Shown: in pieces, positions 1 to 51,167 of the stretch
Position numbering within the stretch: position 1 is the first letter of the stretch
Layout: every line of letters begins with the position of its first letter
Assembly (NCBI GenBank): GCA_017432345.1
Contig: JAFRJI010000035.1
Span: forward strand, 1-51,167
From: Bacillota bacterium
Lineage (GTDB): Bacteria; Bacillota; Clostridia; Peptostreptococcales; Anaerovoracaceae
DNA length: 51,167 bases
Reading direction: 5' to 3'
Translations under genes and position numbers: made by a program
Notes under the pieces: generated by a model
The model's database searches: none
What the model was told of the DNA's origin: nothing
The model's input: the letters and a program-made list of their open reading frames with translations, nothing else

Positions 1-1
1 A

Positions 2-286
2 GATGACGGATATATCTTTTCCATCAACGGGGAGCCGTGTTCCTACTACGCGATCGAGGATCTGTACCGCAAGTACAGCAGGACAATGGGATTGAGTAAT
101 AACAAGCCGTCCCATACCAGCAGAAGAACTACGCTAACCAAGCTGTTAGATGGTCATGTGCATCTCGATTCGGTCCAGAAAATGGCCGGTCACTGCGATA
201 AGATGACGACCCTGTCAAACTACTACTATGACAGGAGCTCTGCAGAAGAGAAGGTACTTTTGGTAGAACAAGCCAAGGCTAATTAA
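2..286 (+). CDS. Tyrosine recombinase (phage integrase family), C-terminal fragment
   Basis: The reading frame is open from base 2, so the 5' part lies outside the window. The 94 visible residues are the end of a tyrosine recombinase catalytic domain. They contain an HTSRR box (the H-x-x-R of the family), an AGH motif (second His) and a Tyr-rich NYYYD segment about ten residues later that would hold the nucleophile. Such enzymes integrate and excise phages and integrative elements. The gene runs towards a tRNA-Lys gene and stops 183 bp from its 3' end, a usual place for an integrase at its attachment site. Which family it belongs to cannot be said from this fragment. Confidence 0.85.
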   Translation, partial: DDGYIFSINGEPCSYYAIEDLYRKYSRTMGLSNNKPSHTSRRTTLTKLLDGHVHLDSVQKMAGHCDKMTTLSNYYYDRSSAEEKVLLVEQAKAN

Positions 287-296
287 ATCCACGGCA

Positions 297-329
297 AAAA
301 CTACCCAAAAAAATACAAAACTACCCAAA
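297..329 (+). repeat. Two direct repeats AAAACTACCCAAA behind the integrase gene
   Basis: Two identical 13-bp copies lie at 297-309 and 317-329, with starts 20 bp apart (about two helical turns). They sit between the integrase stop codon and the tRNA gene. Repeats in this position resemble arm-type binding sites of tyrosine recombinases. That role is inference. Confidence 0.5.
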
Positions 330-396
330 GAAAATCGTTACTTTTCAGGTCAGGTCTAAGAATCAAAACGACCCTATCTGAATTGTTCGAAATCCC

Positions 397-422
397 GCGA
401 GCGTTGATATCACTGCGCTCGC
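397..422. other. Inverted repeat GCGAGCG / CGCTCGC
   Basis: A 7-bp perfect stem (397-403 with 416-422) and a 12-nt loop lie between the integrase and the tRNA gene. There is no T-run next to it. It may be an integrase-region structure or a terminator remnant. Its function is unknown. Confidence 0.35.
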
Positions 423-432
423 AGGTATACAT

Positions 433-460
433 GAGAAAACCCCGGGAATTAATCCCGAGG
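433..460 (-). terminator. Hairpin downstream of tRNA-Lys
   Basis: Read on the minus strand, CCTCGGGATTAATTCCCGGGG forms a stem of about 7-8 bp with an AT loop, followed by GTTTTCTC. It starts about 10 nt after the tRNA CCA. The T-tract is short, so this is a moderate terminator candidate. Confidence 0.5.
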
Positions 461-469
461 TCTCTGTCC

Positions 470-545
470 TGGTACACCATCAGGGGTTCGAACCCTGGAC
501 ACCCTGATTAAGAGTCAGGTGCTCTGCCAGCTGAGCTAATGGTGC
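470..545 (-). tRNA. tRNA-Lys (anticodon CTT)
   Basis: The 76-nt gene folds into a full cloverleaf. The acceptor stem is GCACCAT with ATGGTGT (a G-U at the first pair). The D-arm holds AGCTCAG...GAGCA. The anticodon stem is CCTGA/TCAGG with loop CTCTTAA, giving anticodon CTT. The T-arm is CAGGG-TTCGAAC-CCCTG. The terminal CCA is encoded in the DNA. It decodes AAG lysine codons. Confidence 0.95.
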
Positions 546-572
546 ATATTGTTTTGTTTGAGCGCATTTGTA

Positions 573-601
573 AGTATACCTTCTGAAGCGGCAATTGTCA
601 A
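573..601 (-). promoter_or_regulatory. Sigma-A promoter of tRNA-Lys
   Basis: On the minus strand there is TTGACA (601-596), a 17-bp spacer and TATACT (578-573). The -35 is consensus and the -10 has one mismatch. It lies about 28 bp upstream of the mature tRNA 5' end. Confidence 0.8.
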
Positions 602-651
602 CTCAATTTCATAGATTTATCACAACATCGGCCAACAAATTCCTGCCGCCA

Positions 652-786
652 CTACAGATAAACTTCCACCATCATGGCGAGGATAAAAATGATGCTCGCG
701 ATGCCCATAACGAGGACCATTTTGCGGGCACGGATCTTGTTCAGCTCGCGGCGTTCATCGCGGTTGATACGGTTTTCCTTGTTCAT
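652..786 (-). CDS. 44-residue single-pass membrane protein
   Basis: The start ATG overlaps the stop of the upstream gene (TGATG), which implies translational coupling. The product has a strongly charged N-terminal half (residues 1-22, many Arg, Lys, Glu and Asn) and one hydrophobic helix (about 23-40, VLVMGIASIIFILAMMV). It ends at VEVYL. I do not recognise a family. The charge pattern suggests N-in topology, like small divisome or regulatory peptides, but that is only a comparison. It is the last gene of the minus-strand group that begins at 3965. Confidence 0.65.
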   Translation of the reverse strand: MNKENRINRDERRELNKIRARKMVLVMGIASIIFILAMMVEVYL

Positions 787-1355
787 CAGTTGCCTCCCAG
801 TTCTTCGATTACGGACCAAAGCCCTTCGGTGCCGTCGGCTGCGTAGCGGGCGTCACCATAATTGTAGACTTCTGTGCTTTCGAATGTAAAGTCGCAGGTC
901 GATCCGTCCGACAGGGTAAAGGCCACGAAGCAGGCGCCTTCGTTGTTCGGCGCGGTGGAAGCAGCAGTCGGATCGCTGTCGTCCTCCCCGAGTTCATCAC
1001 CGATGATGACGTTCTTCAGCGCTTTGTAGACCGCTGTGATTTCATCCTGGCTGTCGGAGTCCATAAAGATGCTGTTTCCTTCGTTGCCCTGCACCGCACT
1101 GACGCTCTCTACGGCATCGTCTTCAAAATCCGTCATGAGCGCGCGGGTCTCCGCGCGCTTATCGAATATCATAAGAGGAGACCCGTCTTCGATGACCGCC
1201 TGAAGGCCAGGCGTATTATCATCGTCGAGGTCTTTTTTCTTGTCCGAACCGAAGCCGCCCGGCACTACCGCCAGGGCCAGGAGCAGACAAACCAGCATAC
1301 AGCAGACCAGCACGATGCCGGTCATCGAAAACTTTCTTCTCTTACGCTTACTCAT
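786..1355 (-). CDS. Membrane-anchored hypothetical protein, 189 aa
   Basis: The N-terminus is basic (MSKRKRRKF) and is followed by one hydrophobic segment (about residues 12-34). An acidic Asp-rich linker and an extracytoplasmic domain of about 140 residues follow. The C-terminal part contains a CDFTFESTEVYNYGDARY stretch that looks like a small beta-rich domain. No LPXTG or lipobox is visible. It lies 4 bp downstream of the mrp-like gene and overlaps the next small gene by one base, so all three are probably co-transcribed. I do not recognise the family. The sequence suits a secreted-side sensor or cell-envelope protein, nothing more specific. Confidence 0.75.
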   Translation of the reverse strand: MSKRKRRKFSMTGIVLVCCMLVCLLLALAVVPGGFGSDKKKDLDDDNTPGLQAVIEDGSPLMIFDKRAETRALMTDFEDDAVESVSAVQGNEGNSIFMDSDSQDEITAVYKALKNVIIGDELGEDDSDPTAASTAPNNEGACFVAFTLSDGSTCDFTFESTEVYNYGDARYAADGTEGLWSVIEELGGN

Positions 1356-1359
1356 CTCA

Positions 1360-2193
1360 CTATTTCAGATCCTCAAGCATATCGGCGGCCGATTCCAACC
1401 AGTCGCCTTCAAACAACTCGATCATGCCGCGGTCCGTCGCTGCCGCGAGTTTCGGATCGATCGGCAGTTTGGCGAGAACAGGGATATCAAATTCTTTGGC
1501 AACGTCATCTACCTTGCTCGGTCCGAAGATCTGCGTTTCCGTTCCGCATTCCGGACACTTGAAGTAGGAGTAGTTCTCCACGATACCAAGAACCGGAACA
1601 TCCATCATTTCCGCCATCTTGATGGCCTTGGAAACGACCATGCTGACCAGATCCTGCGGAGATGTTACGACGATAATGCCATCGACCGGAATCGACTGGA
1701 AGACCGTCAACGGAACATCACCGGTTCCCGGCGGCATATCGATGAACAGATAATCTACGGTGCCCCAGATCACATCGGTCCAGAACTGCTTGACGAGTCC
1801 GGCGATGATCGGACCTCTCCAGAGGACAGGGTCTGTATCGTTTTCCAACAGGTTATTGACCGAAATGGTTCGAATGCCGCTCACCGTTTGGATCGGGAAG
1901 ATCCCGTCTTCGCACCCATCGGCCTTTGCAGTAATACCGAACGCCTTCGGAATCGAAGGACCTGTCACGTCCGCATCCAGGATCGCGGATGGACGGCCGC
2001 GCCGCTGCATGGTAATGGTCATCAAAGATGTGACCATGGATTTGCCAACGCCGCCTTTGCCGCTGACGACCGCAATGACTTTGCCGATGTGGCTGAGCGG
2101 ATTCGCTTCTTCCAGAAGTGATTTCGGATCAAATTCCCCGCATCCTTGTGCGCTTGGACAATTTCCGCAATCGTGTGTGCAATTTTCTGCCAT
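1360..2193 (-). CDS. Mrp/Nbp35-family Fe-S cluster carrier ATPase
   Basis: This 277-residue P-loop ATPase belongs to the MinD/Mrp class that carries and delivers Fe-S clusters. It shows a deviant Walker A GKGGVGKS (45-52), Asp73 of the switch region, DMPPGTGD (about 152-159), and the C-terminal CPEC pair (Cys213, Cys216) that bridges a 4Fe-4S cluster at the dimer interface. The N-terminus holds Cys5, Cys9, Cys12 and Cys18. The last three fit the C-x2-C-x5-C spacing of the Nbp35 N-terminal ferredoxin-like motif, which short bacterial Mrp proteins lack. The start is set by GAGG upstream and the first Met. It lies 31 bp after the DUF169 gene in the same direction. Confidence 0.92.
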   Translation of the reverse strand: MAENCTHDCGNCPSAQGCGEFDPKSLLEEANPLSHIGKVIAVVSGKGGVGKSMVTSLMTITMQRRGRPSAILDADVTGPSIPKAFGITAKADGCEDGIFPIQTVSGIRTISVNNLLENDTDPVLWRGPIIAGLVKQFWTDVIWGTVDYLFIDMPPGTGDVPLTVFQSIPVDGIIVVTSPQDLVSMVVSKAIKMAEMMDVPVLGIVENYSYFKCPECGTETQIFGPSKVDDVAKEFDIPVLAKLPIDPKLAAATDRGMIELFEGDWLESAADMLEDLK

Positions 2194-2224
2194 GAATGAT
2201 TACCTCTTTTCTTGATTAATGCAT

Positions 2225-2998
2225 TTATTCTCTCGTCCCCAGAGCCGTAAAGCATACGTCCTCCAGGTGTTCTTCTTTTCGGAGCCTGTTCCGAACCGGT
2301 TTCCAGACCGGTGAATGGAAAAAGCACTCATCTGTGTATGATAACATTTTTTTGAATTCCGGGCCAGTAAAACTGATGGCCAGATCCGTTTCTTCCATAA
2401 ACTTTCGCTGCGCCAGATCCGTCCCTGTGATGACGGCCCGCGGTTTGTCGGATTTGCCTTCGGCCAGCGGGATCCGTACCATGGATGCGCATCCGGAGAC
2501 GGTCGTCGCAATCACGCGGTCGTATTCCGGCTTATCGTAACCGTGCAGGACGATCAGCGCCGACAGCTGATCCGCATTGCAAAATACTACGACAACGTCA
2601 CAATCCATTCCTTCCTGGTACGGTTCGAACTTCAACGCGTCGAACCCACCCATGACGTCCTTTGGCAGGCAGTCATACATCGCGTAAGCCATGTCGGGGT
2701 CGCACTTGAACCGCTCGCCATCCGGCGTCCACTGCGCTTTCGAGCCTTTGGACAGGAACAATCCGAACCCGCCCGGAATGAACGGCGTCTCATCGACGAG
2801 CCCGCTGTTATTCTCAAAGCCCTTGCACCCGCAAAACCCTTTGGCACTGACGATCGTTTCGCCGGCCAGAACGCGGTGCAGGATCTTATAGATGCAGCCG
2901 AACGTATGCTGCGGCGGTTCCTCCGCTTTGTTCACGCGGGTGACCGCGATGATGCGGTCCTGGAGTTTCATTTCTTTTACTAATTCACTGTAACTCAT
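2225..2998 (-). CDS. DUF169 family protein, 257 aa
   Basis: The sequence matches my recollection of the DUF169 (COG2043) family, seen in many anaerobes and archaea, with no settled function. Features seen are a GFCGCKGFEN segment with two closely spaced cysteines (about residues 54-58), a central VVVVFCNADQLSALI strand, and a TTVSGCASMVRIPL segment typical of the family. Further Cys residues could bind a metal or cluster. The start has a good AGGAGGT site 6 nt upstream. It lies 31 bp from both neighbours, between a dehydrogenase and an Fe-S carrier ATPase, which would suit a redox or metal-linked role (inference). Confidence 0.85.
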   Translation of the reverse strand: MSYSELVKEMKLQDRIIAVTRVNKAEEPPQHTFGCIYKILHRVLAGETIVSAKGFCGCKGFENNSGLVDETPFIPGGFGLFLSKGSKAQWTPDGERFKCDPDMAYAMYDCLPKDVMGGFDALKFEPYQEGMDCDVVVVFCNADQLSALIVLHGYDKPEYDRVIATTVSGCASMVRIPLAEGKSDKPRAVITGTDLAQRKFMEETDLAISFTGPEFKKMLSYTDECFFHSPVWKPVRNRLRKEEHLEDVCFTALGTRE

Positions 2999-3029
2999 GC
3001 GTACCTCCTGAGCACTCTCATAACTTTCA

Positions 3030-3965
3030 TCAGAGTTTTTCTTTTTGGTCTGGCAGATCCAGGCGGTTCAGCGTGCCGCCGTCCACGAAGCTCTGGATAT
3101 TGGCGGCGCAGACGTCCAGAATGGTCTGCCGTGCTTCCGGGGCTATAAAGGATATATGCGGTGTAATGTGACAGTTTTCCAGGGCGAGCAGCGGGCAGTC
3201 GTCCGCCGGCGGCTCAGACGCCATGACATCCAGCCCGGCGCCGGCCAGTTTGCCGGACTTGAGGGCTTCCGCGAGAGCCTGCTCGTCGATGAGCTTGCCC
3301 CGCGCCGTGTTGATCAGGAAGGCACCGTCCTTCATCCTGGAAATAAAGTCCGCATTGACCATATATTTGTTTTCTTCGGTCAGCGGGCAGCTGAGCGAGA
3401 CCACATCCGACCGGATGGCGGCCTCCGGATCACGGCTGTAGATGTTCACTTTCATCCCGAGGCCTTCCGCGATGGCGGCGATGCGTTTGCCGATGCTGCC
3501 ATAGCCGATGATGCCGATGCTTTTGCCCGCCAGCAGAGTGACGGGAGCTTTGATGAAGGTGTAATCCTTGGCCTTTTGCCATTCGCCGTTACGGACCGCT
3601 TCCCCATAGACGCCGATGGAATTGGTCAGTGACAGGAGCAGGGCGAAGGCGTGCTGCGCCACGGTATCGGCCGCGTAGGAGGGAACGTTGGCCACGCCGA
3701 TGCCGCGCATCTTTGCCGCTTCGATGTCGATGTGATTGAAACCGGTCGCCGCGATGTCGATCAGTTTCAATGCGGGCAGCTGCTTGATGAACGCCTCATC
3801 CACAGCGAACGAGTCCACGATGATCACATCCGCGTCGACAGCGCGCTCCAGCGCTTCCTCACGGGTGGACCGCTCGTAGAATTCCGCCTCCCCGAGCCTT
3901 TGCAAAGGTTCCCAGGACAGGTCGCCGGGATTGACGATGGCGTGATCCAGAAAAACGATTTTCAT
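3030..3965 (-). CDS. D-isomer-specific 2-hydroxyacid dehydrogenase
   Basis: This 311-residue NAD-dependent enzyme interconverts a 2-oxoacid and a D-2-hydroxyacid. It has the Rossmann motif GIIGYGSIGK (151-160), catalytic Arg222 in NTARGKLID, Glu251 in ASEPP, and His270 in HITPHISFIAPEAR. The ATGFNHIDIEAA segment (73-84) is typical of the glycerate/hydroxypyruvate dehydrogenase branch. The exact substrate cannot be read from sequence. AGGAGG precedes the ATG. It is the first gene of the minus-strand group. A TAGAAT box at 4004-3999 is a possible -10, divergent from the aconitase promoter. Confidence 0.9.
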   Translation of the reverse strand: MKIVFLDHAIVNPGDLSWEPLQRLGEAEFYERSTREEALERAVDADVIIVDSFAVDEAFIKQLPALKLIDIAATGFNHIDIEAAKMRGIGVANVPSYAADTVAQHAFALLLSLTNSIGVYGEAVRNGEWQKAKDYTFIKAPVTLLAGKSIGIIGYGSIGKRIAAIAEGLGMKVNIYSRDPEAAIRSDVVSLSCPLTEENKYMVNADFISRMKDGAFLINTARGKLIDEQALAEALKSGKLAGAGLDVMASEPPADDCPLLALENCHITPHISFIAPEARQTILDVCAANIQSFVDGGTLNRLDLPDQKEKL

Positions 3966-4034
3966 TGATTCTTTCCTCCTTCGTGATCCATCGACCTTAT
4001 TCTAACACAAAAGCCCCCGAAGTCGATAAGAGTA

Positions 4035-4063
4035 TTGACGGAATTGCACGAAAATCGTATAAT
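4035..4063 (+). promoter_or_regulatory. Sigma-A promoter of the aconitase operon
   Basis: TTGACG (4035-4040), a 17-bp spacer and a perfect TATAAT (4058-4063). Transcription would start near 4070, about 27 nt upstream of the ATG. The promoter overlaps a TTGTATACAA palindrome. Confidence 0.85.
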
Positions 4064-4072
4064 TGTATACAA
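4063..4072. promoter_or_regulatory. Probable GntR-family operator TTGTATACAA
   Basis: This is a perfect 10-bp palindrome at the expected transcription start, with a further half site (AATACAA) at 4074-4080. The core equals the centre of the known Bacillus subtilis gnt operator (ATACTTGTATACAAGTAT). A GntR-family regulator is the last gene of the operon that starts here, so autoregulation is the simplest reading (inference). Confidence 0.65.
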
Positions 4073-4096
4073 GAATACAAAGAAAGGAATACTACT

Positions 4097-6034
4097 ATGG
4101 GAAAAACATTAGCTTATAAGATCCTGGAAGCGCATCTGCTGGAAGGTGAACTGAAAGCAGGAGAAGAGATCACGATCAAAATAGACCAGACATTGACGCA
4201 GGACTCGACGGGAACGATGGTGTACCTGCAGCTGGAAGCCATGGAAGTCGACTCGATCAAGACAGAACTCAGCGTGGCGTACATTGACCACAACACGCTG
4301 CAGACTGGATTTGAAAACGCGGATGACCACGAATTCATCAAGAGTGTAGCCAGACGGCACGGCGTCCTGTTCAGCAAGCCGGGCAACGGCATCTGCCATC
4401 AGCTCCATCTGGAGAATTACGGAAAGCCGGGCAAGACCCTGCTTGGTTCTGACAGCCACACGCCGACCGGCGGCGGGCTGGGCATGATCGCCATCGGCGC
4501 CGGCGGACTGGACGTCGCGGTGGCTATGGCCAAAGGCACCTACAGCCTGACCGCGCCAAAAGTCATCAACGTTGAACTGAAGGGCAAGCTGCGTCCGTGG
4601 GTCAGCGCCAAGGATATCATTTTGTATGTTCTGCAGCAGCTGTCCGTCAAAGGCGGCGTCGGCAAAATCGTCGAATATACCGGCGACGGCGTCAAGTCAT
4701 TAAGCGTAACGGACCGTGCAACGATCACGAACATGGGTGCGGAGCTTGGCGCGACAACGTCCATCTTCCCGAGCGATGAGAATACCAGAGAGTATCTGAA
4801 ATCCGAGGGCAGGGAAGAGGATTACACGTCGTTGGCCGCCGATCCGGATGCCGTCTATGACGAAACGCTCATCGTGGATCTGAATGCGCTCGTGCCATTG
4901 GCTGCGATGCCGCACAGTCCGGACAACGTGGAAACCGTCGAGAAGATCGGCAAGATCAAGATCGATCAGGTCGCTATCGGCAGCTGCACCAATTCATCTT
5001 ATGCGGACCTGATGAAAGTGGCGGCCATTCTCAAAGGCAAAAAGGTCGCGCCGGATGTTTCGCTCGTTATCTCACCGGGATCCAGCAAGATCATGGCCAA
5101 GATGGCATCGAACGGCGCTCTGGCCGATATCATAAATGCCGGCGCCCGCGTCATTGAGAATGCCTGCGGACCTTGCATCGGCATGGGACAATCTCCGAAG
5201 TCCGGGGCTGTATCCCTGCGGACGTTCAACCGGAACTTCAAAGGGCGCAGCGGCACGAACGATGCGGATATCTATCTCGTCAGCCCGGAAACGGCGGCCA
5301 TTTCCGCCATCGAAGGCGTGTTGACCGACGGTACGGCGTGCGGACTGGAACTGCCGCAGATCGAGCCGGTGGATTTTGCACCGAACGACAACTTCGTTGT
5401 CTATCCGGAAGGCTGCAATAAAGCCAACACGGACGTCACCATGGGACCGAACATCAAGCCATTCCCGCGGAACACCAGCCTGCCGGAAGAAGTTAAGGCG
5501 AGGGTGGTCCTGCATGCAGGCGATAACATCACGACCGATGACATCATGCCGTCGGATTCCAGACTTCTTCCATACCGGTCCAACATCCCGCACCTGTCGG
5601 AGTTCTGCTTCGAGAAAATCGATAAGGGGTTCCCGGGACGCTGCCACGAGGCCGGAAACGGCGCCATTGTCGGCGGTGAAAATTACGGCCAGGGATCTAG
5701 CCGGGAGCATGCGGCACTGGCGCCGCTGTACCTGGGCATCAAGTTCGTGCTGGCCAAATCCTTCGCCCGGATCCACCGCTCCAATTTGATCAACAGCGGG
5801 ATCCTGCCGCTCGTCTTTGATGATCCGGCGGATTACGAGACCTTTGATCTGGGGGATGATCTGGTCATCGAAAACGCCAGAGACCAGGTCGCCGCACAGG
5901 CGGATGGCGGTTTCATCATCGTGAAGAATGTGACCAAGGGGCTGGAATACAAGACAAAGTCCAATTTCTCCGCTCTGGAGATCACGATGATCCTGAACGG
6001 CGGCAAGATCAACACGATCAAGGAGGAGATGTAG
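4097..6034 (+). CDS. Aconitate hydratase
   Basis: This enzyme interconverts citrate and isocitrate. The 645-residue protein is of the short, isopropylmalate-isomerase-like aconitase type of anaerobes and thermophiles, not the roughly 900-residue AcnA or AcnB. The three cluster ligands are visible: Cys297 in GSCTNS, and Cys357 and Cys360 in ACGPCIGMG. The swivel domain follows with DNITTDDIMPS and NYGQGSSREHAA. The ATG at 4097 is chosen because AGAAAGGA precedes it and homologous sequence begins there. An upstream in-frame Met at 3965 would run through the promoter. The isocitrate dehydrogenase gene follows after one base. Confidence 0.95.
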   Translation: MGKTLAYKILEAHLLEGELKAGEEITIKIDQTLTQDSTGTMVYLQLEAMEVDSIKTELSVAYIDHNTLQTGFENADDHEFIKSVARRHGVLFSKPGNGICHQLHLENYGKPGKTLLGSDSHTPTGGGLGMIAIGAGGLDVAVAMAKGTYSLTAPKVINVELKGKLRPWVSAKDIILYVLQQLSVKGGVGKIVEYTGDGVKSLSVTDRATITNMGAELGATTSIFPSDENTREYLKSEGREEDYTSLAADPDAVYDETLIVDLNALVPLAAMPHSPDNVETVEKIGKIKIDQVAIGSCTNSSYADLMKVAAILKGKKVAPDVSLVISPGSSKIMAKMASNGALADIINAGARVIENACGPCIGMGQSPKSGAVSLRTFNRNFKGRSGTNDADIYLVSPETAAISAIEGVLTDGTACGLELPQIEPVDFAPNDNFVVYPEGCNKANTDVTMGPNIKPFPRNTSLPEEVKARVVLHAGDNITTDDIMPSDSRLLPYRSNIPHLSEFCFEKIDKGFPGRCHEAGNGAIVGGENYGQGSSREHAALAPLYLGIKFVLAKSFARIHRSNLINSGILPLVFDDPADYETFDLGDDLVIENARDQVAAQADGGFIIVKNVTKGLEYKTKSNFSALEITMILNGGKINTIKEEM

Positions 6035-6035
6035 T

Positions 6036-7163
6036 ATGACATATATCGAAGATTTTGCACAGATCATCGAGGAGCAGCTCGAACGCGTCGAAAGAATGAA
6101 GAACGCGCAGGAGGCTCCGGACTTTGCATCGATGGATAAAATCGTGATTGGAACGATCGATGGCGACGGGATCGGCCCGATCATCATGGATTCCTGCCGG
6201 GCGATTCTCGAAAAGCTCCTGGCGGATGAGATCGCGTCCGGGAAGATCGAATTGCGGACCATCGAAGGACTCACCATTGAAAACCGCATTGCCAGGATGG
6301 AGACGGTACCGGCGGATGTTCTGGCAGCAATCAAGGAATGCGACCTGCTGCTGAAAGGGCCGACGACGACGCCGGGCAAAGGCGACGGCAGACCGAATCT
6401 CGAGAGCGCCAACGTTACGCTCCGGCGGGAACTGGATCTGTTCGCCAACGTGCGGCCGGTGGTGATCCCGGAGAAGAACATCGACTGGATCTTTTACAGG
6501 GAAAACACTGAAGGCGAGTACGCGCTGGGCAGCAAGGGCGTGGATATCAACGACGATCTGAGCATCGACTTCAAGGTCACGACGACAGCCGGGACGACGC
6601 GGCTGGCGCGGGCGGCCTTTGAATACGCCAGGAACAACGGCAACAAGAACGTCAGCATCATCACTAAGGCCAACATCATGAAAAAGACCGACGGCAAATT
6701 CCTGAGCCTTTGCAAAGAAGTGGCGGAGGATTACCCGGAGAACAAGGTGGAGGACTGGTATGTGGATATCATGGCGGCGAATCTGATCGACGATAAGATC
6801 AACAGCAACTTCAATGTCTTTATCCTGCCGAATCTGTACGGCGATATCATCACCGATGAAGCGGCACAGATGCAGGGCGGTGTCGGGACAGCCGGCAGCG
6901 CCAATATCGGCGGACGCTACGCCATGTTCGAGGCGATCCACGGCACTGCGCCGCGCATGGTCGAAGACGGGATCGCTGAATACGCCAACCCGGCAAGCCT
7001 TTGCAGGGCGGCGGTCATGATGCTGCGGCACATGGGCATGACGGATAAAGCGGCGGTATTGGAAACGGCGCTCGATGACGTGGCGAAGGCGCTGTTCATG
7101 CCGGGCGACGGAAGAGGCAACACAGCTTACGATTTCACGGATTACGTATTGGAGCATATATAA
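6036..7163 (+). CDS. Isocitrate dehydrogenase (isocitrate/isopropylmalate dehydrogenase family)
   Basis: The enzyme oxidatively decarboxylates isocitrate to 2-oxoglutarate. It has GDGIGP (43-48), the substrate motif SANVTLRRELDLFANVRPV with the S-x-N and Arg residues that favour isocitrate, YRENTEGEY, a NLYGDIITDEAA metal-site segment, and HGTAPRM near the nucleotide site. The protein has 375 residues. About 33 extra residues (a charged, probably helical segment) lie before the point where family members usually start. NAD versus NADP use is not decided here. It starts one base after the acn stop, with AGGAGG inside the acn end, and runs directly into a regulator gene. Operon context with aconitase supports isocitrate over isopropylmalate. 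Confidence 0.88.
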   Translation: MTYIEDFAQIIEEQLERVERMKNAQEAPDFASMDKIVIGTIDGDGIGPIIMDSCRAILEKLLADEIASGKIELRTIEGLTIENRIARMETVPADVLAAIKECDLLLKGPTTTPGKGDGRPNLESANVTLRRELDLFANVRPVVIPEKNIDWIFYRENTEGEYALGSKGVDINDDLSIDFKVTTTAGTTRLARAAFEYARNNGNKNVSIITKANIMKKTDGKFLSLCKEVAEDYPENKVEDWYVDIMAANLIDDKINSNFNVFILPNLYGDIITDEAAQMQGGVGTAGSANIGGRYAMFEAIHGTAPRMVEDGIAEYANPASLCRAAVMMLRHMGMTDKAAVLETALDDVAKALFMPGDGRGNTAYDFTDYVLEHI

Positions 7164-7826
7164 ATGGTATTATTCAAATTCAACGACGATACAGAGATCA
7201 GTAACGCGCCGATCTCGACGAGCCTGCTGGCGAAACTGCAGCGGGATATACTGACCGGGAAACTGAAACCGGGGCAAAAACTGACGGAGCAGGAACTTTG
7301 CAAGGAGTATGACGTGAGCCGGACACCGATCCGCGAGGCGCTGCGGCAGCTGGAAGCCGATGGGCTGGTGGAGAATATCCTCAACCGGGGCTCCTTTGTC
7401 ATCGGTATGTCCGAACAGGATTATGAGGACATGTTCGAGATGCGCAAAGCGTACGAGATCCAGGCAGTGGAGTGGGCGATCGAGCGCATCACCGAGGAGG
7501 AGATGGACCGGCTTGAAGAGACCTTTGAGTTCATGGAGTTCTACACCATGCGGAACGACATCGACAAGATGCTCGTTATCAACAGCGGATTCCATCAGGT
7601 CATCTACGAGGCGTCCCACAACCGGATGCTGCAAAAGCTCCTGTCCTCGTATCAGAACTTCCTGAAATACAAAGGCGCTGAAGCGGTGCGCGATGAAAAT
7701 TATCTGACCACCGTGCTGGCGGAACATCGGGAGATCTTCCGGGCCATCAAGGAAAAGGATGTCAAGGCCGGGAAGCTGGCCATGGAGATCCACATCAACC
7801 GCGCCAAGGAGCGTCGCTGCGGATAG
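7164..7826 (+). CDS. GntR-family transcriptional regulator (FCD/FadR subfamily)
   Basis: The 220-residue protein has an N-terminal winged helix-turn-helix (about 20-80, with GQKLTEQELCKEYDVSRTP and IREALRQLEADGLVE). An all-helical FCD ligand-binding domain follows (about 90-215, with the acidic and His residues typical of metal/carboxylate binding, for example HQVIYEASHN and HREIF). The start codon follows the icd stop with no gap. FCD regulators usually bind small carboxylates, so a citrate-cycle acid is a plausible effector (inference). The TTGTATACAA palindrome at 4063-4072 is the likely operator. Confidence 0.9.
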   Translation: MVLFKFNDDTEISNAPISTSLLAKLQRDILTGKLKPGQKLTEQELCKEYDVSRTPIREALRQLEADGLVENILNRGSFVIGMSEQDYEDMFEMRKAYEIQAVEWAIERITEEEMDRLEETFEFMEFYTMRNDIDKMLVINSGFHQVIYEASHNRMLQKLLSSYQNFLKYKGAEAVRDENYLTTVLAEHREIFRAIKEKDVKAGKLAMEIHINRAKERRCG

Positions 7827-7847
7827 GCAGGCCATTGAAGAAAACGG

Positions 7848-7879
7848 GCCGCACCGGGGATTCCCCGATGCGGCTTTTT
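7848..7879 (+). terminator. Terminator of the acn-icd-gntR operon
   Basis: GCCGCACCGGGG pairs with CCCCGATGCGGC across a 3-nt loop, with one internal mismatch, followed by TTTTT (7875-7879). It is a strong intrinsic terminator 21 bp after the regulator stop codon. Confidence 0.9.
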
Positions 7880-7902
7880 GCGTGGAGTGGTTTATTATAT
7901 GC

Positions 7903-7928
7903 GAATGTTTGTTCTTGAACATTTGTTC
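7903..7928. promoter_or_regulatory. LexA (SOS) box pair
   Basis: GAACATTTGTTC (7917-7928) is an exact match to the Gram-positive LexA/DinR consensus GAAC-N4-GTTC. A second copy with one mismatch, GAATGTTTGTTC, lies at 7903-7914, so the starts are 14 bp apart. The perfect box overlaps the -35 of the promoter that follows. DNA-damage control of the downstream pair is the direct prediction. Confidence 0.8.
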
Positions 7929-7943
7929 CCAATGATGTATCAT
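7915..7943 (+). promoter_or_regulatory. Sigma-A promoter of the radical SAM/repair pair
   Basis: TTGAAC (7915-7920), a 17-bp spacer and TATCAT (7938-7943). The -35 lies inside the LexA box. The start site would be near 7950, about 27 nt before the ATG. Confidence 0.75.
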
Positions 7944-7976
7944 AGAGATAGATCCAGGGGAACAGAGGAGTTCATT

Positions 7977-9551
7977 ATGGAAGAACAAATCATGCAAAAG
8001 CTCAAGATCCTTGCCGAAAGCGCCAAGTATGACGTTTCGTGCTCGAGCAGCGGCGCCAGCCGGCACAACAACGGCCGCATGGGGAACGCCCATGCCGCCG
8101 GAATCTGCCATTCATGGGGCGCGGACGGGCGGTGCATCTCGCTGCTGAAGGTCCTGTTCACCAACAAGTGCGAATATGACTGCGAGTACTGCGTCAACCG
8201 CCGGTCGAACGATTTTCCGCGGGCAGCTTTCGAGCCGGATGAACTTGCCCGGCTGACCATCGAGTTTTATCGGCGCAACTACATCGAAGGACTGTTCCTC
8301 AGCTCGGCGGTAGAGATCTCTCCGGACCATACGGCGGAGAAGATATTGGAGTGCCTGGAACTGTTGCGTTACAAATACGGGTTCGTGGGATACATCCACG
8401 CGAAGATCATACCGGGCGTATCGCCGGAGATCCTGCACAAGATCGGTCTCGTCGCCGACCGGCTCAGCGTGAACATCGAGCTTCCTTCAAGCAAAAGCCT
8501 CAGCCAGCTCGCACCGCAGAAGAAGCCGAAACAGATCTTCGCTCCGATGCGGCAGATTACCAATACGCTGATCGAACACAATTCGCTGGTCGGCCCTGGA
8601 ACGATGTTCAAAGGGCAAAAGCTCAACACGTCGGAGCACTATCTGGGCAAGCGACCGGTCGGGTTCGGCGAGGATGCGTCCTGGTTTGATAAGGGCCAAA
8701 GCGAATCGACACGGTTCAGCGGTTCGTCCCTGCCGGAGATGTGGGCGCCGGAAGAGGAGTATCTGCCGGCACCAAAGAGGGGCGCCTTCGCGGCGGCCGG
8801 CCAGACGACGCAGATGATCATCGGCGCCGGCGGCGAATCGGATAAGAGCATCCTGACGACCAGCGAAAATCTCTACCACGCTTTTAAAATGAAGCGCGTC
8901 TATTACTCTGCCTATATTCCGACGGTGGCTTCGCCGAAACTGCCGGACATCCATACGCCGGTCCCGCTGGCGAGGGAACACCGGATCTATCAGGCGGATT
9001 GGCTGCTGCGGTTCTACGGGTTCACGGTCAGCGAACTGTTCCAGGATGGGAGCACTGACCTGGATCCGGACCTGGATCCGAAGGTCACCTGGGCGATCCG
9101 GAACCTGGATTATTTCCCGGTCGAAATCAACAAGGCGTCGTACGAGCAGCTGATGCGCGTGCCGGGCATCGGTGACCGGTCGGCCAAACGGATCATCCGG
9201 CAGCGGCGTTATTCCGCCGTCCGTTTCGATGACCTAAAGAAGATCGGCGTAGTGGTCAAGCGAGCCAAGTACTTCATACTTTGTTGCGGGCGCTATTACG
9301 GCGACCGGAAATTCGAACCGGAGCTCATCCGGCACTCGATGCTCCAGATGGAGAACGGCCTGCAGATGTCCATGTTCGGTGCAGACGGCAGCCTGCAACT
9401 GGGAACAGCAGAAGGGTCATCTGCCACGCTGACGGACCGGCCTGCGACCAGGGCATTGCCAAAAAAAACTGAAAAATCGACAACCACAACGCAGCCAAAA
9501 CATCCTAAAAAATCGACAACTGCGGCGCACCGAAAGGAGGCGGCCGTATGA
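7977..9551 (+). CDS. Radical SAM protein linked to DNA repair (TIGR03916-like, with helix-hairpin-helix)
   Basis: The 524-residue protein carries the radical SAM triad in CEYDCEYC (Cys65, Cys69, Cys72). It is preceded by the family-specific SSSGASRHNN and GICHSWGADGRCISLLK segments. A helix-hairpin-helix follows at about 388-420 (VPGIGDRSAKRII), a non-specific DNA-binding fold. This matches the family annotated as putative DNA modification/repair radical SAM protein, whose partner is often fused to a uracil-DNA-glycosylase domain. The C-terminal 60 or so residues are low-complexity and Thr/Lys-rich. The start at 7977 has AGAGGAG 6 nt upstream. An earlier in-frame Met lies inside the promoter. 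It overlaps the next gene by 4 bp (ATGA). Confidence 0.9.
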   Translation: MEEQIMQKLKILAESAKYDVSCSSSGASRHNNGRMGNAHAAGICHSWGADGRCISLLKVLFTNKCEYDCEYCVNRRSNDFPRAAFEPDELARLTIEFYRRNYIEGLFLSSAVEISPDHTAEKILECLELLRYKYGFVGYIHAKIIPGVSPEILHKIGLVADRLSVNIELPSSKSLSQLAPQKKPKQIFAPMRQITNTLIEHNSLVGPGTMFKGQKLNTSEHYLGKRPVGFGEDASWFDKGQSESTRFSGSSLPEMWAPEEEYLPAPKRGAFAAAGQTTQMIIGAGGESDKSILTTSENLYHAFKMKRVYYSAYIPTVASPKLPDIHTPVPLAREHRIYQADWLLRFYGFTVSELFQDGSTDLDPDLDPKVTWAIRNLDYFPVEINKASYEQLMRVPGIGDRSAKRIIRQRRYSAVRFDDLKKIGVVVKRAKYFILCCGRYYGDRKFEPELIRHSMLQMENGLQMSMFGADGSLQLGTAEGSSATLTDRPATRALPKKTEKSTTTTQPKHPKKSTTAAHRKEAAV

Positions 9552-10300
9552 GAGACTATATCTATGACGGGACCTTCGACGGATTTTTGAACTGTGTCTA
9601 CCACCATTACTATACGGAACACGCCAACGGCATCTTTACGAAAGACCGCTACCAGGCGAATCTGCTGTGCGGATACACCGAAGTCGAGACGGATGTGGAG
9701 AAAGCGGACCGCGTGTACCGGGCCATTGAGGAGAAGATCTCCGATTATGACCTGCGCTGCGTTTACCGGGCGTTTCTTTCGAGTATCCCGAACAAAGAGA
9801 TGATCATCCTCAAATACATCGTCTACGGTTTTTGCAAAGGCAGGCAGGTGTCGAGCCTGCATGCGGACAGCATCGTGAATGACTTCCAGGCCATCCTGAA
9901 AAAGGTCTCCGCGGAAGCGGAGCGGATGCTGCAGTTCGTCCGCTTCTCGGTCATGGAAGGCAATATCCTGTACGCGGAAGTCGAGCCGGAGCACGATGTT
10001 CTGGAGCTGATCCACACGCACTTCTGCGACCGGTTCCGGAACGAACCGTTCATTATCCGGGACGTGGGCAGGGACAAGGCGATGATCGCCTATCAGAGAC
10101 ACTGGTACATCTCGGCCTTCGATGATGGGATGGTGCCGGTCCTGTCGGGAGAAGAAGAGGAATACCGGCGGCTATGGAAGACGTTCTTTGACAACATCGC
10201 CATCAAGGAGCGAAAGAACCTGCGCTGCCAGCGCCAGTTCATGCCGCAGAGGTACTGGAAACACCTGACGGAGATGACCCAGTTGCCGGACAGCGACTGA
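9548..10300 (+). CDS. Putative DNA repair/metabolism protein (TIGR03915-like)
   Basis: This 250-residue protein is the usual partner of the radical SAM gene just upstream. Family traits are the opening YDGTFDGFLNCVYHHY, the ITKDRYQA-like FTKDRYQAN segment, a middle helical region, and a C-terminal HTHFCDRFRNEPFIIRDVGRDKAMIAY block. The C-terminal uracil-DNA-glycosylase-like domain found in fused relatives seems to be absent. No catalytic residues are established. The ATGA overlap and shared SOS promoter mean the two proteins are made together. A short hairpin (TGACGC-gca-GCGTCA) lies at the stop codon but has no T-run. Confidence 0.85.
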   Translation: MRDYIYDGTFDGFLNCVYHHYYTEHANGIFTKDRYQANLLCGYTEVETDVEKADRVYRAIEEKISDYDLRCVYRAFLSSIPNKEMIILKYIVYGFCKGRQVSSLHADSIVNDFQAILKKVSAEAERMLQFVRFSVMEGNILYAEVEPEHDVLELIHTHFCDRFRNEPFIIRDVGRDKAMIAYQRHWYISAFDDGMVPVLSGEEEEYRRLWKTFFDNIAIKERKNLRCQRQFMPQRYWKHLTEMTQLPDSD

Positions 10301-10374
10301 CGCGCAGCGTCAAACCAGTGCGCAGTCCACATTCAGAGATGTTGCACGAAACAGTTTCTTTTCGCCGTTTAATA

Positions 10375-10383
10375 TGGTAAAAT
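10375..10383 (+). promoter_or_regulatory. Extended -10 promoter of surE
   Basis: TG-G-TAAAAT (10375-10383) lies just 7 bp before the ATG at 10391. No ribosome binding site sits between them and no good -35 is visible. If this is the promoter, the mRNA begins at or next to the start codon, making it leaderless. Confidence 0.5.
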
Positions 10384-10390
10384 GTTGTCC

Positions 10391-11161
10391 ATGAACATCT
10401 TAGTTGCAAATGACGACGGCATAGACGCAAGAGGACTGAAAGAACTCGTTACGGCTCTGCATGAGCGTGCAGGAGCCGATGTTTTCGTGTTTGCGCCAGA
10501 AGAACAGAGAAGCGGCGCCAGCCATTCGATCTCGATGCGCAAGGTCGTGGGTGTCACCCCAGTCGAATATGAGGGCGCGGTATTAGCCTTTGCAGTTGAC
10601 GGTACGCCGACGGACTGTGTGGTCATGGGACTGCGGGTCCTGGCAGAACGGGGGATCGACATCGACTTGGTCTTTACGGGGATCAACCACGGCAGTAACA
10701 TCGGAACGGACACGACGTATTCCGGGACCGTGGGCGCGGCGATGGAAGGATCGATCCAGAGGATCCCTTCAGTGGCCGTTTCCGTGGACAGCCATCAGGC
10801 GACGCACTTTGAATATGCCTGTGATCTGGCGGTCGATACGATCCGCAAAACCGGCGGAACGTGGGACTACGATATCATTATCAACATCAATACGCCGGAC
10901 CTCCCGAAAGAGGAGATCAAAGGCGTCCAATACACCGTCGTTGGTGAACGGGAGTACACCAATGACATTCAACGAATCGGAACCGATGGGCAAAAGGCTT
11001 TGTACCGATACGGCGGACAGCCGGTCATTTACACCAATATGCCGTACACCATCGATGTCGTTGCGATCCAGAACGGATATGCGTCGATCACACCGCTGCA
11101 CAGCGATCTGACGGCGCACCGGGCATCCGGATTGCTGGAAGAATGGAGGATCGGAAAATGA
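10391..11161 (+). CDS. surE: 5'/3'-nucleotidase SurE
   Basis: This metal-dependent phosphatase releases phosphate from nucleoside monophosphates. It opens with MNILVANDDGIDARG, where Asp8 and Asp9 bind metal. Ser41 in RSGASHS and Asn99 in GINHGSNIG complete the known metal/phosphate site. YSGTVGAAMEG is also typical. The length of 256 residues is normal. The Met at 10391 is the family start. A Met 9 bp earlier would add residues that homologues lack. The gene overlaps the next by 4 bp (ATGA). Confidence 0.95.
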   Translation: MNILVANDDGIDARGLKELVTALHERAGADVFVFAPEEQRSGASHSISMRKVVGVTPVEYEGAVLAFAVDGTPTDCVVMGLRVLAERGIDIDLVFTGINHGSNIGTDTTYSGTVGAAMEGSIQRIPSVAVSVDSHQATHFEYACDLAVDTIRKTGGTWDYDIIININTPDLPKEEIKGVQYTVVGEREYTNDIQRIGTDGQKALYRYGGQPVIYTNMPYTIDVVAIQNGYASITPLHSDLTAHRASGLLEEWRIGK

Positions 11162-11703
11162 GTTTTATGACGAGAGAAGACACCGTTGCGGTATTCATAG
11201 ATTTTCAGGAGAAACTGATGCCTGCTATGAACGGCAAGGAAGTGCTGGAAGACAAAGTGGTCAGATTGGCCGGCGGATTGCAGGTGCTGGGAGTCCCGCA
11301 TGTTGTGACACAGCAGTACACCAAAGGCCTCGGCGAGACGATCCCGTCCGTTGCGGAAGCGATCGGGGAATTCGAACCGATCGACAAGACGACGTTCAGC
11401 TGTATGAACCATGTGGATTTTGTCAATCAGCTGGAACTCGCCGCGAAAGAGAACGTAATTGTCTGCGGCATCGAAGCGCACATCTGTGTGCAGCAGACCG
11501 TACTGCAGCTTCTGGAAGAAGGCTATAAAGTGTACGTTCCGGTCGACTGTATCTCATCCCGGAGCCAGACGGATTACCTGTGGGCGACAGAGCGGATGGA
11601 AAAGGCCGGCGCAGTTATGACGACATATGAATCGATTCTGTATGAGCTTCTCAGAGATTCAAAAGCTGATGGATTCCGGGAGATTTCCAAGATCGTAAAG
11701 TAG
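11158..11703 (+). CDS. Isochorismatase-family cysteine hydrolase
   Basis: The 181-residue protein has the isochorismatase/YcaC fold. The catalytic triad is visible as Asp15 (FIDFQEKL), Lys77 (IDKTTFSC) and Cys110 (EAHICVQQT). Members hydrolyse small amides or imides, and the substrate here is unknown. GGAGG lies 8 nt before the ATG, which overlaps the surE stop codon, so the two are translationally coupled. Joint expression with a nucleotidase could point to nucleotide/nicotinamide salvage, but this is weak inference. Confidence 0.9.
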   Translation: MSFMTREDTVAVFIDFQEKLMPAMNGKEVLEDKVVRLAGGLQVLGVPHVVTQQYTKGLGETIPSVAEAIGEFEPIDKTTFSCMNHVDFVNQLELAAKENVIVCGIEAHICVQQTVLQLLEEGYKVYVPVDCISSRSQTDYLWATERMEKAGAVMTTYESILYELLRDSKADGFREISKIVK

Positions 11704-11710
11704 GTTCGCC

Positions 11711-12643
11711 ATGTACATGTTCGATAACTGGATCACAATTGAAAACCGCTCTCTGCTGGAGGAATACCTGAACGGATACGAGTACAAGACGTCCGGGCTC
11801 TCTTTTTCAGCGCTGTATATGTGGCGGGAGATCAACCAATTCAGTTGGGACATTATCGGCGACTATATGTGCATGTCCGGCGTGAGTCATCTGGAACTGG
11901 AAGATGGGATCATCCTCCCGTTCATGTTCCCGCCGCTGACGAAGACTGGAGAATACGATAAGGACGCCTTGCGGGAAACGATCTTCAGGGCGAAGGAGCA
12001 TTTTGAAAAAGCGGGACAGCCGTTCAGCCTGCGTCTGGTGCCGTTCCACATCATGGAGATCATCCAGGAAGCGGTTCCGGAACTGTTCTGGAAGGACGAT
12101 CGTCCGAATTACGACTACATCTATCTCACTCAGGATCTCATCGATCTGAAGGGAAGGGATTTTCACAGCAAGAAGAACCACCTGAACTATTTCAAGAAGA
12201 CATTTGACTATGAGTATGTTACACTAACATCAGACATGGCTGAAGAAGCCATGCAGTTCATCGCTGATTTCAACCGGCGGAAGGAAGTGCCGGCCAACGA
12301 GATGGAACTGCTGAAGATGGAAGAAGACGCCATGAAGGACGTCTTTGCGAATCTGGAAAAGGTGGGCTATGTGGCAGGCGCGATTTTGATCGACGGCAAG
12401 ATCGAGGCCGTTGCGATCGGCGGCCGGCTCGGCAACAAGATGATCACCGAGCACGTGGAAAAGGCGAACGTCAATTACCGCGGGCTGTATCAGGCCATCA
12501 ACAATGAATTTTGCAAGCACACCGCGTCGTGGGCGAAATACATCAACCGGGAAGAAGACATGGGCATACCGAACCTGCGGAAAGCGAAACTGTCTTACCG
12601 GCCGGTCAAGCTGCTGGAGAAATACATCGGATATTTCAAATAG
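11711..12643 (+). CDS. DUF2156 family protein (phosphatidylglycerol lysyltransferase C-terminal-like)
   Basis: The 310-residue protein has the tandem GNAT-like fold of the DUF2156/LPG synthase C-terminal family, without the membrane domain of MprF. Typical segments are FSALYMWRE near the N-terminus, the HSKKNHLNYF core (residues of the acyl/aminoacyl-transfer site), a VAGAILIDGKIEAVAIG strand pair, and YINREEDMGIPNLRKAKLSYRP near the end. Cytoplasmic stand-alone members are common in Clostridia and their substrate is not known. It follows the cysteine hydrolase gene after 7 bp. Confidence 0.85.
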   Translation: MYMFDNWITIENRSLLEEYLNGYEYKTSGLSFSALYMWREINQFSWDIIGDYMCMSGVSHLELEDGIILPFMFPPLTKTGEYDKDALRETIFRAKEHFEKAGQPFSLRLVPFHIMEIIQEAVPELFWKDDRPNYDYIYLTQDLIDLKGRDFHSKKNHLNYFKKTFDYEYVTLTSDMAEEAMQFIADFNRRKEVPANEMELLKMEEDAMKDVFANLEKVGYVAGAILIDGKIEAVAIGGRLGNKMITEHVEKANVNYRGLYQAINNEFCKHTASWAKYINREEDMGIPNLRKAKLSYRPVKLLEKYIGYFK

Positions 12644-12664
12644 TCCCGCGGGGAAGGACAATCC

Positions 12665-12678
12665 GTTAAAAAATTAAC
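12665..12678. promoter_or_regulatory. Rex-type operator GTTAAAAAATTAAC
   Basis: A perfect match to the core of the Rex consensus TTGTTAANNNNTTAACAA (GTTAA-N4-TTAAC). It lies upstream of the thiolase -35. Rex senses NADH/NAD+ and controls thiolase and butyrate or alcohol genes in other clostridia (established knowledge). Confidence 0.7.
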
Positions 12679-12696
12679 ATTATTTTGTCAAACCAC

Positions 12697-12724
12697 TTGA
12701 TTTATTGCGAAACTGTGATAATAT
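12697..12724 (+). promoter_or_regulatory. Candidate thiolase promoter
   Basis: TTGATT (12697-12702), a 16-bp spacer and TAATAT (12719-12724). It lies between two Rex-like sites. The leader to the ATG is about 105 nt. Confidence 0.5.
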
Positions 12725-12763
12725 AGCAATTGCAAGAGAAACATTGATTTTACCGGCAAGCCC

Positions 12764-12777
12764 GTTAAAATAATAAC
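12764..12777. promoter_or_regulatory. Second Rex-like site GTTAAAATAATAAC
   Basis: One mismatch to GTTAA-N4-TTAAC, followed by AA as in the consensus. It lies about 40 bp downstream of the -10, in the leader region of the thiolase transcript. Confidence 0.5.
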
Positions 12778-12834
12778 AACAGAACAAGATATACCCAGAA
12801 TAAGTATATTTAATTAAGGAGGAAAAAAAGCATT

Positions 12835-14016
12835 ATGAGAGAAGTAGTAATCGTTGGCGCAGCCAGAACAGCAATCGGTAAATTCGGCGGAACTTTGAAA
12901 GACGTACCAACCAGAAAGCTGGGTGCGGTCTGCATCGAAGAAGCTCTGAAGAGAGCAGGCGTTGCGAAGGAAGACGTCGACGAAGTAATAATGGGTTGCG
13001 TCCTGCAGGCAGGACTCGGCCAGAACGTCGCAAGACAGATGATGCTGGATGCAGGTCTTCCGGTAGAAGTTCCTTGTTTCACGATCAACAAGGTTTGCGG
13101 ATCCGGTTTGAGAGCTGTTGAATTGGCAGCTCAGATTATCAAGGCTGGAGATGCTGACATCATCGTTGCAGGCGGAGCTGAGAATATGTCTTCAGCACCT
13201 TATGCTATGCCGGCAGCAAGATGGGGCGCCAGAATGTTTGATGCCAAGATGATCGACGTCATGGTTAACGATGGACTTTGGGACATCTTCAACAACTATC
13301 ACATGGGAATGACGGCAGAAAACGTTGCTGAACAGTGGGGTATAACCAGAGAAGAACTGGATGAGTTCTCCGTCATCTCACAGCAGAGAGCGGAAGCAGC
13401 TGTCGACGGCGGCGTATTCGACGAAGAGATCGTTCCGGTAACGATTCCGCAGAGAAAGGGAGATCCAATCGTCTTCGCAAGAGACGAACACCTGACCAGA
13501 GGATCCACGATGGAAAAGGTCGGCAAGCTGCGTCCTGCGTTCAAGAGAGACGGCGGTGTCGTAACTGCTGCAAATGCATCCGGTATCAATGACTCCGGCG
13601 CTGCAGTTGTTGTAATGAGCAAGGAAAAAGCAGACGAGCTGGGCATCAAACCGATGGCGACCATCAAGTCCTATGCATCCGGCGGCGTTGATCCATCCAT
13701 CATGGGTGTTGGTCCTGTCCCGGCTACGAGAAAGGCTCTTGAGAAGGCCGGCATGACGATCGATGACATCGATCTGGTCGAAGCGAACGAAGCGTTCGCA
13801 GCGCAGTCGCTGGCAGTCAGAAAGGATCTGGGACTGGATCCTGAAAAGACCAACGTCAACGGCGGAGCGATCGCACTGGGACACCCAATCGGAGCTTCCG
13901 GCTGCAGAATCCTCATCACGCTGCTGTATGAGATGGCAAGAAGAGATGCCAAGACTGGTCTGGCAACACTCTGCATCGGCGGTGGAATGGGAACATCCGT
14001 TATCGTAGAGAGATAA
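12835..14016 (+). CDS. Acetyl-CoA acetyltransferase (thiolase)
   Basis: The enzyme condenses two acetyl-CoA to acetoacetyl-CoA, or the reverse. At 393 residues it has normal length. The active-site residues are present: Cys88 ([11 protein letters not shown]), His350 (GHPIGASG) and Cys380 (CIGGGMGTS). The start has AGGAGG followed by an A-run. Codon use differs from most neighbours: Arg is almost always AGA and Leu/Val choices are more even, as expected for a very highly expressed gene. It stands alone between its own promoter and a strong terminator. Confidence 0.95.
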
Positions 14017-14049
14017 CACCACTGATAAATAATTAACGTTAACGGAAGG

Positions 14050-14096
14050 GCTGTTGCATCGACATTTTGAATGTCGGATGCGGCAGCTTTTTTTTT
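14050..14096 (+). terminator. Terminator after the thiolase gene
   Basis: A long hairpin: GCTGTTGCATCGACAT pairs with ATGTCGGATGCGGCAGC (one bulge, G-U pairs) across a TTTGA loop. It is followed by nine T residues (14088-14096). Confidence 0.92.
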
Positions 14097-14230
14097 ATTT
14101 AGGGAAACGGTTGTCAGGGGGCATCCGTGACAATTTATTAACGATTTCAGCCAAAAAAAACGAACGAAATCACCTGGCGTCACGTTAAAAATATATCAAG
14201 AAAAACGTTGAAATTTCAACAACTACAGGA

Positions 14231-14305
14231 TTGCGCATTGCTTTGCACATTGTATACTGTATTAATATTTGAACATTATTGACATCCCATAATCGACAGT
14301 ATAAA
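14231..14305 (+). promoter_or_regulatory. Two candidate promoters of the PFOR gene
   Basis: Promoter 1 is TTGCGC (14231-14236), 16 bp, TATACT (14253-14258). Promoter 2 is TTGACA (14279-14284), 15 bp, TATAAA (14300-14305). Promoter 1 overlaps TTGTATAC, which matches 8 of 10 bases of the acn operator, possibly by chance. The stretch from 14097 to 14230 is AT-rich and shows no gene. Confidence 0.55.
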
Positions 14306-14364
14306 GTGGACAGTAATAAAGGAGAAATCGTTCGAGTTTATAATCCAGTAAAGGAGGATTTCCT

Positions 14365-17300
14365 GTGAGACAGAACAGAATGTTGACAATGGATGGCAAT
14401 ACGGCTGCTGCGCACGTGTCGTATGCCTTTACCGACGTAGCCGCGATCTATCCGATCACCCCGTCATCGCCGATGGCGGAAACGGTCGATGAGTGGGCGG
14501 CCTATGGGAAGAAGAATATTTTCGGCCAGCCGGTCAAGATTGCAGAGATGCAGTCCGAAGGCGGTGCGGCAGGCGCGGTTCACGGATCGCTGCAGGCCGG
14601 GGCACTGGCTACTACCTATACATCATCGCAAGGTCTTCTGCTGATGATACCGAATATGTACAAGATGGCAGGTGAATTGCTGCCGAGCGTTATCCACGTC
14701 GCGGCAAGAAGCGTTTCCACACATGCGCTTTGTATCTTCGGCGATCACTCCGACGTCATGGCCTGCCGGCAGACGGGATATGCTATGCTTTGCTCCAGCT
14801 CCGTGCAGGAAGTCATGGACCTGGGCGGCATCGCGCACCTTTCCGCTATTAAAGGAAGAGTCCCGTTCCTGCATTTCTTCGACGGCTTCCGGACATCCCA
14901 CGAGATCCAGAAGATCGACGTGTTCAATCACGACGACTTCCGCAAGCTCGTCGACTGGGACGCCATCAATGAGTTCCGCGCCAGAGCATTGAATTCCGAG
15001 CACCCGGTCATTCGCGGCACGGCGCAGAACCCGGATGTATTCTTCCAGGGACGTGAAGCGGCGAACCAGTATTATGAAAAGATTCCGGGAATCGTCGCAG
15101 ACTACATGGAACAGATTAGCGAACTGACCGGCCGTCACTATAAGCCATTCGACTATGTCGGCGCGCCGGACGCAGAGAACGTCATCGTAGCGATGGGTTC
15201 CGTCTGCGAGACCATCGAAGAAACGATGGGCAGAATGCTCGACGAAGGACACCGCATCGGTCTGATCAAAGTCAGACTGTACCGGCCGTTCGTCAAAGAG
15301 TATTTCCTGGACGTCCTGCCGAGGACCGTCGAACGGATCGCGGTGCTCGACCGGACGAAAGAACCGGGCTCACTGGGCGAGCCGCTCTATCAGGATGTCA
15401 AGACAGCCCTTTACGGAATGAGAAATGCACCGGAAGTCTACGGCGGAAGATACGGTATCGGATCCAAAGACACGACGCCGGGCATGATCCAGTCGATCTT
15501 TGCGAATCTGTATCATAAGAAACCAAAGGACAACTTCACGGTCGGTATCGAAGACGATGTGACCGGAAGATCCCTGCCATACACCGAGGGCATTGCTAGA
15601 GAGCCGAAGGGCACCATCAAGTGCAAGTTCTGGGGACTCGGTTCTGACGGTACCGTCGGCGCGAACAAGACAGCCATCAAGATCATCGGTGATAAGACGA
15701 ACCTCTACGCACAGGGTTACTTTGATTACGACTCCAAGAAATCCGGCGGCCTTACCGTTTCCCACCTGCGGTTCGGGGAACAGCCGATCCAGTCCACATA
15801 CCTGATCAACCGGGCGGATTTCGTCGCCTGCCACAATCAGGCGTACATCAGACAGTATGATATGCTGAAAGAGCTGAACAAGGGCGGCACGTTCCTGCTT
15901 AATTGCCTTTGGGATGATCCGGAGGAATTCGAGAAGAACATCCCGGCAAAAGTGAAGCGTGATCTGGCGAAGAAGGAAATCAACTTCTATGTAATCAACG
16001 CGCGGAAAATCGCTGAAGAGATCGGCCTCGGAAGCAGGATCAACATGATCATGCAGGCCGCGTTCTTCCAGCTGACCGGCGTTATTCCGATCGACAAAGC
16101 TGTCGAATACCTAAAGGAAGGCGTCGAGAAAACATATAAGAGAAAAGGTCAGGATATCGTCGACATGAACTGCCGTGCAGTCGACGCCGGTATCCGGTTC
16201 ATCCGGAAGATCGAGGTTCCGGAAGAGTGGGCCGATGTGGAAGACGGACGGGAACCTTTGCTTGAACTGCCGGAGTTCATAGAAAACGTACAGATTCCGA
16301 TGACCTCCAAGGCAGGCGACGACCTGCCGGTCAGCGCATTCGCGGAAGCGGCAGACGGAACATTCCCATCGGGCACATCGTCGTATGAGAAACGCGGCGT
16401 TGCGGTTTATCTGCCGAAGTGGAACAAGGACACCTGCCTGCAGTGCAACCAGTGTTCCTTCGTTTGTCCGCATGCTGCCATCCGGCCGATGCTGGTAAGC
16501 GACGAAGAACTGGCTAACGCACCGGAAGGGTTCGAGACCATTGATGCCGGCGGCAAGAACGTCGGCGGACTGCACTACCGGATCCAGGTATCCGCTATGG
16601 ATTGCCTGGGTTGCGGGAACTGTGCGGACATCTGTCCGGCCAAGGAAAAGGCACTGACGATGAAGCCGTACCGCGAAGTTGCCAATGAAGCGGAGAACTG
16701 GGACTTCGGAATCAAGCTCCCGATCAGAGATGACAAGTACAATGCGGACACGGTCAAGGGCAGCCAGTTCAAGAAACCATACATCGAATTCTCTGGCGCC
16801 TGCGCGGGCTGTGGGGAAACGCCATACATCAAGCTGGTCACCCAGTTGTTCGGCGACCGTATGATCATCGCCAACGCGACGGGCTGCTCCTCCATCTGGG
16901 GCGCTTCGGCACCATCCATGCCGTACTGCAAAGACGCCGAAGGAAGAGGCCCTGCCTGGGCGAACTCCCTTTTTGAGGACAACGCGGAATTTGGTTACGG
17001 TATGCTCATGGCGGTGAAGCAGATGCGCGAGAAAATTGAACGCAACATGAAAGCTCTCCTGGAGCTGGACGTCGATGAAAAGCTAAAAGAAGCACTGGAA
17101 GAGTGGCTCGAATACAAGGAGGACCGCAAGGAGACACGCATCAAGAGCGAGAAGGTACTTGAGGCAATCGAGAACCTTGATACAGATGATAACGTCGTCA
17201 TCAGTCTTTGCGATAGGATCGTGGAAGCGAAGGACTACCTGGTCAAGAAGTCCATGTGGGCGGTCGGCGGTGACGGCTGGGCGTACGATATCGGCTACGG

Positions 17301-17910
17301 CGGACTGGATCACGTACTCGCTTCCGGCGAGAACATCAACATCCTCGTCTTCGATACGGAAGTCTACTCCAATACCGGCGGCCAGGCATCCAAGGCGACA
17401 CCGGCAGCGGCAATTGCAAAATTCGCAGCTTCCGGCAAGCGGATCAAGAAAAAGGATCTGGGCCTCATGGCTATGTCCTATGGATATGTTTATGTCGCGC
17501 AAGTCGGCATGGGCGCAGACAAGAACCAGCTGATGCGGGCACTCCTCGAAGCGGAAGCCTACGACGGACCGTCTCTCATCATCTGCTACGCGCCTTGCAT
17601 CAACCACGGGCTGCGCAAGGGCATGGGCAAGTCCCAGCAGAACATCAAGGATGCGGTCGATTCCGGTTACTGGCATCTGTACCGCTACAACCCTGAGTTG
17701 AAGAAGGAAGGCAAGAATCCGTTCAAGCTAGATTCCAAAGAACCGACCGGCTCGTTCCAGGACTTCATCATGGGTCAGATCCGTTACTCCTCGCTGGCTA
17801 AGGAATTCCCGGGCGTCGCGGACAAACTGTTCGCCCTGACCGAGGAAGACGCGCACCAGAAATACGAGACCTACAAGGCGCTCGCCGAGCAGGATAAGGC
17901 GCTGTTCTAA
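14365..17910 (+). CDS. nifJ: Pyruvate:ferredoxin (flavodoxin) oxidoreductase
   Basis: This single-chain 1181-residue enzyme converts pyruvate, CoA and oxidised ferredoxin to acetyl-CoA and CO2. The order is domain I with YPITPSSPMAE (near residue 32), a central gamma-type domain, and two 4Fe-4S clusters of ferredoxin type. Their ligands are Cys691/694/697/701 in CLQCNQCSFVCP and Cys747/750/753/757 in CLGCGNCADICP. The proximal-cluster pair Cys813/816 (CAGCGE) and the thiamine-diphosphate motif GDGWAYDIG (about 969) with DTEVYSNTGGQASK follow. The start is GTG, set by AAGGAGG 7 nt upstream. It is the central fermentation enzyme here and sits beside thiolase. Confidence 0.97.
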   Translation: MRQNRMLTMDGNTAAAHVSYAFTDVAAIYPITPSSPMAETVDEWAAYGKKNIFGQPVKIAEMQSEGGAAGAVHGSLQAGALATTYTSSQGLLLMIPNMYKMAGELLPSVIHVAARSVSTHALCIFGDHSDVMACRQTGYAMLCSSSVQEVMDLGGIAHLSAIKGRVPFLHFFDGFRTSHEIQKIDVFNHDDFRKLVDWDAINEFRARALNSEHPVIRGTAQNPDVFFQGREAANQYYEKIPGIVADYMEQISELTGRHYKPFDYVGAPDAENVIVAMGSVCETIEETMGRMLDEGHRIGLIKVRLYRPFVKEYFLDVLPRTVERIAVLDRTKEPGSLGEPLYQDVKTALYGMRNAPEVYGGRYGIGSKDTTPGMIQSIFANLYHKKPKDNFTVGIEDDVTGRSLPYTEGIAREPKGTIKCKFWGLGSDGTVGANKTAIKIIGDKTNLYAQGYFDYDSKKSGGLTVSHLRFGEQPIQSTYLINRADFVACHNQAYIRQYDMLKELNKGGTFLLNCLWDDPEEFEKNIPAKVKRDLAKKEINFYVINARKIAEEIGLGSRINMIMQAAFFQLTGVIPIDKAVEYLKEGVEKTYKRKGQDIVDMNCRAVDAGIRFIRKIEVPEEWADVEDGREPLLELPEFIENVQIPMTSKAGDDLPVSAFAEAADGTFPSGTSSYEKRGVAVYLPKWNKDTCLQCNQCSFVCPHAAIRPMLVSDEELANAPEGFETIDAGGKNVGGLHYRIQVSAMDCLGCGNCADICPAKEKALTMKPYREVANEAENWDFGIKLPIRDDKYNADTVKGSQFKKPYIEFSGACAGCGETPYIKLVTQLFGDRMIIANATGCSSIWGASAPSMPYCKDAEGRGPAWANSLFEDNAEFGYGMLMAVKQMREKIERNMKALLELDVDEKLKEALEEWLEYKEDRKETRIKSEKVLEAIENLDTDDNVVISLCDRIVEAKDYLVKKSMWAVGGDGWAYDIGYGGLDHVLASGENINILVFDTEVYSNTGGQASKATPAAAIAKFAASGKRIKKKDLGLMAMSYGYVYVAQVGMGADKNQLMRALLEAEAYDGPSLIICYAPCINHGLRKGMGKSQQNIKDAVDSGYWHLYRYNPELKKEGKNPFKLDSKEPTGSFQDFIMGQIRYSSLAKEFPGVADKLFALTEEDAHQKYETYKALAEQDKALF

Positions 17911-17926
17911 TTGTGTCATTTCGGTA

Positions 17927-17961
17927 TGTACTTTTGTGTACGAAAGTGGTACATTATATGT
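17927..17961 (+). promoter_or_regulatory. Hairpin and candidate promoter before the GGDEF gene
   Basis: TGTAC (17927-17931) pairs with GTACA (17949-17953), with an inner TTTTG/CGAAA stem. No T-run follows, so it is not a standard terminator. It overlaps possible promoter elements: TTGTGT (17934-17939), 16 bp, TATATG (17956-17961), or an extended -10 TGGTACATT. It may be an operator over the promoter of the gene cluster that follows. Confidence 0.35.
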
Positions 17962-18003
17962 AGTAAAAAAACTGGCAAGAGGCACCGACAGGAGTCCTGA
18001 AAA

Positions 18004-18696
18004 ATGAAAGAATTTAGTAAACTGAAAATCGTCCAGCTCATTGCTTTTCTGATCGTGACGATCATAGGTCTTGTGATCGTCTTCACCGATGACGAGTTGT
18101 ACCAGATGATAGGATTCTATTCCCACATCAGAATCCTGTGCATCATACTATGGGTGGCACTCGGGCTGTCCTTTATATTTATATTCCTGGATTACAGACT
18201 CGATTCCCAGCTGCGGCGGGAAAACGAGGAATTGAACTACGCGTTCTACACGGATCCGGATACAGGCGTTGCCAACAGGAACAGTTGTGATGCGTTCATC
18301 GATCAGTATACGAACAAGATCCTTCCGGAGGGAATGGCTGTTTTCACAGTACAAATCAGCAACCTGAAAGAAATCAACGATACCCTTGGGTATGAAAAAG
18401 GCGATGCTGAGATTTCGGCCTTTGCGGATATCCTTCAGAGCATTACTGCGAAAGGCGACTTTCTGGGAAGAAACGGCGGCGATAAATTTATTATCATTCT
18501 TAAAAAGTGTAACAGGGACGACCGTGATAATCTGATTTCGCGAATCCACAAGGCAGTGGACGACCGGAATACGACGGTGCCTGAAGAGGAGCGGCTGCAG
18601 TTCCATATCGGAGCAGCACTGCAGGTAGAGTGTCAGGCGAAGACAATGCACAATTTGGTTGCGATCTCCGACCGAAGAGCTATGGAGGCAAGCTAA
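18004..18696 (+). CDS. Membrane protein with a degenerate GGDEF domain
   Basis: The 230-residue protein has two membrane helices (about 9-27 and 43-62), a short coiled linker, then a GGDEF-type domain (about 80-225). DPDTGVANRN and KEINDTLGYEKGD keep the diguanylate cyclase framework. However, the signature is GGDKF (158-162) instead of GGDEF, and both metal-binding Asp residues of the usual DxDxFK strand are replaced (Gln117, Ser119). The upstream RxxD inhibitory site lacks its Arg. Catalysis is therefore unlikely. A role as signal receiver or protein partner is more likely (inference). The gene precedes an ECF sigma factor by 33 bp and probably shares its operon. Confidence 0.85.
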   Translation: MKEFSKLKIVQLIAFLIVTIIGLVIVFTDDELYQMIGFYSHIRILCIILWVALGLSFIFIFLDYRLDSQLRRENEELNYAFYTDPDTGVANRNSCDAFIDQYTNKILPEGMAVFTVQISNLKEINDTLGYEKGDAEISAFADILQSITAKGDFLGRNGGDKFIIILKKCNRDDRDNLISRIHKAVDDRNTTVPEEERLQFHIGAALQVECQAKTMHNLVAISDRRAMEAS

Positions 18697-18729
18697 GGCG
18701 GGCCCGATAGCGAGTGGGAGGTGAGCAGT

Positions 18730-19293
18730 TTGAGTGCATTGGATTACAATTACCTGGCGAATCTGGTTCGTAAAGCGCAGGCAGGTGACAACAACGCCTT
18801 CGCGGAGATTTATATTGCGACCTATCAGCAGCAATATCGCTATGCGTATAAATATCTGAGAGATGAACAACTGGCGCAGGACGCACTGCAGGAGACCTTT
18901 GTCCAGGCACTTCGCCATATCCGTATGCTGAAAAGTCCGAAACTGTTTCTCGCTTGGCTGAACCGTATCAATTTCCGGACATGCTTTGATCTTGAAAAAA
19001 AGAGAAAACTGGAGCAGCAGCAAGACCTCGCTGAAGGGAAACTGGACGGGATCCGTTCCGAACTCGGTAGACCGGAAGACGAGGTCATTGCCATAGATTC
19101 CCGTCAGTACATCATGAAACAGGTCCTGGAGCTTCCGTTGACAGAAGCACAAGTGATCGTAATGAAGTACTACCAGCATATGACGAATGACGAGATAGCA
19201 GAAGTCATGAACATCAGCCGAAGCACTGTGAAACGATACCTGAAAGCAGGGAGAGAGCATCTCTCCCAAATGCTTTTTGAATTCAGGGCTTAG
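18730..19293 (+). CDS. ECF-type RNA polymerase sigma factor
   Basis: The 187-residue protein has sigma region 2 (about 15-85, with DALQETFVQALRHI and the LAWLNRINFRTCFD helix) and region 4 (about 130-180, with LTEAQVIVMKYY and a helix-turn-helix NDEIAEVMNISRSTVKRYL). Region 3 is absent, as in ECF sigma factors. TTG at 18730 is preferred as start because GGGAGGTGA lies 7 nt upstream. An in-frame GTG at 18721 would overlap that site. It sits between a membrane GGDEF-like protein and a membrane protein that looks like its anti-sigma factor, upstream of surface-protein genes it may control. Confidence 0.88.
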   Translation: MSALDYNYLANLVRKAQAGDNNAFAEIYIATYQQQYRYAYKYLRDEQLAQDALQETFVQALRHIRMLKSPKLFLAWLNRINFRTCFDLEKKRKLEQQQDLAEGKLDGIRSELGRPEDEVIAIDSRQYIMKQVLELPLTEAQVIVMKYYQHMTNDEIAEVMNISRSTVKRYLKAGREHLSQMLFEFRA

Positions 19294-19309
19294 AAGAAGG
19301 TGACGTGAA

Positions 19310-20035
19310 TTGGGAAAGAATGCAACAATCAATAATGAGCCAAAGATCGATGCCCTGACAGCCACCAAGGTGCTGGCAGATGTTTTTGATGAGATCGACG
19401 CACAGCCGAACACGATACCGGTAGAAGCTCTGGCAGGATATCAGGATTTCAAGCGCAAACGCTTTATTCCTCAGCAGATCCTCCTGATCTTCATCATTGT
19501 CTTGTGGCTGCTCGTTCCTCTGTTCTTCATTCCTCCGAAGTATGAGATCCAGCAGGTCAGCATGAATGACCAGAATCTGCCGGTCTACACCGTGAAAGTG
19601 GATTCGTTCCTGCCGGTCAGACAAGTCGAAGCGGCACTGAACGGGGAACCGATCCAGGTCTATGCGAAGGACAGCAAGACATATGCGGTCGAACCGTCAC
19701 AAAATGGCAGGATGGAGATCAAAGCTACTGGCATTAACCGGCAGATCACGACCAGAAGTGTTGACGTAACGGAAGTAGACGACATGGGTCCGAAGCTTAT
19801 TTCAAGCGAGATCGATAACGAGCACATCTATTTGCAGATGGCCGAAAACGGAACCGGTGTCGCATACGAGAACATCTATGCGGTCGGACAAAAAACAGGG
19901 GAAATCGTTACCCCGGAACAGTATGATAAGGAGAATGGAACGATCATATTCCTGATCCCTGAGAAAGGGAAGTGGGATGTGTATATCCCTGATAAGAGAG
20001 GCAATGCCCTGCATCTGTCGATAGAAATGGAGTAA
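19310..20035 (+). CDS. Single-pass membrane protein, probable anti-sigma factor
   Basis: The start is TTG, with AAGGTGA 5 nt upstream, 16 bp after the sigma gene. The 241 residues divide into a cytoplasmic part of about 50 residues, one strong membrane helix (about 55-75, QQILLIFIIVLWLLVPLFF), and an extracytoplasmic part of about 165 residues rich in beta-strand pattern. This part reads like two small Ig-like domains (VDSFLPVRQVEAALNGEPIQ; then ISSEIDNEHIYLQM...GKWDVYIPDKRGN). Position and layout are those of anti-sigma factors co-encoded with ECF sigma factors. No ZAS or other named domain is recognised, so the role is inferred from context. Confidence 0.7.
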   Translation: MGKNATINNEPKIDALTATKVLADVFDEIDAQPNTIPVEALAGYQDFKRKRFIPQQILLIFIIVLWLLVPLFFIPPKYEIQQVSMNDQNLPVYTVKVDSFLPVRQVEAALNGEPIQVYAKDSKTYAVEPSQNGRMEIKATGINRQITTRSVDVTEVDDMGPKLISSEIDNEHIYLQMAENGTGVAYENIYAVGQKTGEIVTPEQYDKENGTIIFLIPEKGKWDVYIPDKRGNALHLSIEME

Positions 20036-20059
20036 TAAGGAAAGAAAAGAAAGAAAATC

Positions 20060-20081
20060 AACGAATCATGAGCCATTCGTT
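20060..20081. promoter_or_regulatory. Palindrome AACGAAT-N8-ATTCGTT
   Basis: A perfect 7-bp inverted repeat with an 8-bp centre, in the 111-bp gap between the probable anti-sigma gene and the next small membrane protein gene. No T-run follows, so an operator is likelier than a terminator. Further on, GGAAAC (20106-20111) resembles an ECF -35, but the matching -10 would be too close to the ATG to be convincing. Confidence 0.4.
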
Positions 20082-20146
20082 CGCCTAGTAACGTCATATT
20101 ATGTAGGAAACTATAACTGCATAATTAACGAATAAGGCGGACAACT

Positions 20147-20599
20147 ATGAAAATGAATAGTCCTATGAAAAGAATTACAGAGATTCTGCTGATTGCCTTA
20201 CTGGTGATCGGCGGGGTCTTTTTTGTTCCGTTGAGCGATGGAAACTCTCAGGCGGAACAGAAACCAGGAGACGATCCTGTCGTTCTTCAGAACGAAGAGG
20301 GCGATGAAGTCGTCATCGACGTCGAAGAGGAACTTCCGGCGGACAGCCAAGCGCTGCAGGAACAGCAAAAAGCTGCAGGGATCGTGGAGATGGAGGAAGA
20401 CGGCGTTCCTCTGGCCGGGTTTGACCCGGTAGTCGCGGGAAAAGACAATGGCGATGTCCATTTGATCTGGATGCTGCTGCTGCTCATCGCGGCAATCGCG
20501 TACGTCATCCATTTCAGCCGTTATCAGAACAGGATCTTTGATCTGCGAAGAAAAATAGCAGATGCAGAGTATGAAGTGAGAAAAGGAGGAAACCAATGA
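20147..20599 (+). CDS. Exported two-helix membrane protein with a VPL motif
   Basis: The 150-residue protein has an N-terminal signal-like helix (about 11-28), an acidic extracytoplasmic stretch of about 75 residues, and a second helix (about 105-123). A charged cytoplasmic tail (RYQNRIFDLRRKIADAEYEVR) follows. Just before the second helix it has EEDGVPLAG (84-91). The giant protein of this cluster has DDGDVPLIT at the same place relative to its membrane segment. AAGGCGG lies 6 nt before the ATG. The gene overlaps the next one (ATGATGA). I do not recognise a family. A role in export, anchoring or assembly of the surface protein is inference from synteny and the shared motif. Confidence 0.8.
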   Translation: MKMNSPMKRITEILLIALLVIGGVFFVPLSDGNSQAEQKPGDDPVVLQNEEGDEVVIDVEEELPADSQALQEQQKAAGIVEMEEDGVPLAGFDPVVAGKDNGDVHLIWMLLLLIAAIAYVIHFSRYQNRIFDLRRKIADAEYEVRKGGNQ

Positions 20600-20748
20600 T
20601 GACGAATATTCTGGCGATACTCCTTGGAGCAATCACGATCTTACTTCTGGCCGTCTTTCGCGTTACACAGAAGAAACGGAAAGCGGCATTCCGGGAAGAA
20701 CTGATCGAACGGTACCGGGAAACGGATAGACAGGAGGAGGAATCATGA
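20596..20748 (+). CDS. 50-residue single-pass membrane protein
   Basis: The first ATG (20596) overlaps the upstream stop codon, and a second ATG follows at once. GGAGG lies upstream. The product has one N-terminal helix (about 4-21, NILAILLGAITILLLAVF) and a strongly charged cytoplasmic-type tail (TQKKRKAAFREELIERYRETDRQEEES). It overlaps the next gene by 4 bp (ATGA). The unbroken chain of overlaps on both sides supports a real gene. The family is unknown. Confidence 0.75.
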   Translation: MMTNILAILLGAITILLLAVFRVTQKKRKAAFREELIERYRETDRQEEES

Positions 20749-20924
20749 TAGGTATATATATGTGGGACATCTTTCCTATCCTTGCAATCATTGCGCTGAT
20801 CATTGCGTGCATCGTCAAGCAGCGCTCCATGAAGAGAGAGGAAGAGGAATTGCAAGAAGTGCTTGCATCTTTAACAGCAGAGAGAACGATCGATTCAGAG
20901 GAAAAAACCAATGAAAATCAATAA
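20745..20924 (+). CDS. 59-residue single-pass membrane protein
   Basis: The start has GGAGGAGG 5 nt upstream and overlaps the previous stop codon. One helix (about 9-24, IFPILAIIALIIACIV) is followed by KQRSMKREEEELQEVLASL, a probable short amphipathic or coiled helix, and an acidic tail. Its layout mirrors the 50-residue protein before it, so the two may be paralogues or partners. Its last 14 bp overlap the start of the giant surface-protein gene, which implies coupled translation. The family is unknown. Confidence 0.75.
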   Translation: MIGIYMWDIFPILAIIALIIACIVKQRSMKREEEELQEVLASLTAERTIDSEEKTNENQ

Positions 20925-23900
20925 AGTATTAGCAAAAAAAATCATCGCCTGCATGCTGACCATAGCCATGGTGCCTACGCTGGTCCCATCCGTTTCATGG
21001 GCGGAAGACGACGATGGCGGCGGAGACGCCCCGGCACAGGTTGAAGAACAGGAAACGAAAAAACCGGAACAGGAACCGGCACCGGCACCTGCGCCTGCTC
21101 CGGAACCTGCTCCTGCGCCTGCACCGGAACCGGAACCGGAAGCGCCTTCCAGCGATGAAGAACCTTCGGCTGAAACAGAGAGCGATGATTCAGAGATGAC
21201 CGAAGAAATGCAGGAAGAGGAAGCCCTGGAAGAGGAAGAAGAAGAACTCAAGAAACCTGCGGCGTCATTTTCAGATAGCGCCGGCGGCATTGCCGTCAAA
21301 GTGAGCGCGCCGGCAGGAGCCCTTCCGGAAGGGACCAAGATGAAGGTCAGTGGCGTTTCTTCTTCACAGGCTAAAAGCATAGCACAAAGAGCCGTCGGTG
21401 ACGAAGGCAAAATACGCGACGCAAAGGGCGTAGATATCAGCTTCTACGACAAAGACAACCATAAAATAGAGCCGGAAAAAGCACTGACTGTTACGCTCTC
21501 AGGAGCAGGCGTCCGCGGAAACGACCCGGCGATCTACCATCAGGGAGCCGGCGGTACAGAAAAAATCATGTCTTTGAGTTCCGGCAATGGAGGGACCTTC
21601 CACTCATCGGATTTCTCCATCTATGTCGTAGCGGCAGAATACTATACCGTCCAGTTCAGGATGGATGAGGATGACGGTGGGATGCTTTTGTCACAGATCG
21701 TTGATCTCAGTGATGGAGATCACATTTCACCGATGCCGGACAAACCGTTTAAAGCCGGAGCCCGATTCGTCAAGTGGGTCGACAGTGCGACAGGTGAAGA
21801 AGTCAACGGGAGTACAGTCGTTACCGGTGACATGGTAGTCTATGCAGTTTTCGAAGAAATCAAAGTCTATGAACTGACCATTGACTACTATTATCATAAC
21901 CCGAAGACCCACGAGAAGGTCGTATTCTTCACAAAGAAGGAGCAGATCGAACGCAGGGATATGCCGAAAGAGATCGCATCTCCTGCCTCCACAAGTGTAG
22001 AAGAAACGGGGGCTTCCGAAGACAACATATATTATCCGAAAGTACCGGTCCTCACGATCACAGAAGAAGATCTGAACGATGTGGTCAACATCAATGATGA
22101 AGGGCATGGCGTCTTCACGAAAGAAGTCGAATACGTACCATATGATACGCATTATTATTTCGTGTACCTTTTGAAGAATAAAGACGGAGAAGGTTACACC
22201 GAAGTCGAGCGGGAAGAAAAGAACGGCATTGCGGGGACGAACGTGACACCGACCGTCAAGAACATAAAGGGAGGAGAGTTCGAAAAAACAGAAACACAGC
22301 GCATTACGAAAGAGGGACAGGAACTCAACGTTTACTATACGCGCACGGATTATACACTGACCTTTGACAGTCAGGGAGGGGCATATGTTGAACCGGAGAC
22401 GGCTCCATATGAGAGCGATGTCAACATCACCGGCAAGATTCCGCAGCGCAGCGGTTACGATTTTGTCCAGTGGTGTCTGGACCCGGAAGGCAAACAGCCT
22501 GCCGGCAATACGGTGCGGCTGGATTCCGACAAGACCCTCTATGCTTCCTGGAAAGAGAAACAGGTCAATTACACCGTTATCTACCAGATTGAGAATGCAG
22601 ACAACGAAAACTATTCCTATCTGACGAGCCAGACAAAGAAAGCGCTTGTCGGAACGTCGGTCACCGTGACGGCCAGCGACACAGCACCGGCAGCTTTGGA
22701 TAAGAACAATTTCACATTCAAGGAATCAACGACGGCGACCGTAAAAGGCGATGGATCCACTGTCGTTACGGTCAAGTACAGCCGAAACGTATACACGATC
22801 GTCTGGAATGGTGATGTATATAACACCAGCGGCAAACGCAGAGCACAGAAGCAGGGAAGCGGAAGCATCACGGGCAAATACGGCTCGAACATTACGCAGA
22901 AATGGGTAGCCGCGTTCAATGACCCGTACCCGGAGTATGCCTGGAGCTTTACGACAAAGAACAATGACAAGATCATCAGCATCGATACTATGCCGGGCAA
23001 AGGGGAAGTGACCGTCAACAACGGAACGATCGCGTTGAATGCGTTTGATTTTTCGACGACCAAAACGCAGGTGCTGAATTACTGGCTGGAAAACTACGAC
23101 GGGTCAAGCAGCACGACGAGAGACGGCAAGACGTATGGCCTATACAAGACCGTGACCGGCAAATTCAATTACCTCTACGATGACGCGGATTTCTACAACA
23201 TTATCGGATACACCAAGGACGGATATCAGGCGTCGTACGTCTCGAAAGGAAAAACATACAGTTACACCTTGGGAAGCTCAACGCCGAGTGCCGAACTCAA
23301 TGTTAACTTCTATTATGCCGCAAACAGCTACCCGCTGGCATTTTATGACTATGACGGTAGCCTGATCAGTACGAATCAGGTCAAACTGAATGATGATATT
23401 TCCGGCTACCTCAGCAGCAACAAACCGGCCTCACCGGTTGCCGGGGCGCAGTGGCTGGGATGGTTCACGGATTCCGAGCACACCGATCTGTATAAAGGCA
23501 ATCAGAAGATGACGACCGGTCTGGCGCTCTATGCCGGATGGGAAATGCCGAAGGAAACCATAACGTTCGTTGATATTCTGCCGGATGGAACGGAGAAAGT
23601 ACTGGCGGAAGTTACCTATTCTTACGGAGAAACGGCGGAAGCGATCAATCAGCCGGCAGCACGAGAAGGATACGTATTCCAGGGCTGGGCCACGGATAAA
23701 GATGGAACGGCGCGCTACGATTTCGACCGTCCGATGACGGAGAATGTCACCGTTTATGCCCGATGGAAGCAAAAGACCCTGGGATATACCGTCCGTTACA
23801 TAGACGAAAAGAGCGGTGAAGAACTGTCAGATCCGAAGATCGTCATGGGACCTCTTTATAAAGTGGGCGATGTCGTCAAGGAATCGCCGGTAGATCTTGC

Positions 23901-26900
23901 CGGCATGCTTCCGGATCAGAGCAGCAAAGAGCTGACTCTGACGATGGATAATGACCGGAATGAGATCTTATTCAGCTACACAAAGAAGAAGAGCGAGATC
24001 ACATATACCGTGCGATATGTTCTTGATGAAGATGAGAGCGTTGAAGTGGCACCATCCAAGACTAAAACGGTGTCCGGTGACATGATCAGCGTCAAGGAAT
24101 CAGCGGCAGCCGTTAACAGGGAGTATATGGATGAGAAATACGCGGCGAACGAGTATTATCCGATCGAAGAAGTCATCCACCACACGTTCTCTTCCGGCGA
24201 GAATATCATCACGTTCCGGTATGCATCCTACAGGACGACCAATTTTATCATCCGCTATCTGGACATGGAAGATAACGCACTCAAGGGAGAGGAAACATAT
24301 CTGACAAAAATAGGGGGCTCCTACAGAGTCCAGACCCAGATTCCGGGGTACACTTTCAAGTATGTCGTCAAGAACGGAACGGATACTTCGAGGAGGGTTA
24401 CTTACCATGCGACAGACGCCGGGACTACCGAACTCAATGTTTACTTCAGCAAAGATCTTGTAATCAGCGCAAAGAGCCTGAAGAAAGTCTATGACGGAAC
24501 AGAGCTGAAGAGTGAAGGAACGGGAGCGACCGTCGTTGAAACTGATGGCCTGTCATCAGGACACAGCCTGACCGGCCTTACCTGGGAAGGCAGCCAGACA
24601 AATGTCGGGACCAGCGCTACGGTACCGAGCAACGCGGTGATATCCGGTGCTCCTGAGGATTACTACGATATTACTTACGTACCGGGCACACTGACCGTTA
24701 CAGCATCATCGGTCGTTGTCACCATCGAAGGGGATAAGATCGATACAGCTTATGACGGCAAGGTCCATACCGCGACCTATCATGTAACAGGTATATCCGA
24801 TCCGCAGTTCAAGGAAAAATATATCCAGTTCAACGGAACCGCGGCGGAGGCATCTCAAACGCATGTAGGCAGAAGCGATCTGATATTGGACGGCATGTTC
24901 TCAACGATCCGGGAGCAGGCCGGGAACTTTGATGTAACCTATAATGCTACCGACGGTTACGTGAGCGTCACGCCGAAGACAGCGACCGTCCATACTAGTT
25001 CCGCGGAGAAAGTCTATGACGGTAAGCCGCTGACGTCCCATGTCGAAGGGACCGGGGAGAATGCCGACTGGGTCGAAGGCCTTGTAGAAGGTGAAACGGC
25101 GGTCATAGAGAAAAACACGGGAAGCAGGACGAAGGTCGGTACCAGTGAAAACTATTATGATGCGATCATCTGGCAAACCGCTCAGGAAAGTGACTACACC
25201 CTCAAGTTCGACATGGGTCATTTGACAGTCACAAAAGCACCGCTGACGATCACAGCCAAAGACATCACTGCGGAATATGACGGCACAGCCAAAGGCCCGA
25301 AGGCGCAGATGGAACAAGAAGGCGTATCCTTGCAGGATCTGATCGAAACAAAGGGCCTGGCAGAAGGCGATACGGTCACAGCACTTACCCTGAGCGGCAA
25401 AGCGACCGACGCTGGGACTTATGCGGATCGCATCGTTCCTTCGGAAGCTTTAGGAAACGATGGGCAGAGTCTGGATGATAATTACGACATCACCTACGTT
25501 CCGGGCACGATCACCATTACACCGAGAGACGTTACGATCACAGCCGGGAGCAAAGCCTTTGCATATGATGGCAAAACGCACACCCTCCCGGAATATGAAG
25601 TCGACGGGCTCGTGGGCGACGACAGCATCGAAGCGGCGATTACCGGCAGCATCAAGCTGCCAAAGGACGGGACGGTTGCCAACCATGTTGAATCCTATGA
25701 ATTCACGACCGGCAATCCTTCCAATTATAAGGTTCGGACGATCGACGGCGCTTTGACGATGACAAAGGCGCAGGCAGAGATAACGATCGAAGGAAATAGT
25801 AAAGAATGGACATTCGATGGCGAAGCGCACCACAGCAGCAAAGTCAACGTCACTGAAGGCGAACTGTTTGAGGGCGACCGGCTCATTGCGAATGCGTCGG
25901 GAAGCGTCACGAATGTTGCTGATACAGAAGCTGGGAACAATCCGGTCGCGGAAGGCTGGAAGATTGTTCACGGCGAAGAGATGGAAGACGTAACGGAGAA
26001 TTATGCGGTAACCGTCAAAGCAGGAACACTGACGATCCTGCCGAAAGAGGCTACCGTGACGGCCGGAAGCGAAACGTTCAAATACGATGGCAAGGAGCAT
26101 TCCAACAACGTTTATACGGTCCGCGGACTTGCGGGCGAGGATGAGATCACTGCCAGAACAAGCGGAAGCATCCGGTTCCCATCACAGAGTCCGGTGGAAA
26201 ATGTGATCCTTTCGTGGGAAATGACGAAGGGTGATGTTTCCAATTATGAGGTATCCCTTGTCAGCGGAAGCCTGACGATGGATCCTGCCCAGACGGAAAT
26301 CACGATCCGCGCGGCGGATGATGTCTGGACCTATGATGGCAAATCGCACAGCAACCCTGAAGTCGTGGTGAGCAAGGGTACGCTGGTCGAAGGAGATGAG
26401 CTGATCGCAGAAGCGGACGGCAGCGTTACGGACGTATCGGATACAGCAGAAGGAAACAACCGGATCAAAGAAGGTTACCGGATCGTGCATGACGGAACAG
26501 ATGTGACGGACAACTATGTGATCACAGAAGCCGCCGGCACGCTGGAGATCCGGAAGCGTCCGGTCAAGATCACAGCCGCCAGCGAAGAATTCACTTATGA
26601 CGGGCAGACGCACAGCCTGCCGGAATACCGCACAGAGGGCTTGGTCGGGGATGACAGCATTGAAGCCATTATTCTCGGAAGCATCACCTGGCCGCGCCAG
26701 AGATCTGTCGAAAACAAGATCACGGCATATCATTTCGTTGAAGGGAACCCTGATAATTACAGTGTAACGACAATCAACGGCGTTCTGACGATGAAGAATG
26801 CGCAGGTCCCGATCACCATTGAAGCAGGCACGCAGACATGGACTTACGACGGGCAGCCGCACAGTTTGCCGGACGTCCTGATCACAGAAGGCCAGCTGTT

Positions 26901-29900
26901 CGACGGAGATGAGCTGGTAGCAGAAGGTACCGGAGAGGTGATCAATGTGGCTGATACCAGAGCCGGCAACAACCCGATCGCGGATGGATACAGAATCATG
27001 CGGGGCGATGAGGATGTCACTGCCAATTACGTGATCACAGCGGTACCGGGCACGTTGATGATCCAGAAGAAGGATCTGAGCATTACCGCGAACAGTGAGG
27101 TATTCACATACGATGGTCTCCTCCATGAAAACACAGGATACGAAGTGGAGGGCCTGGAAGGAAACGATAAGGTCAAAGCGGTGGTTTCCGGTTCGATCAC
27201 ACTTCCTTCCCAGAGCCCGGTCGAGAACAGGCTGGTATCCTGGGAATTCATCAATGGAGATGCAGATAACTACAGAGTCACCACAGAGAACGGTGAACTG
27301 ATCATGGAAAGAGCCAGCATCGGGATCACCATCACTGCGGGGGATATGGACTTTACCTATGACGGGACGGCGCACGAGAACAACACGGTGACCGTTACTG
27401 CCGGGGAATTGCTGCCGGGAGACGTGCTGTCTGCACAGGCGATAGGAATGGTTACGAATGTAGCCGACAGTGAGGAAGAAAACAATCCGGTCGCCGAAGG
27501 ATATCGAATCCTCCATGACGGGCAGGATGTAACGGACAACTACCGGATCCTCGTGAAGGCGGGCACGCTGACGGTCAAGCCGAAGGCAGTCACGATCAAG
27601 GCGCAGGACAAAGCGTTCGTATACGATGGAAAGAAGAAGACCTGGGACGGTTATGACGTAGACGGATTGGTCGGAGAGGACCAGATCGAAGCCAAGACAA
27701 AGGGCTCCATCACCTATCCGCGGGAAGGTTCCGTTGAAAACAAAATCGACTCATGGGAATTTGTTACAGGCGATCCGGACAATTACACTGTTTCGACGCA
27801 GTCCGGATGGCTGACGATGGCCAAGGCCGATGCAGCGATCACCATCGAAGCAGCCAGTGATGAATGGATCTACGACGGCGGTGTTCACGGCAACAACAAA
27901 GTATCCATCGTTGAAGGAGAACTGATCGAAGGCGACCAGCTGGAAGCGGAAGCCGTGGGAAGCGTTACCAATGTGGCGGATACGAACGTAGGCAACAATC
28001 CGGTTGCTGAGGGATGGAAAATCACCAATGACGGAAAGGATGTAACGGAAAATTATGCCGTTACCGTCAAAGCCGGAACACTTACCGTAAGACCTAAGAC
28101 CGTCACGGTAACTGCAAGTAGCCAGGAATTCACCTATGATGGAACGAGCCACAGCAGCGCGGGTTATGATGTAGAAGGCCTGGTAGGTACAGATCACATC
28201 AGCGCCACCGTTCGGGGCTCCATCACATATCCGGGTCAGAGCCCGGTCGTCAACGAACTTGAATCCTGGACGATGACGGCTGGTATTGCAGAAAACTATA
28301 CGGTCGCAAAGGCCGATGGCGAGCTGACCATGAAAGATGCCAGCGAACCGGTAACCATTACCGCAGCAAGTCAGGCTTGGACCTATGATGGTGAAGCCCA
28401 TGACAATGCAGCAGTGACGGTTACAGAAGGAAGCCTCCTGCCGGGCGATGAATTGATCGCAGAAGCCGGAGGAAGCGTTACGGATGTGGCGGATACCGAA
28501 GACGGGAACAATCCTGTCCAGGAGGGCTACCGGATCATGCACGGCAATGTGGATGTTACGGCAAGCTATGTCATAACGACGCAGGCAGGCACACTGACCA
28601 TCACCCCGAAGCCGGTAACAGTCACAGCGGCAAGCCAGACGTTCGCGTATGACGGTACGACCCACAGAAACGGGGAGTACAGAGTGGACGGTCTGGTTGG
28701 CGATGATGCGATAGAGGCAGTTGTGACCGGAGCGATCACGACTCCGGGACAAAGTCCTGTCGTCAATAAGCTGAAATCATGGGAATTTACGAAAGGAACG
28801 CCTGAAAACTACGAGGTGACGACGGAAGACGGAAAGCTCACTATGGAAACCGCCTCCGCTCCGATCACCATCAAAGCGGCCGACCAGAGATGGGTATATG
28901 ACGGGAAAACACATCAGAACGATGAAGTCACCATACTATCCGGAAAGCTGTTTGAGGGCGATGAACTCGTTGCAAAGGCAGAAGGCAGCGTCACGAACGT
29001 TGCGGATACGGGCAACGGGAACAATCCGGTGGCAGCCGGCTATAAAATCATGCATGGCGAAGAAGATGTTTCAGACAGCTATGTCATCACGACGGTCAAC
29101 GGAACACTGACAATCGACCCGAGACCGGTAACGGTCACCGCGTCGAGCAAGGAATTCACCTATGACGGAAGAACGCATAAGAGTCAGGACTTCCAGGTCG
29201 AGGGACTTGTCGGAGAAGATGCGATCGAGGCGGACGTAATCGGTTCGATCACGTATCCGTCGGAAAGCCCGGTGAACAACAAACTTGCGGGGTACCGTTT
29301 CAAGACAGGGGAACCGGGCAATTACAGCGTTTCGCTCCGTGACGGGCAGCTGACCATGAAACAGGCAAAGGCTCCGATCACGATCACGGCGGCAAGCCAG
29401 GAGTGGACCTATGATGGGGAAGCCCACAGCAATAGTGATGTTGCGCTGACTGCGGGCGAACTGTTCGAAGGGGATACTCTCGAAGCAGAAGCCGGAGGCA
29501 CCGTGCGGAACGTTGCGGATACAAAAGAAGGAAATAACGGGATCGATTACTTCCGCATCATGCACGGCACCGTGGACGTGACGGACAACTACGAAATCAC
29601 AGCCGAGAACGGTACGCTGACGATCAACCGGCAGAAAGCAACGCTGAAAGCGCAGGATAAGACTTTTGCATATGACGGAACTGCGAAGAGCTGGCCGGGA
29701 TACGATACGTACGGCCTGATCGGAAACGATATGATCAATGCGGAAACAACGGGGACAATCACCTATCCGGGCACAACGGTCATAAACCGTATCCTTACCT
29801 GGAACTTTGCGGTCGGAGATGAAAACAACTATGAAGTTACCGTTGAAGACGGTCAGCTGACGATGACCAAAGGCGAAGCGGAGATCACGATCACGGCGGC

Positions 29901-32900
29901 CAGCCAGTCCTGGACCTATGACGGAAGCGAGCATTCCAACGGAGACGTTGCAATCACTTCCGGCAAACTCTTTAACGGAGACCGGCTCATTGCGGAAGCT
30001 GAAGGCAGCGTAAAGGACGTATCCGATACAGCGGCCGGAAATAATACGATCAAATCTTACCGTATCATGAACGGCACGGAAGATGTCACCGATAATTATG
30101 CGGTCACAGAAGCAGCCGGTACACTTACCGTCGAGCCGGCGCCTCTGACAATTGAAGCGGCAAGCGAGACCTTCACCTATGATGGGGAAGAACACAGCAA
30201 CGGCAGCTATGAAGTCAGGGGACTTATTGGAGATGACAGTGTGACCGTCAATGTTACAGGAACGATACAGTTCCCGGCGCAGGGCGTCGTGACGAATCGG
30301 GTCGAATCCTATGCATTCAAAGAAGGCAAGGCAGACAACTACGCTGTCAAGACCATAAACGGGGTTTTGCAGATAGATAAAGCAGAACGGGAAATCACCA
30401 TCAAAGCGGACAACGGAAGATTTACCTATGACGGTGCGGAGCATACGGCACCGGGCGTGACTGTATCTGACGGACGGCTGTTCAGCGGTGATGAACTGGT
30501 CGCGGAGGCCGATGGCGCGGTGACCAATGTCAGAGATACGGCAGAAGGAAACAATCCGATCAAGCCGGGATACAAGATCATGCATGGCGAGGAAGACGTA
30601 ACAGCCAACTATGTGATCCGGCTCGAGGAAGGGACGCTCACCGTGGATCCGGCGCCGGTAACGATAACGGCCGGAAGTGATTCGTTCGTCTATGACGGAA
30701 CGGATCACAGCAACAGCAGTTATGATGTTCAGGGACTGGCGAGCGGAGATGAAGTGACAGCGGTAACGGAGGGAACGATAACATATGTTTCCCAGAGCCC
30801 TGTACGAAATGTGATCAAGCAATACTTCTTCACGATCGGAACAGAAGATAACTATACCGTTACAACGAAGCCAGGCAAGTTGACCATGGACAAGGCCAGC
30901 CAGCCGATCACCATTACAGCAGCGAGCCAGACATGGACCTACGACGGTGAGGCGCACAGCAATCCGTCTGTCGGGATCACGGCAGGCAGCCTGATGACGG
31001 GAGACCGGCTGATCGCAGAGGCGACTGGATCCGTTACGGATGTCGCGGACAGCCACAAAGGCAATAACGGAATCGCCAATGACTATAAAGTCATGAACGG
31101 CGAAGAGGATGTTACAGACAATTATATTATCGATACGGAGGAAGGTGATCTGACCATACTTCCTGCAGCCGTAACAATCACGGCGGACAGCGAAGAATTC
31201 ACCTATGACGGGGCGCGCCATTCCAATCAGGGTTATCAGACGGAAGGCTTCGTCGGCGGTGATACGATCAACGCAACGACGACAGGATCCATCCAGTTCC
31301 CAAGTGAAGGTGTCGTTGCGAACCGGATCGATTCCTACGAATTTACAAAGGGCACAGCGGAGAACTATACGGTCAAACTGGCTGCCGGCCAGTTGACGAT
31401 GCTGCCGTCACAGGCACCGTTGACGATCACAGCGGCGAGCCAGACGTGGACATTCGATGGAGAAGCGCATGAAAACAGCGGCGTCAGCATTACCTCTGGA
31501 CAATTGTTCACCGGAGATGAACTGGTCGCGGAAGCGTCAGGCAGTGCGACAAATGTTGGAGATACGAATTTCGGAAACAACCGCGTTTCCTCGTACAGGA
31601 TCCTTCATGGGGACGAAGATGTGACCGCATGCTATGCGGTCCGTACGGAAGGGGGAACCCTGACGATCGAACCAAAAGCAATCTTTGTCAAAGCACAGGA
31701 CAAAGTCTTTGCATATGATGGCACGGAGAAGACCTGGCCGTACTATGATGTTACAGGCTTGGTGGGAGGAGACAGTATCAAGGCAACGGTCGAAGGTGCG
31801 ATCACCTATCCGGGCGTGCATCCGGTCGCGAATGTTGTCACATCTGTCAAGTTCATCTCAGGCGATGAAAACAACTATATCGTGAATACGCAGAACGGTT
31901 CTCTGAGCATGACCAATGCGGAGGCGGAGATCACGGTACAGTCGGCTTCACAGGCATGGATCTATGATGGGGAAGTCCATAAGAACGACCAGGTGGAACT
32001 GACTGCTGGAACGCTCTTTGCGGGAGACCGGTTGGTGGCAGAAGCCGGTGGATCCGTGACCAATGTGACAGATACCGAAACCGGGAACAACACAATCACA
32101 GATTGCAAGATCATGCACGGAAAGGAAGACGTGACGGCAAATTACGCCATCACGAAAGAAGCAGGAACACTTACGATCCTGCCGAAGTCCGTTGCGGTCA
32201 TTGCGAAAAACAAAACGTTCACATATGACGGAACAGCACATAGTTACGCGAAGTACGATGTGACCGGCCTCATTGGGGAAGATGCGATCAAGGCAACGGT
32301 CGAAGGATCGATCACCTATCCGGATGAGGGAGAGGTGGCCAACCGAGTCACCGATTACTCCGTCACAGAAGGAATCGCTGATAACTACAAGATCACCGCG
32401 GAAGACGGGATCCTGACGATGAAGACGGCAAACGAACCGATCACGATCACCGCGGCTTCGCAGGGCTGGACATACGATGGCCAGATGCATGAGAATACCA
32501 GAGTGACGCTGACAGAGGGCAAACTCTTTGAAGGAGACCGTCTGGAAGCGGCCGCAGGCGGCAAGGTCACGAATGTTGCCGACACAGAGGACGGGAACAA
32601 TCCGGTAATTAGCGGATACAGGATCATGCACGGACAGCATAATGTCACGGCGAACTATAAGATCGAAGCAGTTGCGGGTACGTTGAGCATTGAACCAAAA
32701 GCCGTCACAGTGACCGCCAACAGTCATCACTATGTATATGACGGGATGGCTCACAGCGACAATGGTTTCGATGTGGTCGGGCTCGTAGGTGATGACACGA
32801 TCGACGCGGAAGTGACAGGGACCATAACGCTGCCTGGACAGAGCCCGGTCACCAACAAGCTGGCCAACTGGACGATCCGGAATGGAGACAAGTCCAATTA

Positions 32901-35900
32901 CGATGTTTCCGTCAAAAACGGAGAACTGACCATGGAAACGTCGGCGGCTCCGCTGACCATCAAGGCGGCTGACGGCAAATGGACCTACGACGGAACGGAG
33001 CACAGCAAGAACAAGGTCAGCATTGTATCCGGCAAACTCTTTGAGGGCGACACCCTTGAGGCTGCTGCCGAAGGCTCGGTTACAAACGTGGCCGATACAG
33101 CGGAAGGGAACAATGCGATCGCGGAAGGCTGGCGGATCATGCATGGTGACGAAGATGTTACCGCCAACTATGTCGTCGAAACGCTGAACGGAACGCTTAC
33201 TGTCGAACCGGCCCCTGTAACGATCACAGCGGCCAGCAGAACGTTCACCTATGATGGAGAAGTCCACAAAGACGGAAGCTATGATGTGGACGGACTGATC
33301 GGGGAAGATGCCATTGAGGCGGTCGTCAGCGGATCGGTCTGCTATCCGCAGGAAGGCACAGTCGTCAACGAAATCGAATCATGGGAGGTCACGGCGGGAG
33401 AAAAGACCAACTATACCGTTGCAGCCGTGAACGGAACATTGAAGGTAGAAGAAGCCGAAGTGCCTTTGACCATCGAAGCGGCCAGCCAGGCATGGACGTA
33501 TGACGGACGGACTCACCATAACAGTGAAGTTACAATAAAGGAAGGCAAACTGCTCAATGGAGACACACTGATCACCGAAGTCAAAGGCAAGGTGACCAAT
33601 GTGGCCGATACGAAGAACGGCAACAACAAGATCACATCTTATCAGATCCTGCACGGGAACATGGATGTGACAGATAACTATCGGATCACGGCAATCAACG
33701 GAACACTGACGATCAATAAGAAGGCGGCGGTCCTCCGTGCGCAGGACAAAGTCTTCGTCTATGATGGAACCGAGAAGACATGGCCGGAATACGATGTTTC
33801 CGGGCTGATTGGAGAAGATGCCATTGAAGCGGTCGTAAGCGGCGCCGTGACATATCCGAAGGAAGGCGCTGTTCCGAATAAAATCACGGAATGGAGCTTC
33901 ACGAAGGGCGATGAAAACAACTACCAGGTCGATGTACAAGACGGACAGCTGACGGTAGTCCGTGCCGAAGCGGAGATCACGATCACAGCGGCCAGTCAGA
34001 CCTGGACCTATGATGGAAACGCCCATGATGCTCCTGAGGTCAAGCTGACCGAAGGAAAACTCTTTGATGGGGATTCTCTGATCGCATCTGCGGAGGGCAG
34101 CGTTACAGATGTTGCCGATACCAAGGCAGGAAACAATGTGGTCAGCGAATACAAGATCATGCATGGAGAAGAGGATGTAACAGACAACTATGCTGTTACG
34201 GTAGTGGACGGAACGCTGAGCATTGATCCGGCGCCGGTGACAATCCGAGCAGCCAGTGACGAGTTTACGTATGACGGGCAGCCGCATCAGAACGACGCGT
34301 ACAAAGTAGAAGGCCTGATCGGCGAAGATGAAATCAAAGCCGTTGTTACCGGAACGATCCTGTTCCCTTCACAGTCATCCGTAACCAACAAGGTCGCTTC
34401 TTATGAATTTGTGACCGGCAAGGCCGGAAACTATACCGTCAAAACCATCAACGGCGAGTTGACGATGAAGACTGCGGAAGAGGCGCTGACGATCCGCGCG
34501 GCGGATCAGTCGTTCACATACGATGGAGAAAAACATGATGCCAAGACTGTAATGGTAACGGAAGGAGCGCTTCTGCCGGGCGATGAACTGGTTGCTCAGG
34601 CGATGGGTTCGGTGACGAATGTGGCCGATACCGAAAAAGGAAATAATCCGGTGGCAGAAGGTTTCAAGGTCATGCATGATGGTGAGGACGTAACAGACAA
34701 CTATACGATCACACCGGTGGCGGGAACGCTGTCCGTAGAACCTGCAGCGGTAACCATCACGGCAGGCAGCAAAGAGTTTGTATATGATGGGACAACGCAC
34801 GAATACGCGAAGTACAAGGTCGAAGGCCTCGTCGGGGAAGACAGCATCGATGCAGTGATCAAGGGAGAGATAACCTTTGCTTCCCAAAAGAGTGTGGCCA
34901 ATGTAGTAGACTCATACGAATTCACAAGAGGTGAACCGTCGAACTATAAGGTCAGCACCGTTGATGGCCTGCTGACCATGGCCTTTGCGAAGAATGCCAT
35001 TACGATCACAGCCGGAAGCGGCCACTGGATCTACGACGGAGAGGCTCACAGCAAGAAGAAGGTTTCCCTGACAGAAGGAACTTTGTTCGAGGGAGATGAA
35101 CTTGTGGCGAAGGCGGCCGGCAGTGCAACGGATGTGGCGGATACGAAGGCGGGCAACAACCCGGTCGCGAAGGGATATAAGATCCTTCACGGGGAGGAGG
35201 ATGTTACCGATAACTACGTGATCACCGCGAAGAGCGGCACGTTGAGCATCGAACCTGCGGAAGTCATCGTCCGCGCGAAGGACGGAGTCTTCACATATGA
35301 CGGAGAGCCGCACAGCGAGAAGGGTTATTCCGTGGAAGGCCTGTTCGGAGACGATGCCATCACCGCGGTGACCAGCGGAACGATCACTTATCCGAGCAGC
35401 AGCGGCGTCAAGAATGTTCTGGAATCTTATGAGTTCACGAAGGGAAATCCGGACAACTACATTGTCCGGCTCGTGGATGGAACACTGACGATGAACGCTG
35501 CCGAAGCAGCTTTGACTATAACGGCGGCCAGTGAGACGTTCGAGTACGATGGCACCGTGAGAACAAACGATGAAGTTACAATAACGAAGGGAACTTTGCT
35601 CCGGGGAGACACGCTTAAGGCAGTGGCGGTCGGCGCCGTAAAGGACGTCGCGGATTCGAAGGCCGGAAACAATCCTGTGGGAGAAGGCTACAGGGTCCTC
35701 AACGGCGGTGAAGATGTTACTGCCAACTACGTCATTACAACGGAAGCAGGAACGCTGACGGTTGAACCGAGACCGGTCACGATCCGGGCGGAGAGCGAGA
35801 CGTTCGATTATGACGGAAACGCGCACTTCAATCCGGGATATGACGTGGAAGGTCTGGTCGGAAATGACGTGATAGAAGCAATCGTAACAGGTTCGATCAG

Positions 35901-36681
35901 TCACCCGGATCAGAATCCGGTCGTGAACCAGATTACGGGATATCGATTCATCGTTGGAAACGAAGAGAATTATGTAGTGACCGTGGAAGACGGCGAATTG
36001 AGGATGAACGACGTTCCGATCCACGACCTGATCGTTCACTATGTGGATCTGAATGACAAGACGGTGGCGGAGGATTATTCCGGCTCTTATGCGGAAGACA
36101 CAGATTACGGTCCGATCAATTCACCGGAGGTCAAGGGTTATACACCAGAGTACCGCGCCGTATATGGCAAGATGGAACGTGAAGACATCGAGCTGAAGGT
36201 CAAGTACAAGCAGGTAAAGGCGGAAGAGACAGGCAGAATCGCACAGCAACAGCCGCCGCTCGGACTGGTCACGTCGAATGACAACGGAAAACCGACGATC
36301 CAGATACTGGACGATGGAGATGTTCCGCTCATCACGGATGAAGGGCATTGGGCGTTGCTGAATCTGCTGTTCATGCTGCTGACAGTGCTCTGCAGTCTGC
36401 TGCTGTTGGTATTCTGGTTTGTCCGCGGACGCAAACGCGAGGACGGTTCGGAGGAAAAGAAAAAGCGGCATGGGCTGCTCAGACTGCTGGGACTCATTCC
36501 TGCAGCCGCGGCAGCGATACTGTTCTACCTCACAGAGGACATGACGCTGACGATGGTCCTCACTGACCAATGGACGATCGCGATGATATTCCTGTTGTTC
36601 GTGGAATTTATCGTGATGATCCTCGTGAAATCGCGCGGCGATGATAACGAAGAGGAACAGGAACAGCCCAAAGAGGCCTAG
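20911..36681 (+). CDS. Giant MBG/YDG-repeat surface protein, 5256 aa
   Basis: In order: a signal peptide (about 1-31, cleavage likely after SVSWA), a Pro/Ala/Glu-rich low-complexity stretch (about 45-115), and a beta domain (about 120-240). InlB/Listeria-Bacteroides-type repeats follow (about 245-317, 478-550, 805-880, 882-955), then MucBP-like segments (about 957-1180). Four YDG-type modules (about 1185-1539) and 41 alternating MBG-type modules (about 1540-5034) come next, then one last MucBP-like segment. The C-terminus has three membrane helices (about 5148-5172, 5192-5212, 5222-5244) and an acidic tail. No LPXTG motif is seen; VPLITDEGHWALLNLL precedes the first helix. The reading frame is intact over 15.8 kb. 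It is probably a stalk-like adhesin on the cell surface (inference). Translation is probably coupled to the small gene it overlaps. Confidence 0.93.
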   Translation: MKINKVLAKKIIACMLTIAMVPTLVPSVSWAEDDDGGGDAPAQVEEQETKKPEQEPAPAPAPAPEPAPAPAPEPEPEAPSSDEEPSAETESDDSEMTEEMQEEEALEEEEEELKKPAASFSDSAGGIAVKVSAPAGALPEGTKMKVSGVSSSQAKSIAQRAVGDEGKIRDAKGVDISFYDKDNHKIEPEKALTVTLSGAGVRGNDPAIYHQGAGGTEKIMSLSSGNGGTFHSSDFSIYVVAAEYYTVQFRMDEDDGGMLLSQIVDLSDGDHISPMPDKPFKAGARFVKWVDSATGEEVNGSTVVTGDMVVYAVFEEIKVYELTIDYYYHNPKTHEKVVFFTKKEQIERRDMPKEIASPASTSVEETGASEDNIYYPKVPVLTITEEDLNDVVNINDEGHGVFTKEVEYVPYDTHYYFVYLLKNKDGEGYTEVEREEKNGIAGTNVTPTVKNIKGGEFEKTETQRITKEGQELNVYYTRTDYTLTFDSQGGAYVEPETAPYESDVNITGKIPQRSGYDFVQWCLDPEGKQPAGNTVRLDSDKTLYASWKEKQVNYTVIYQIENADNENYSYLTSQTKKALVGTSVTVTASDTAPAALDKNNFTFKESTTATVKGDGSTVVTVKYSRNVYTIVWNGDVYNTSGKRRAQKQGSGSITGKYGSNITQKWVAAFNDPYPEYAWSFTTKNNDKIISIDTMPGKGEVTVNNGTIALNAFDFSTTKTQVLNYWLENYDGSSSTTRDGKTYGLYKTVTGKFNYLYDDADFYNIIGYTKDGYQASYVSKGKTYSYTLGSSTPSAELNVNFYYAANSYPLAFYDYDGSLISTNQVKLNDDISGYLSSNKPASPVAGAQWLGWFTDSEHTDLYKGNQKMTTGLALYAGWEMPKETITFVDILPDGTEKVLAEVTYSYGETAEAINQPAAREGYVFQGWATDKDGTARYDFDRPMTENVTVYARWKQKTLGYTVRYIDEKSGEELSDPKIVMGPLYKVGDVVKESPVDLAGMLPDQSSKELTLTMDNDRNEILFSYTKKKSEITYTVRYVLDEDESVEVAPSKTKTVSGDMISVKESAAAVNREYMDEKYAANEYYPIEEVIHHTFSSGENIITFRYASYRTTNFIIRYLDMEDNALKGEETYLTKIGGSYRVQTQIPGYTFKYVVKNGTDTSRRVTYHATDAGTTELNVYFSKDLVISAKSLKKVYDGTELKSEGTGATVVETDGLSSGHSLTGLTWEGSQTNVGTSATVPSNAVISGAPEDYYDITYVPGTLTVTASSVVVTIEGDKIDTAYDGKVHTATYHVTGISDPQFKEKYIQFNGTAAEASQTHVGRSDLILDGMFSTIREQAGNFDVTYNATDGYVSVTPKTATVHTSSAEKVYDGKPLTSHVEGTGENADWVEGLVEGETAVIEKNTGSRTKVGTSENYYDAIIWQTAQESDYTLKFDMGHLTVTKAPLTITAKDITAEYDGTAKGPKAQMEQEGVSLQDLIETKGLAEGDTVTALTLSGKATDAGTYADRIVPSEALGNDGQSLDDNYDITYVPGTITITPRDVTITAGSKAFAYDGKTHTLPEYEVDGLVGDDSIEAAITGSIKLPKDGTVANHVESYEFTTGNPSNYKVRTIDGALTMTKAQAEITIEGNSKEWTFDGEAHHSSKVNVTEGELFEGDRLIANASGSVTNVADTEAGNNPVAEGWKIVHGEEMEDVTENYAVTVKAGTLTILPKEATVTAGSETFKYDGKEHSNNVYTVRGLAGEDEITARTSGSIRFPSQSPVENVILSWEMTKGDVSNYEVSLVSGSLTMDPAQTEITIRAADDVWTYDGKSHSNPEVVVSKGTLVEGDELIAEADGSVTDVSDTAEGNNRIKEGYRIVHDGTDVTDNYVITEAAGTLEIRKRPVKITAASEEFTYDGQTHSLPEYRTEGLVGDDSIEAIILGSITWPRQRSVENKITAYHFVEGNPDNYSVTTINGVLTMKNAQVPITIEAGTQTWTYDGQPHSLPDVLITEGQLFDGDELVAEGTGEVINVADTRAGNNPIADGYRIMRGDEDVTANYVITAVPGTLMIQKKDLSITANSEVFTYDGLLHENTGYEVEGLEGNDKVKAVVSGSITLPSQSPVENRLVSWEFINGDADNYRVTTENGELIMERASIGITITAGDMDFTYDGTAHENNTVTVTAGELLPGDVLSAQAIGMVTNVADSEEENNPVAEGYRILHDGQDVTDNYRILVKAGTLTVKPKAVTIKAQDKAFVYDGKKKTWDGYDVDGLVGEDQIEAKTKGSITYPREGSVENKIDSWEFVTGDPDNYTVSTQSGWLTMAKADAAITIEAASDEWIYDGGVHGNNKVSIVEGELIEGDQLEAEAVGSVTNVADTNVGNNPVAEGWKITNDGKDVTENYAVTVKAGTLTVRPKTVTVTASSQEFTYDGTSHSSAGYDVEGLVGTDHISATVRGSITYPGQSPVVNELESWTMTAGIAENYTVAKADGELTMKDASEPVTITAASQAWTYDGEAHDNAAVTVTEGSLLPGDELIAEAGGSVTDVADTEDGNNPVQEGYRIMHGNVDVTASYVITTQAGTLTITPKPVTVTAASQTFAYDGTTHRNGEYRVDGLVGDDAIEAVVTGAITTPGQSPVVNKLKSWEFTKGTPENYEVTTEDGKLTMETASAPITIKAADQRWVYDGKTHQNDEVTILSGKLFEGDELVAKAEGSVTNVADTGNGNNPVAAGYKIMHGEEDVSDSYVITTVNGTLTIDPRPVTVTASSKEFTYDGRTHKSQDFQVEGLVGEDAIEADVIGSITYPSESPVNNKLAGYRFKTGEPGNYSVSLRDGQLTMKQAKAPITITAASQEWTYDGEAHSNSDVALTAGELFEGDTLEAEAGGTVRNVADTKEGNNGIDYFRIMHGTVDVTDNYEITAENGTLTINRQKATLKAQDKTFAYDGTAKSWPGYDTYGLIGNDMINAETTGTITYPGTTVINRILTWNFAVGDENNYEVTVEDGQLTMTKGEAEITITAASQSWTYDGSEHSNGDVAITSGKLFNGDRLIAEAEGSVKDVSDTAAGNNTIKSYRIMNGTEDVTDNYAVTEAAGTLTVEPAPLTIEAASETFTYDGEEHSNGSYEVRGLIGDDSVTVNVTGTIQFPAQGVVTNRVESYAFKEGKADNYAVKTINGVLQIDKAEREITIKADNGRFTYDGAEHTAPGVTVSDGRLFSGDELVAEADGAVTNVRDTAEGNNPIKPGYKIMHGEEDVTANYVIRLEEGTLTVDPAPVTITAGSDSFVYDGTDHSNSSYDVQGLASGDEVTAVTEGTITYVSQSPVRNVIKQYFFTIGTEDNYTVTTKPGKLTMDKASQPITITAASQTWTYDGEAHSNPSVGITAGSLMTGDRLIAEATGSVTDVADSHKGNNGIANDYKVMNGEEDVTDNYIIDTEEGDLTILPAAVTITADSEEFTYDGARHSNQGYQTEGFVGGDTINATTTGSIQFPSEGVVANRIDSYEFTKGTAENYTVKLAAGQLTMLPSQAPLTITAASQTWTFDGEAHENSGVSITSGQLFTGDELVAEASGSATNVGDTNFGNNRVSSYRILHGDEDVTACYAVRTEGGTLTIEPKAIFVKAQDKVFAYDGTEKTWPYYDVTGLVGGDSIKATVEGAITYPGVHPVANVVTSVKFISGDENNYIVNTQNGSLSMTNAEAEITVQSASQAWIYDGEVHKNDQVELTAGTLFAGDRLVAEAGGSVTNVTDTETGNNTITDCKIMHGKEDVTANYAITKEAGTLTILPKSVAVIAKNKTFTYDGTAHSYAKYDVTGLIGEDAIKATVEGSITYPDEGEVANRVTDYSVTEGIADNYKITAEDGILTMKTANEPITITAASQGWTYDGQMHENTRVTLTEGKLFEGDRLEAAAGGKVTNVADTEDGNNPVISGYRIMHGQHNVTANYKIEAVAGTLSIEPKAVTVTANSHHYVYDGMAHSDNGFDVVGLVGDDTIDAEVTGTITLPGQSPVTNKLANWTIRNGDKSNYDVSVKNGELTMETSAAPLTIKAADGKWTYDGTEHSKNKVSIVSGKLFEGDTLEAAAEGSVTNVADTAEGNNAIAEGWRIMHGDEDVTANYVVETLNGTLTVEPAPVTITAASRTFTYDGEVHKDGSYDVDGLIGEDAIEAVVSGSVCYPQEGTVVNEIESWEVTAGEKTNYTVAAVNGTLKVEEAEVPLTIEAASQAWTYDGRTHHNSEVTIKEGKLLNGDTLITEVKGKVTNVADTKNGNNKITSYQILHGNMDVTDNYRITAINGTLTINKKAAVLRAQDKVFVYDGTEKTWPEYDVSGLIGEDAIEAVVSGAVTYPKEGAVPNKITEWSFTKGDENNYQVDVQDGQLTVVRAEAEITITAASQTWTYDGNAHDAPEVKLTEGKLFDGDSLIASAEGSVTDVADTKAGNNVVSEYKIMHGEEDVTDNYAVTVVDGTLSIDPAPVTIRAASDEFTYDGQPHQNDAYKVEGLIGEDEIKAVVTGTILFPSQSSVTNKVASYEFVTGKAGNYTVKTINGELTMKTAEEALTIRAADQSFTYDGEKHDAKTVMVTEGALLPGDELVAQAMGSVTNVADTEKGNNPVAEGFKVMHDGEDVTDNYTITPVAGTLSVEPAAVTITAGSKEFVYDGTTHEYAKYKVEGLVGEDSIDAVIKGEITFASQKSVANVVDSYEFTRGEPSNYKVSTVDGLLTMAFAKNAITITAGSGHWIYDGEAHSKKKVSLTEGTLFEGDELVAKAAGSATDVADTKAGNNPVAKGYKILHGEEDVTDNYVITAKSGTLSIEPAEVIVRAKDGVFTYDGEPHSEKGYSVEGLFGDDAITAVTSGTITYPSSSGVKNVLESYEFTKGNPDNYIVRLVDGTLTMNAAEAALTITAASETFEYDGTVRTNDEVTITKGTLLRGDTLKAVAVGAVKDVADSKAGNNPVGEGYRVLNGGEDVTANYVITTEAGTLTVEPRPVTIRAESETFDYDGNAHFNPGYDVEGLVGNDVIEAIVTGSISHPDQNPVVNQITGYRFIVGNEENYVVTVEDGELRMNDVPIHDLIVHYVDLNDKTVAEDYSGSYAEDTDYGPINSPEVKGYTPEYRAVYGKMEREDIELKVKYKQVKAEETGRIAQQQPPLGLVTSNDNGKPTIQILDDGDVPLITDEGHWALLNLLFMLLTVLCSLLLLVFWFVRGRKREDGSEEKKKRHGLLRLLGLIPAAAAAILFYLTEDMTLTMVLTDQWTIAMIFLLFVEFIVMILVKSRGDDNEEEQEQPKEA
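24463..25527 (+). repeat. Four YDG-type modules in the giant protein gene
   Basis: Four diverged modules each carry YDG in their first third: KKVYDGTELKSEG, DTAYDGKVHTATY, EKVYDGKPLTSHV and TAEYDGTAKGPKA. They precede the regular MBG array and are longer and less alike than its units. They may be the older, capping part of the stalk. Confidence 0.75.
25528..36012 (+). repeat. Array of 41 alternating MBG-type modules (21 A, 20 B)
   Basis: A modules (about 82 aa) read like TITAxSxxFxYDGxxH...GLVGxDxIxAxVxGSITYPxxxxVxN...NYxVxTxxGxLTM. B modules (about 88 aa) read like ITITAASQxWTYDGxxH...VTxGxLFxGDxLxAEAxGSVTNVADTxxGNNPxxxGYxIMHGxEDVTxNYxITxxxGTLTI. They alternate strictly A-B-A-B and the array ends on an A. 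The mean module is about 256 bp and a pair about 512 bp. At the DNA level the copies are well diverged, so this is an old array and not a recent tandem expansion. Confidence 0.88.
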
Positions 36682-36713
36682 ATGACGGACAAAAAGCGAT
36701 AACCGTTTAAGAA

Positions 36714-36746
36714 GGGAGAATCGAACAGATCGATTCTCCCTTTTTG
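36714..36746 (+). terminator. Terminator of the giant-protein gene
   Basis: A perfect 11-bp stem, GGGAGAATCGA with TCGATTCTCCC, a 5-nt loop (ACAGA), then TTTTTG. It lies 33 bp after the stop codon. Confidence 0.92.
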
Positions 36747-36780
36747 TTGAAATGAACCGTCCGGACAAGGGCCTTTATGA

Positions 36781-36786
36781 TATAAT
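36781..36786 (+). promoter_or_regulatory. -10 element TATAAT before the aminotransferase gene
   Basis: A perfect TATAAT, about 93 bp before the start codon. No convincing -35 lies at 16-18 bp. It would start the operon 36879-43391. Confidence 0.45.
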
Positions 36787-36878
36787 AATTTATGTATGGG
36801 TATAGGCCGATTCTGTAGGAGCAAGAGTGCTTCAGAAAACAGAAACGGCCTCGGAGAAATCGGAAAAGAGGTTTTGAA

Positions 36879-38072
36879 ATGACTGCAAAAAGCATGATGC
36901 CGTATGTGGAAGGCAATTCAGCCATCCGCGCCATGTTCGAAGAAGGCGCACGGCTGGCGGCCGAATACGGCAAGGAAAATGTATATGATTTCAGTTTGGG
37001 CAATCCGAGCGTTCCGGCGCCGGATGCCGTCAACGAGGCGATCCGGGAAATACTCGACGAAGAGGACCCACTGCTCGTCCACGGATACAACCAGAGCAAC
37101 AGCGGATATGAGGATGTCCGGACCATCGTGGCAGAGCATCTCAACAAGCTGCACGGCACGTCCTTCACGGCGGGGAACATCGTGATGACCGTCGGTGCAG
37201 CCAGCGGGCTCAATGTTGCCATCAAGACGCTCGTCGATCCCGGTGAAGAGATCCTGGCCTTTGCGCCATACTTCGTGGAATACGGGAACTACGCGGCGAA
37301 CCATGGAGCGTCGCTGAGGGCGGTTCCGGCCGATACCGTGACGTTCCAGCCGAATCTGGAAGCTATGGAGGAGATGATTAGCGAAAAAACGCGCGCGGTC
37401 ATCATCAATTCCCCGAACAACCCGACCGGCGTCGTTTATTCCAAAGATACGATCCAGAAGCTGGCAAAGATCCTGGAGGAAAAGCAGGAGGAATTCGGTA
37501 CCGACATCTACATCATTTCCGATGAACCGTACCGTGAACTGGCCTATGACGGAGTGGAGGTGCCGTATGTCACGAACTTCTACGATAACACCGTGGTCGG
37601 CTATTCCTGGAGCAAAAGCCTGTCGCTTCCGGGCGAGCGAATCGGCTATCTGGTCTTCCCGTCGGAAATGGCGGATTTCGAAAACGCGATCCAGGCAGCG
37701 AACATCGCTAACCGCGTGCTGGGATACGTCAACGCACCGTCGCTGATTCAGCGGGTCGCGGCCCGGTGCATCGATTGCAAAGCCGACGTGGACGTTTACG
37801 ATAATAACCGAAAGACATTGTACAACGGACTGGTGGATGCCGGATACGAATGCGCATATCCAGAGGGTGCGTTCTACTTGTTCGTCAAATCGCCAATAGA
37901 CGATGATGTGGAATTTTGCGCGATGGCAAAGAAACACAATATCCTGGTCGTGCCGGGAAAGAGCTTTGCGTGTCCGGGGTTCGTCCGGATGGCGTACTGC
38001 GTTTCCCACGACACCATCGTGCGGTCGATCCCGGCGTTCAAAGCGCTGATGGATGAAATCAAAGGAGAATAG
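36879..38072 (+). CDS. Class I/II pyridoxal-phosphate aminotransferase
   Basis: A fold-type I aminotransferase of 397 residues, close to the aspartate aminotransferase-like group. It shows NSPNNPTGVVYS, SDEPYRELAYDG (PLP-ring Asp and Tyr), the Schiff-base Lys246 in SWSKSLSLPGERIGYL, and a substrate-carboxylate Arg near the end (FVRMAYCVS). Substrate specificity cannot be read from sequence. It stands 25 bp upstream of the class III enzyme and so is probably the first gene of that operon. Confidence 0.9.
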   Translation: MTAKSMMPYVEGNSAIRAMFEEGARLAAEYGKENVYDFSLGNPSVPAPDAVNEAIREILDEEDPLLVHGYNQSNSGYEDVRTIVAEHLNKLHGTSFTAGNIVMTVGAASGLNVAIKTLVDPGEEILAFAPYFVEYGNYAANHGASLRAVPADTVTFQPNLEAMEEMISEKTRAVIINSPNNPTGVVYSKDTIQKLAKILEEKQEEFGTDIYIISDEPYRELAYDGVEVPYVTNFYDNTVVGYSWSKSLSLPGERIGYLVFPSEMADFENAIQAANIANRVLGYVNAPSLIQRVAARCIDCKADVDVYDNNRKTLYNGLVDAGYECAYPEGAFYLFVKSPIDDDVEFCAMAKKHNILVVPGKSFACPGFVRMAYCVSHDTIVRSIPAFKALMDEIKGE

Positions 38073-38097
38073 AGAAAAACGATAAGAGAGGAATGAC

Positions 38098-39558
38098 ATG
38101 AAGAGGGAAAACTACCTGGACGCTGCAGCGGTGACGGAGAAACTGGACCGGCTCATCGAGAGCCCGATCTACTCCATCAGTTCGAAGGCGCTGCAGGAAT
38201 ACGAAGAGGAATATTTCAACAAGAAGTGCCACCGGTCGAAGGAAATGGTCGACATGGCGGGCGCCATCATCCCGGGTGCGGTCCAGCACAACCTGGCGTT
38301 CAACTATCCGTTCCCAATCGCTTTTGAGAAGGCGGAGGGGCCGTACCTGTACGATGTGGACGGCAACCGGTATTACGACTTCCTGCAGGCGGGCGGCCCG
38401 GTCGTGCTCGGCAGCAATCCGCCGAAGATCCGGGAGAAGGTCATCGAACTGCTGAACACCTGCGGCCCGTCCACAGGACTGTTCCACGAATACGAATACA
38501 AGCTGGCGAAGAAGATCTGCGACTGCGTGCCGTCCGTGAAGATGTTCCGCATGCTCAATTCCGGCACGGAGGCCTGCATGGGCGCCATCCGGATCGCGCG
38601 GCTGGCCACGGGCAATAAGCACATCCTGAAGATGGGCGGGGCCTATCACGGCTGGAGCGATCAGCTGGCCTACGGCATCCGTGTGCCGGGCTCCAAGTGG
38701 ACCCAGGCCAGCGGCGTGCCGAAAAAAATGTTCACCTACACGCACGAGTACTTTCCGAACGATCTGGAGAGCCTCGAGAGCCAGCTGAAGAAATACAAAC
38801 GGCAGGGCGGCACGGCCGCCGTATTCCTGGAGCCGATCGGTCCGGAAAGCGGCACGCGCCCGGTAGACTACGATTTCCCGAAAGAATGCGAGCGGCTGGC
38901 GCACAAGTACAACGCGCTGCTGATCTGCGATGAAGTCGTAACGGGATTCCGCATCGGCCTGTCCGGAGCGCAGGGGTTCTTTGGCATCGATCCGGACCTG
39001 ACGATCTTCGGCAAAGTCATCGCCGGCGGATATCCGGGTGCCGGCGGCATCGGCGGCAAGGCGGAATATATGAAGTACCTGTCCGCGGGCATCAGCGGCG
39101 AGGCCAAGCATCCAAAGGCGCTCATCGGCGGCACCATGGCAGCGGCGCCGATCAGTTGCGTGGCCGGCTACCACACGATCTGCGAGATCGAGGAGACCGG
39201 CGCAACGGAGAAAGCCAATGAACTGGGAGACAAACTCATCAAGGGCGTCAACCAGCTGATCGATAAATACGAGCTGCCGTTTGTGGCGTTCAATCAGGGC
39301 TCCGTCTGCCACGTGGACACGACGGGCACGATGCACTATGTGATCGACTGGTCGAAGCCATGGCAGATTCCGGGGGTTTTAAATGCGACCTCCAAGAGAA
39401 AGCACGAAATGGAACACATCGGAGCCGCGTACATGGCGGAAGGGTTCGTCACATTGGCGGGCAGCCGTCTCTACACCAACGCGGCGTACGAAGACGAAAT
39501 GCTGGACGATATCCTGGAGAGATTCGACCGCGTATTCGCGAACTGTGAGGAGATATAA
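38098..39558 (+). CDS. Class III aminotransferase-fold enzyme (glutamate-1-semialdehyde aminomutase-like)
   Basis: The 486-residue PLP enzyme resembles glutamate-1-semialdehyde 2,1-aminomutase and relatives: SGTEACMGAIRIAR, GAYHGWSDQ, CDEVVTGFR (PLP Asp), and Lys306 in FGKVIAGGYPGAG. It is about 50 residues longer than HemL. It lies with an aldolase, a sugar kinase and a transporter, not with haem genes, so a catabolic transaminase or aminomutase is more likely than haem synthesis (inference). It ends 3 bp before the aldolase gene. Confidence 0.88.
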   Translation: MKRENYLDAAAVTEKLDRLIESPIYSISSKALQEYEEEYFNKKCHRSKEMVDMAGAIIPGAVQHNLAFNYPFPIAFEKAEGPYLYDVDGNRYYDFLQAGGPVVLGSNPPKIREKVIELLNTCGPSTGLFHEYEYKLAKKICDCVPSVKMFRMLNSGTEACMGAIRIARLATGNKHILKMGGAYHGWSDQLAYGIRVPGSKWTQASGVPKKMFTYTHEYFPNDLESLESQLKKYKRQGGTAAVFLEPIGPESGTRPVDYDFPKECERLAHKYNALLICDEVVTGFRIGLSGAQGFFGIDPDLTIFGKVIAGGYPGAGGIGGKAEYMKYLSAGISGEAKHPKALIGGTMAAAPISCVAGYHTICEIEETGATEKANELGDKLIKGVNQLIDKYELPFVAFNQGSVCHVDTTGTMHYVIDWSKPWQIPGVLNATSKRKHEMEHIGAAYMAEGFVTLAGSRLYTNAAYEDEMLDDILERFDRVFANCEEI

Positions 39559-39561
39559 GGA

Positions 39562-40566
39562 ATGGATGTTTTAGAAGCAAAGCAACTAGTGATCAAAGCG
39601 GGCAAAGCGCTGCGGGAGACCGGGCTGATCGCCCGGACCTGGGGCAACGTCAGCTGCCGGACCGACGAGAATCATTTCGTGATCAGCGCCAGCGGCCGCG
39701 ACTACGAGACGCTGACTGAGGACGAAGTCATCGAGATGAATCTGGAGAGCCTCAGCTACGAGGGAAAGATCAAGCCGTCCTCCGAAAAGCGCGTGCACCA
39801 GGAGATCTATAAATTGAAAGAAGACGTGGGATTTATCATCCACACGCATCAGCATAACGCGTCGGCCGTTTCGGCCATGAACCTGCGGCGCATCAAACTG
39901 GACCGGGAATACCCGGGTCTCGGGGAATTCGTGCTCTGTTCCGAATACGGGCTGCCGAGCACATCCAAGGTGTCCGACAAGGTGGCGGAAGCCGTACATG
40001 ACTCCATCGGCAACGCGGTTATCATGAGTAACCACGGCGCCGTCTGCTACGGCTGGACCTATGAAGAAGCGTTCGAGATCGTGCAAAACCTCGAAACAGC
40101 CTGCGGCAGGTTCCTGGATTTCATGGGGATCGACCCTTGGGACGGCGAGGAAGACCACTTCGCCAAGGAGTGGAACGACACGTCCGTGGTCCTCAAATAC
40201 CTGCAGCACCGGCAGAATCTGCCAGCCTATCTCGACGACTTCGCCCAGATGATCGGACCGCAGATCCCGGTCTACGACGAAGAGACCGACGACATAGAAG
40301 CGCTGATTGCAAAGGCCATCGAATCCAAGACGCCGCTTCTCGTCCGCGGAAGAGGCGCGATGTGCAATGCCGAGACCGAAGACGACCGGATCGCGCAAAG
40401 CATGATCATCGAAAAGAACTGCCGGGCGGCGCTGGCCGGATTCGGAAGCCGGCCGATTGGCAGGTATGAGAGCATTTTTATGCGGCAGTATTATCTGCAG
40501 AAATATTCCAGATTGAAGAACGCCGGCAAGGACGGCGAAGATGAAGGAGACGACTTCGAAGAATAA
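39562..40566 (+). CDS. Class II aldolase/adducin-family protein with degenerate second half
   Basis: Residues 1-195 form a class II aldolase domain with GNVSCR, SGRDYE, Glu75 (PSSEKRVHQ), the zinc ligands His94 and His96 (HTHQHN), and His158 (SNHGAVCYG). Residues about 225-310 look like a partial copy of the same fold. There RGRGAMC stands where SNHGAVC would be, so the metal His is lost. The enzyme should cleave a phosphorylated ketose or a 3-hydroxy acid. Its neighbours (a sugar kinase overlapping by one base and a transaminase) suggest the former. Total length of 334 aa is well above the roughly 215 of FucA/AraD. Confidence 0.88.
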   Translation: MDVLEAKQLVIKAGKALRETGLIARTWGNVSCRTDENHFVISASGRDYETLTEDEVIEMNLESLSYEGKIKPSSEKRVHQEIYKLKEDVGFIIHTHQHNASAVSAMNLRRIKLDREYPGLGEFVLCSEYGLPSTSKVSDKVAEAVHDSIGNAVIMSNHGAVCYGWTYEEAFEIVQNLETACGRFLDFMGIDPWDGEEDHFAKEWNDTSVVLKYLQHRQNLPAYLDDFAQMIGPQIPVYDEETDDIEALIAKAIESKTPLLVRGRGAMCNAETEDDRIAQSMIIEKNCRAALAGFGSRPIGRYESIFMRQYYLQKYSRLKNAGKDGEDEGDDFEE

Positions 40567-42161
40567 TGTACATGATCGCCTATGACGTGGGAACAACTGG
40601 ATTAAAGAGCTGTCTCTTTGAATTGTCGAAGGAGACCGGCATCCGGCTGATCGCCGGGGAGATGGAAGACTATGATCTGTATGTCCTGGACAACGGCGGC
40701 GTCGAACAGGATGCGGAGCAGTGGTGGGCAGCCATGTGCCGCGCTACCGGCAGGCTCCTGAAGGAGACCGGCATCCCGAAAGAAGACGTCAAGGGAATCT
40801 CTTTCTGTGCCCAGATGCAGGCGCTGGTCCTGGTCGACCGGGACGGTGCGCCGGTACGCCGGGCCATGAGCTATATGGACAACCGCAGCGCGGAGCAGAT
40901 CCAAAAAGGCATCCAGACCGGCCTCAAAGTCGCCGGCATGAACGCCCACAAGCTGCTCCGGTCGCTCAAGATCACCGGCGCGGTGTCGGGCAGCGTCAAA
41001 GACCCGGTCTGGAAATACCGCTGGGTCGCCGACAACGAACCGGAGAATTTTGCAAAAGCCTACAAGTGGCTGGATGTGAAGGACTTCCTGGTGTGCCGCG
41101 CCAGCGGCAGGTTCGTGATGTCCCGTGACAGCGCTTTTGGAACGCTGCTTTACGATTCCCGTCCGGGGAAGGACTGCTTCAGCGGGGAACTTTGCAAGAT
41201 GTTCCATGTCGATCCGGCGCATCTGCCGGAGATCGTGAGCAGCACGCAGCCGGTGGGCGGCATCACGGAACGGGCCGCGGCGGAACTGGGCCTTTGCGAA
41301 GGAACGCCGGTCTTTTCCGGCGGCGGGGACGCGTCCTTGATCGGCGTCGGCGCAGGCGCGGTGGAAGTGGGGGACACCCACGTCTACATCGGGACATCCG
41401 GATGGGTGTCGACAGTCATCGACAAACAAAAGCTGGATGTGGGATCGATGATCGCGTCGATCGTCGGCGTGCAGGAAGGCCTGTTCAACTGCTTCGCGGA
41501 ACTGGAGACCGCGGGGAAGTGTTTCGAGTGGGCGAAGGACCACATCATGATGGATGATATCGATCTGTTCCGGCAAGTTCGCTACGCGGATGACATCGAA
41601 GAAGAGAAAACCAGCACTTATGGATATATCATGGACAAGATCGGGCACATCCCGGCGGGCAGTAACGGCGTCATCTTCACTCCTTGGCTGCACGGGAACC
41701 GCTGTCCGTTCGAGGACCCGAACGCCCGAGGTATGTTCTTCGGCCTGGGGCTGGAGAACACGGCGGCTGACATGTACCACGCCGTCATCGAGGGCGTCTG
41801 TTTCCACCTGCGCTGGCAGATGGAGGCCATGGACAAGCTGATCAAGGCGTCCGATCCGGTGCGCCTGGCCGGCGGCGGCGCGCTTTCGGCACAGACCTGC
41901 CAGATCCTGGCGGACGTGCTCGGCAAAGAGATCCTCGTTCCGGAAGATCCGCAGGACACCGGGGCGGTCGGCGCAGCGGCGTTGGCGGCCGTGGGGTTGG
42001 GAGAAATTAAAACCCTCGCAGAGCTCAAAAACATCGTGCACATCGAGAGGTCGTATCAGCCGAACCGTGCGAATACGGCGGTCTACGACCGGCTCTTCCT
42101 TACATTCAAGGAATTATATAAGAAGAATCGCAATAATTATCAAGCGATTGCAGAGTATTAA
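40566..42161 (+). CDS. FGGY-family carbohydrate kinase
   Basis: The 531-residue kinase has the xylulokinase-like two-domain ribonuclease-H fold. It shows YDVGTTGLKSCLFE (phosphate loop), GISFCAQMQALVLVD, a SYMDNRS sugar-site segment, the catalytic Asp255 in GGGDASLIGVGAG, and a C-terminal RLAGGGALSAQTCQILADVLG adenosine motif. The substrate is unknown and could be a ketose or polyol made or released by the neighbouring enzymes. The ATG overlaps the aldolase stop by one base. Confidence 0.9.
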   Translation: MYMIAYDVGTTGLKSCLFELSKETGIRLIAGEMEDYDLYVLDNGGVEQDAEQWWAAMCRATGRLLKETGIPKEDVKGISFCAQMQALVLVDRDGAPVRRAMSYMDNRSAEQIQKGIQTGLKVAGMNAHKLLRSLKITGAVSGSVKDPVWKYRWVADNEPENFAKAYKWLDVKDFLVCRASGRFVMSRDSAFGTLLYDSRPGKDCFSGELCKMFHVDPAHLPEIVSSTQPVGGITERAAAELGLCEGTPVFSGGGDASLIGVGAGAVEVGDTHVYIGTSGWVSTVIDKQKLDVGSMIASIVGVQEGLFNCFAELETAGKCFEWAKDHIMMDDIDLFRQVRYADDIEEEKTSTYGYIMDKIGHIPAGSNGVIFTPWLHGNRCPFEDPNARGMFFGLGLENTAADMYHAVIEGVCFHLRWQMEAMDKLIKASDPVRLAGGGALSAQTCQILADVLGKEILVPEDPQDTGAVGAAALAAVGLGEIKTLAELKNIVHIERSYQPNRANTAVYDRLFLTFKELYKKNRNNYQAIAEY

Positions 42162-42176
42162 GAGTTGAGGTACAAC

Positions 42177-43391
42177 GTGAAAAAAGAAAACGTATCGTCC
42201 TACCGGTGGGTGATTCTGATCACCGCGATTCCCATCATCATAGCGACGGAGATGATGTGGCTGACGTTCTCACCGATCGCCAGCGTCATCGCGGAGCACT
42301 ATGGTGTCAGCGGGTTTGCCGTGGACATGCTGGCCACGAGCTACATGCTGATGTTCATCGTCTTCTGCTTTCCGGCGGCCTACGTGATCGACCGTTTCGG
42401 ATTCCGGCGGTCGCTCGTCATCGGCGCGCTGCTCACCGGCGTGTTCGGATTCACGCGGGCGGCGTTCGCGGGGAGCTTCACGGCCGTCATCATTTCGCAG
42501 TTTTTGATTGCTGTAGGGCAGCCGTTCCTGCTGAACATCACGACCAAAGCCGCCGCCAACTGGTTCCCGTTCGAGGAGCGGGCAACGGCGGACGGGCTCC
42601 TGACCATGGCGCAGTACGCGGGGTTCGCGATTCCGATGGTGCTGTCCCCAATCCTGGTGGAATCCATGGGCGTGCAACCGATGCTGTTCGTGTTTGCCGT
42701 GATCGGCATCATCGCCATGCTGTGCGTGCTCATTTTCATCCGCGAGAAACCGGATGTCCCGCCGCCGGGACCGGCTTACGAGCGCGAAGACTTCAGCCGG
42801 GTGGCGATCTCTGCGCTCTTTAAGAACAAAGGCTATCTGCTGGCGCTTGCCGCGGCCTTCATTTCCATCGGTATCTTCAACACGATCCTGACGCTGATCG
42901 AATCCATCCTGATGCCGCGAGGCATCACGTCTGCGGAAGCGGGGATCATCGGCGCGGCCTTTGTTGTTGCCGGTGTCATCGGAGCCATCGTGCTGCCGAT
43001 CATTTCGGATAAAGCCGGGGTGCGGATCCGCTTCCTCATCGCGGCTGTCGTACTGCTGGTGCCGCTGTATCTGGGACTTACGTTCATCAAGAGCTTCATC
43101 GTGCTCGTCGTGATCGCAGCGATTGCGGGATTCTCCATCATGGGCGTGGCGCCGATCCTGTTCCAGCACAGCAGCGAGGTGGCGTATCCGGCGCAGGAAG
43201 GAACGTCGCTGGGCATGATCCTGCTGATGGGGCAGATCTCCGGAGCTTTGTTCGTCCTGATCTTTGAGGGGATCAGCGGAGCGACCGGATCGGTCATCGT
43301 GCCAATGATCGGCATCGTCATCCTGACGGTCATCGAAATTCCGATCGTCGCAAAGATGAAGGAATCGAAACTAATCGATCAACGGAAATAA
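42177..43391 (+). CDS. MFS transporter
   Basis: The 404-residue protein has about 12 hydrophobic helices and MFS hallmarks. These are the loop 2-3 motif [12 protein letters not shown], a long central loop ([18 protein letters not shown]), and helices with Gly-rich packing. GTG at 42177 is preferred because TTGAGG lies 6 nt upstream. A TTG at 42165 is also in frame. It is the last gene of the aminotransferase/aldolase/kinase set and probably imports their substrate. Confidence 0.88.
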
Positions 43392-43397
43392 AACTTG

Positions 43398-43406
43398 TGG
43401 TATAAT
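43398..43406 (+). promoter_or_regulatory. Extended -10 promoter of glnS
   Basis: TG-G-TATAAT (43398-43406), a perfect extended -10 seven bases after the MFS stop codon. There is no clear -35. The leader is about 37 nt and contains GAAGGAG before the ATG. Confidence 0.75.
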
Positions 43407-43449
43407 TAACAACGTAGTTTTTAAAATAAACACTCGAAGGAGCAGAATA

Positions 43450-45101
<1,652 letters not shown>

Positions 45102-45105
<4 letters not shown>

Positions 45106-47372
45106 AAATGATCCCCGAGCTCCTGGCGCCGGTGGGCGGCTGGGAGCAACTAGAAGCAGCAGTATATAATGGAGCAGATGCCGTCTATGTAGGCGGCTCT
45201 GTTTTTAATGCGCGCATGAAGGCGGACAACTTCGGCGGGGAGAAGATGCAAGCCGCCATCGACCTGGCGCACGAGTGGGGCGTCAAAGTCTATGTGACGC
45301 TGAACACGCTGATCCGCGAGCGGGAACTGGCAAAGGCTTTCGCGTACGCCAATGACCTGTACGGAATGGGCGCGGACGGGCTGATCATCCAGGATATTGG
45401 TCTGGCCCGGCTAATCCACCGGCATCTGCCGGACATGCCGCTGCACCTGTCGACACAGGGAACCGTGTACAACGAGTGGGCGGCGGATCTTGCAAAGGAT
45501 CTCGGATTCTGCCGCATCGTTCCGGCGCGGGAGCTGACGCTGGAGGAGATCCGCCGGATGGCGGAAGCATGCCACGGGCGGGATATGGACGTGGAAGTGT
45601 TCGTCCACGGAGCGCTTTGCATGTGCTACTCCGGGCAGTGTCAGATGAGCCGGTTGCTGGGTGCCGCGGGAGACGTGACAAGCGGACGGAGCGGCAACCG
45701 CGGTCTTTGTGCGCAGCCGTGCCGGTTGCAGTATGCGGACGATCGCGGGCGCAAAAGCTATGCGCTCAGTCCGAAGGACCTCTGTCTGATCGAGGACATT
45801 CCGGCGCTTTGCGAGGCGGGCGTGGATTCACTGAAAATCGAAGGGCGGCTGAAGAGTCCGGAATACGTGGCGGTGGTCACGCAGATCTACCGGAAGTACC
45901 TGGACCGGTATGCGGCTATGGATGGTGCGACGGATTATTCCGTTGATCCGGAGGACTTGCGCGCCCTGCGGCAGATCTTTAACCGCGGCGATTTTACGAA
46001 GGGATATCTCTACGGAAATCCGGGCAATGACCTGCTCTCGGGTACCAGCCCGAAGAACCAGGGCCTGTTCGCCGGCCGTGTGAAAGCGATCCGCAACGTG
46101 AAAACCAGACGGAATAAAGATGCAAAGGCTAAGGGCGGCCAGGAGGCCGACCGGAAGCTGATCGATGTGGATGTGCGGGGCGCGGAGTGCGACCCGATCG
46201 TGCTCGGCGACGGCGTGGAACTGCCAGAGACCGGGAATGTGATCACCTATGTTGAGAAACGCCCCGGCGGGAATGTCCGCATCGGGGACCTCAAAGGGCA
46301 GGTCCGGATCGGCGATGAAGTAAGAAAAGTAACCGACGCGGCGCAGCTGAAGGACACTTCCGAAAGCTATAAGCAAGGTGGCGGAGAGAAAGCGCGGAGG
46401 TCGGCTCTCAATATGAAATGGATCGCGGCGGAAGGCAAAGAGCCGCGTCTCGAGATTCGGAGCAGCCGTGGAGAAACGCTGACGGTCATCGGCGATGCAC
46501 CGCTAGAGCGCGTGCAGAACGTGCCGTCATCTCCGGAGCGGATCCGGATGCAGCTGCAAAAACTCGGCGGCACGCCGTTTGCCGCGGGCAAGGTCGACGT
46601 GCGCCTGTACGGAGATCCGATGGTGCCGATATCGGTCGTGAACCGCATGCGGCGGGAGGCGGTCGAGGGATTGCTGGCGGCTCGGCGTAAAGCGGACAGG
46701 ACGAAGTTGACGGAAGAAGAACTGCTGAACATTGGGGATGAAGAAGGGCTCAGAACAGACAATATAGAAAGTACGGCGGCAGAAACAGAGAGCATTTCTG
46801 GGGCGTGGGCAGCAGTGACTGATGCCGTGGAAGAATTTTGCATAAATGACGGGAAAGGTGCTGCATCGCCGAATACTGTGTCGCGTCTGGTTCCGCTGGA
46901 GTGGTTCATGGAAGACGGTTTCGACCGGGAAGGCGCTTTGCCGTATGTCCTAAATGTGAGCAAAGGCAATCTGGACACATATATAGAGGAGCACTTTGAC
47001 GAAATCGCGGCGGCAGTGCAGGAAAGCGGAATTTTGCTCGGCAATCTCGGGTGGATCCGGCGGTTCCAGGAGAGCGGCGTCAAAGTCTATGGTGATTACG
47101 GACTCAACGTCTTCAACAGCCAGGCGGCGAAGGCTTTTGCAGAAAACGAGGTGGAGGTCATCGCGCTGTCGGATGAATGGAGCGCAGACGGGAAACACGT
47201 GGCGAGAGCAGCCGATGGAGAAGCCGGATTCAAAAGGGAACCGGCGCTGATGCAACGAGTGCCTTTGATGATCACGGAGCATCCGTTTGCGACGGACCGG
47301 CTGATCGACCGGAAGGGCGTGAAGCACGACGTGCTCAAATGGTATTCCAGCGACAAATATTTGATTTTCTGA
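45102..47372 (+). CDS. U32-family peptidase (with DUF3656-type region)
   Basis: The N-terminal half is a U32 (collagenase-like) domain. It opens with [27 protein letters not shown] and has the family signature [20 protein letters not shown] (165-184), with its cysteines, and GLCAQPCR. The middle (about 380-540) matches the DUF3656-type insertion. The C-terminal part returns to the barrel ([14 protein letters not shown]). The length of 756 residues fits the long branch that includes the rRNA hydroxylation factor RlhA. Whether it is a protease or an RNA-modifying enzyme is open. The ATGA overlap with glnS suggests coupled expression with a translation gene. Confidence 0.9.
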
Positions 47373-47386
47373 TCGGGCCACTGGTG

Positions 47387-47392
47387 TATAAT
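47387..47392 (+). promoter_or_regulatory. -10 element TATAAT before the Card1-like gene
   Basis: A perfect TATAAT, 14 bp after the U32 stop codon. Possible -35 hexamers upstream are weak (TTTTCT at 16 bp, TTGATT at 20 bp). It would allow separate transcription of the CARF-nuclease gene, with a leader of about 45 nt. Confidence 0.55.
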
Positions 47393-47441
47393 GAGATTGA
47401 CAGAACAGCTAATGGAAGATCGTCAGGCGAAGGAGAGAAAC

Positions 47442-48620
47442 ATGAAAACGCTGATCGAAATATATGATGAACGTGCCATTGAAAACGTCATCGGGCCGGA
47501 GACGTTCCGACCGGAGGACGTGGTGTACCTTTGCCCGTCGGAAATCGCACAGGACAGGCGGCACCAGAACAAGCTCCGGAGTTTTTTTGAGTCGCGAGGG
47601 CTGGCGGTCCGGCTGCATTTCACGGAGTGCAGCATGTATAAAGCGGATACGATCGAGCGGCAGCTCAAGGAGATCGCGGCCAAGTATGAGGATTGTGCAG
47701 TCGATATCACCGGCGGCACGGACGCCGCGCTGTTCGCGGCGGGGATGTTCTGTCAGGAGACCGGGATGCCGGTGTACACCTATTCGAGAAAGAAAAACCG
47801 GTTCTACAATATTAGCAACGCGCCGTTTGCCGACGCGCTGCCGTGCACGCTGGAGTACCGGGCGGAAGAATTTTTCCGCATGACCGGCGGCAAAATGCGG
47901 CGGGGCAGGGTGGATAACAAGATTCTGGCCGGCTACATGGATCAGTTCGAAGCGCTGTTCCAGATTTTTCTTAAGAACCGGCGGCACTGGCCGGATAAAA
48001 TCACATTCTTCCAGCGCATATCGCAGGTCGAATACGAAGAAGAAATCACGCTGCACGTGGACGGGGACTACTATCAGAAAGGCGAGCGGGGAACCCGGCT
48101 CAAAGCGGATGAGGAACTGCTGGAGGATCTTCAGCGGCACGGATTTATTTCCGGGTTGCACATTGAACCGGAAAAACGCGTCGTCTTTGACTTCAAGGAC
48201 CGGAATATTCGATCCTGGCTGCGGGACGTCGGCAGCGCGCTGGAACTGTATATGTATAAAATGTGCGTGGACACGGGGATCTTCCTGGACGTCGTCAGTT
48301 CCGCCGTGGTGGATTGGGACGGCAGCCGTGGGCGTGACAGTGTCAGCAATGAGATCGATGTCGTGGCGACACGGGGCGTCATCCCGCTGTTCGTCAGTTG
48401 CAAAGCTACCGATGTCAAGACGGAAGCCCTGAACGAACTGGCGATCTTGCGAGACCGGTTCGGCGGCAAAGGCGCAAAGGCCGTCATAGCGACGACGGAG
48501 TACTGCAACGCGGCGACTCGGCACCGTGCAGCGCAGCTCGGAATCGCGGTCATCGATCGCGAGGAAATGGAGGACGGCAACGTGCCGGAACGGCTGAAGA
48601 TCATTATGAAAGTGAAATAA
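47442..48620 (+). CDS. Card1-like protein: CARF domain plus PD-(D/E)XK nuclease (DUF1887)
   Basis: The 392-residue protein has an N-terminal Rossmann-like CARF domain with its hallmark DITGGTDAALFAAG (88-101). A middle winged-helix-like region follows, then a C-terminal PD-(D/E)XK nuclease with Glu304 and Asp306 (NEIDVVATRG) and Lys321 (FVSCKA). This is the layout of Card1/Can2-type effectors, which cyclic oligoadenylate from type III CRISPR activates to cut nucleic acid. No cas gene or CRISPR array is in this window. AAGGAGAG lies 5 nt before the chosen ATG. It follows glnS and the U32 gene in the same direction and is closed by a terminator. Confidence 0.87.
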   Translation: MKTLIEIYDERAIENVIGPETFRPEDVVYLCPSEIAQDRRHQNKLRSFFESRGLAVRLHFTECSMYKADTIERQLKEIAAKYEDCAVDITGGTDAALFAAGMFCQETGMPVYTYSRKKNRFYNISNAPFADALPCTLEYRAEEFFRMTGGKMRRGRVDNKILAGYMDQFEALFQIFLKNRRHWPDKITFFQRISQVEYEEEITLHVDGDYYQKGERGTRLKADEELLEDLQRHGFISGLHIEPEKRVVFDFKDRNIRSWLRDVGSALELYMYKMCVDTGIFLDVVSSAVVDWDGSRGRDSVSNEIDVVATRGVIPLFVSCKATDVKTEALNELAILRDRFGGKGAKAVIATTEYCNAATRHRAAQLGIAVIDREEMEDGNVPERLKIIMKVK

Positions 48621-48643
48621 CAAGGCGAATAGCGAAATAAAAT

Positions 48644-48673
48644 AAGCGTTGGGAACAAAACCTCAACGCTTTT
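48644..48673. terminator. Bidirectional terminator after the Card1-like gene
   Basis: AAGCGTTG (48644-48651) pairs with CAACGCTT (48664-48671), followed by TT on the plus strand. On the minus strand the same stem is followed by ATTTTATTT, so it can also end transcription of the convergent small gene at 48710. Confidence 0.8.
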
Positions 48674-48709
48674 CGAATGCGATTGATTATTATAGCTTCG
48701 CTGCTACGG

Positions 48710-48898
48710 TCACTGTTCGTTGGCGTTTTTGAACATGATGATGCCGAGGAACAGCACGATGGCTCCGACCGGCAAGTTCCATGAGGATTTGAATGAGCTT
48801 GCAGAAAACAAGATGCATATCAGGCCGACGATGACCAAGAATATGGAACTGATAAGAAATTTAGGATCACGCTTGCGGCCGTTGTTTCTGAATGACAT
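48710..48898 (-). CDS. 62-residue two-helix membrane protein
   Basis: The Met at 48898 is chosen because GGAGG lies 7 nt upstream. An earlier Met at 48916 would place that site inside the gene. A basic N-terminus (MSFRNNGRKRDPK) is followed by two hydrophobic helices (about 15-32 and 41-56) joined by a short SFKSSWN loop. The family is not recognised; many such proteins are annotated as hypothetical membrane proteins. It stands alone on the minus strand, between a terminator and the NhaC terminator. Confidence 0.7.
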   Translation of the reverse strand: MSFRNNGRKRDPKFLISSIFLVIVGLICILFSASSFKSSWNLPVGAIVLFLGIIMFKNANEQ

Positions 48899-48978
48899 TG
48901 GTTTTCCTCCGGTCAATGATAAACTAACTCTTTCAAATTACTGATTCATAGTATCATAAACACGATAATAATTCAATG

Positions 48979-49007
48979 AAAAAGGCGGCGCTTCGCAGCG
49001 CCGCCTT
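48979..49007 (-). terminator. Terminator of the NhaC gene
   Basis: A perfect 11-bp GC-rich stem (AAGGCGGCGCT/AGCGCCGCCTT) with a TCGC loop, followed on the minus strand by a T-run then CATTG. It lies about 56 bp after the nhaC stop codon. Confidence 0.92.
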
Positions 49008-49062
49008 CTGGTGTATACGTATACTTTTTGTTTAGTTTGTGGCTTTACGCCTTGGTTTTGGC

Positions 49063-50556
49063 TTACGCCTGAGCAGCTTCTTCAGCAGCCTTTCTGTCTT
49101 CTTCTCTCTGGTGGAGCAGGTGCTGATATTCTTCCTCAGTCATTTCGACCATGGTGATACCAGTTACGCCATAGAACATGGAGATCAGTGGGTTGATCCA
49201 GTTAAGTACAGCAAATGGAATGTACGCACTGTTTACACCCAGGAAGGATCTCATGGTTGCGCCGCAAGTGTTCCAAGGGAAGAAGTTGGATGTGATCGTT
49301 CCGGAGTCTTCCAGACATCTGGACAGGTTCTTCGGAGCAAGTCTTCTGTCTTCGAATGCTTCCTTGTACATTCTGCCCGGCAGAATGATGGACAGGTACT
49401 GGTCGCAGCAGATAGCGTTTACGAAGATGCAGGACAGTTCGGTTACGATGACCAGACCGCCTCTGGTTCCTCTTGCCAGCTTCAGCATAGCGGCTGCCAG
49501 GTTGCCCATGATACCGGTAACGTCTACGATACCGCCGAAGCACATTGCCAGCATGATCAGGGAGATCGTCCACATCATGGACTGGAGTCCGCCGCCTGTC
49601 AGCAGTGCTTCAAGTTTTTCAGCTACGAGTTCATTGTCGACCATTCCGGTTCCGACCGGCAGTTCTTCAACACCATAGTTGAGGATGTAAGCTACGTTGG
49701 ACAGTTCGCCGCCGCTAGGGATCAGTCTTACGCCCTGAGCTGCCATGAACGGTACACCGAGCAGTACGCCTGCAACCAGAGCTGGCAGAGCCGGCATCTT
49801 AACGATTACAGCCACGATTACGAAGAGTGGCGGAATCAGGAACAGGAGTCCTACAGTGTAGTTCGCCTGAATTGCTTCCAGCATAGCGTTTACAATCGAC
49901 TCGTCAGCCTCTCCACCACCGCGGGTGAAGCCCAGGATCAGATATACGATCTCAGCAATACACCATGACGGAGCAACAGTGAAGATCATGTGCTTGATGT
50001 GGTCGAACAGATAGGAACCAGCTACCGCCGGTGCCAGGTTTGTTGTATCGGACAGTGGGGACATCTTGTCTCCGAAGTATGCGCCGGATACTACAGCGCC
50101 GGCTGACATTGCTGCAGGGAATCCCAGTGCAGTTCCGATACCGATGATGGCAACACCCATGGATCCAGCTGTGGACCATGAAGAACCGGTTGCCAGGGAT
50201 ACGATGGAGCACAGCAGACATGCTGTGAACAGGAATACGCTAGGAGCGATAACCTTGATGCCATAGAACATCATGGAAGGGATAACGCCGCCAGCCATCC
50301 AGGAAGCAATCATGGCACCTACTACCGCCAGGATCAGCATCGCCTGCATTGATCTGTTGATAGCAGCCAGAATACCCTGCTCCATGTAGGCCCATTTCCA
50401 ACCATTGGCTGCGCCAATGATACCGGCTACGCAAGCAGCCAGCAACAGGCCGATGTGCGCTTCACCGCCTTCATCGCCCATAACGTTCCAGAACAGGAAC
50501 ACTACCATCGCGATGATTGCAATGAGGCACTGCCACATAGGTATTTTTCTACCCAT
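49063..50556 (-). CDS. nhaC: Na+/H+ antiporter, NhaC family
   Basis: The 497-residue polytopic protein of the NhaC/ion-transporter superfamily has about 11-12 hydrophobic helices. The diagnostic segment GAYFGDKMSPLSDTTNLAPA is complete and TGSSWSTAGSMGVA is also typical. Members exchange Na+ for H+; some family members instead swap malate and lactate, so the exact substrate is not settled. The start at 50556 has AAGGAGG 8 nt upstream. Arg codons are mostly AGA, as in the thiolase gene, which points to high expression. The C-terminus is Glu/Ala-rich and charged. Confidence 0.93.
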   Translation of the reverse strand: MGRKIPMWQCLIAIIAMVVFLFWNVMGDEGGEAHIGLLLAACVAGIIGAANGWKWAYMEQGILAAINRSMQAMLILAVVGAMIASWMAGGVIPSMMFYGIKVIAPSVFLFTACLLCSIVSLATGSSWSTAGSMGVAIIGIGTALGFPAAMSAGAVVSGAYFGDKMSPLSDTTNLAPAVAGSYLFDHIKHMIFTVAPSWCIAEIVYLILGFTRGGGEADESIVNAMLEAIQANYTVGLLFLIPPLFVIVAVIVKMPALPALVAGVLLGVPFMAAQGVRLIPSGGELSNVAYILNYGVEELPVGTGMVDNELVAEKLEALLTGGGLQSMMWTISLIMLAMCFGGIVDVTGIMGNLAAAMLKLARGTRGGLVIVTELSCIFVNAICCDQYLSIILPGRMYKEAFEDRRLAPKNLSRCLEDSGTITSNFFPWNTCGATMRSFLGVNSAYIPFAVLNWINPLISMFYGVTGITMVEMTEEEYQHLLHQREEDRKAAEEAAQA

Positions 50557-50641
50557 AAATAATTCCTCCTTACAATAATACGTGAATTTAGAATAAGTGC
50601 GATAAAGCGCCATATACACCACCTAGCGCTCAATCATAGTT

Positions 50642-50670
50642 ATTATAATGTTACCTTATTTAAATGTCAA
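50642..50670 (-). promoter_or_regulatory. Consensus sigma-A promoter of nhaC
   Basis: On the minus strand there is TTGACA (50670-50665), a 17-bp spacer and TATAAT (50647-50642), so every position matches the consensus. The leader to the ATG is about 79 nt and contains AGCGC...GCGCT, which could form a small hairpin. Confidence 0.9.
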
Positions 50671-50834
50671 TTCTTTAATAACAAACATCAAGCTGATTAA
50701 AGAAATTTTAATAATCTGTAAAATCGCTGTAATCCAGTCATTGCAATGCAGTACTAAAGCACAAAAGCAAATCGGCACGGCGGATTTGCGCTCCGTTCCG
50801 GGTCCGTTTTCCAGCCGCTTTCGGCATTCGCATA

Positions 50835-50864
50835 TTGACGATTTCCTACCTTATATAATATATA
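50835..50864 (+). promoter_or_regulatory. Weak rightward promoter candidate
   Basis: TTGACG (50835-50840), an 18-bp spacer and TATATA (50859-50864). If used, it would transcribe the repeat-rich non-coding stretch to its right. The AT-rich sequence makes chance matches likely. Confidence 0.3.
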
Positions 50865-50915
50865 GCGGATTTCGGCGATTGCGGGGCTCGGTGATTGCGG
50901 GTCGCGCCACACCAT

Positions 50916-51006
50916 GCAAAACCCTTCGAAGCAAAACCCCTCGGAGCGAAACGCAACATCACACCCATATCACGTCGTGCAAAACTCCTGAAGCAAAATC
51001 CGATAC
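50916..51006 (+). repeat. Short 14-15 bp repeat group GCAAAACYCYTSRA
   Basis: The copies are GCAAAACCCTTCGAA (50916), GCAAAACCCCTCGGA (50931), a diverged GCGAAACGC (50946), GCAAAACTCCTGAA (50979) and GCAAAATCCGATAC (50993). The first two are directly adjacent. No function is known. Confidence 0.55.
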
Positions 51007-51167
51007 AAATCCGTTCCAGACGGTCGGAATATCGGAAAACGAACATCAGGGAGGGTCTGATCGGCCGTTTGGCTATGCATATCCGATAATCCAGAGGTCC
51101 TGGAGGGGCATAATATCGGAAGGAAACCGATCAAGATCAAATCACTGACGATATTCCGATAACAGGC

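Follow-up and report, generated by a model that had tools for sequence, protein, structure and literature searches.

To our knowledge, little appears to be known about the control of very large surface repeat proteins in bacteria of this kind, and one locus raises the question of whether a run of genes that begins with an unusual GGDEF protein and ends with a giant repeat protein is a dedicated switch for surface display. The locus lies in the window, as we call the whole stretch of 51,167 nucleotides that was analysed, which is contig C20 of a 1.8-Mb genome assembly (G000) that is 82% complete. The sequence-only reading had described seven genes running in one direction, and all of them are present on the + strand in the order that it gave, forming a cassette at 18004-36681 (window ORFs). 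They encode a pseudo-GGDEF membrane protein (18004-18696), an ECF sigma factor with regions 2 and 4 (18730-19293), a single-transmembrane (single-TM) regulator of 241 aa that is a candidate anti-sigma factor (19310-20035), a 150-aa leader protein, Sm150 (20147-20599), two one-helix membrane proteins of 50 aa (20596-20748) and 59 aa (20745-20924), and a giant surface protein of 5256 aa (20911-36681). Our preferred reading, to which we give a probability of about 0.6, is that the cassette would be a dedicated surface-display switch in which a cyclase-dead GGDEF protein is the third component beside a sigma factor and a membrane regulator.

Conservation of the regulatory trio

The first three genes, here called the trio, were found in the order pseudo-GGDEF, ECF, regulator in all 31 loci fetched by way of the regulator. 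These loci represent 31 of the 34 matching genomes of the family, the window's included, the remaining three being weak or fragmentary; L015 and L066 are near-copies within the set. When a collection of 84,980 species was searched with one pseudo-GGDEF pattern, 101 relatives were obtained from 104 stretches, and the best 80 were kept. Among these best 80 of 101, ECF and regulator follow the pseudo-GGDEF in 73, the regulator adjoining the ECF as a separate gene in 50 loci and being fused to it in 23; the other seven loci have the ECF only (2), the regulator only (1) or neither (4). Judging by the record titles, the carriers span Lachnospiraceae, Oscillospiraceae, Erysipelotrichaceae and Mogibacterium, many of them from animal guts. 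Clostridiales VE202-21 and Faecalicatena contorta are among the cultured bacteria that carry the trio. The regulator alone gave no match in an initial scan of genome contigs. Of 61 genomes, 11 carry it, the window's among them; a profile detected it in 15 of 49 in the genus, 20 of 297 from the order and 34 of 349 in the family.

The proposal of a joint system would suffer if homologues of these genes lay apart elsewhere; instead, their order recurs across several bacterial families. It is thus very improbable that surface and regulatory genes are chance neighbours that merely share a location. The next gene downstream is unrelated, being the first of the aminotransferase genes that lie 3' of the cassette, as a chance association would lead one to expect, but the order is kept in several families with different flanks. 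The same holds for the small genes: the 50-aa gene overlaps the preceding Sm150 gene by 4 bp and the 59-aa gene overlaps the start of the giant, and in the close relatives L012, L013 and L063 counterparts of both are kept and the chain of overlaps is conserved. On this comparison, the cassette is real and not a local accident. Directly 5' of the trio lies a gene (14365-17910) that we take to encode a pyruvate:ferredoxin oxidoreductase-like protein, and a gene of the same kind directly precedes the trio in a distant Lachnospiraceae locus (L116:4580-8131).

The relatives show two layouts. In that of the window, the trio is followed by Sm150 and the giant, and in many relatives it is itself preceded by a gene for signal peptidase I. 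The second layout has a divergent giant, and its trio is followed by a transglutaminase-like lipoprotein and a T2SSF protein, then four small proteins, including a DUF4860 protein, and a PilT-family ATPase. Among the best 80 of 101 relatives, the lipoprotein and T2SSF (PilC) occur in 38, Sm150 in 17 and the signal peptidase in 46.

The GGDEF protein has lost its catalytic signature

We observed TM helices at residues 9-27 and 44-62 of the pseudo-GGDEF protein by hydropathy, followed by a GGDEF domain (Pfam, 2.4e-25). Its signature reads RNGGDKF, so that the catalytic Glu is a Lys. Lys or Arg stands at this position in all 31 homologues found via the regulator, that is, in a set that was not selected on the motif; their signature is RNGG[NDIS][KR][FY], and GG[DE]EF with the catalytic Glu was found in none of them. 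Among 92 nonredundant loci, mostly motif-selected, one head copy, in L109, reads RNGGSTF. The first metal-site Asp is replaced by Gln in the window protein, and some homologues keep Asp or Glu there. On these signatures, the pseudo-GGDEF is dead as a cyclase, as the sequence-only reading had held.

A protein that makes no c-di-GMP may still bind it, and the pseudo-GGDEF might be a receptor for c-di-GMP (or GTP) that couples a second-messenger pool to the sigma switch. We regard this alternative as doubtful. A ligand site may persist, since RNGG and an Asn at what we take to be a guanine-contact position are invariant across 18 aligned homologues and the window protein retains the second contact Asp; canonical R.GGDEF proteins are moreover encoded in the related genomes G017, G024 and G031. 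Against a receptor, 19 of 31 homologues have GN instead of GD at the second contact, and the I-site RxxD is missing in 11 of 11 aligned pseudo-GGDEFs, the window protein having AKGD without the I-site Arg. Some active diguanylate cyclases also have no I-site. A search of the window genome, an 82% complete assembly, for GGDEF and EAL domains gave two of the former, each of them degenerate, and none of the latter. Because all its GGDEF domains are degenerate and no EAL was found, the pseudo-GGDEF of the window organism probably works independently of c-di-GMP. The second degenerate domain (G000:C15:4280-4714, L216) belongs to what is presumably a polysaccharide chain-length-determinant-like membrane protein.

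The ECF sigma factor and its regulator

The ECF lies in an ORF at 18721-19293, and TTG at 18730 is favored as its start because of a ribosome-binding site and the N-termini of homologues. It matched Sigma70_r4_2 (9.2e-15) and Sigma70_r2 (2e-9) in Pfam and scored 78.2 bits with the NCBIfam sigma70-ECF model (cut-off, 42.9), which places it in the ECF superfamily; the nearest NCBIfam models, Sig70_famx3 and SigW, both stayed under their cut-offs. The regulator has one TM helix at residues 57-75 by hydropathy, and we presume its short N-terminal part to be cytoplasmic and its long C-terminal part to be extracellular. No Pfam or NCBIfam family and no anti-sigma model matched it, nor did a 35-row profile match PDB sequences. 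A stretch of about 50 residues N-terminal to the TM helix is conserved in the profile, and this stretch, together with the natural fusions to the sigma factor, argues for contact between regulator and sigma. The regulator is most likely the anti-sigma factor of the adjacent ECF.

Sigma and regulator are separate genes in the window and are fused in relatives only. In 25 of 92 nonredundant loci, they form a single ORF with the ECF first. The region 2.2 motif D..Q[ED] was found in 49 of 62 separate ECFs versus 0 of 25 fused ones (an earlier expression for this region, too narrow in places, had given 52 of 62 and 0 of 25); an expression for region 4 matched in neither class and was discarded. As several fused ECFs retain part of the region 2.2 motif, they are better called degenerate than lost. 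Three fusions (L077, L078 and L080) have no space for sigma region 4, and their sigma relatives therefore probably no longer drive transcription. In six further fusions, the regulator match starts before residue 130. On the pseudo-GGDEF tree (92 rows), the fused forms are clustered, and 6 changes are required to explain the fused state.

The regulator might instead act positively, as a co-factor or as a receptor that brings the sigma to a membrane-bound complex. Such a role, which we consider unlikely, would fit a protein in which no anti-sigma domain was recognised and whose natural fusions tether the sigma domain permanently. However, a sigma gene followed by a gene for a single-TM protein is a common sigma/anti-sigma layout, and the window shares it: an ECF with regions 2 and 4 and then a single-TM protein, as in known pairs of ECF and membrane anti-sigma factor. 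Known fusions also speak against the co-factor role: IutY of Pseudomonas putida (ECF243) is a sigma/anti-sigma fusion activated by proteolysis, and ECF48/52/53 fusions are expected to act by proteolytic release (PMC8999054). The fused relatives resemble these proteins in joining ECF and TM regulator in one polypeptide; unlike them, they lack D..Q[ED] and several have no room for region 4, and in the window the genes are separate.

A candidate ECF promoter before the surface genes

The trio is separated from Sm150 by a 111-bp gap (20036-20146). The perfect palindrome that the sequence-only reading noticed there is present as a 7-bp inverted repeat with an 8-nt spacer (AACGAAT-N8-ATTCGTT, 20060-20081, arms at 20060-20066 and 20075-20081), and a further half-site lies at 20127-20133. 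The repeat is not conserved in the aligned close relatives L012, L013 and L063, and it was not retained as a part of the system for that reason. These three relatives have a terminator-like hairpin in the gap before the leader gene, which the window does not have. Given this hairpin 5' of the leader gene, the cassette probably consists of two transcription units and not of one. An Rfam scan of 17500-37000 gave no RNA element at gathering scores, and a scan for sigma-70 promoters gave a count no higher than in shuffles.

We observed another element in the same gap, an ECF-type motif of the form TGAnCC-N17-nCnCTT (20069-20104, + strand). The window site has the -35 element TGAGCC (20069-20074), a 17-nt spacer and a -10-like CGTC (20092-20095); it scores 16.0 bits with a leave-one-out position weight matrix (PWM) and lies 78 nt before the 150-aa gene. 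In the aligned gap DNA, it has counterparts in L013 and L063 and a variant in L012; TGA[CG]CC stands at a fixed distance of 17 bases from a CGTC-like element in all four sequences, and in the three relatives the motif is placed behind the terminator-like hairpin. A TGAnCC -35 element with spacing of about 17 nt resembles ECF promoters. The suggestion that the sigma factor acts within 20036-20146 is thus backed by a conserved candidate promoter there.

Unbiased dyad counts gave the motif no prominence; it was recognised when aligned intergenic DNA and the surroundings of TGA[ACG]C were read. The PWM had 14 training sites picked by eye from loci that were scored later, and scoring was for this reason done leave-one-out. 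With a threshold of at least 12 bits within 400 bases, a site was found for 24 of 93 surface-type genes versus 8 of 1,002 others, in a comparison in which many assemblies are fragments and the surface-type class, defined by a hydropathy rule, takes in some proteins that are not giant surface proteins. The eight other genes are six Sm150 genes, one for a further signal-peptide protein and one PilT gene. With the training loci set aside, 16 of 80 surface-type genes had a site, as did 5 of the 887 other genes; L087 and L088 duplicate the training loci L067 and L068, and their removal leaves 14 of 78 surface-type genes. The same element precedes divergent giant genes. No site of at least 12 bits was found upstream of pseudo-GGDEF (106), regulator (91) or signal peptidase (55) genes. 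Autoregulation is usual for ECF systems, and the result for the pseudo-GGDEF genes means that there is no sign of it here.

Presence of the site follows the state of the sigma factor. Counted per locus, 28 of 45 with a separate ECF have a site, versus 0 of 18 with a fused one (Fisher p 2e-6, descent ignored). The other 17 separate-ECF loci have no 12-bit site before a surface or leader gene; among them, the site of L110 precedes a shorter signal-peptide protein and L012 has the variant. When loci were divided by the region 2.2 motif, 30 of 40 that have a D..Q[ED] ECF showed a site ahead of a surface or leader gene, versus 0 of 25 with a fused or motif-less one, again with descent ignored. Correction for descent on the pseudo-GGDEF tree (92 rows) left only 4 independent contrasts. 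Over random pairings, the contrasts in which the site agreed with the ECF state averaged 2.1 of the 4 for fusion and 2.9 for motif state, and none was contrary; the sign-test median p was 0.5 for fusion and 0.25 for motif state, which is not significant. The tie between site and ECF is consistent in direction, and the independent events are too few for proof.

A strict version of the motif was scanned for across the family (349 genomes). It occurred in 9 of 34 genomes that have the regulator and in 10 of 315 that lack it (Fisher p 1.3e-5, descent ignored); its reversed control gave 9 matches in the whole set. The regulator genomes contain 11 strict matches. Six of these are followed, at a distance of 54-164 nt, by a signal-peptide ORF; one of the six belongs to the trio locus, one lies about 10 kb away from it and four are on other contigs. 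Masking or a contig end prevented a judgement on two more, and the last three did not fit. None of the 10 strict matches in genomes without the regulator precedes a signal-peptide ORF of at least 200 aa. The window genome has no strict match. A loose pattern gave 47 matches versus 29 for its reversed control in 15 genomes, that is, 36 versus 23 in the 11 with the regulator and 11 versus 6 in the 4 without. Given the control count and the lack of a clear excess with the regulator, it is mostly background. Its two matches in the window genome are the window site and one within a gene. Reading of 38 of the 47 loose-match contexts showed strong sites before surface genes and some elsewhere. Two strong sites, L170 and L204, lie inside genes, and the genome of L204 lacks the regulator. 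Copies of a strong site, L194 and L197, precede an unrelated, conserved 370-residue gene in G017 and G067 that we take to encode a clamp-loader-subunit-like protein.

These counts bear on a further alternative, namely that the motif belongs to another regulator or sigma factor and that trio and surface genes are linked for a different reason, such as assembly. It gains from the trio itself not being under the motif, from pseudo-GGDEFs that head pilus-like genes in the absence of ECF and regulator (see below), from fused lineages that retain giant genes without the motif and from the small number of independent contrasts behind the tie to the ECF state. Nevertheless, the site tracks an intact, separate ECF and the tree offers no contrast to the contrary, genomes with the regulator are enriched in strict sites, and the -35 element and spacing are ECF-like. 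We therefore hold another regulator to be improbable and keep to the trio's own ECF as the sigma factor that would use the site.

Proposed mechanism and relation to known systems

Comparison of loci points to a dedicated switch through the linkage, the loss of the catalytic signature, the promoter motif before surface genes and the absence of this motif where the ECF is fused or degenerate. In the proposed mechanism, the single-pass regulator would hold the ECF sigma at the membrane, most likely as an anti-sigma factor. Once freed, perhaps upon an envelope signal such as the sequence-only reading suggested, the ECF would direct RNA polymerase to the promoter at 20069-20104 by direct contact, and the resulting transcript would run from the leader gene through those of both small membrane proteins to that of the giant. 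The pseudo-GGDEF would most likely bind sigma or regulator at the membrane and bias their contact, perhaps in a way that depends on a guanine nucleotide bound to it, without synthesis of c-di-GMP.

The candidate target promoter, with its TGAnCC -35 element and 17-nt spacer, is a further likeness to pairs of ECF and anti-sigma factor. Several features set the cassette apart from such pairs: its regulator matches none of the anti-sigma models, it opens with a conserved gene for a pseudo-GGDEF, it gives no indication of autoregulation, and its candidate regulon consists of surface proteins. A second comparison is with WhiG of Streptomyces, which is a sigma factor but not an ECF. The GGDEF domain of RmdB binds sigma-WhiG and keeps the anti-sigma RsiG off (PMC13232838), so that, as proposed here, a GGDEF-domain protein acts on a sigma/anti-sigma pair. 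RmdB is an active phosphodiesterase with an EAL domain, unlike the window protein, and its system has no membrane-anchored pseudo-cyclase gene beside an ECF gene. E. coli GGDEF proteins likewise act on a transcription factor by contact (PMC5635695). By analogy with RmdB and these proteins, we propose that the pseudo-GGDEF may act by contact.

A search of titles and abstract openings, with the subscription literature mostly outside it, gave no description of a pseudo-GGDEF/ECF/TM-protein module, and we do not claim its absence from print. The ECF-type promoter motif before surface genes is a new observation. With a defined regulator, a promoter sequence and species known by name, control of giant proteins could be tested, and the locus points to a pseudo-cyclase that may act on a sigma switch without making a second messenger. 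The natural decay of the sigma factor in fused lineages can moreover be compared with promoter loss.

Pilus-like genes as a possible second output

In many species, a pilus-like operon follows the trio (e.g., L016:7936-12664, L081 and L111), in which no PilB was recognised. A gene near related loci that was first labelled PilB proved to be a citrate synthase and lies outside the system. The window locus gave no profile match for type IV pilus genes, and a query with the L016 protein found no T2SSF/PilC relative in the window genome; such relatives are present in 8 of 13 genomes searched. In L129, L132 and L153, a pseudo-GGDEF directly heads pilus-like genes without ECF or regulator, and L109 has two pseudo-GGDEFs, one heading the sigma/giant module and one heading a pilus-like module. 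Because of these arrangements, there are hints that the pseudo-GGDEF could be an input common to giant and pilus-like outputs. L105 and L153 are contigs of one assembly, likewise with one pseudo-GGDEF per module.

A broader and tentative proposal is that clostridial envelope switches may include a new class, represented by the trio, in which an enzymatically dead relative of nucleotide cyclases has become the fixed third part of a sigma/anti-sigma device. It would have two outputs, giants by way of the ECF promoter and, through direct contact, a minimal pilus machine driven by PilT, and the sigma of fused lineages would be a membrane-bound part of this machine that does not transcribe.

The surface proteins and a shared C-terminal motif

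The last gene had been read as encoding an exported protein of 5256 residues, and a signal peptide was indeed found by hydropathy. The giant also has List_Bact repeats, 45 YDG repeats with a median spacing of 87 aa and a three-helix C-terminus (hydropathy); LPxTG is absent from it. Scanning of its two end pieces with Pfam gave the List_Bact family Flg_new (6.7e-28) and MBG_2 repeats, and its C-terminal end (36349-36654, + strand) scored 106.2 bits with NF052597 (cut-off, 40), which makes it by score a FILTED-domain protein and a member of the FILTED-domain/MBG-repeat surface proteins. The FILTED, MBG_2 and Flg_new models carry no regulatory information.

Sm150, which is conserved with the trio, has a signal peptide, an acidic linker, a VPLA motif and a C-terminal TM helix followed by a basic helix; neither it nor the 50-aa and 59-aa proteins gave anything above the Pfam cut-off. 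An acidic [VI]PL motif shortly before the C-terminal TM and basic helix is common to Sm150 and several giants. It was found in 22 of 23 Sm150 proteins, which were chosen by a profile that covers this stretch, and in giants at the end of the window protein and in L093, L109 and L124. On its position and recurrence, this motif may be an unrecognised sorting or processing signal.
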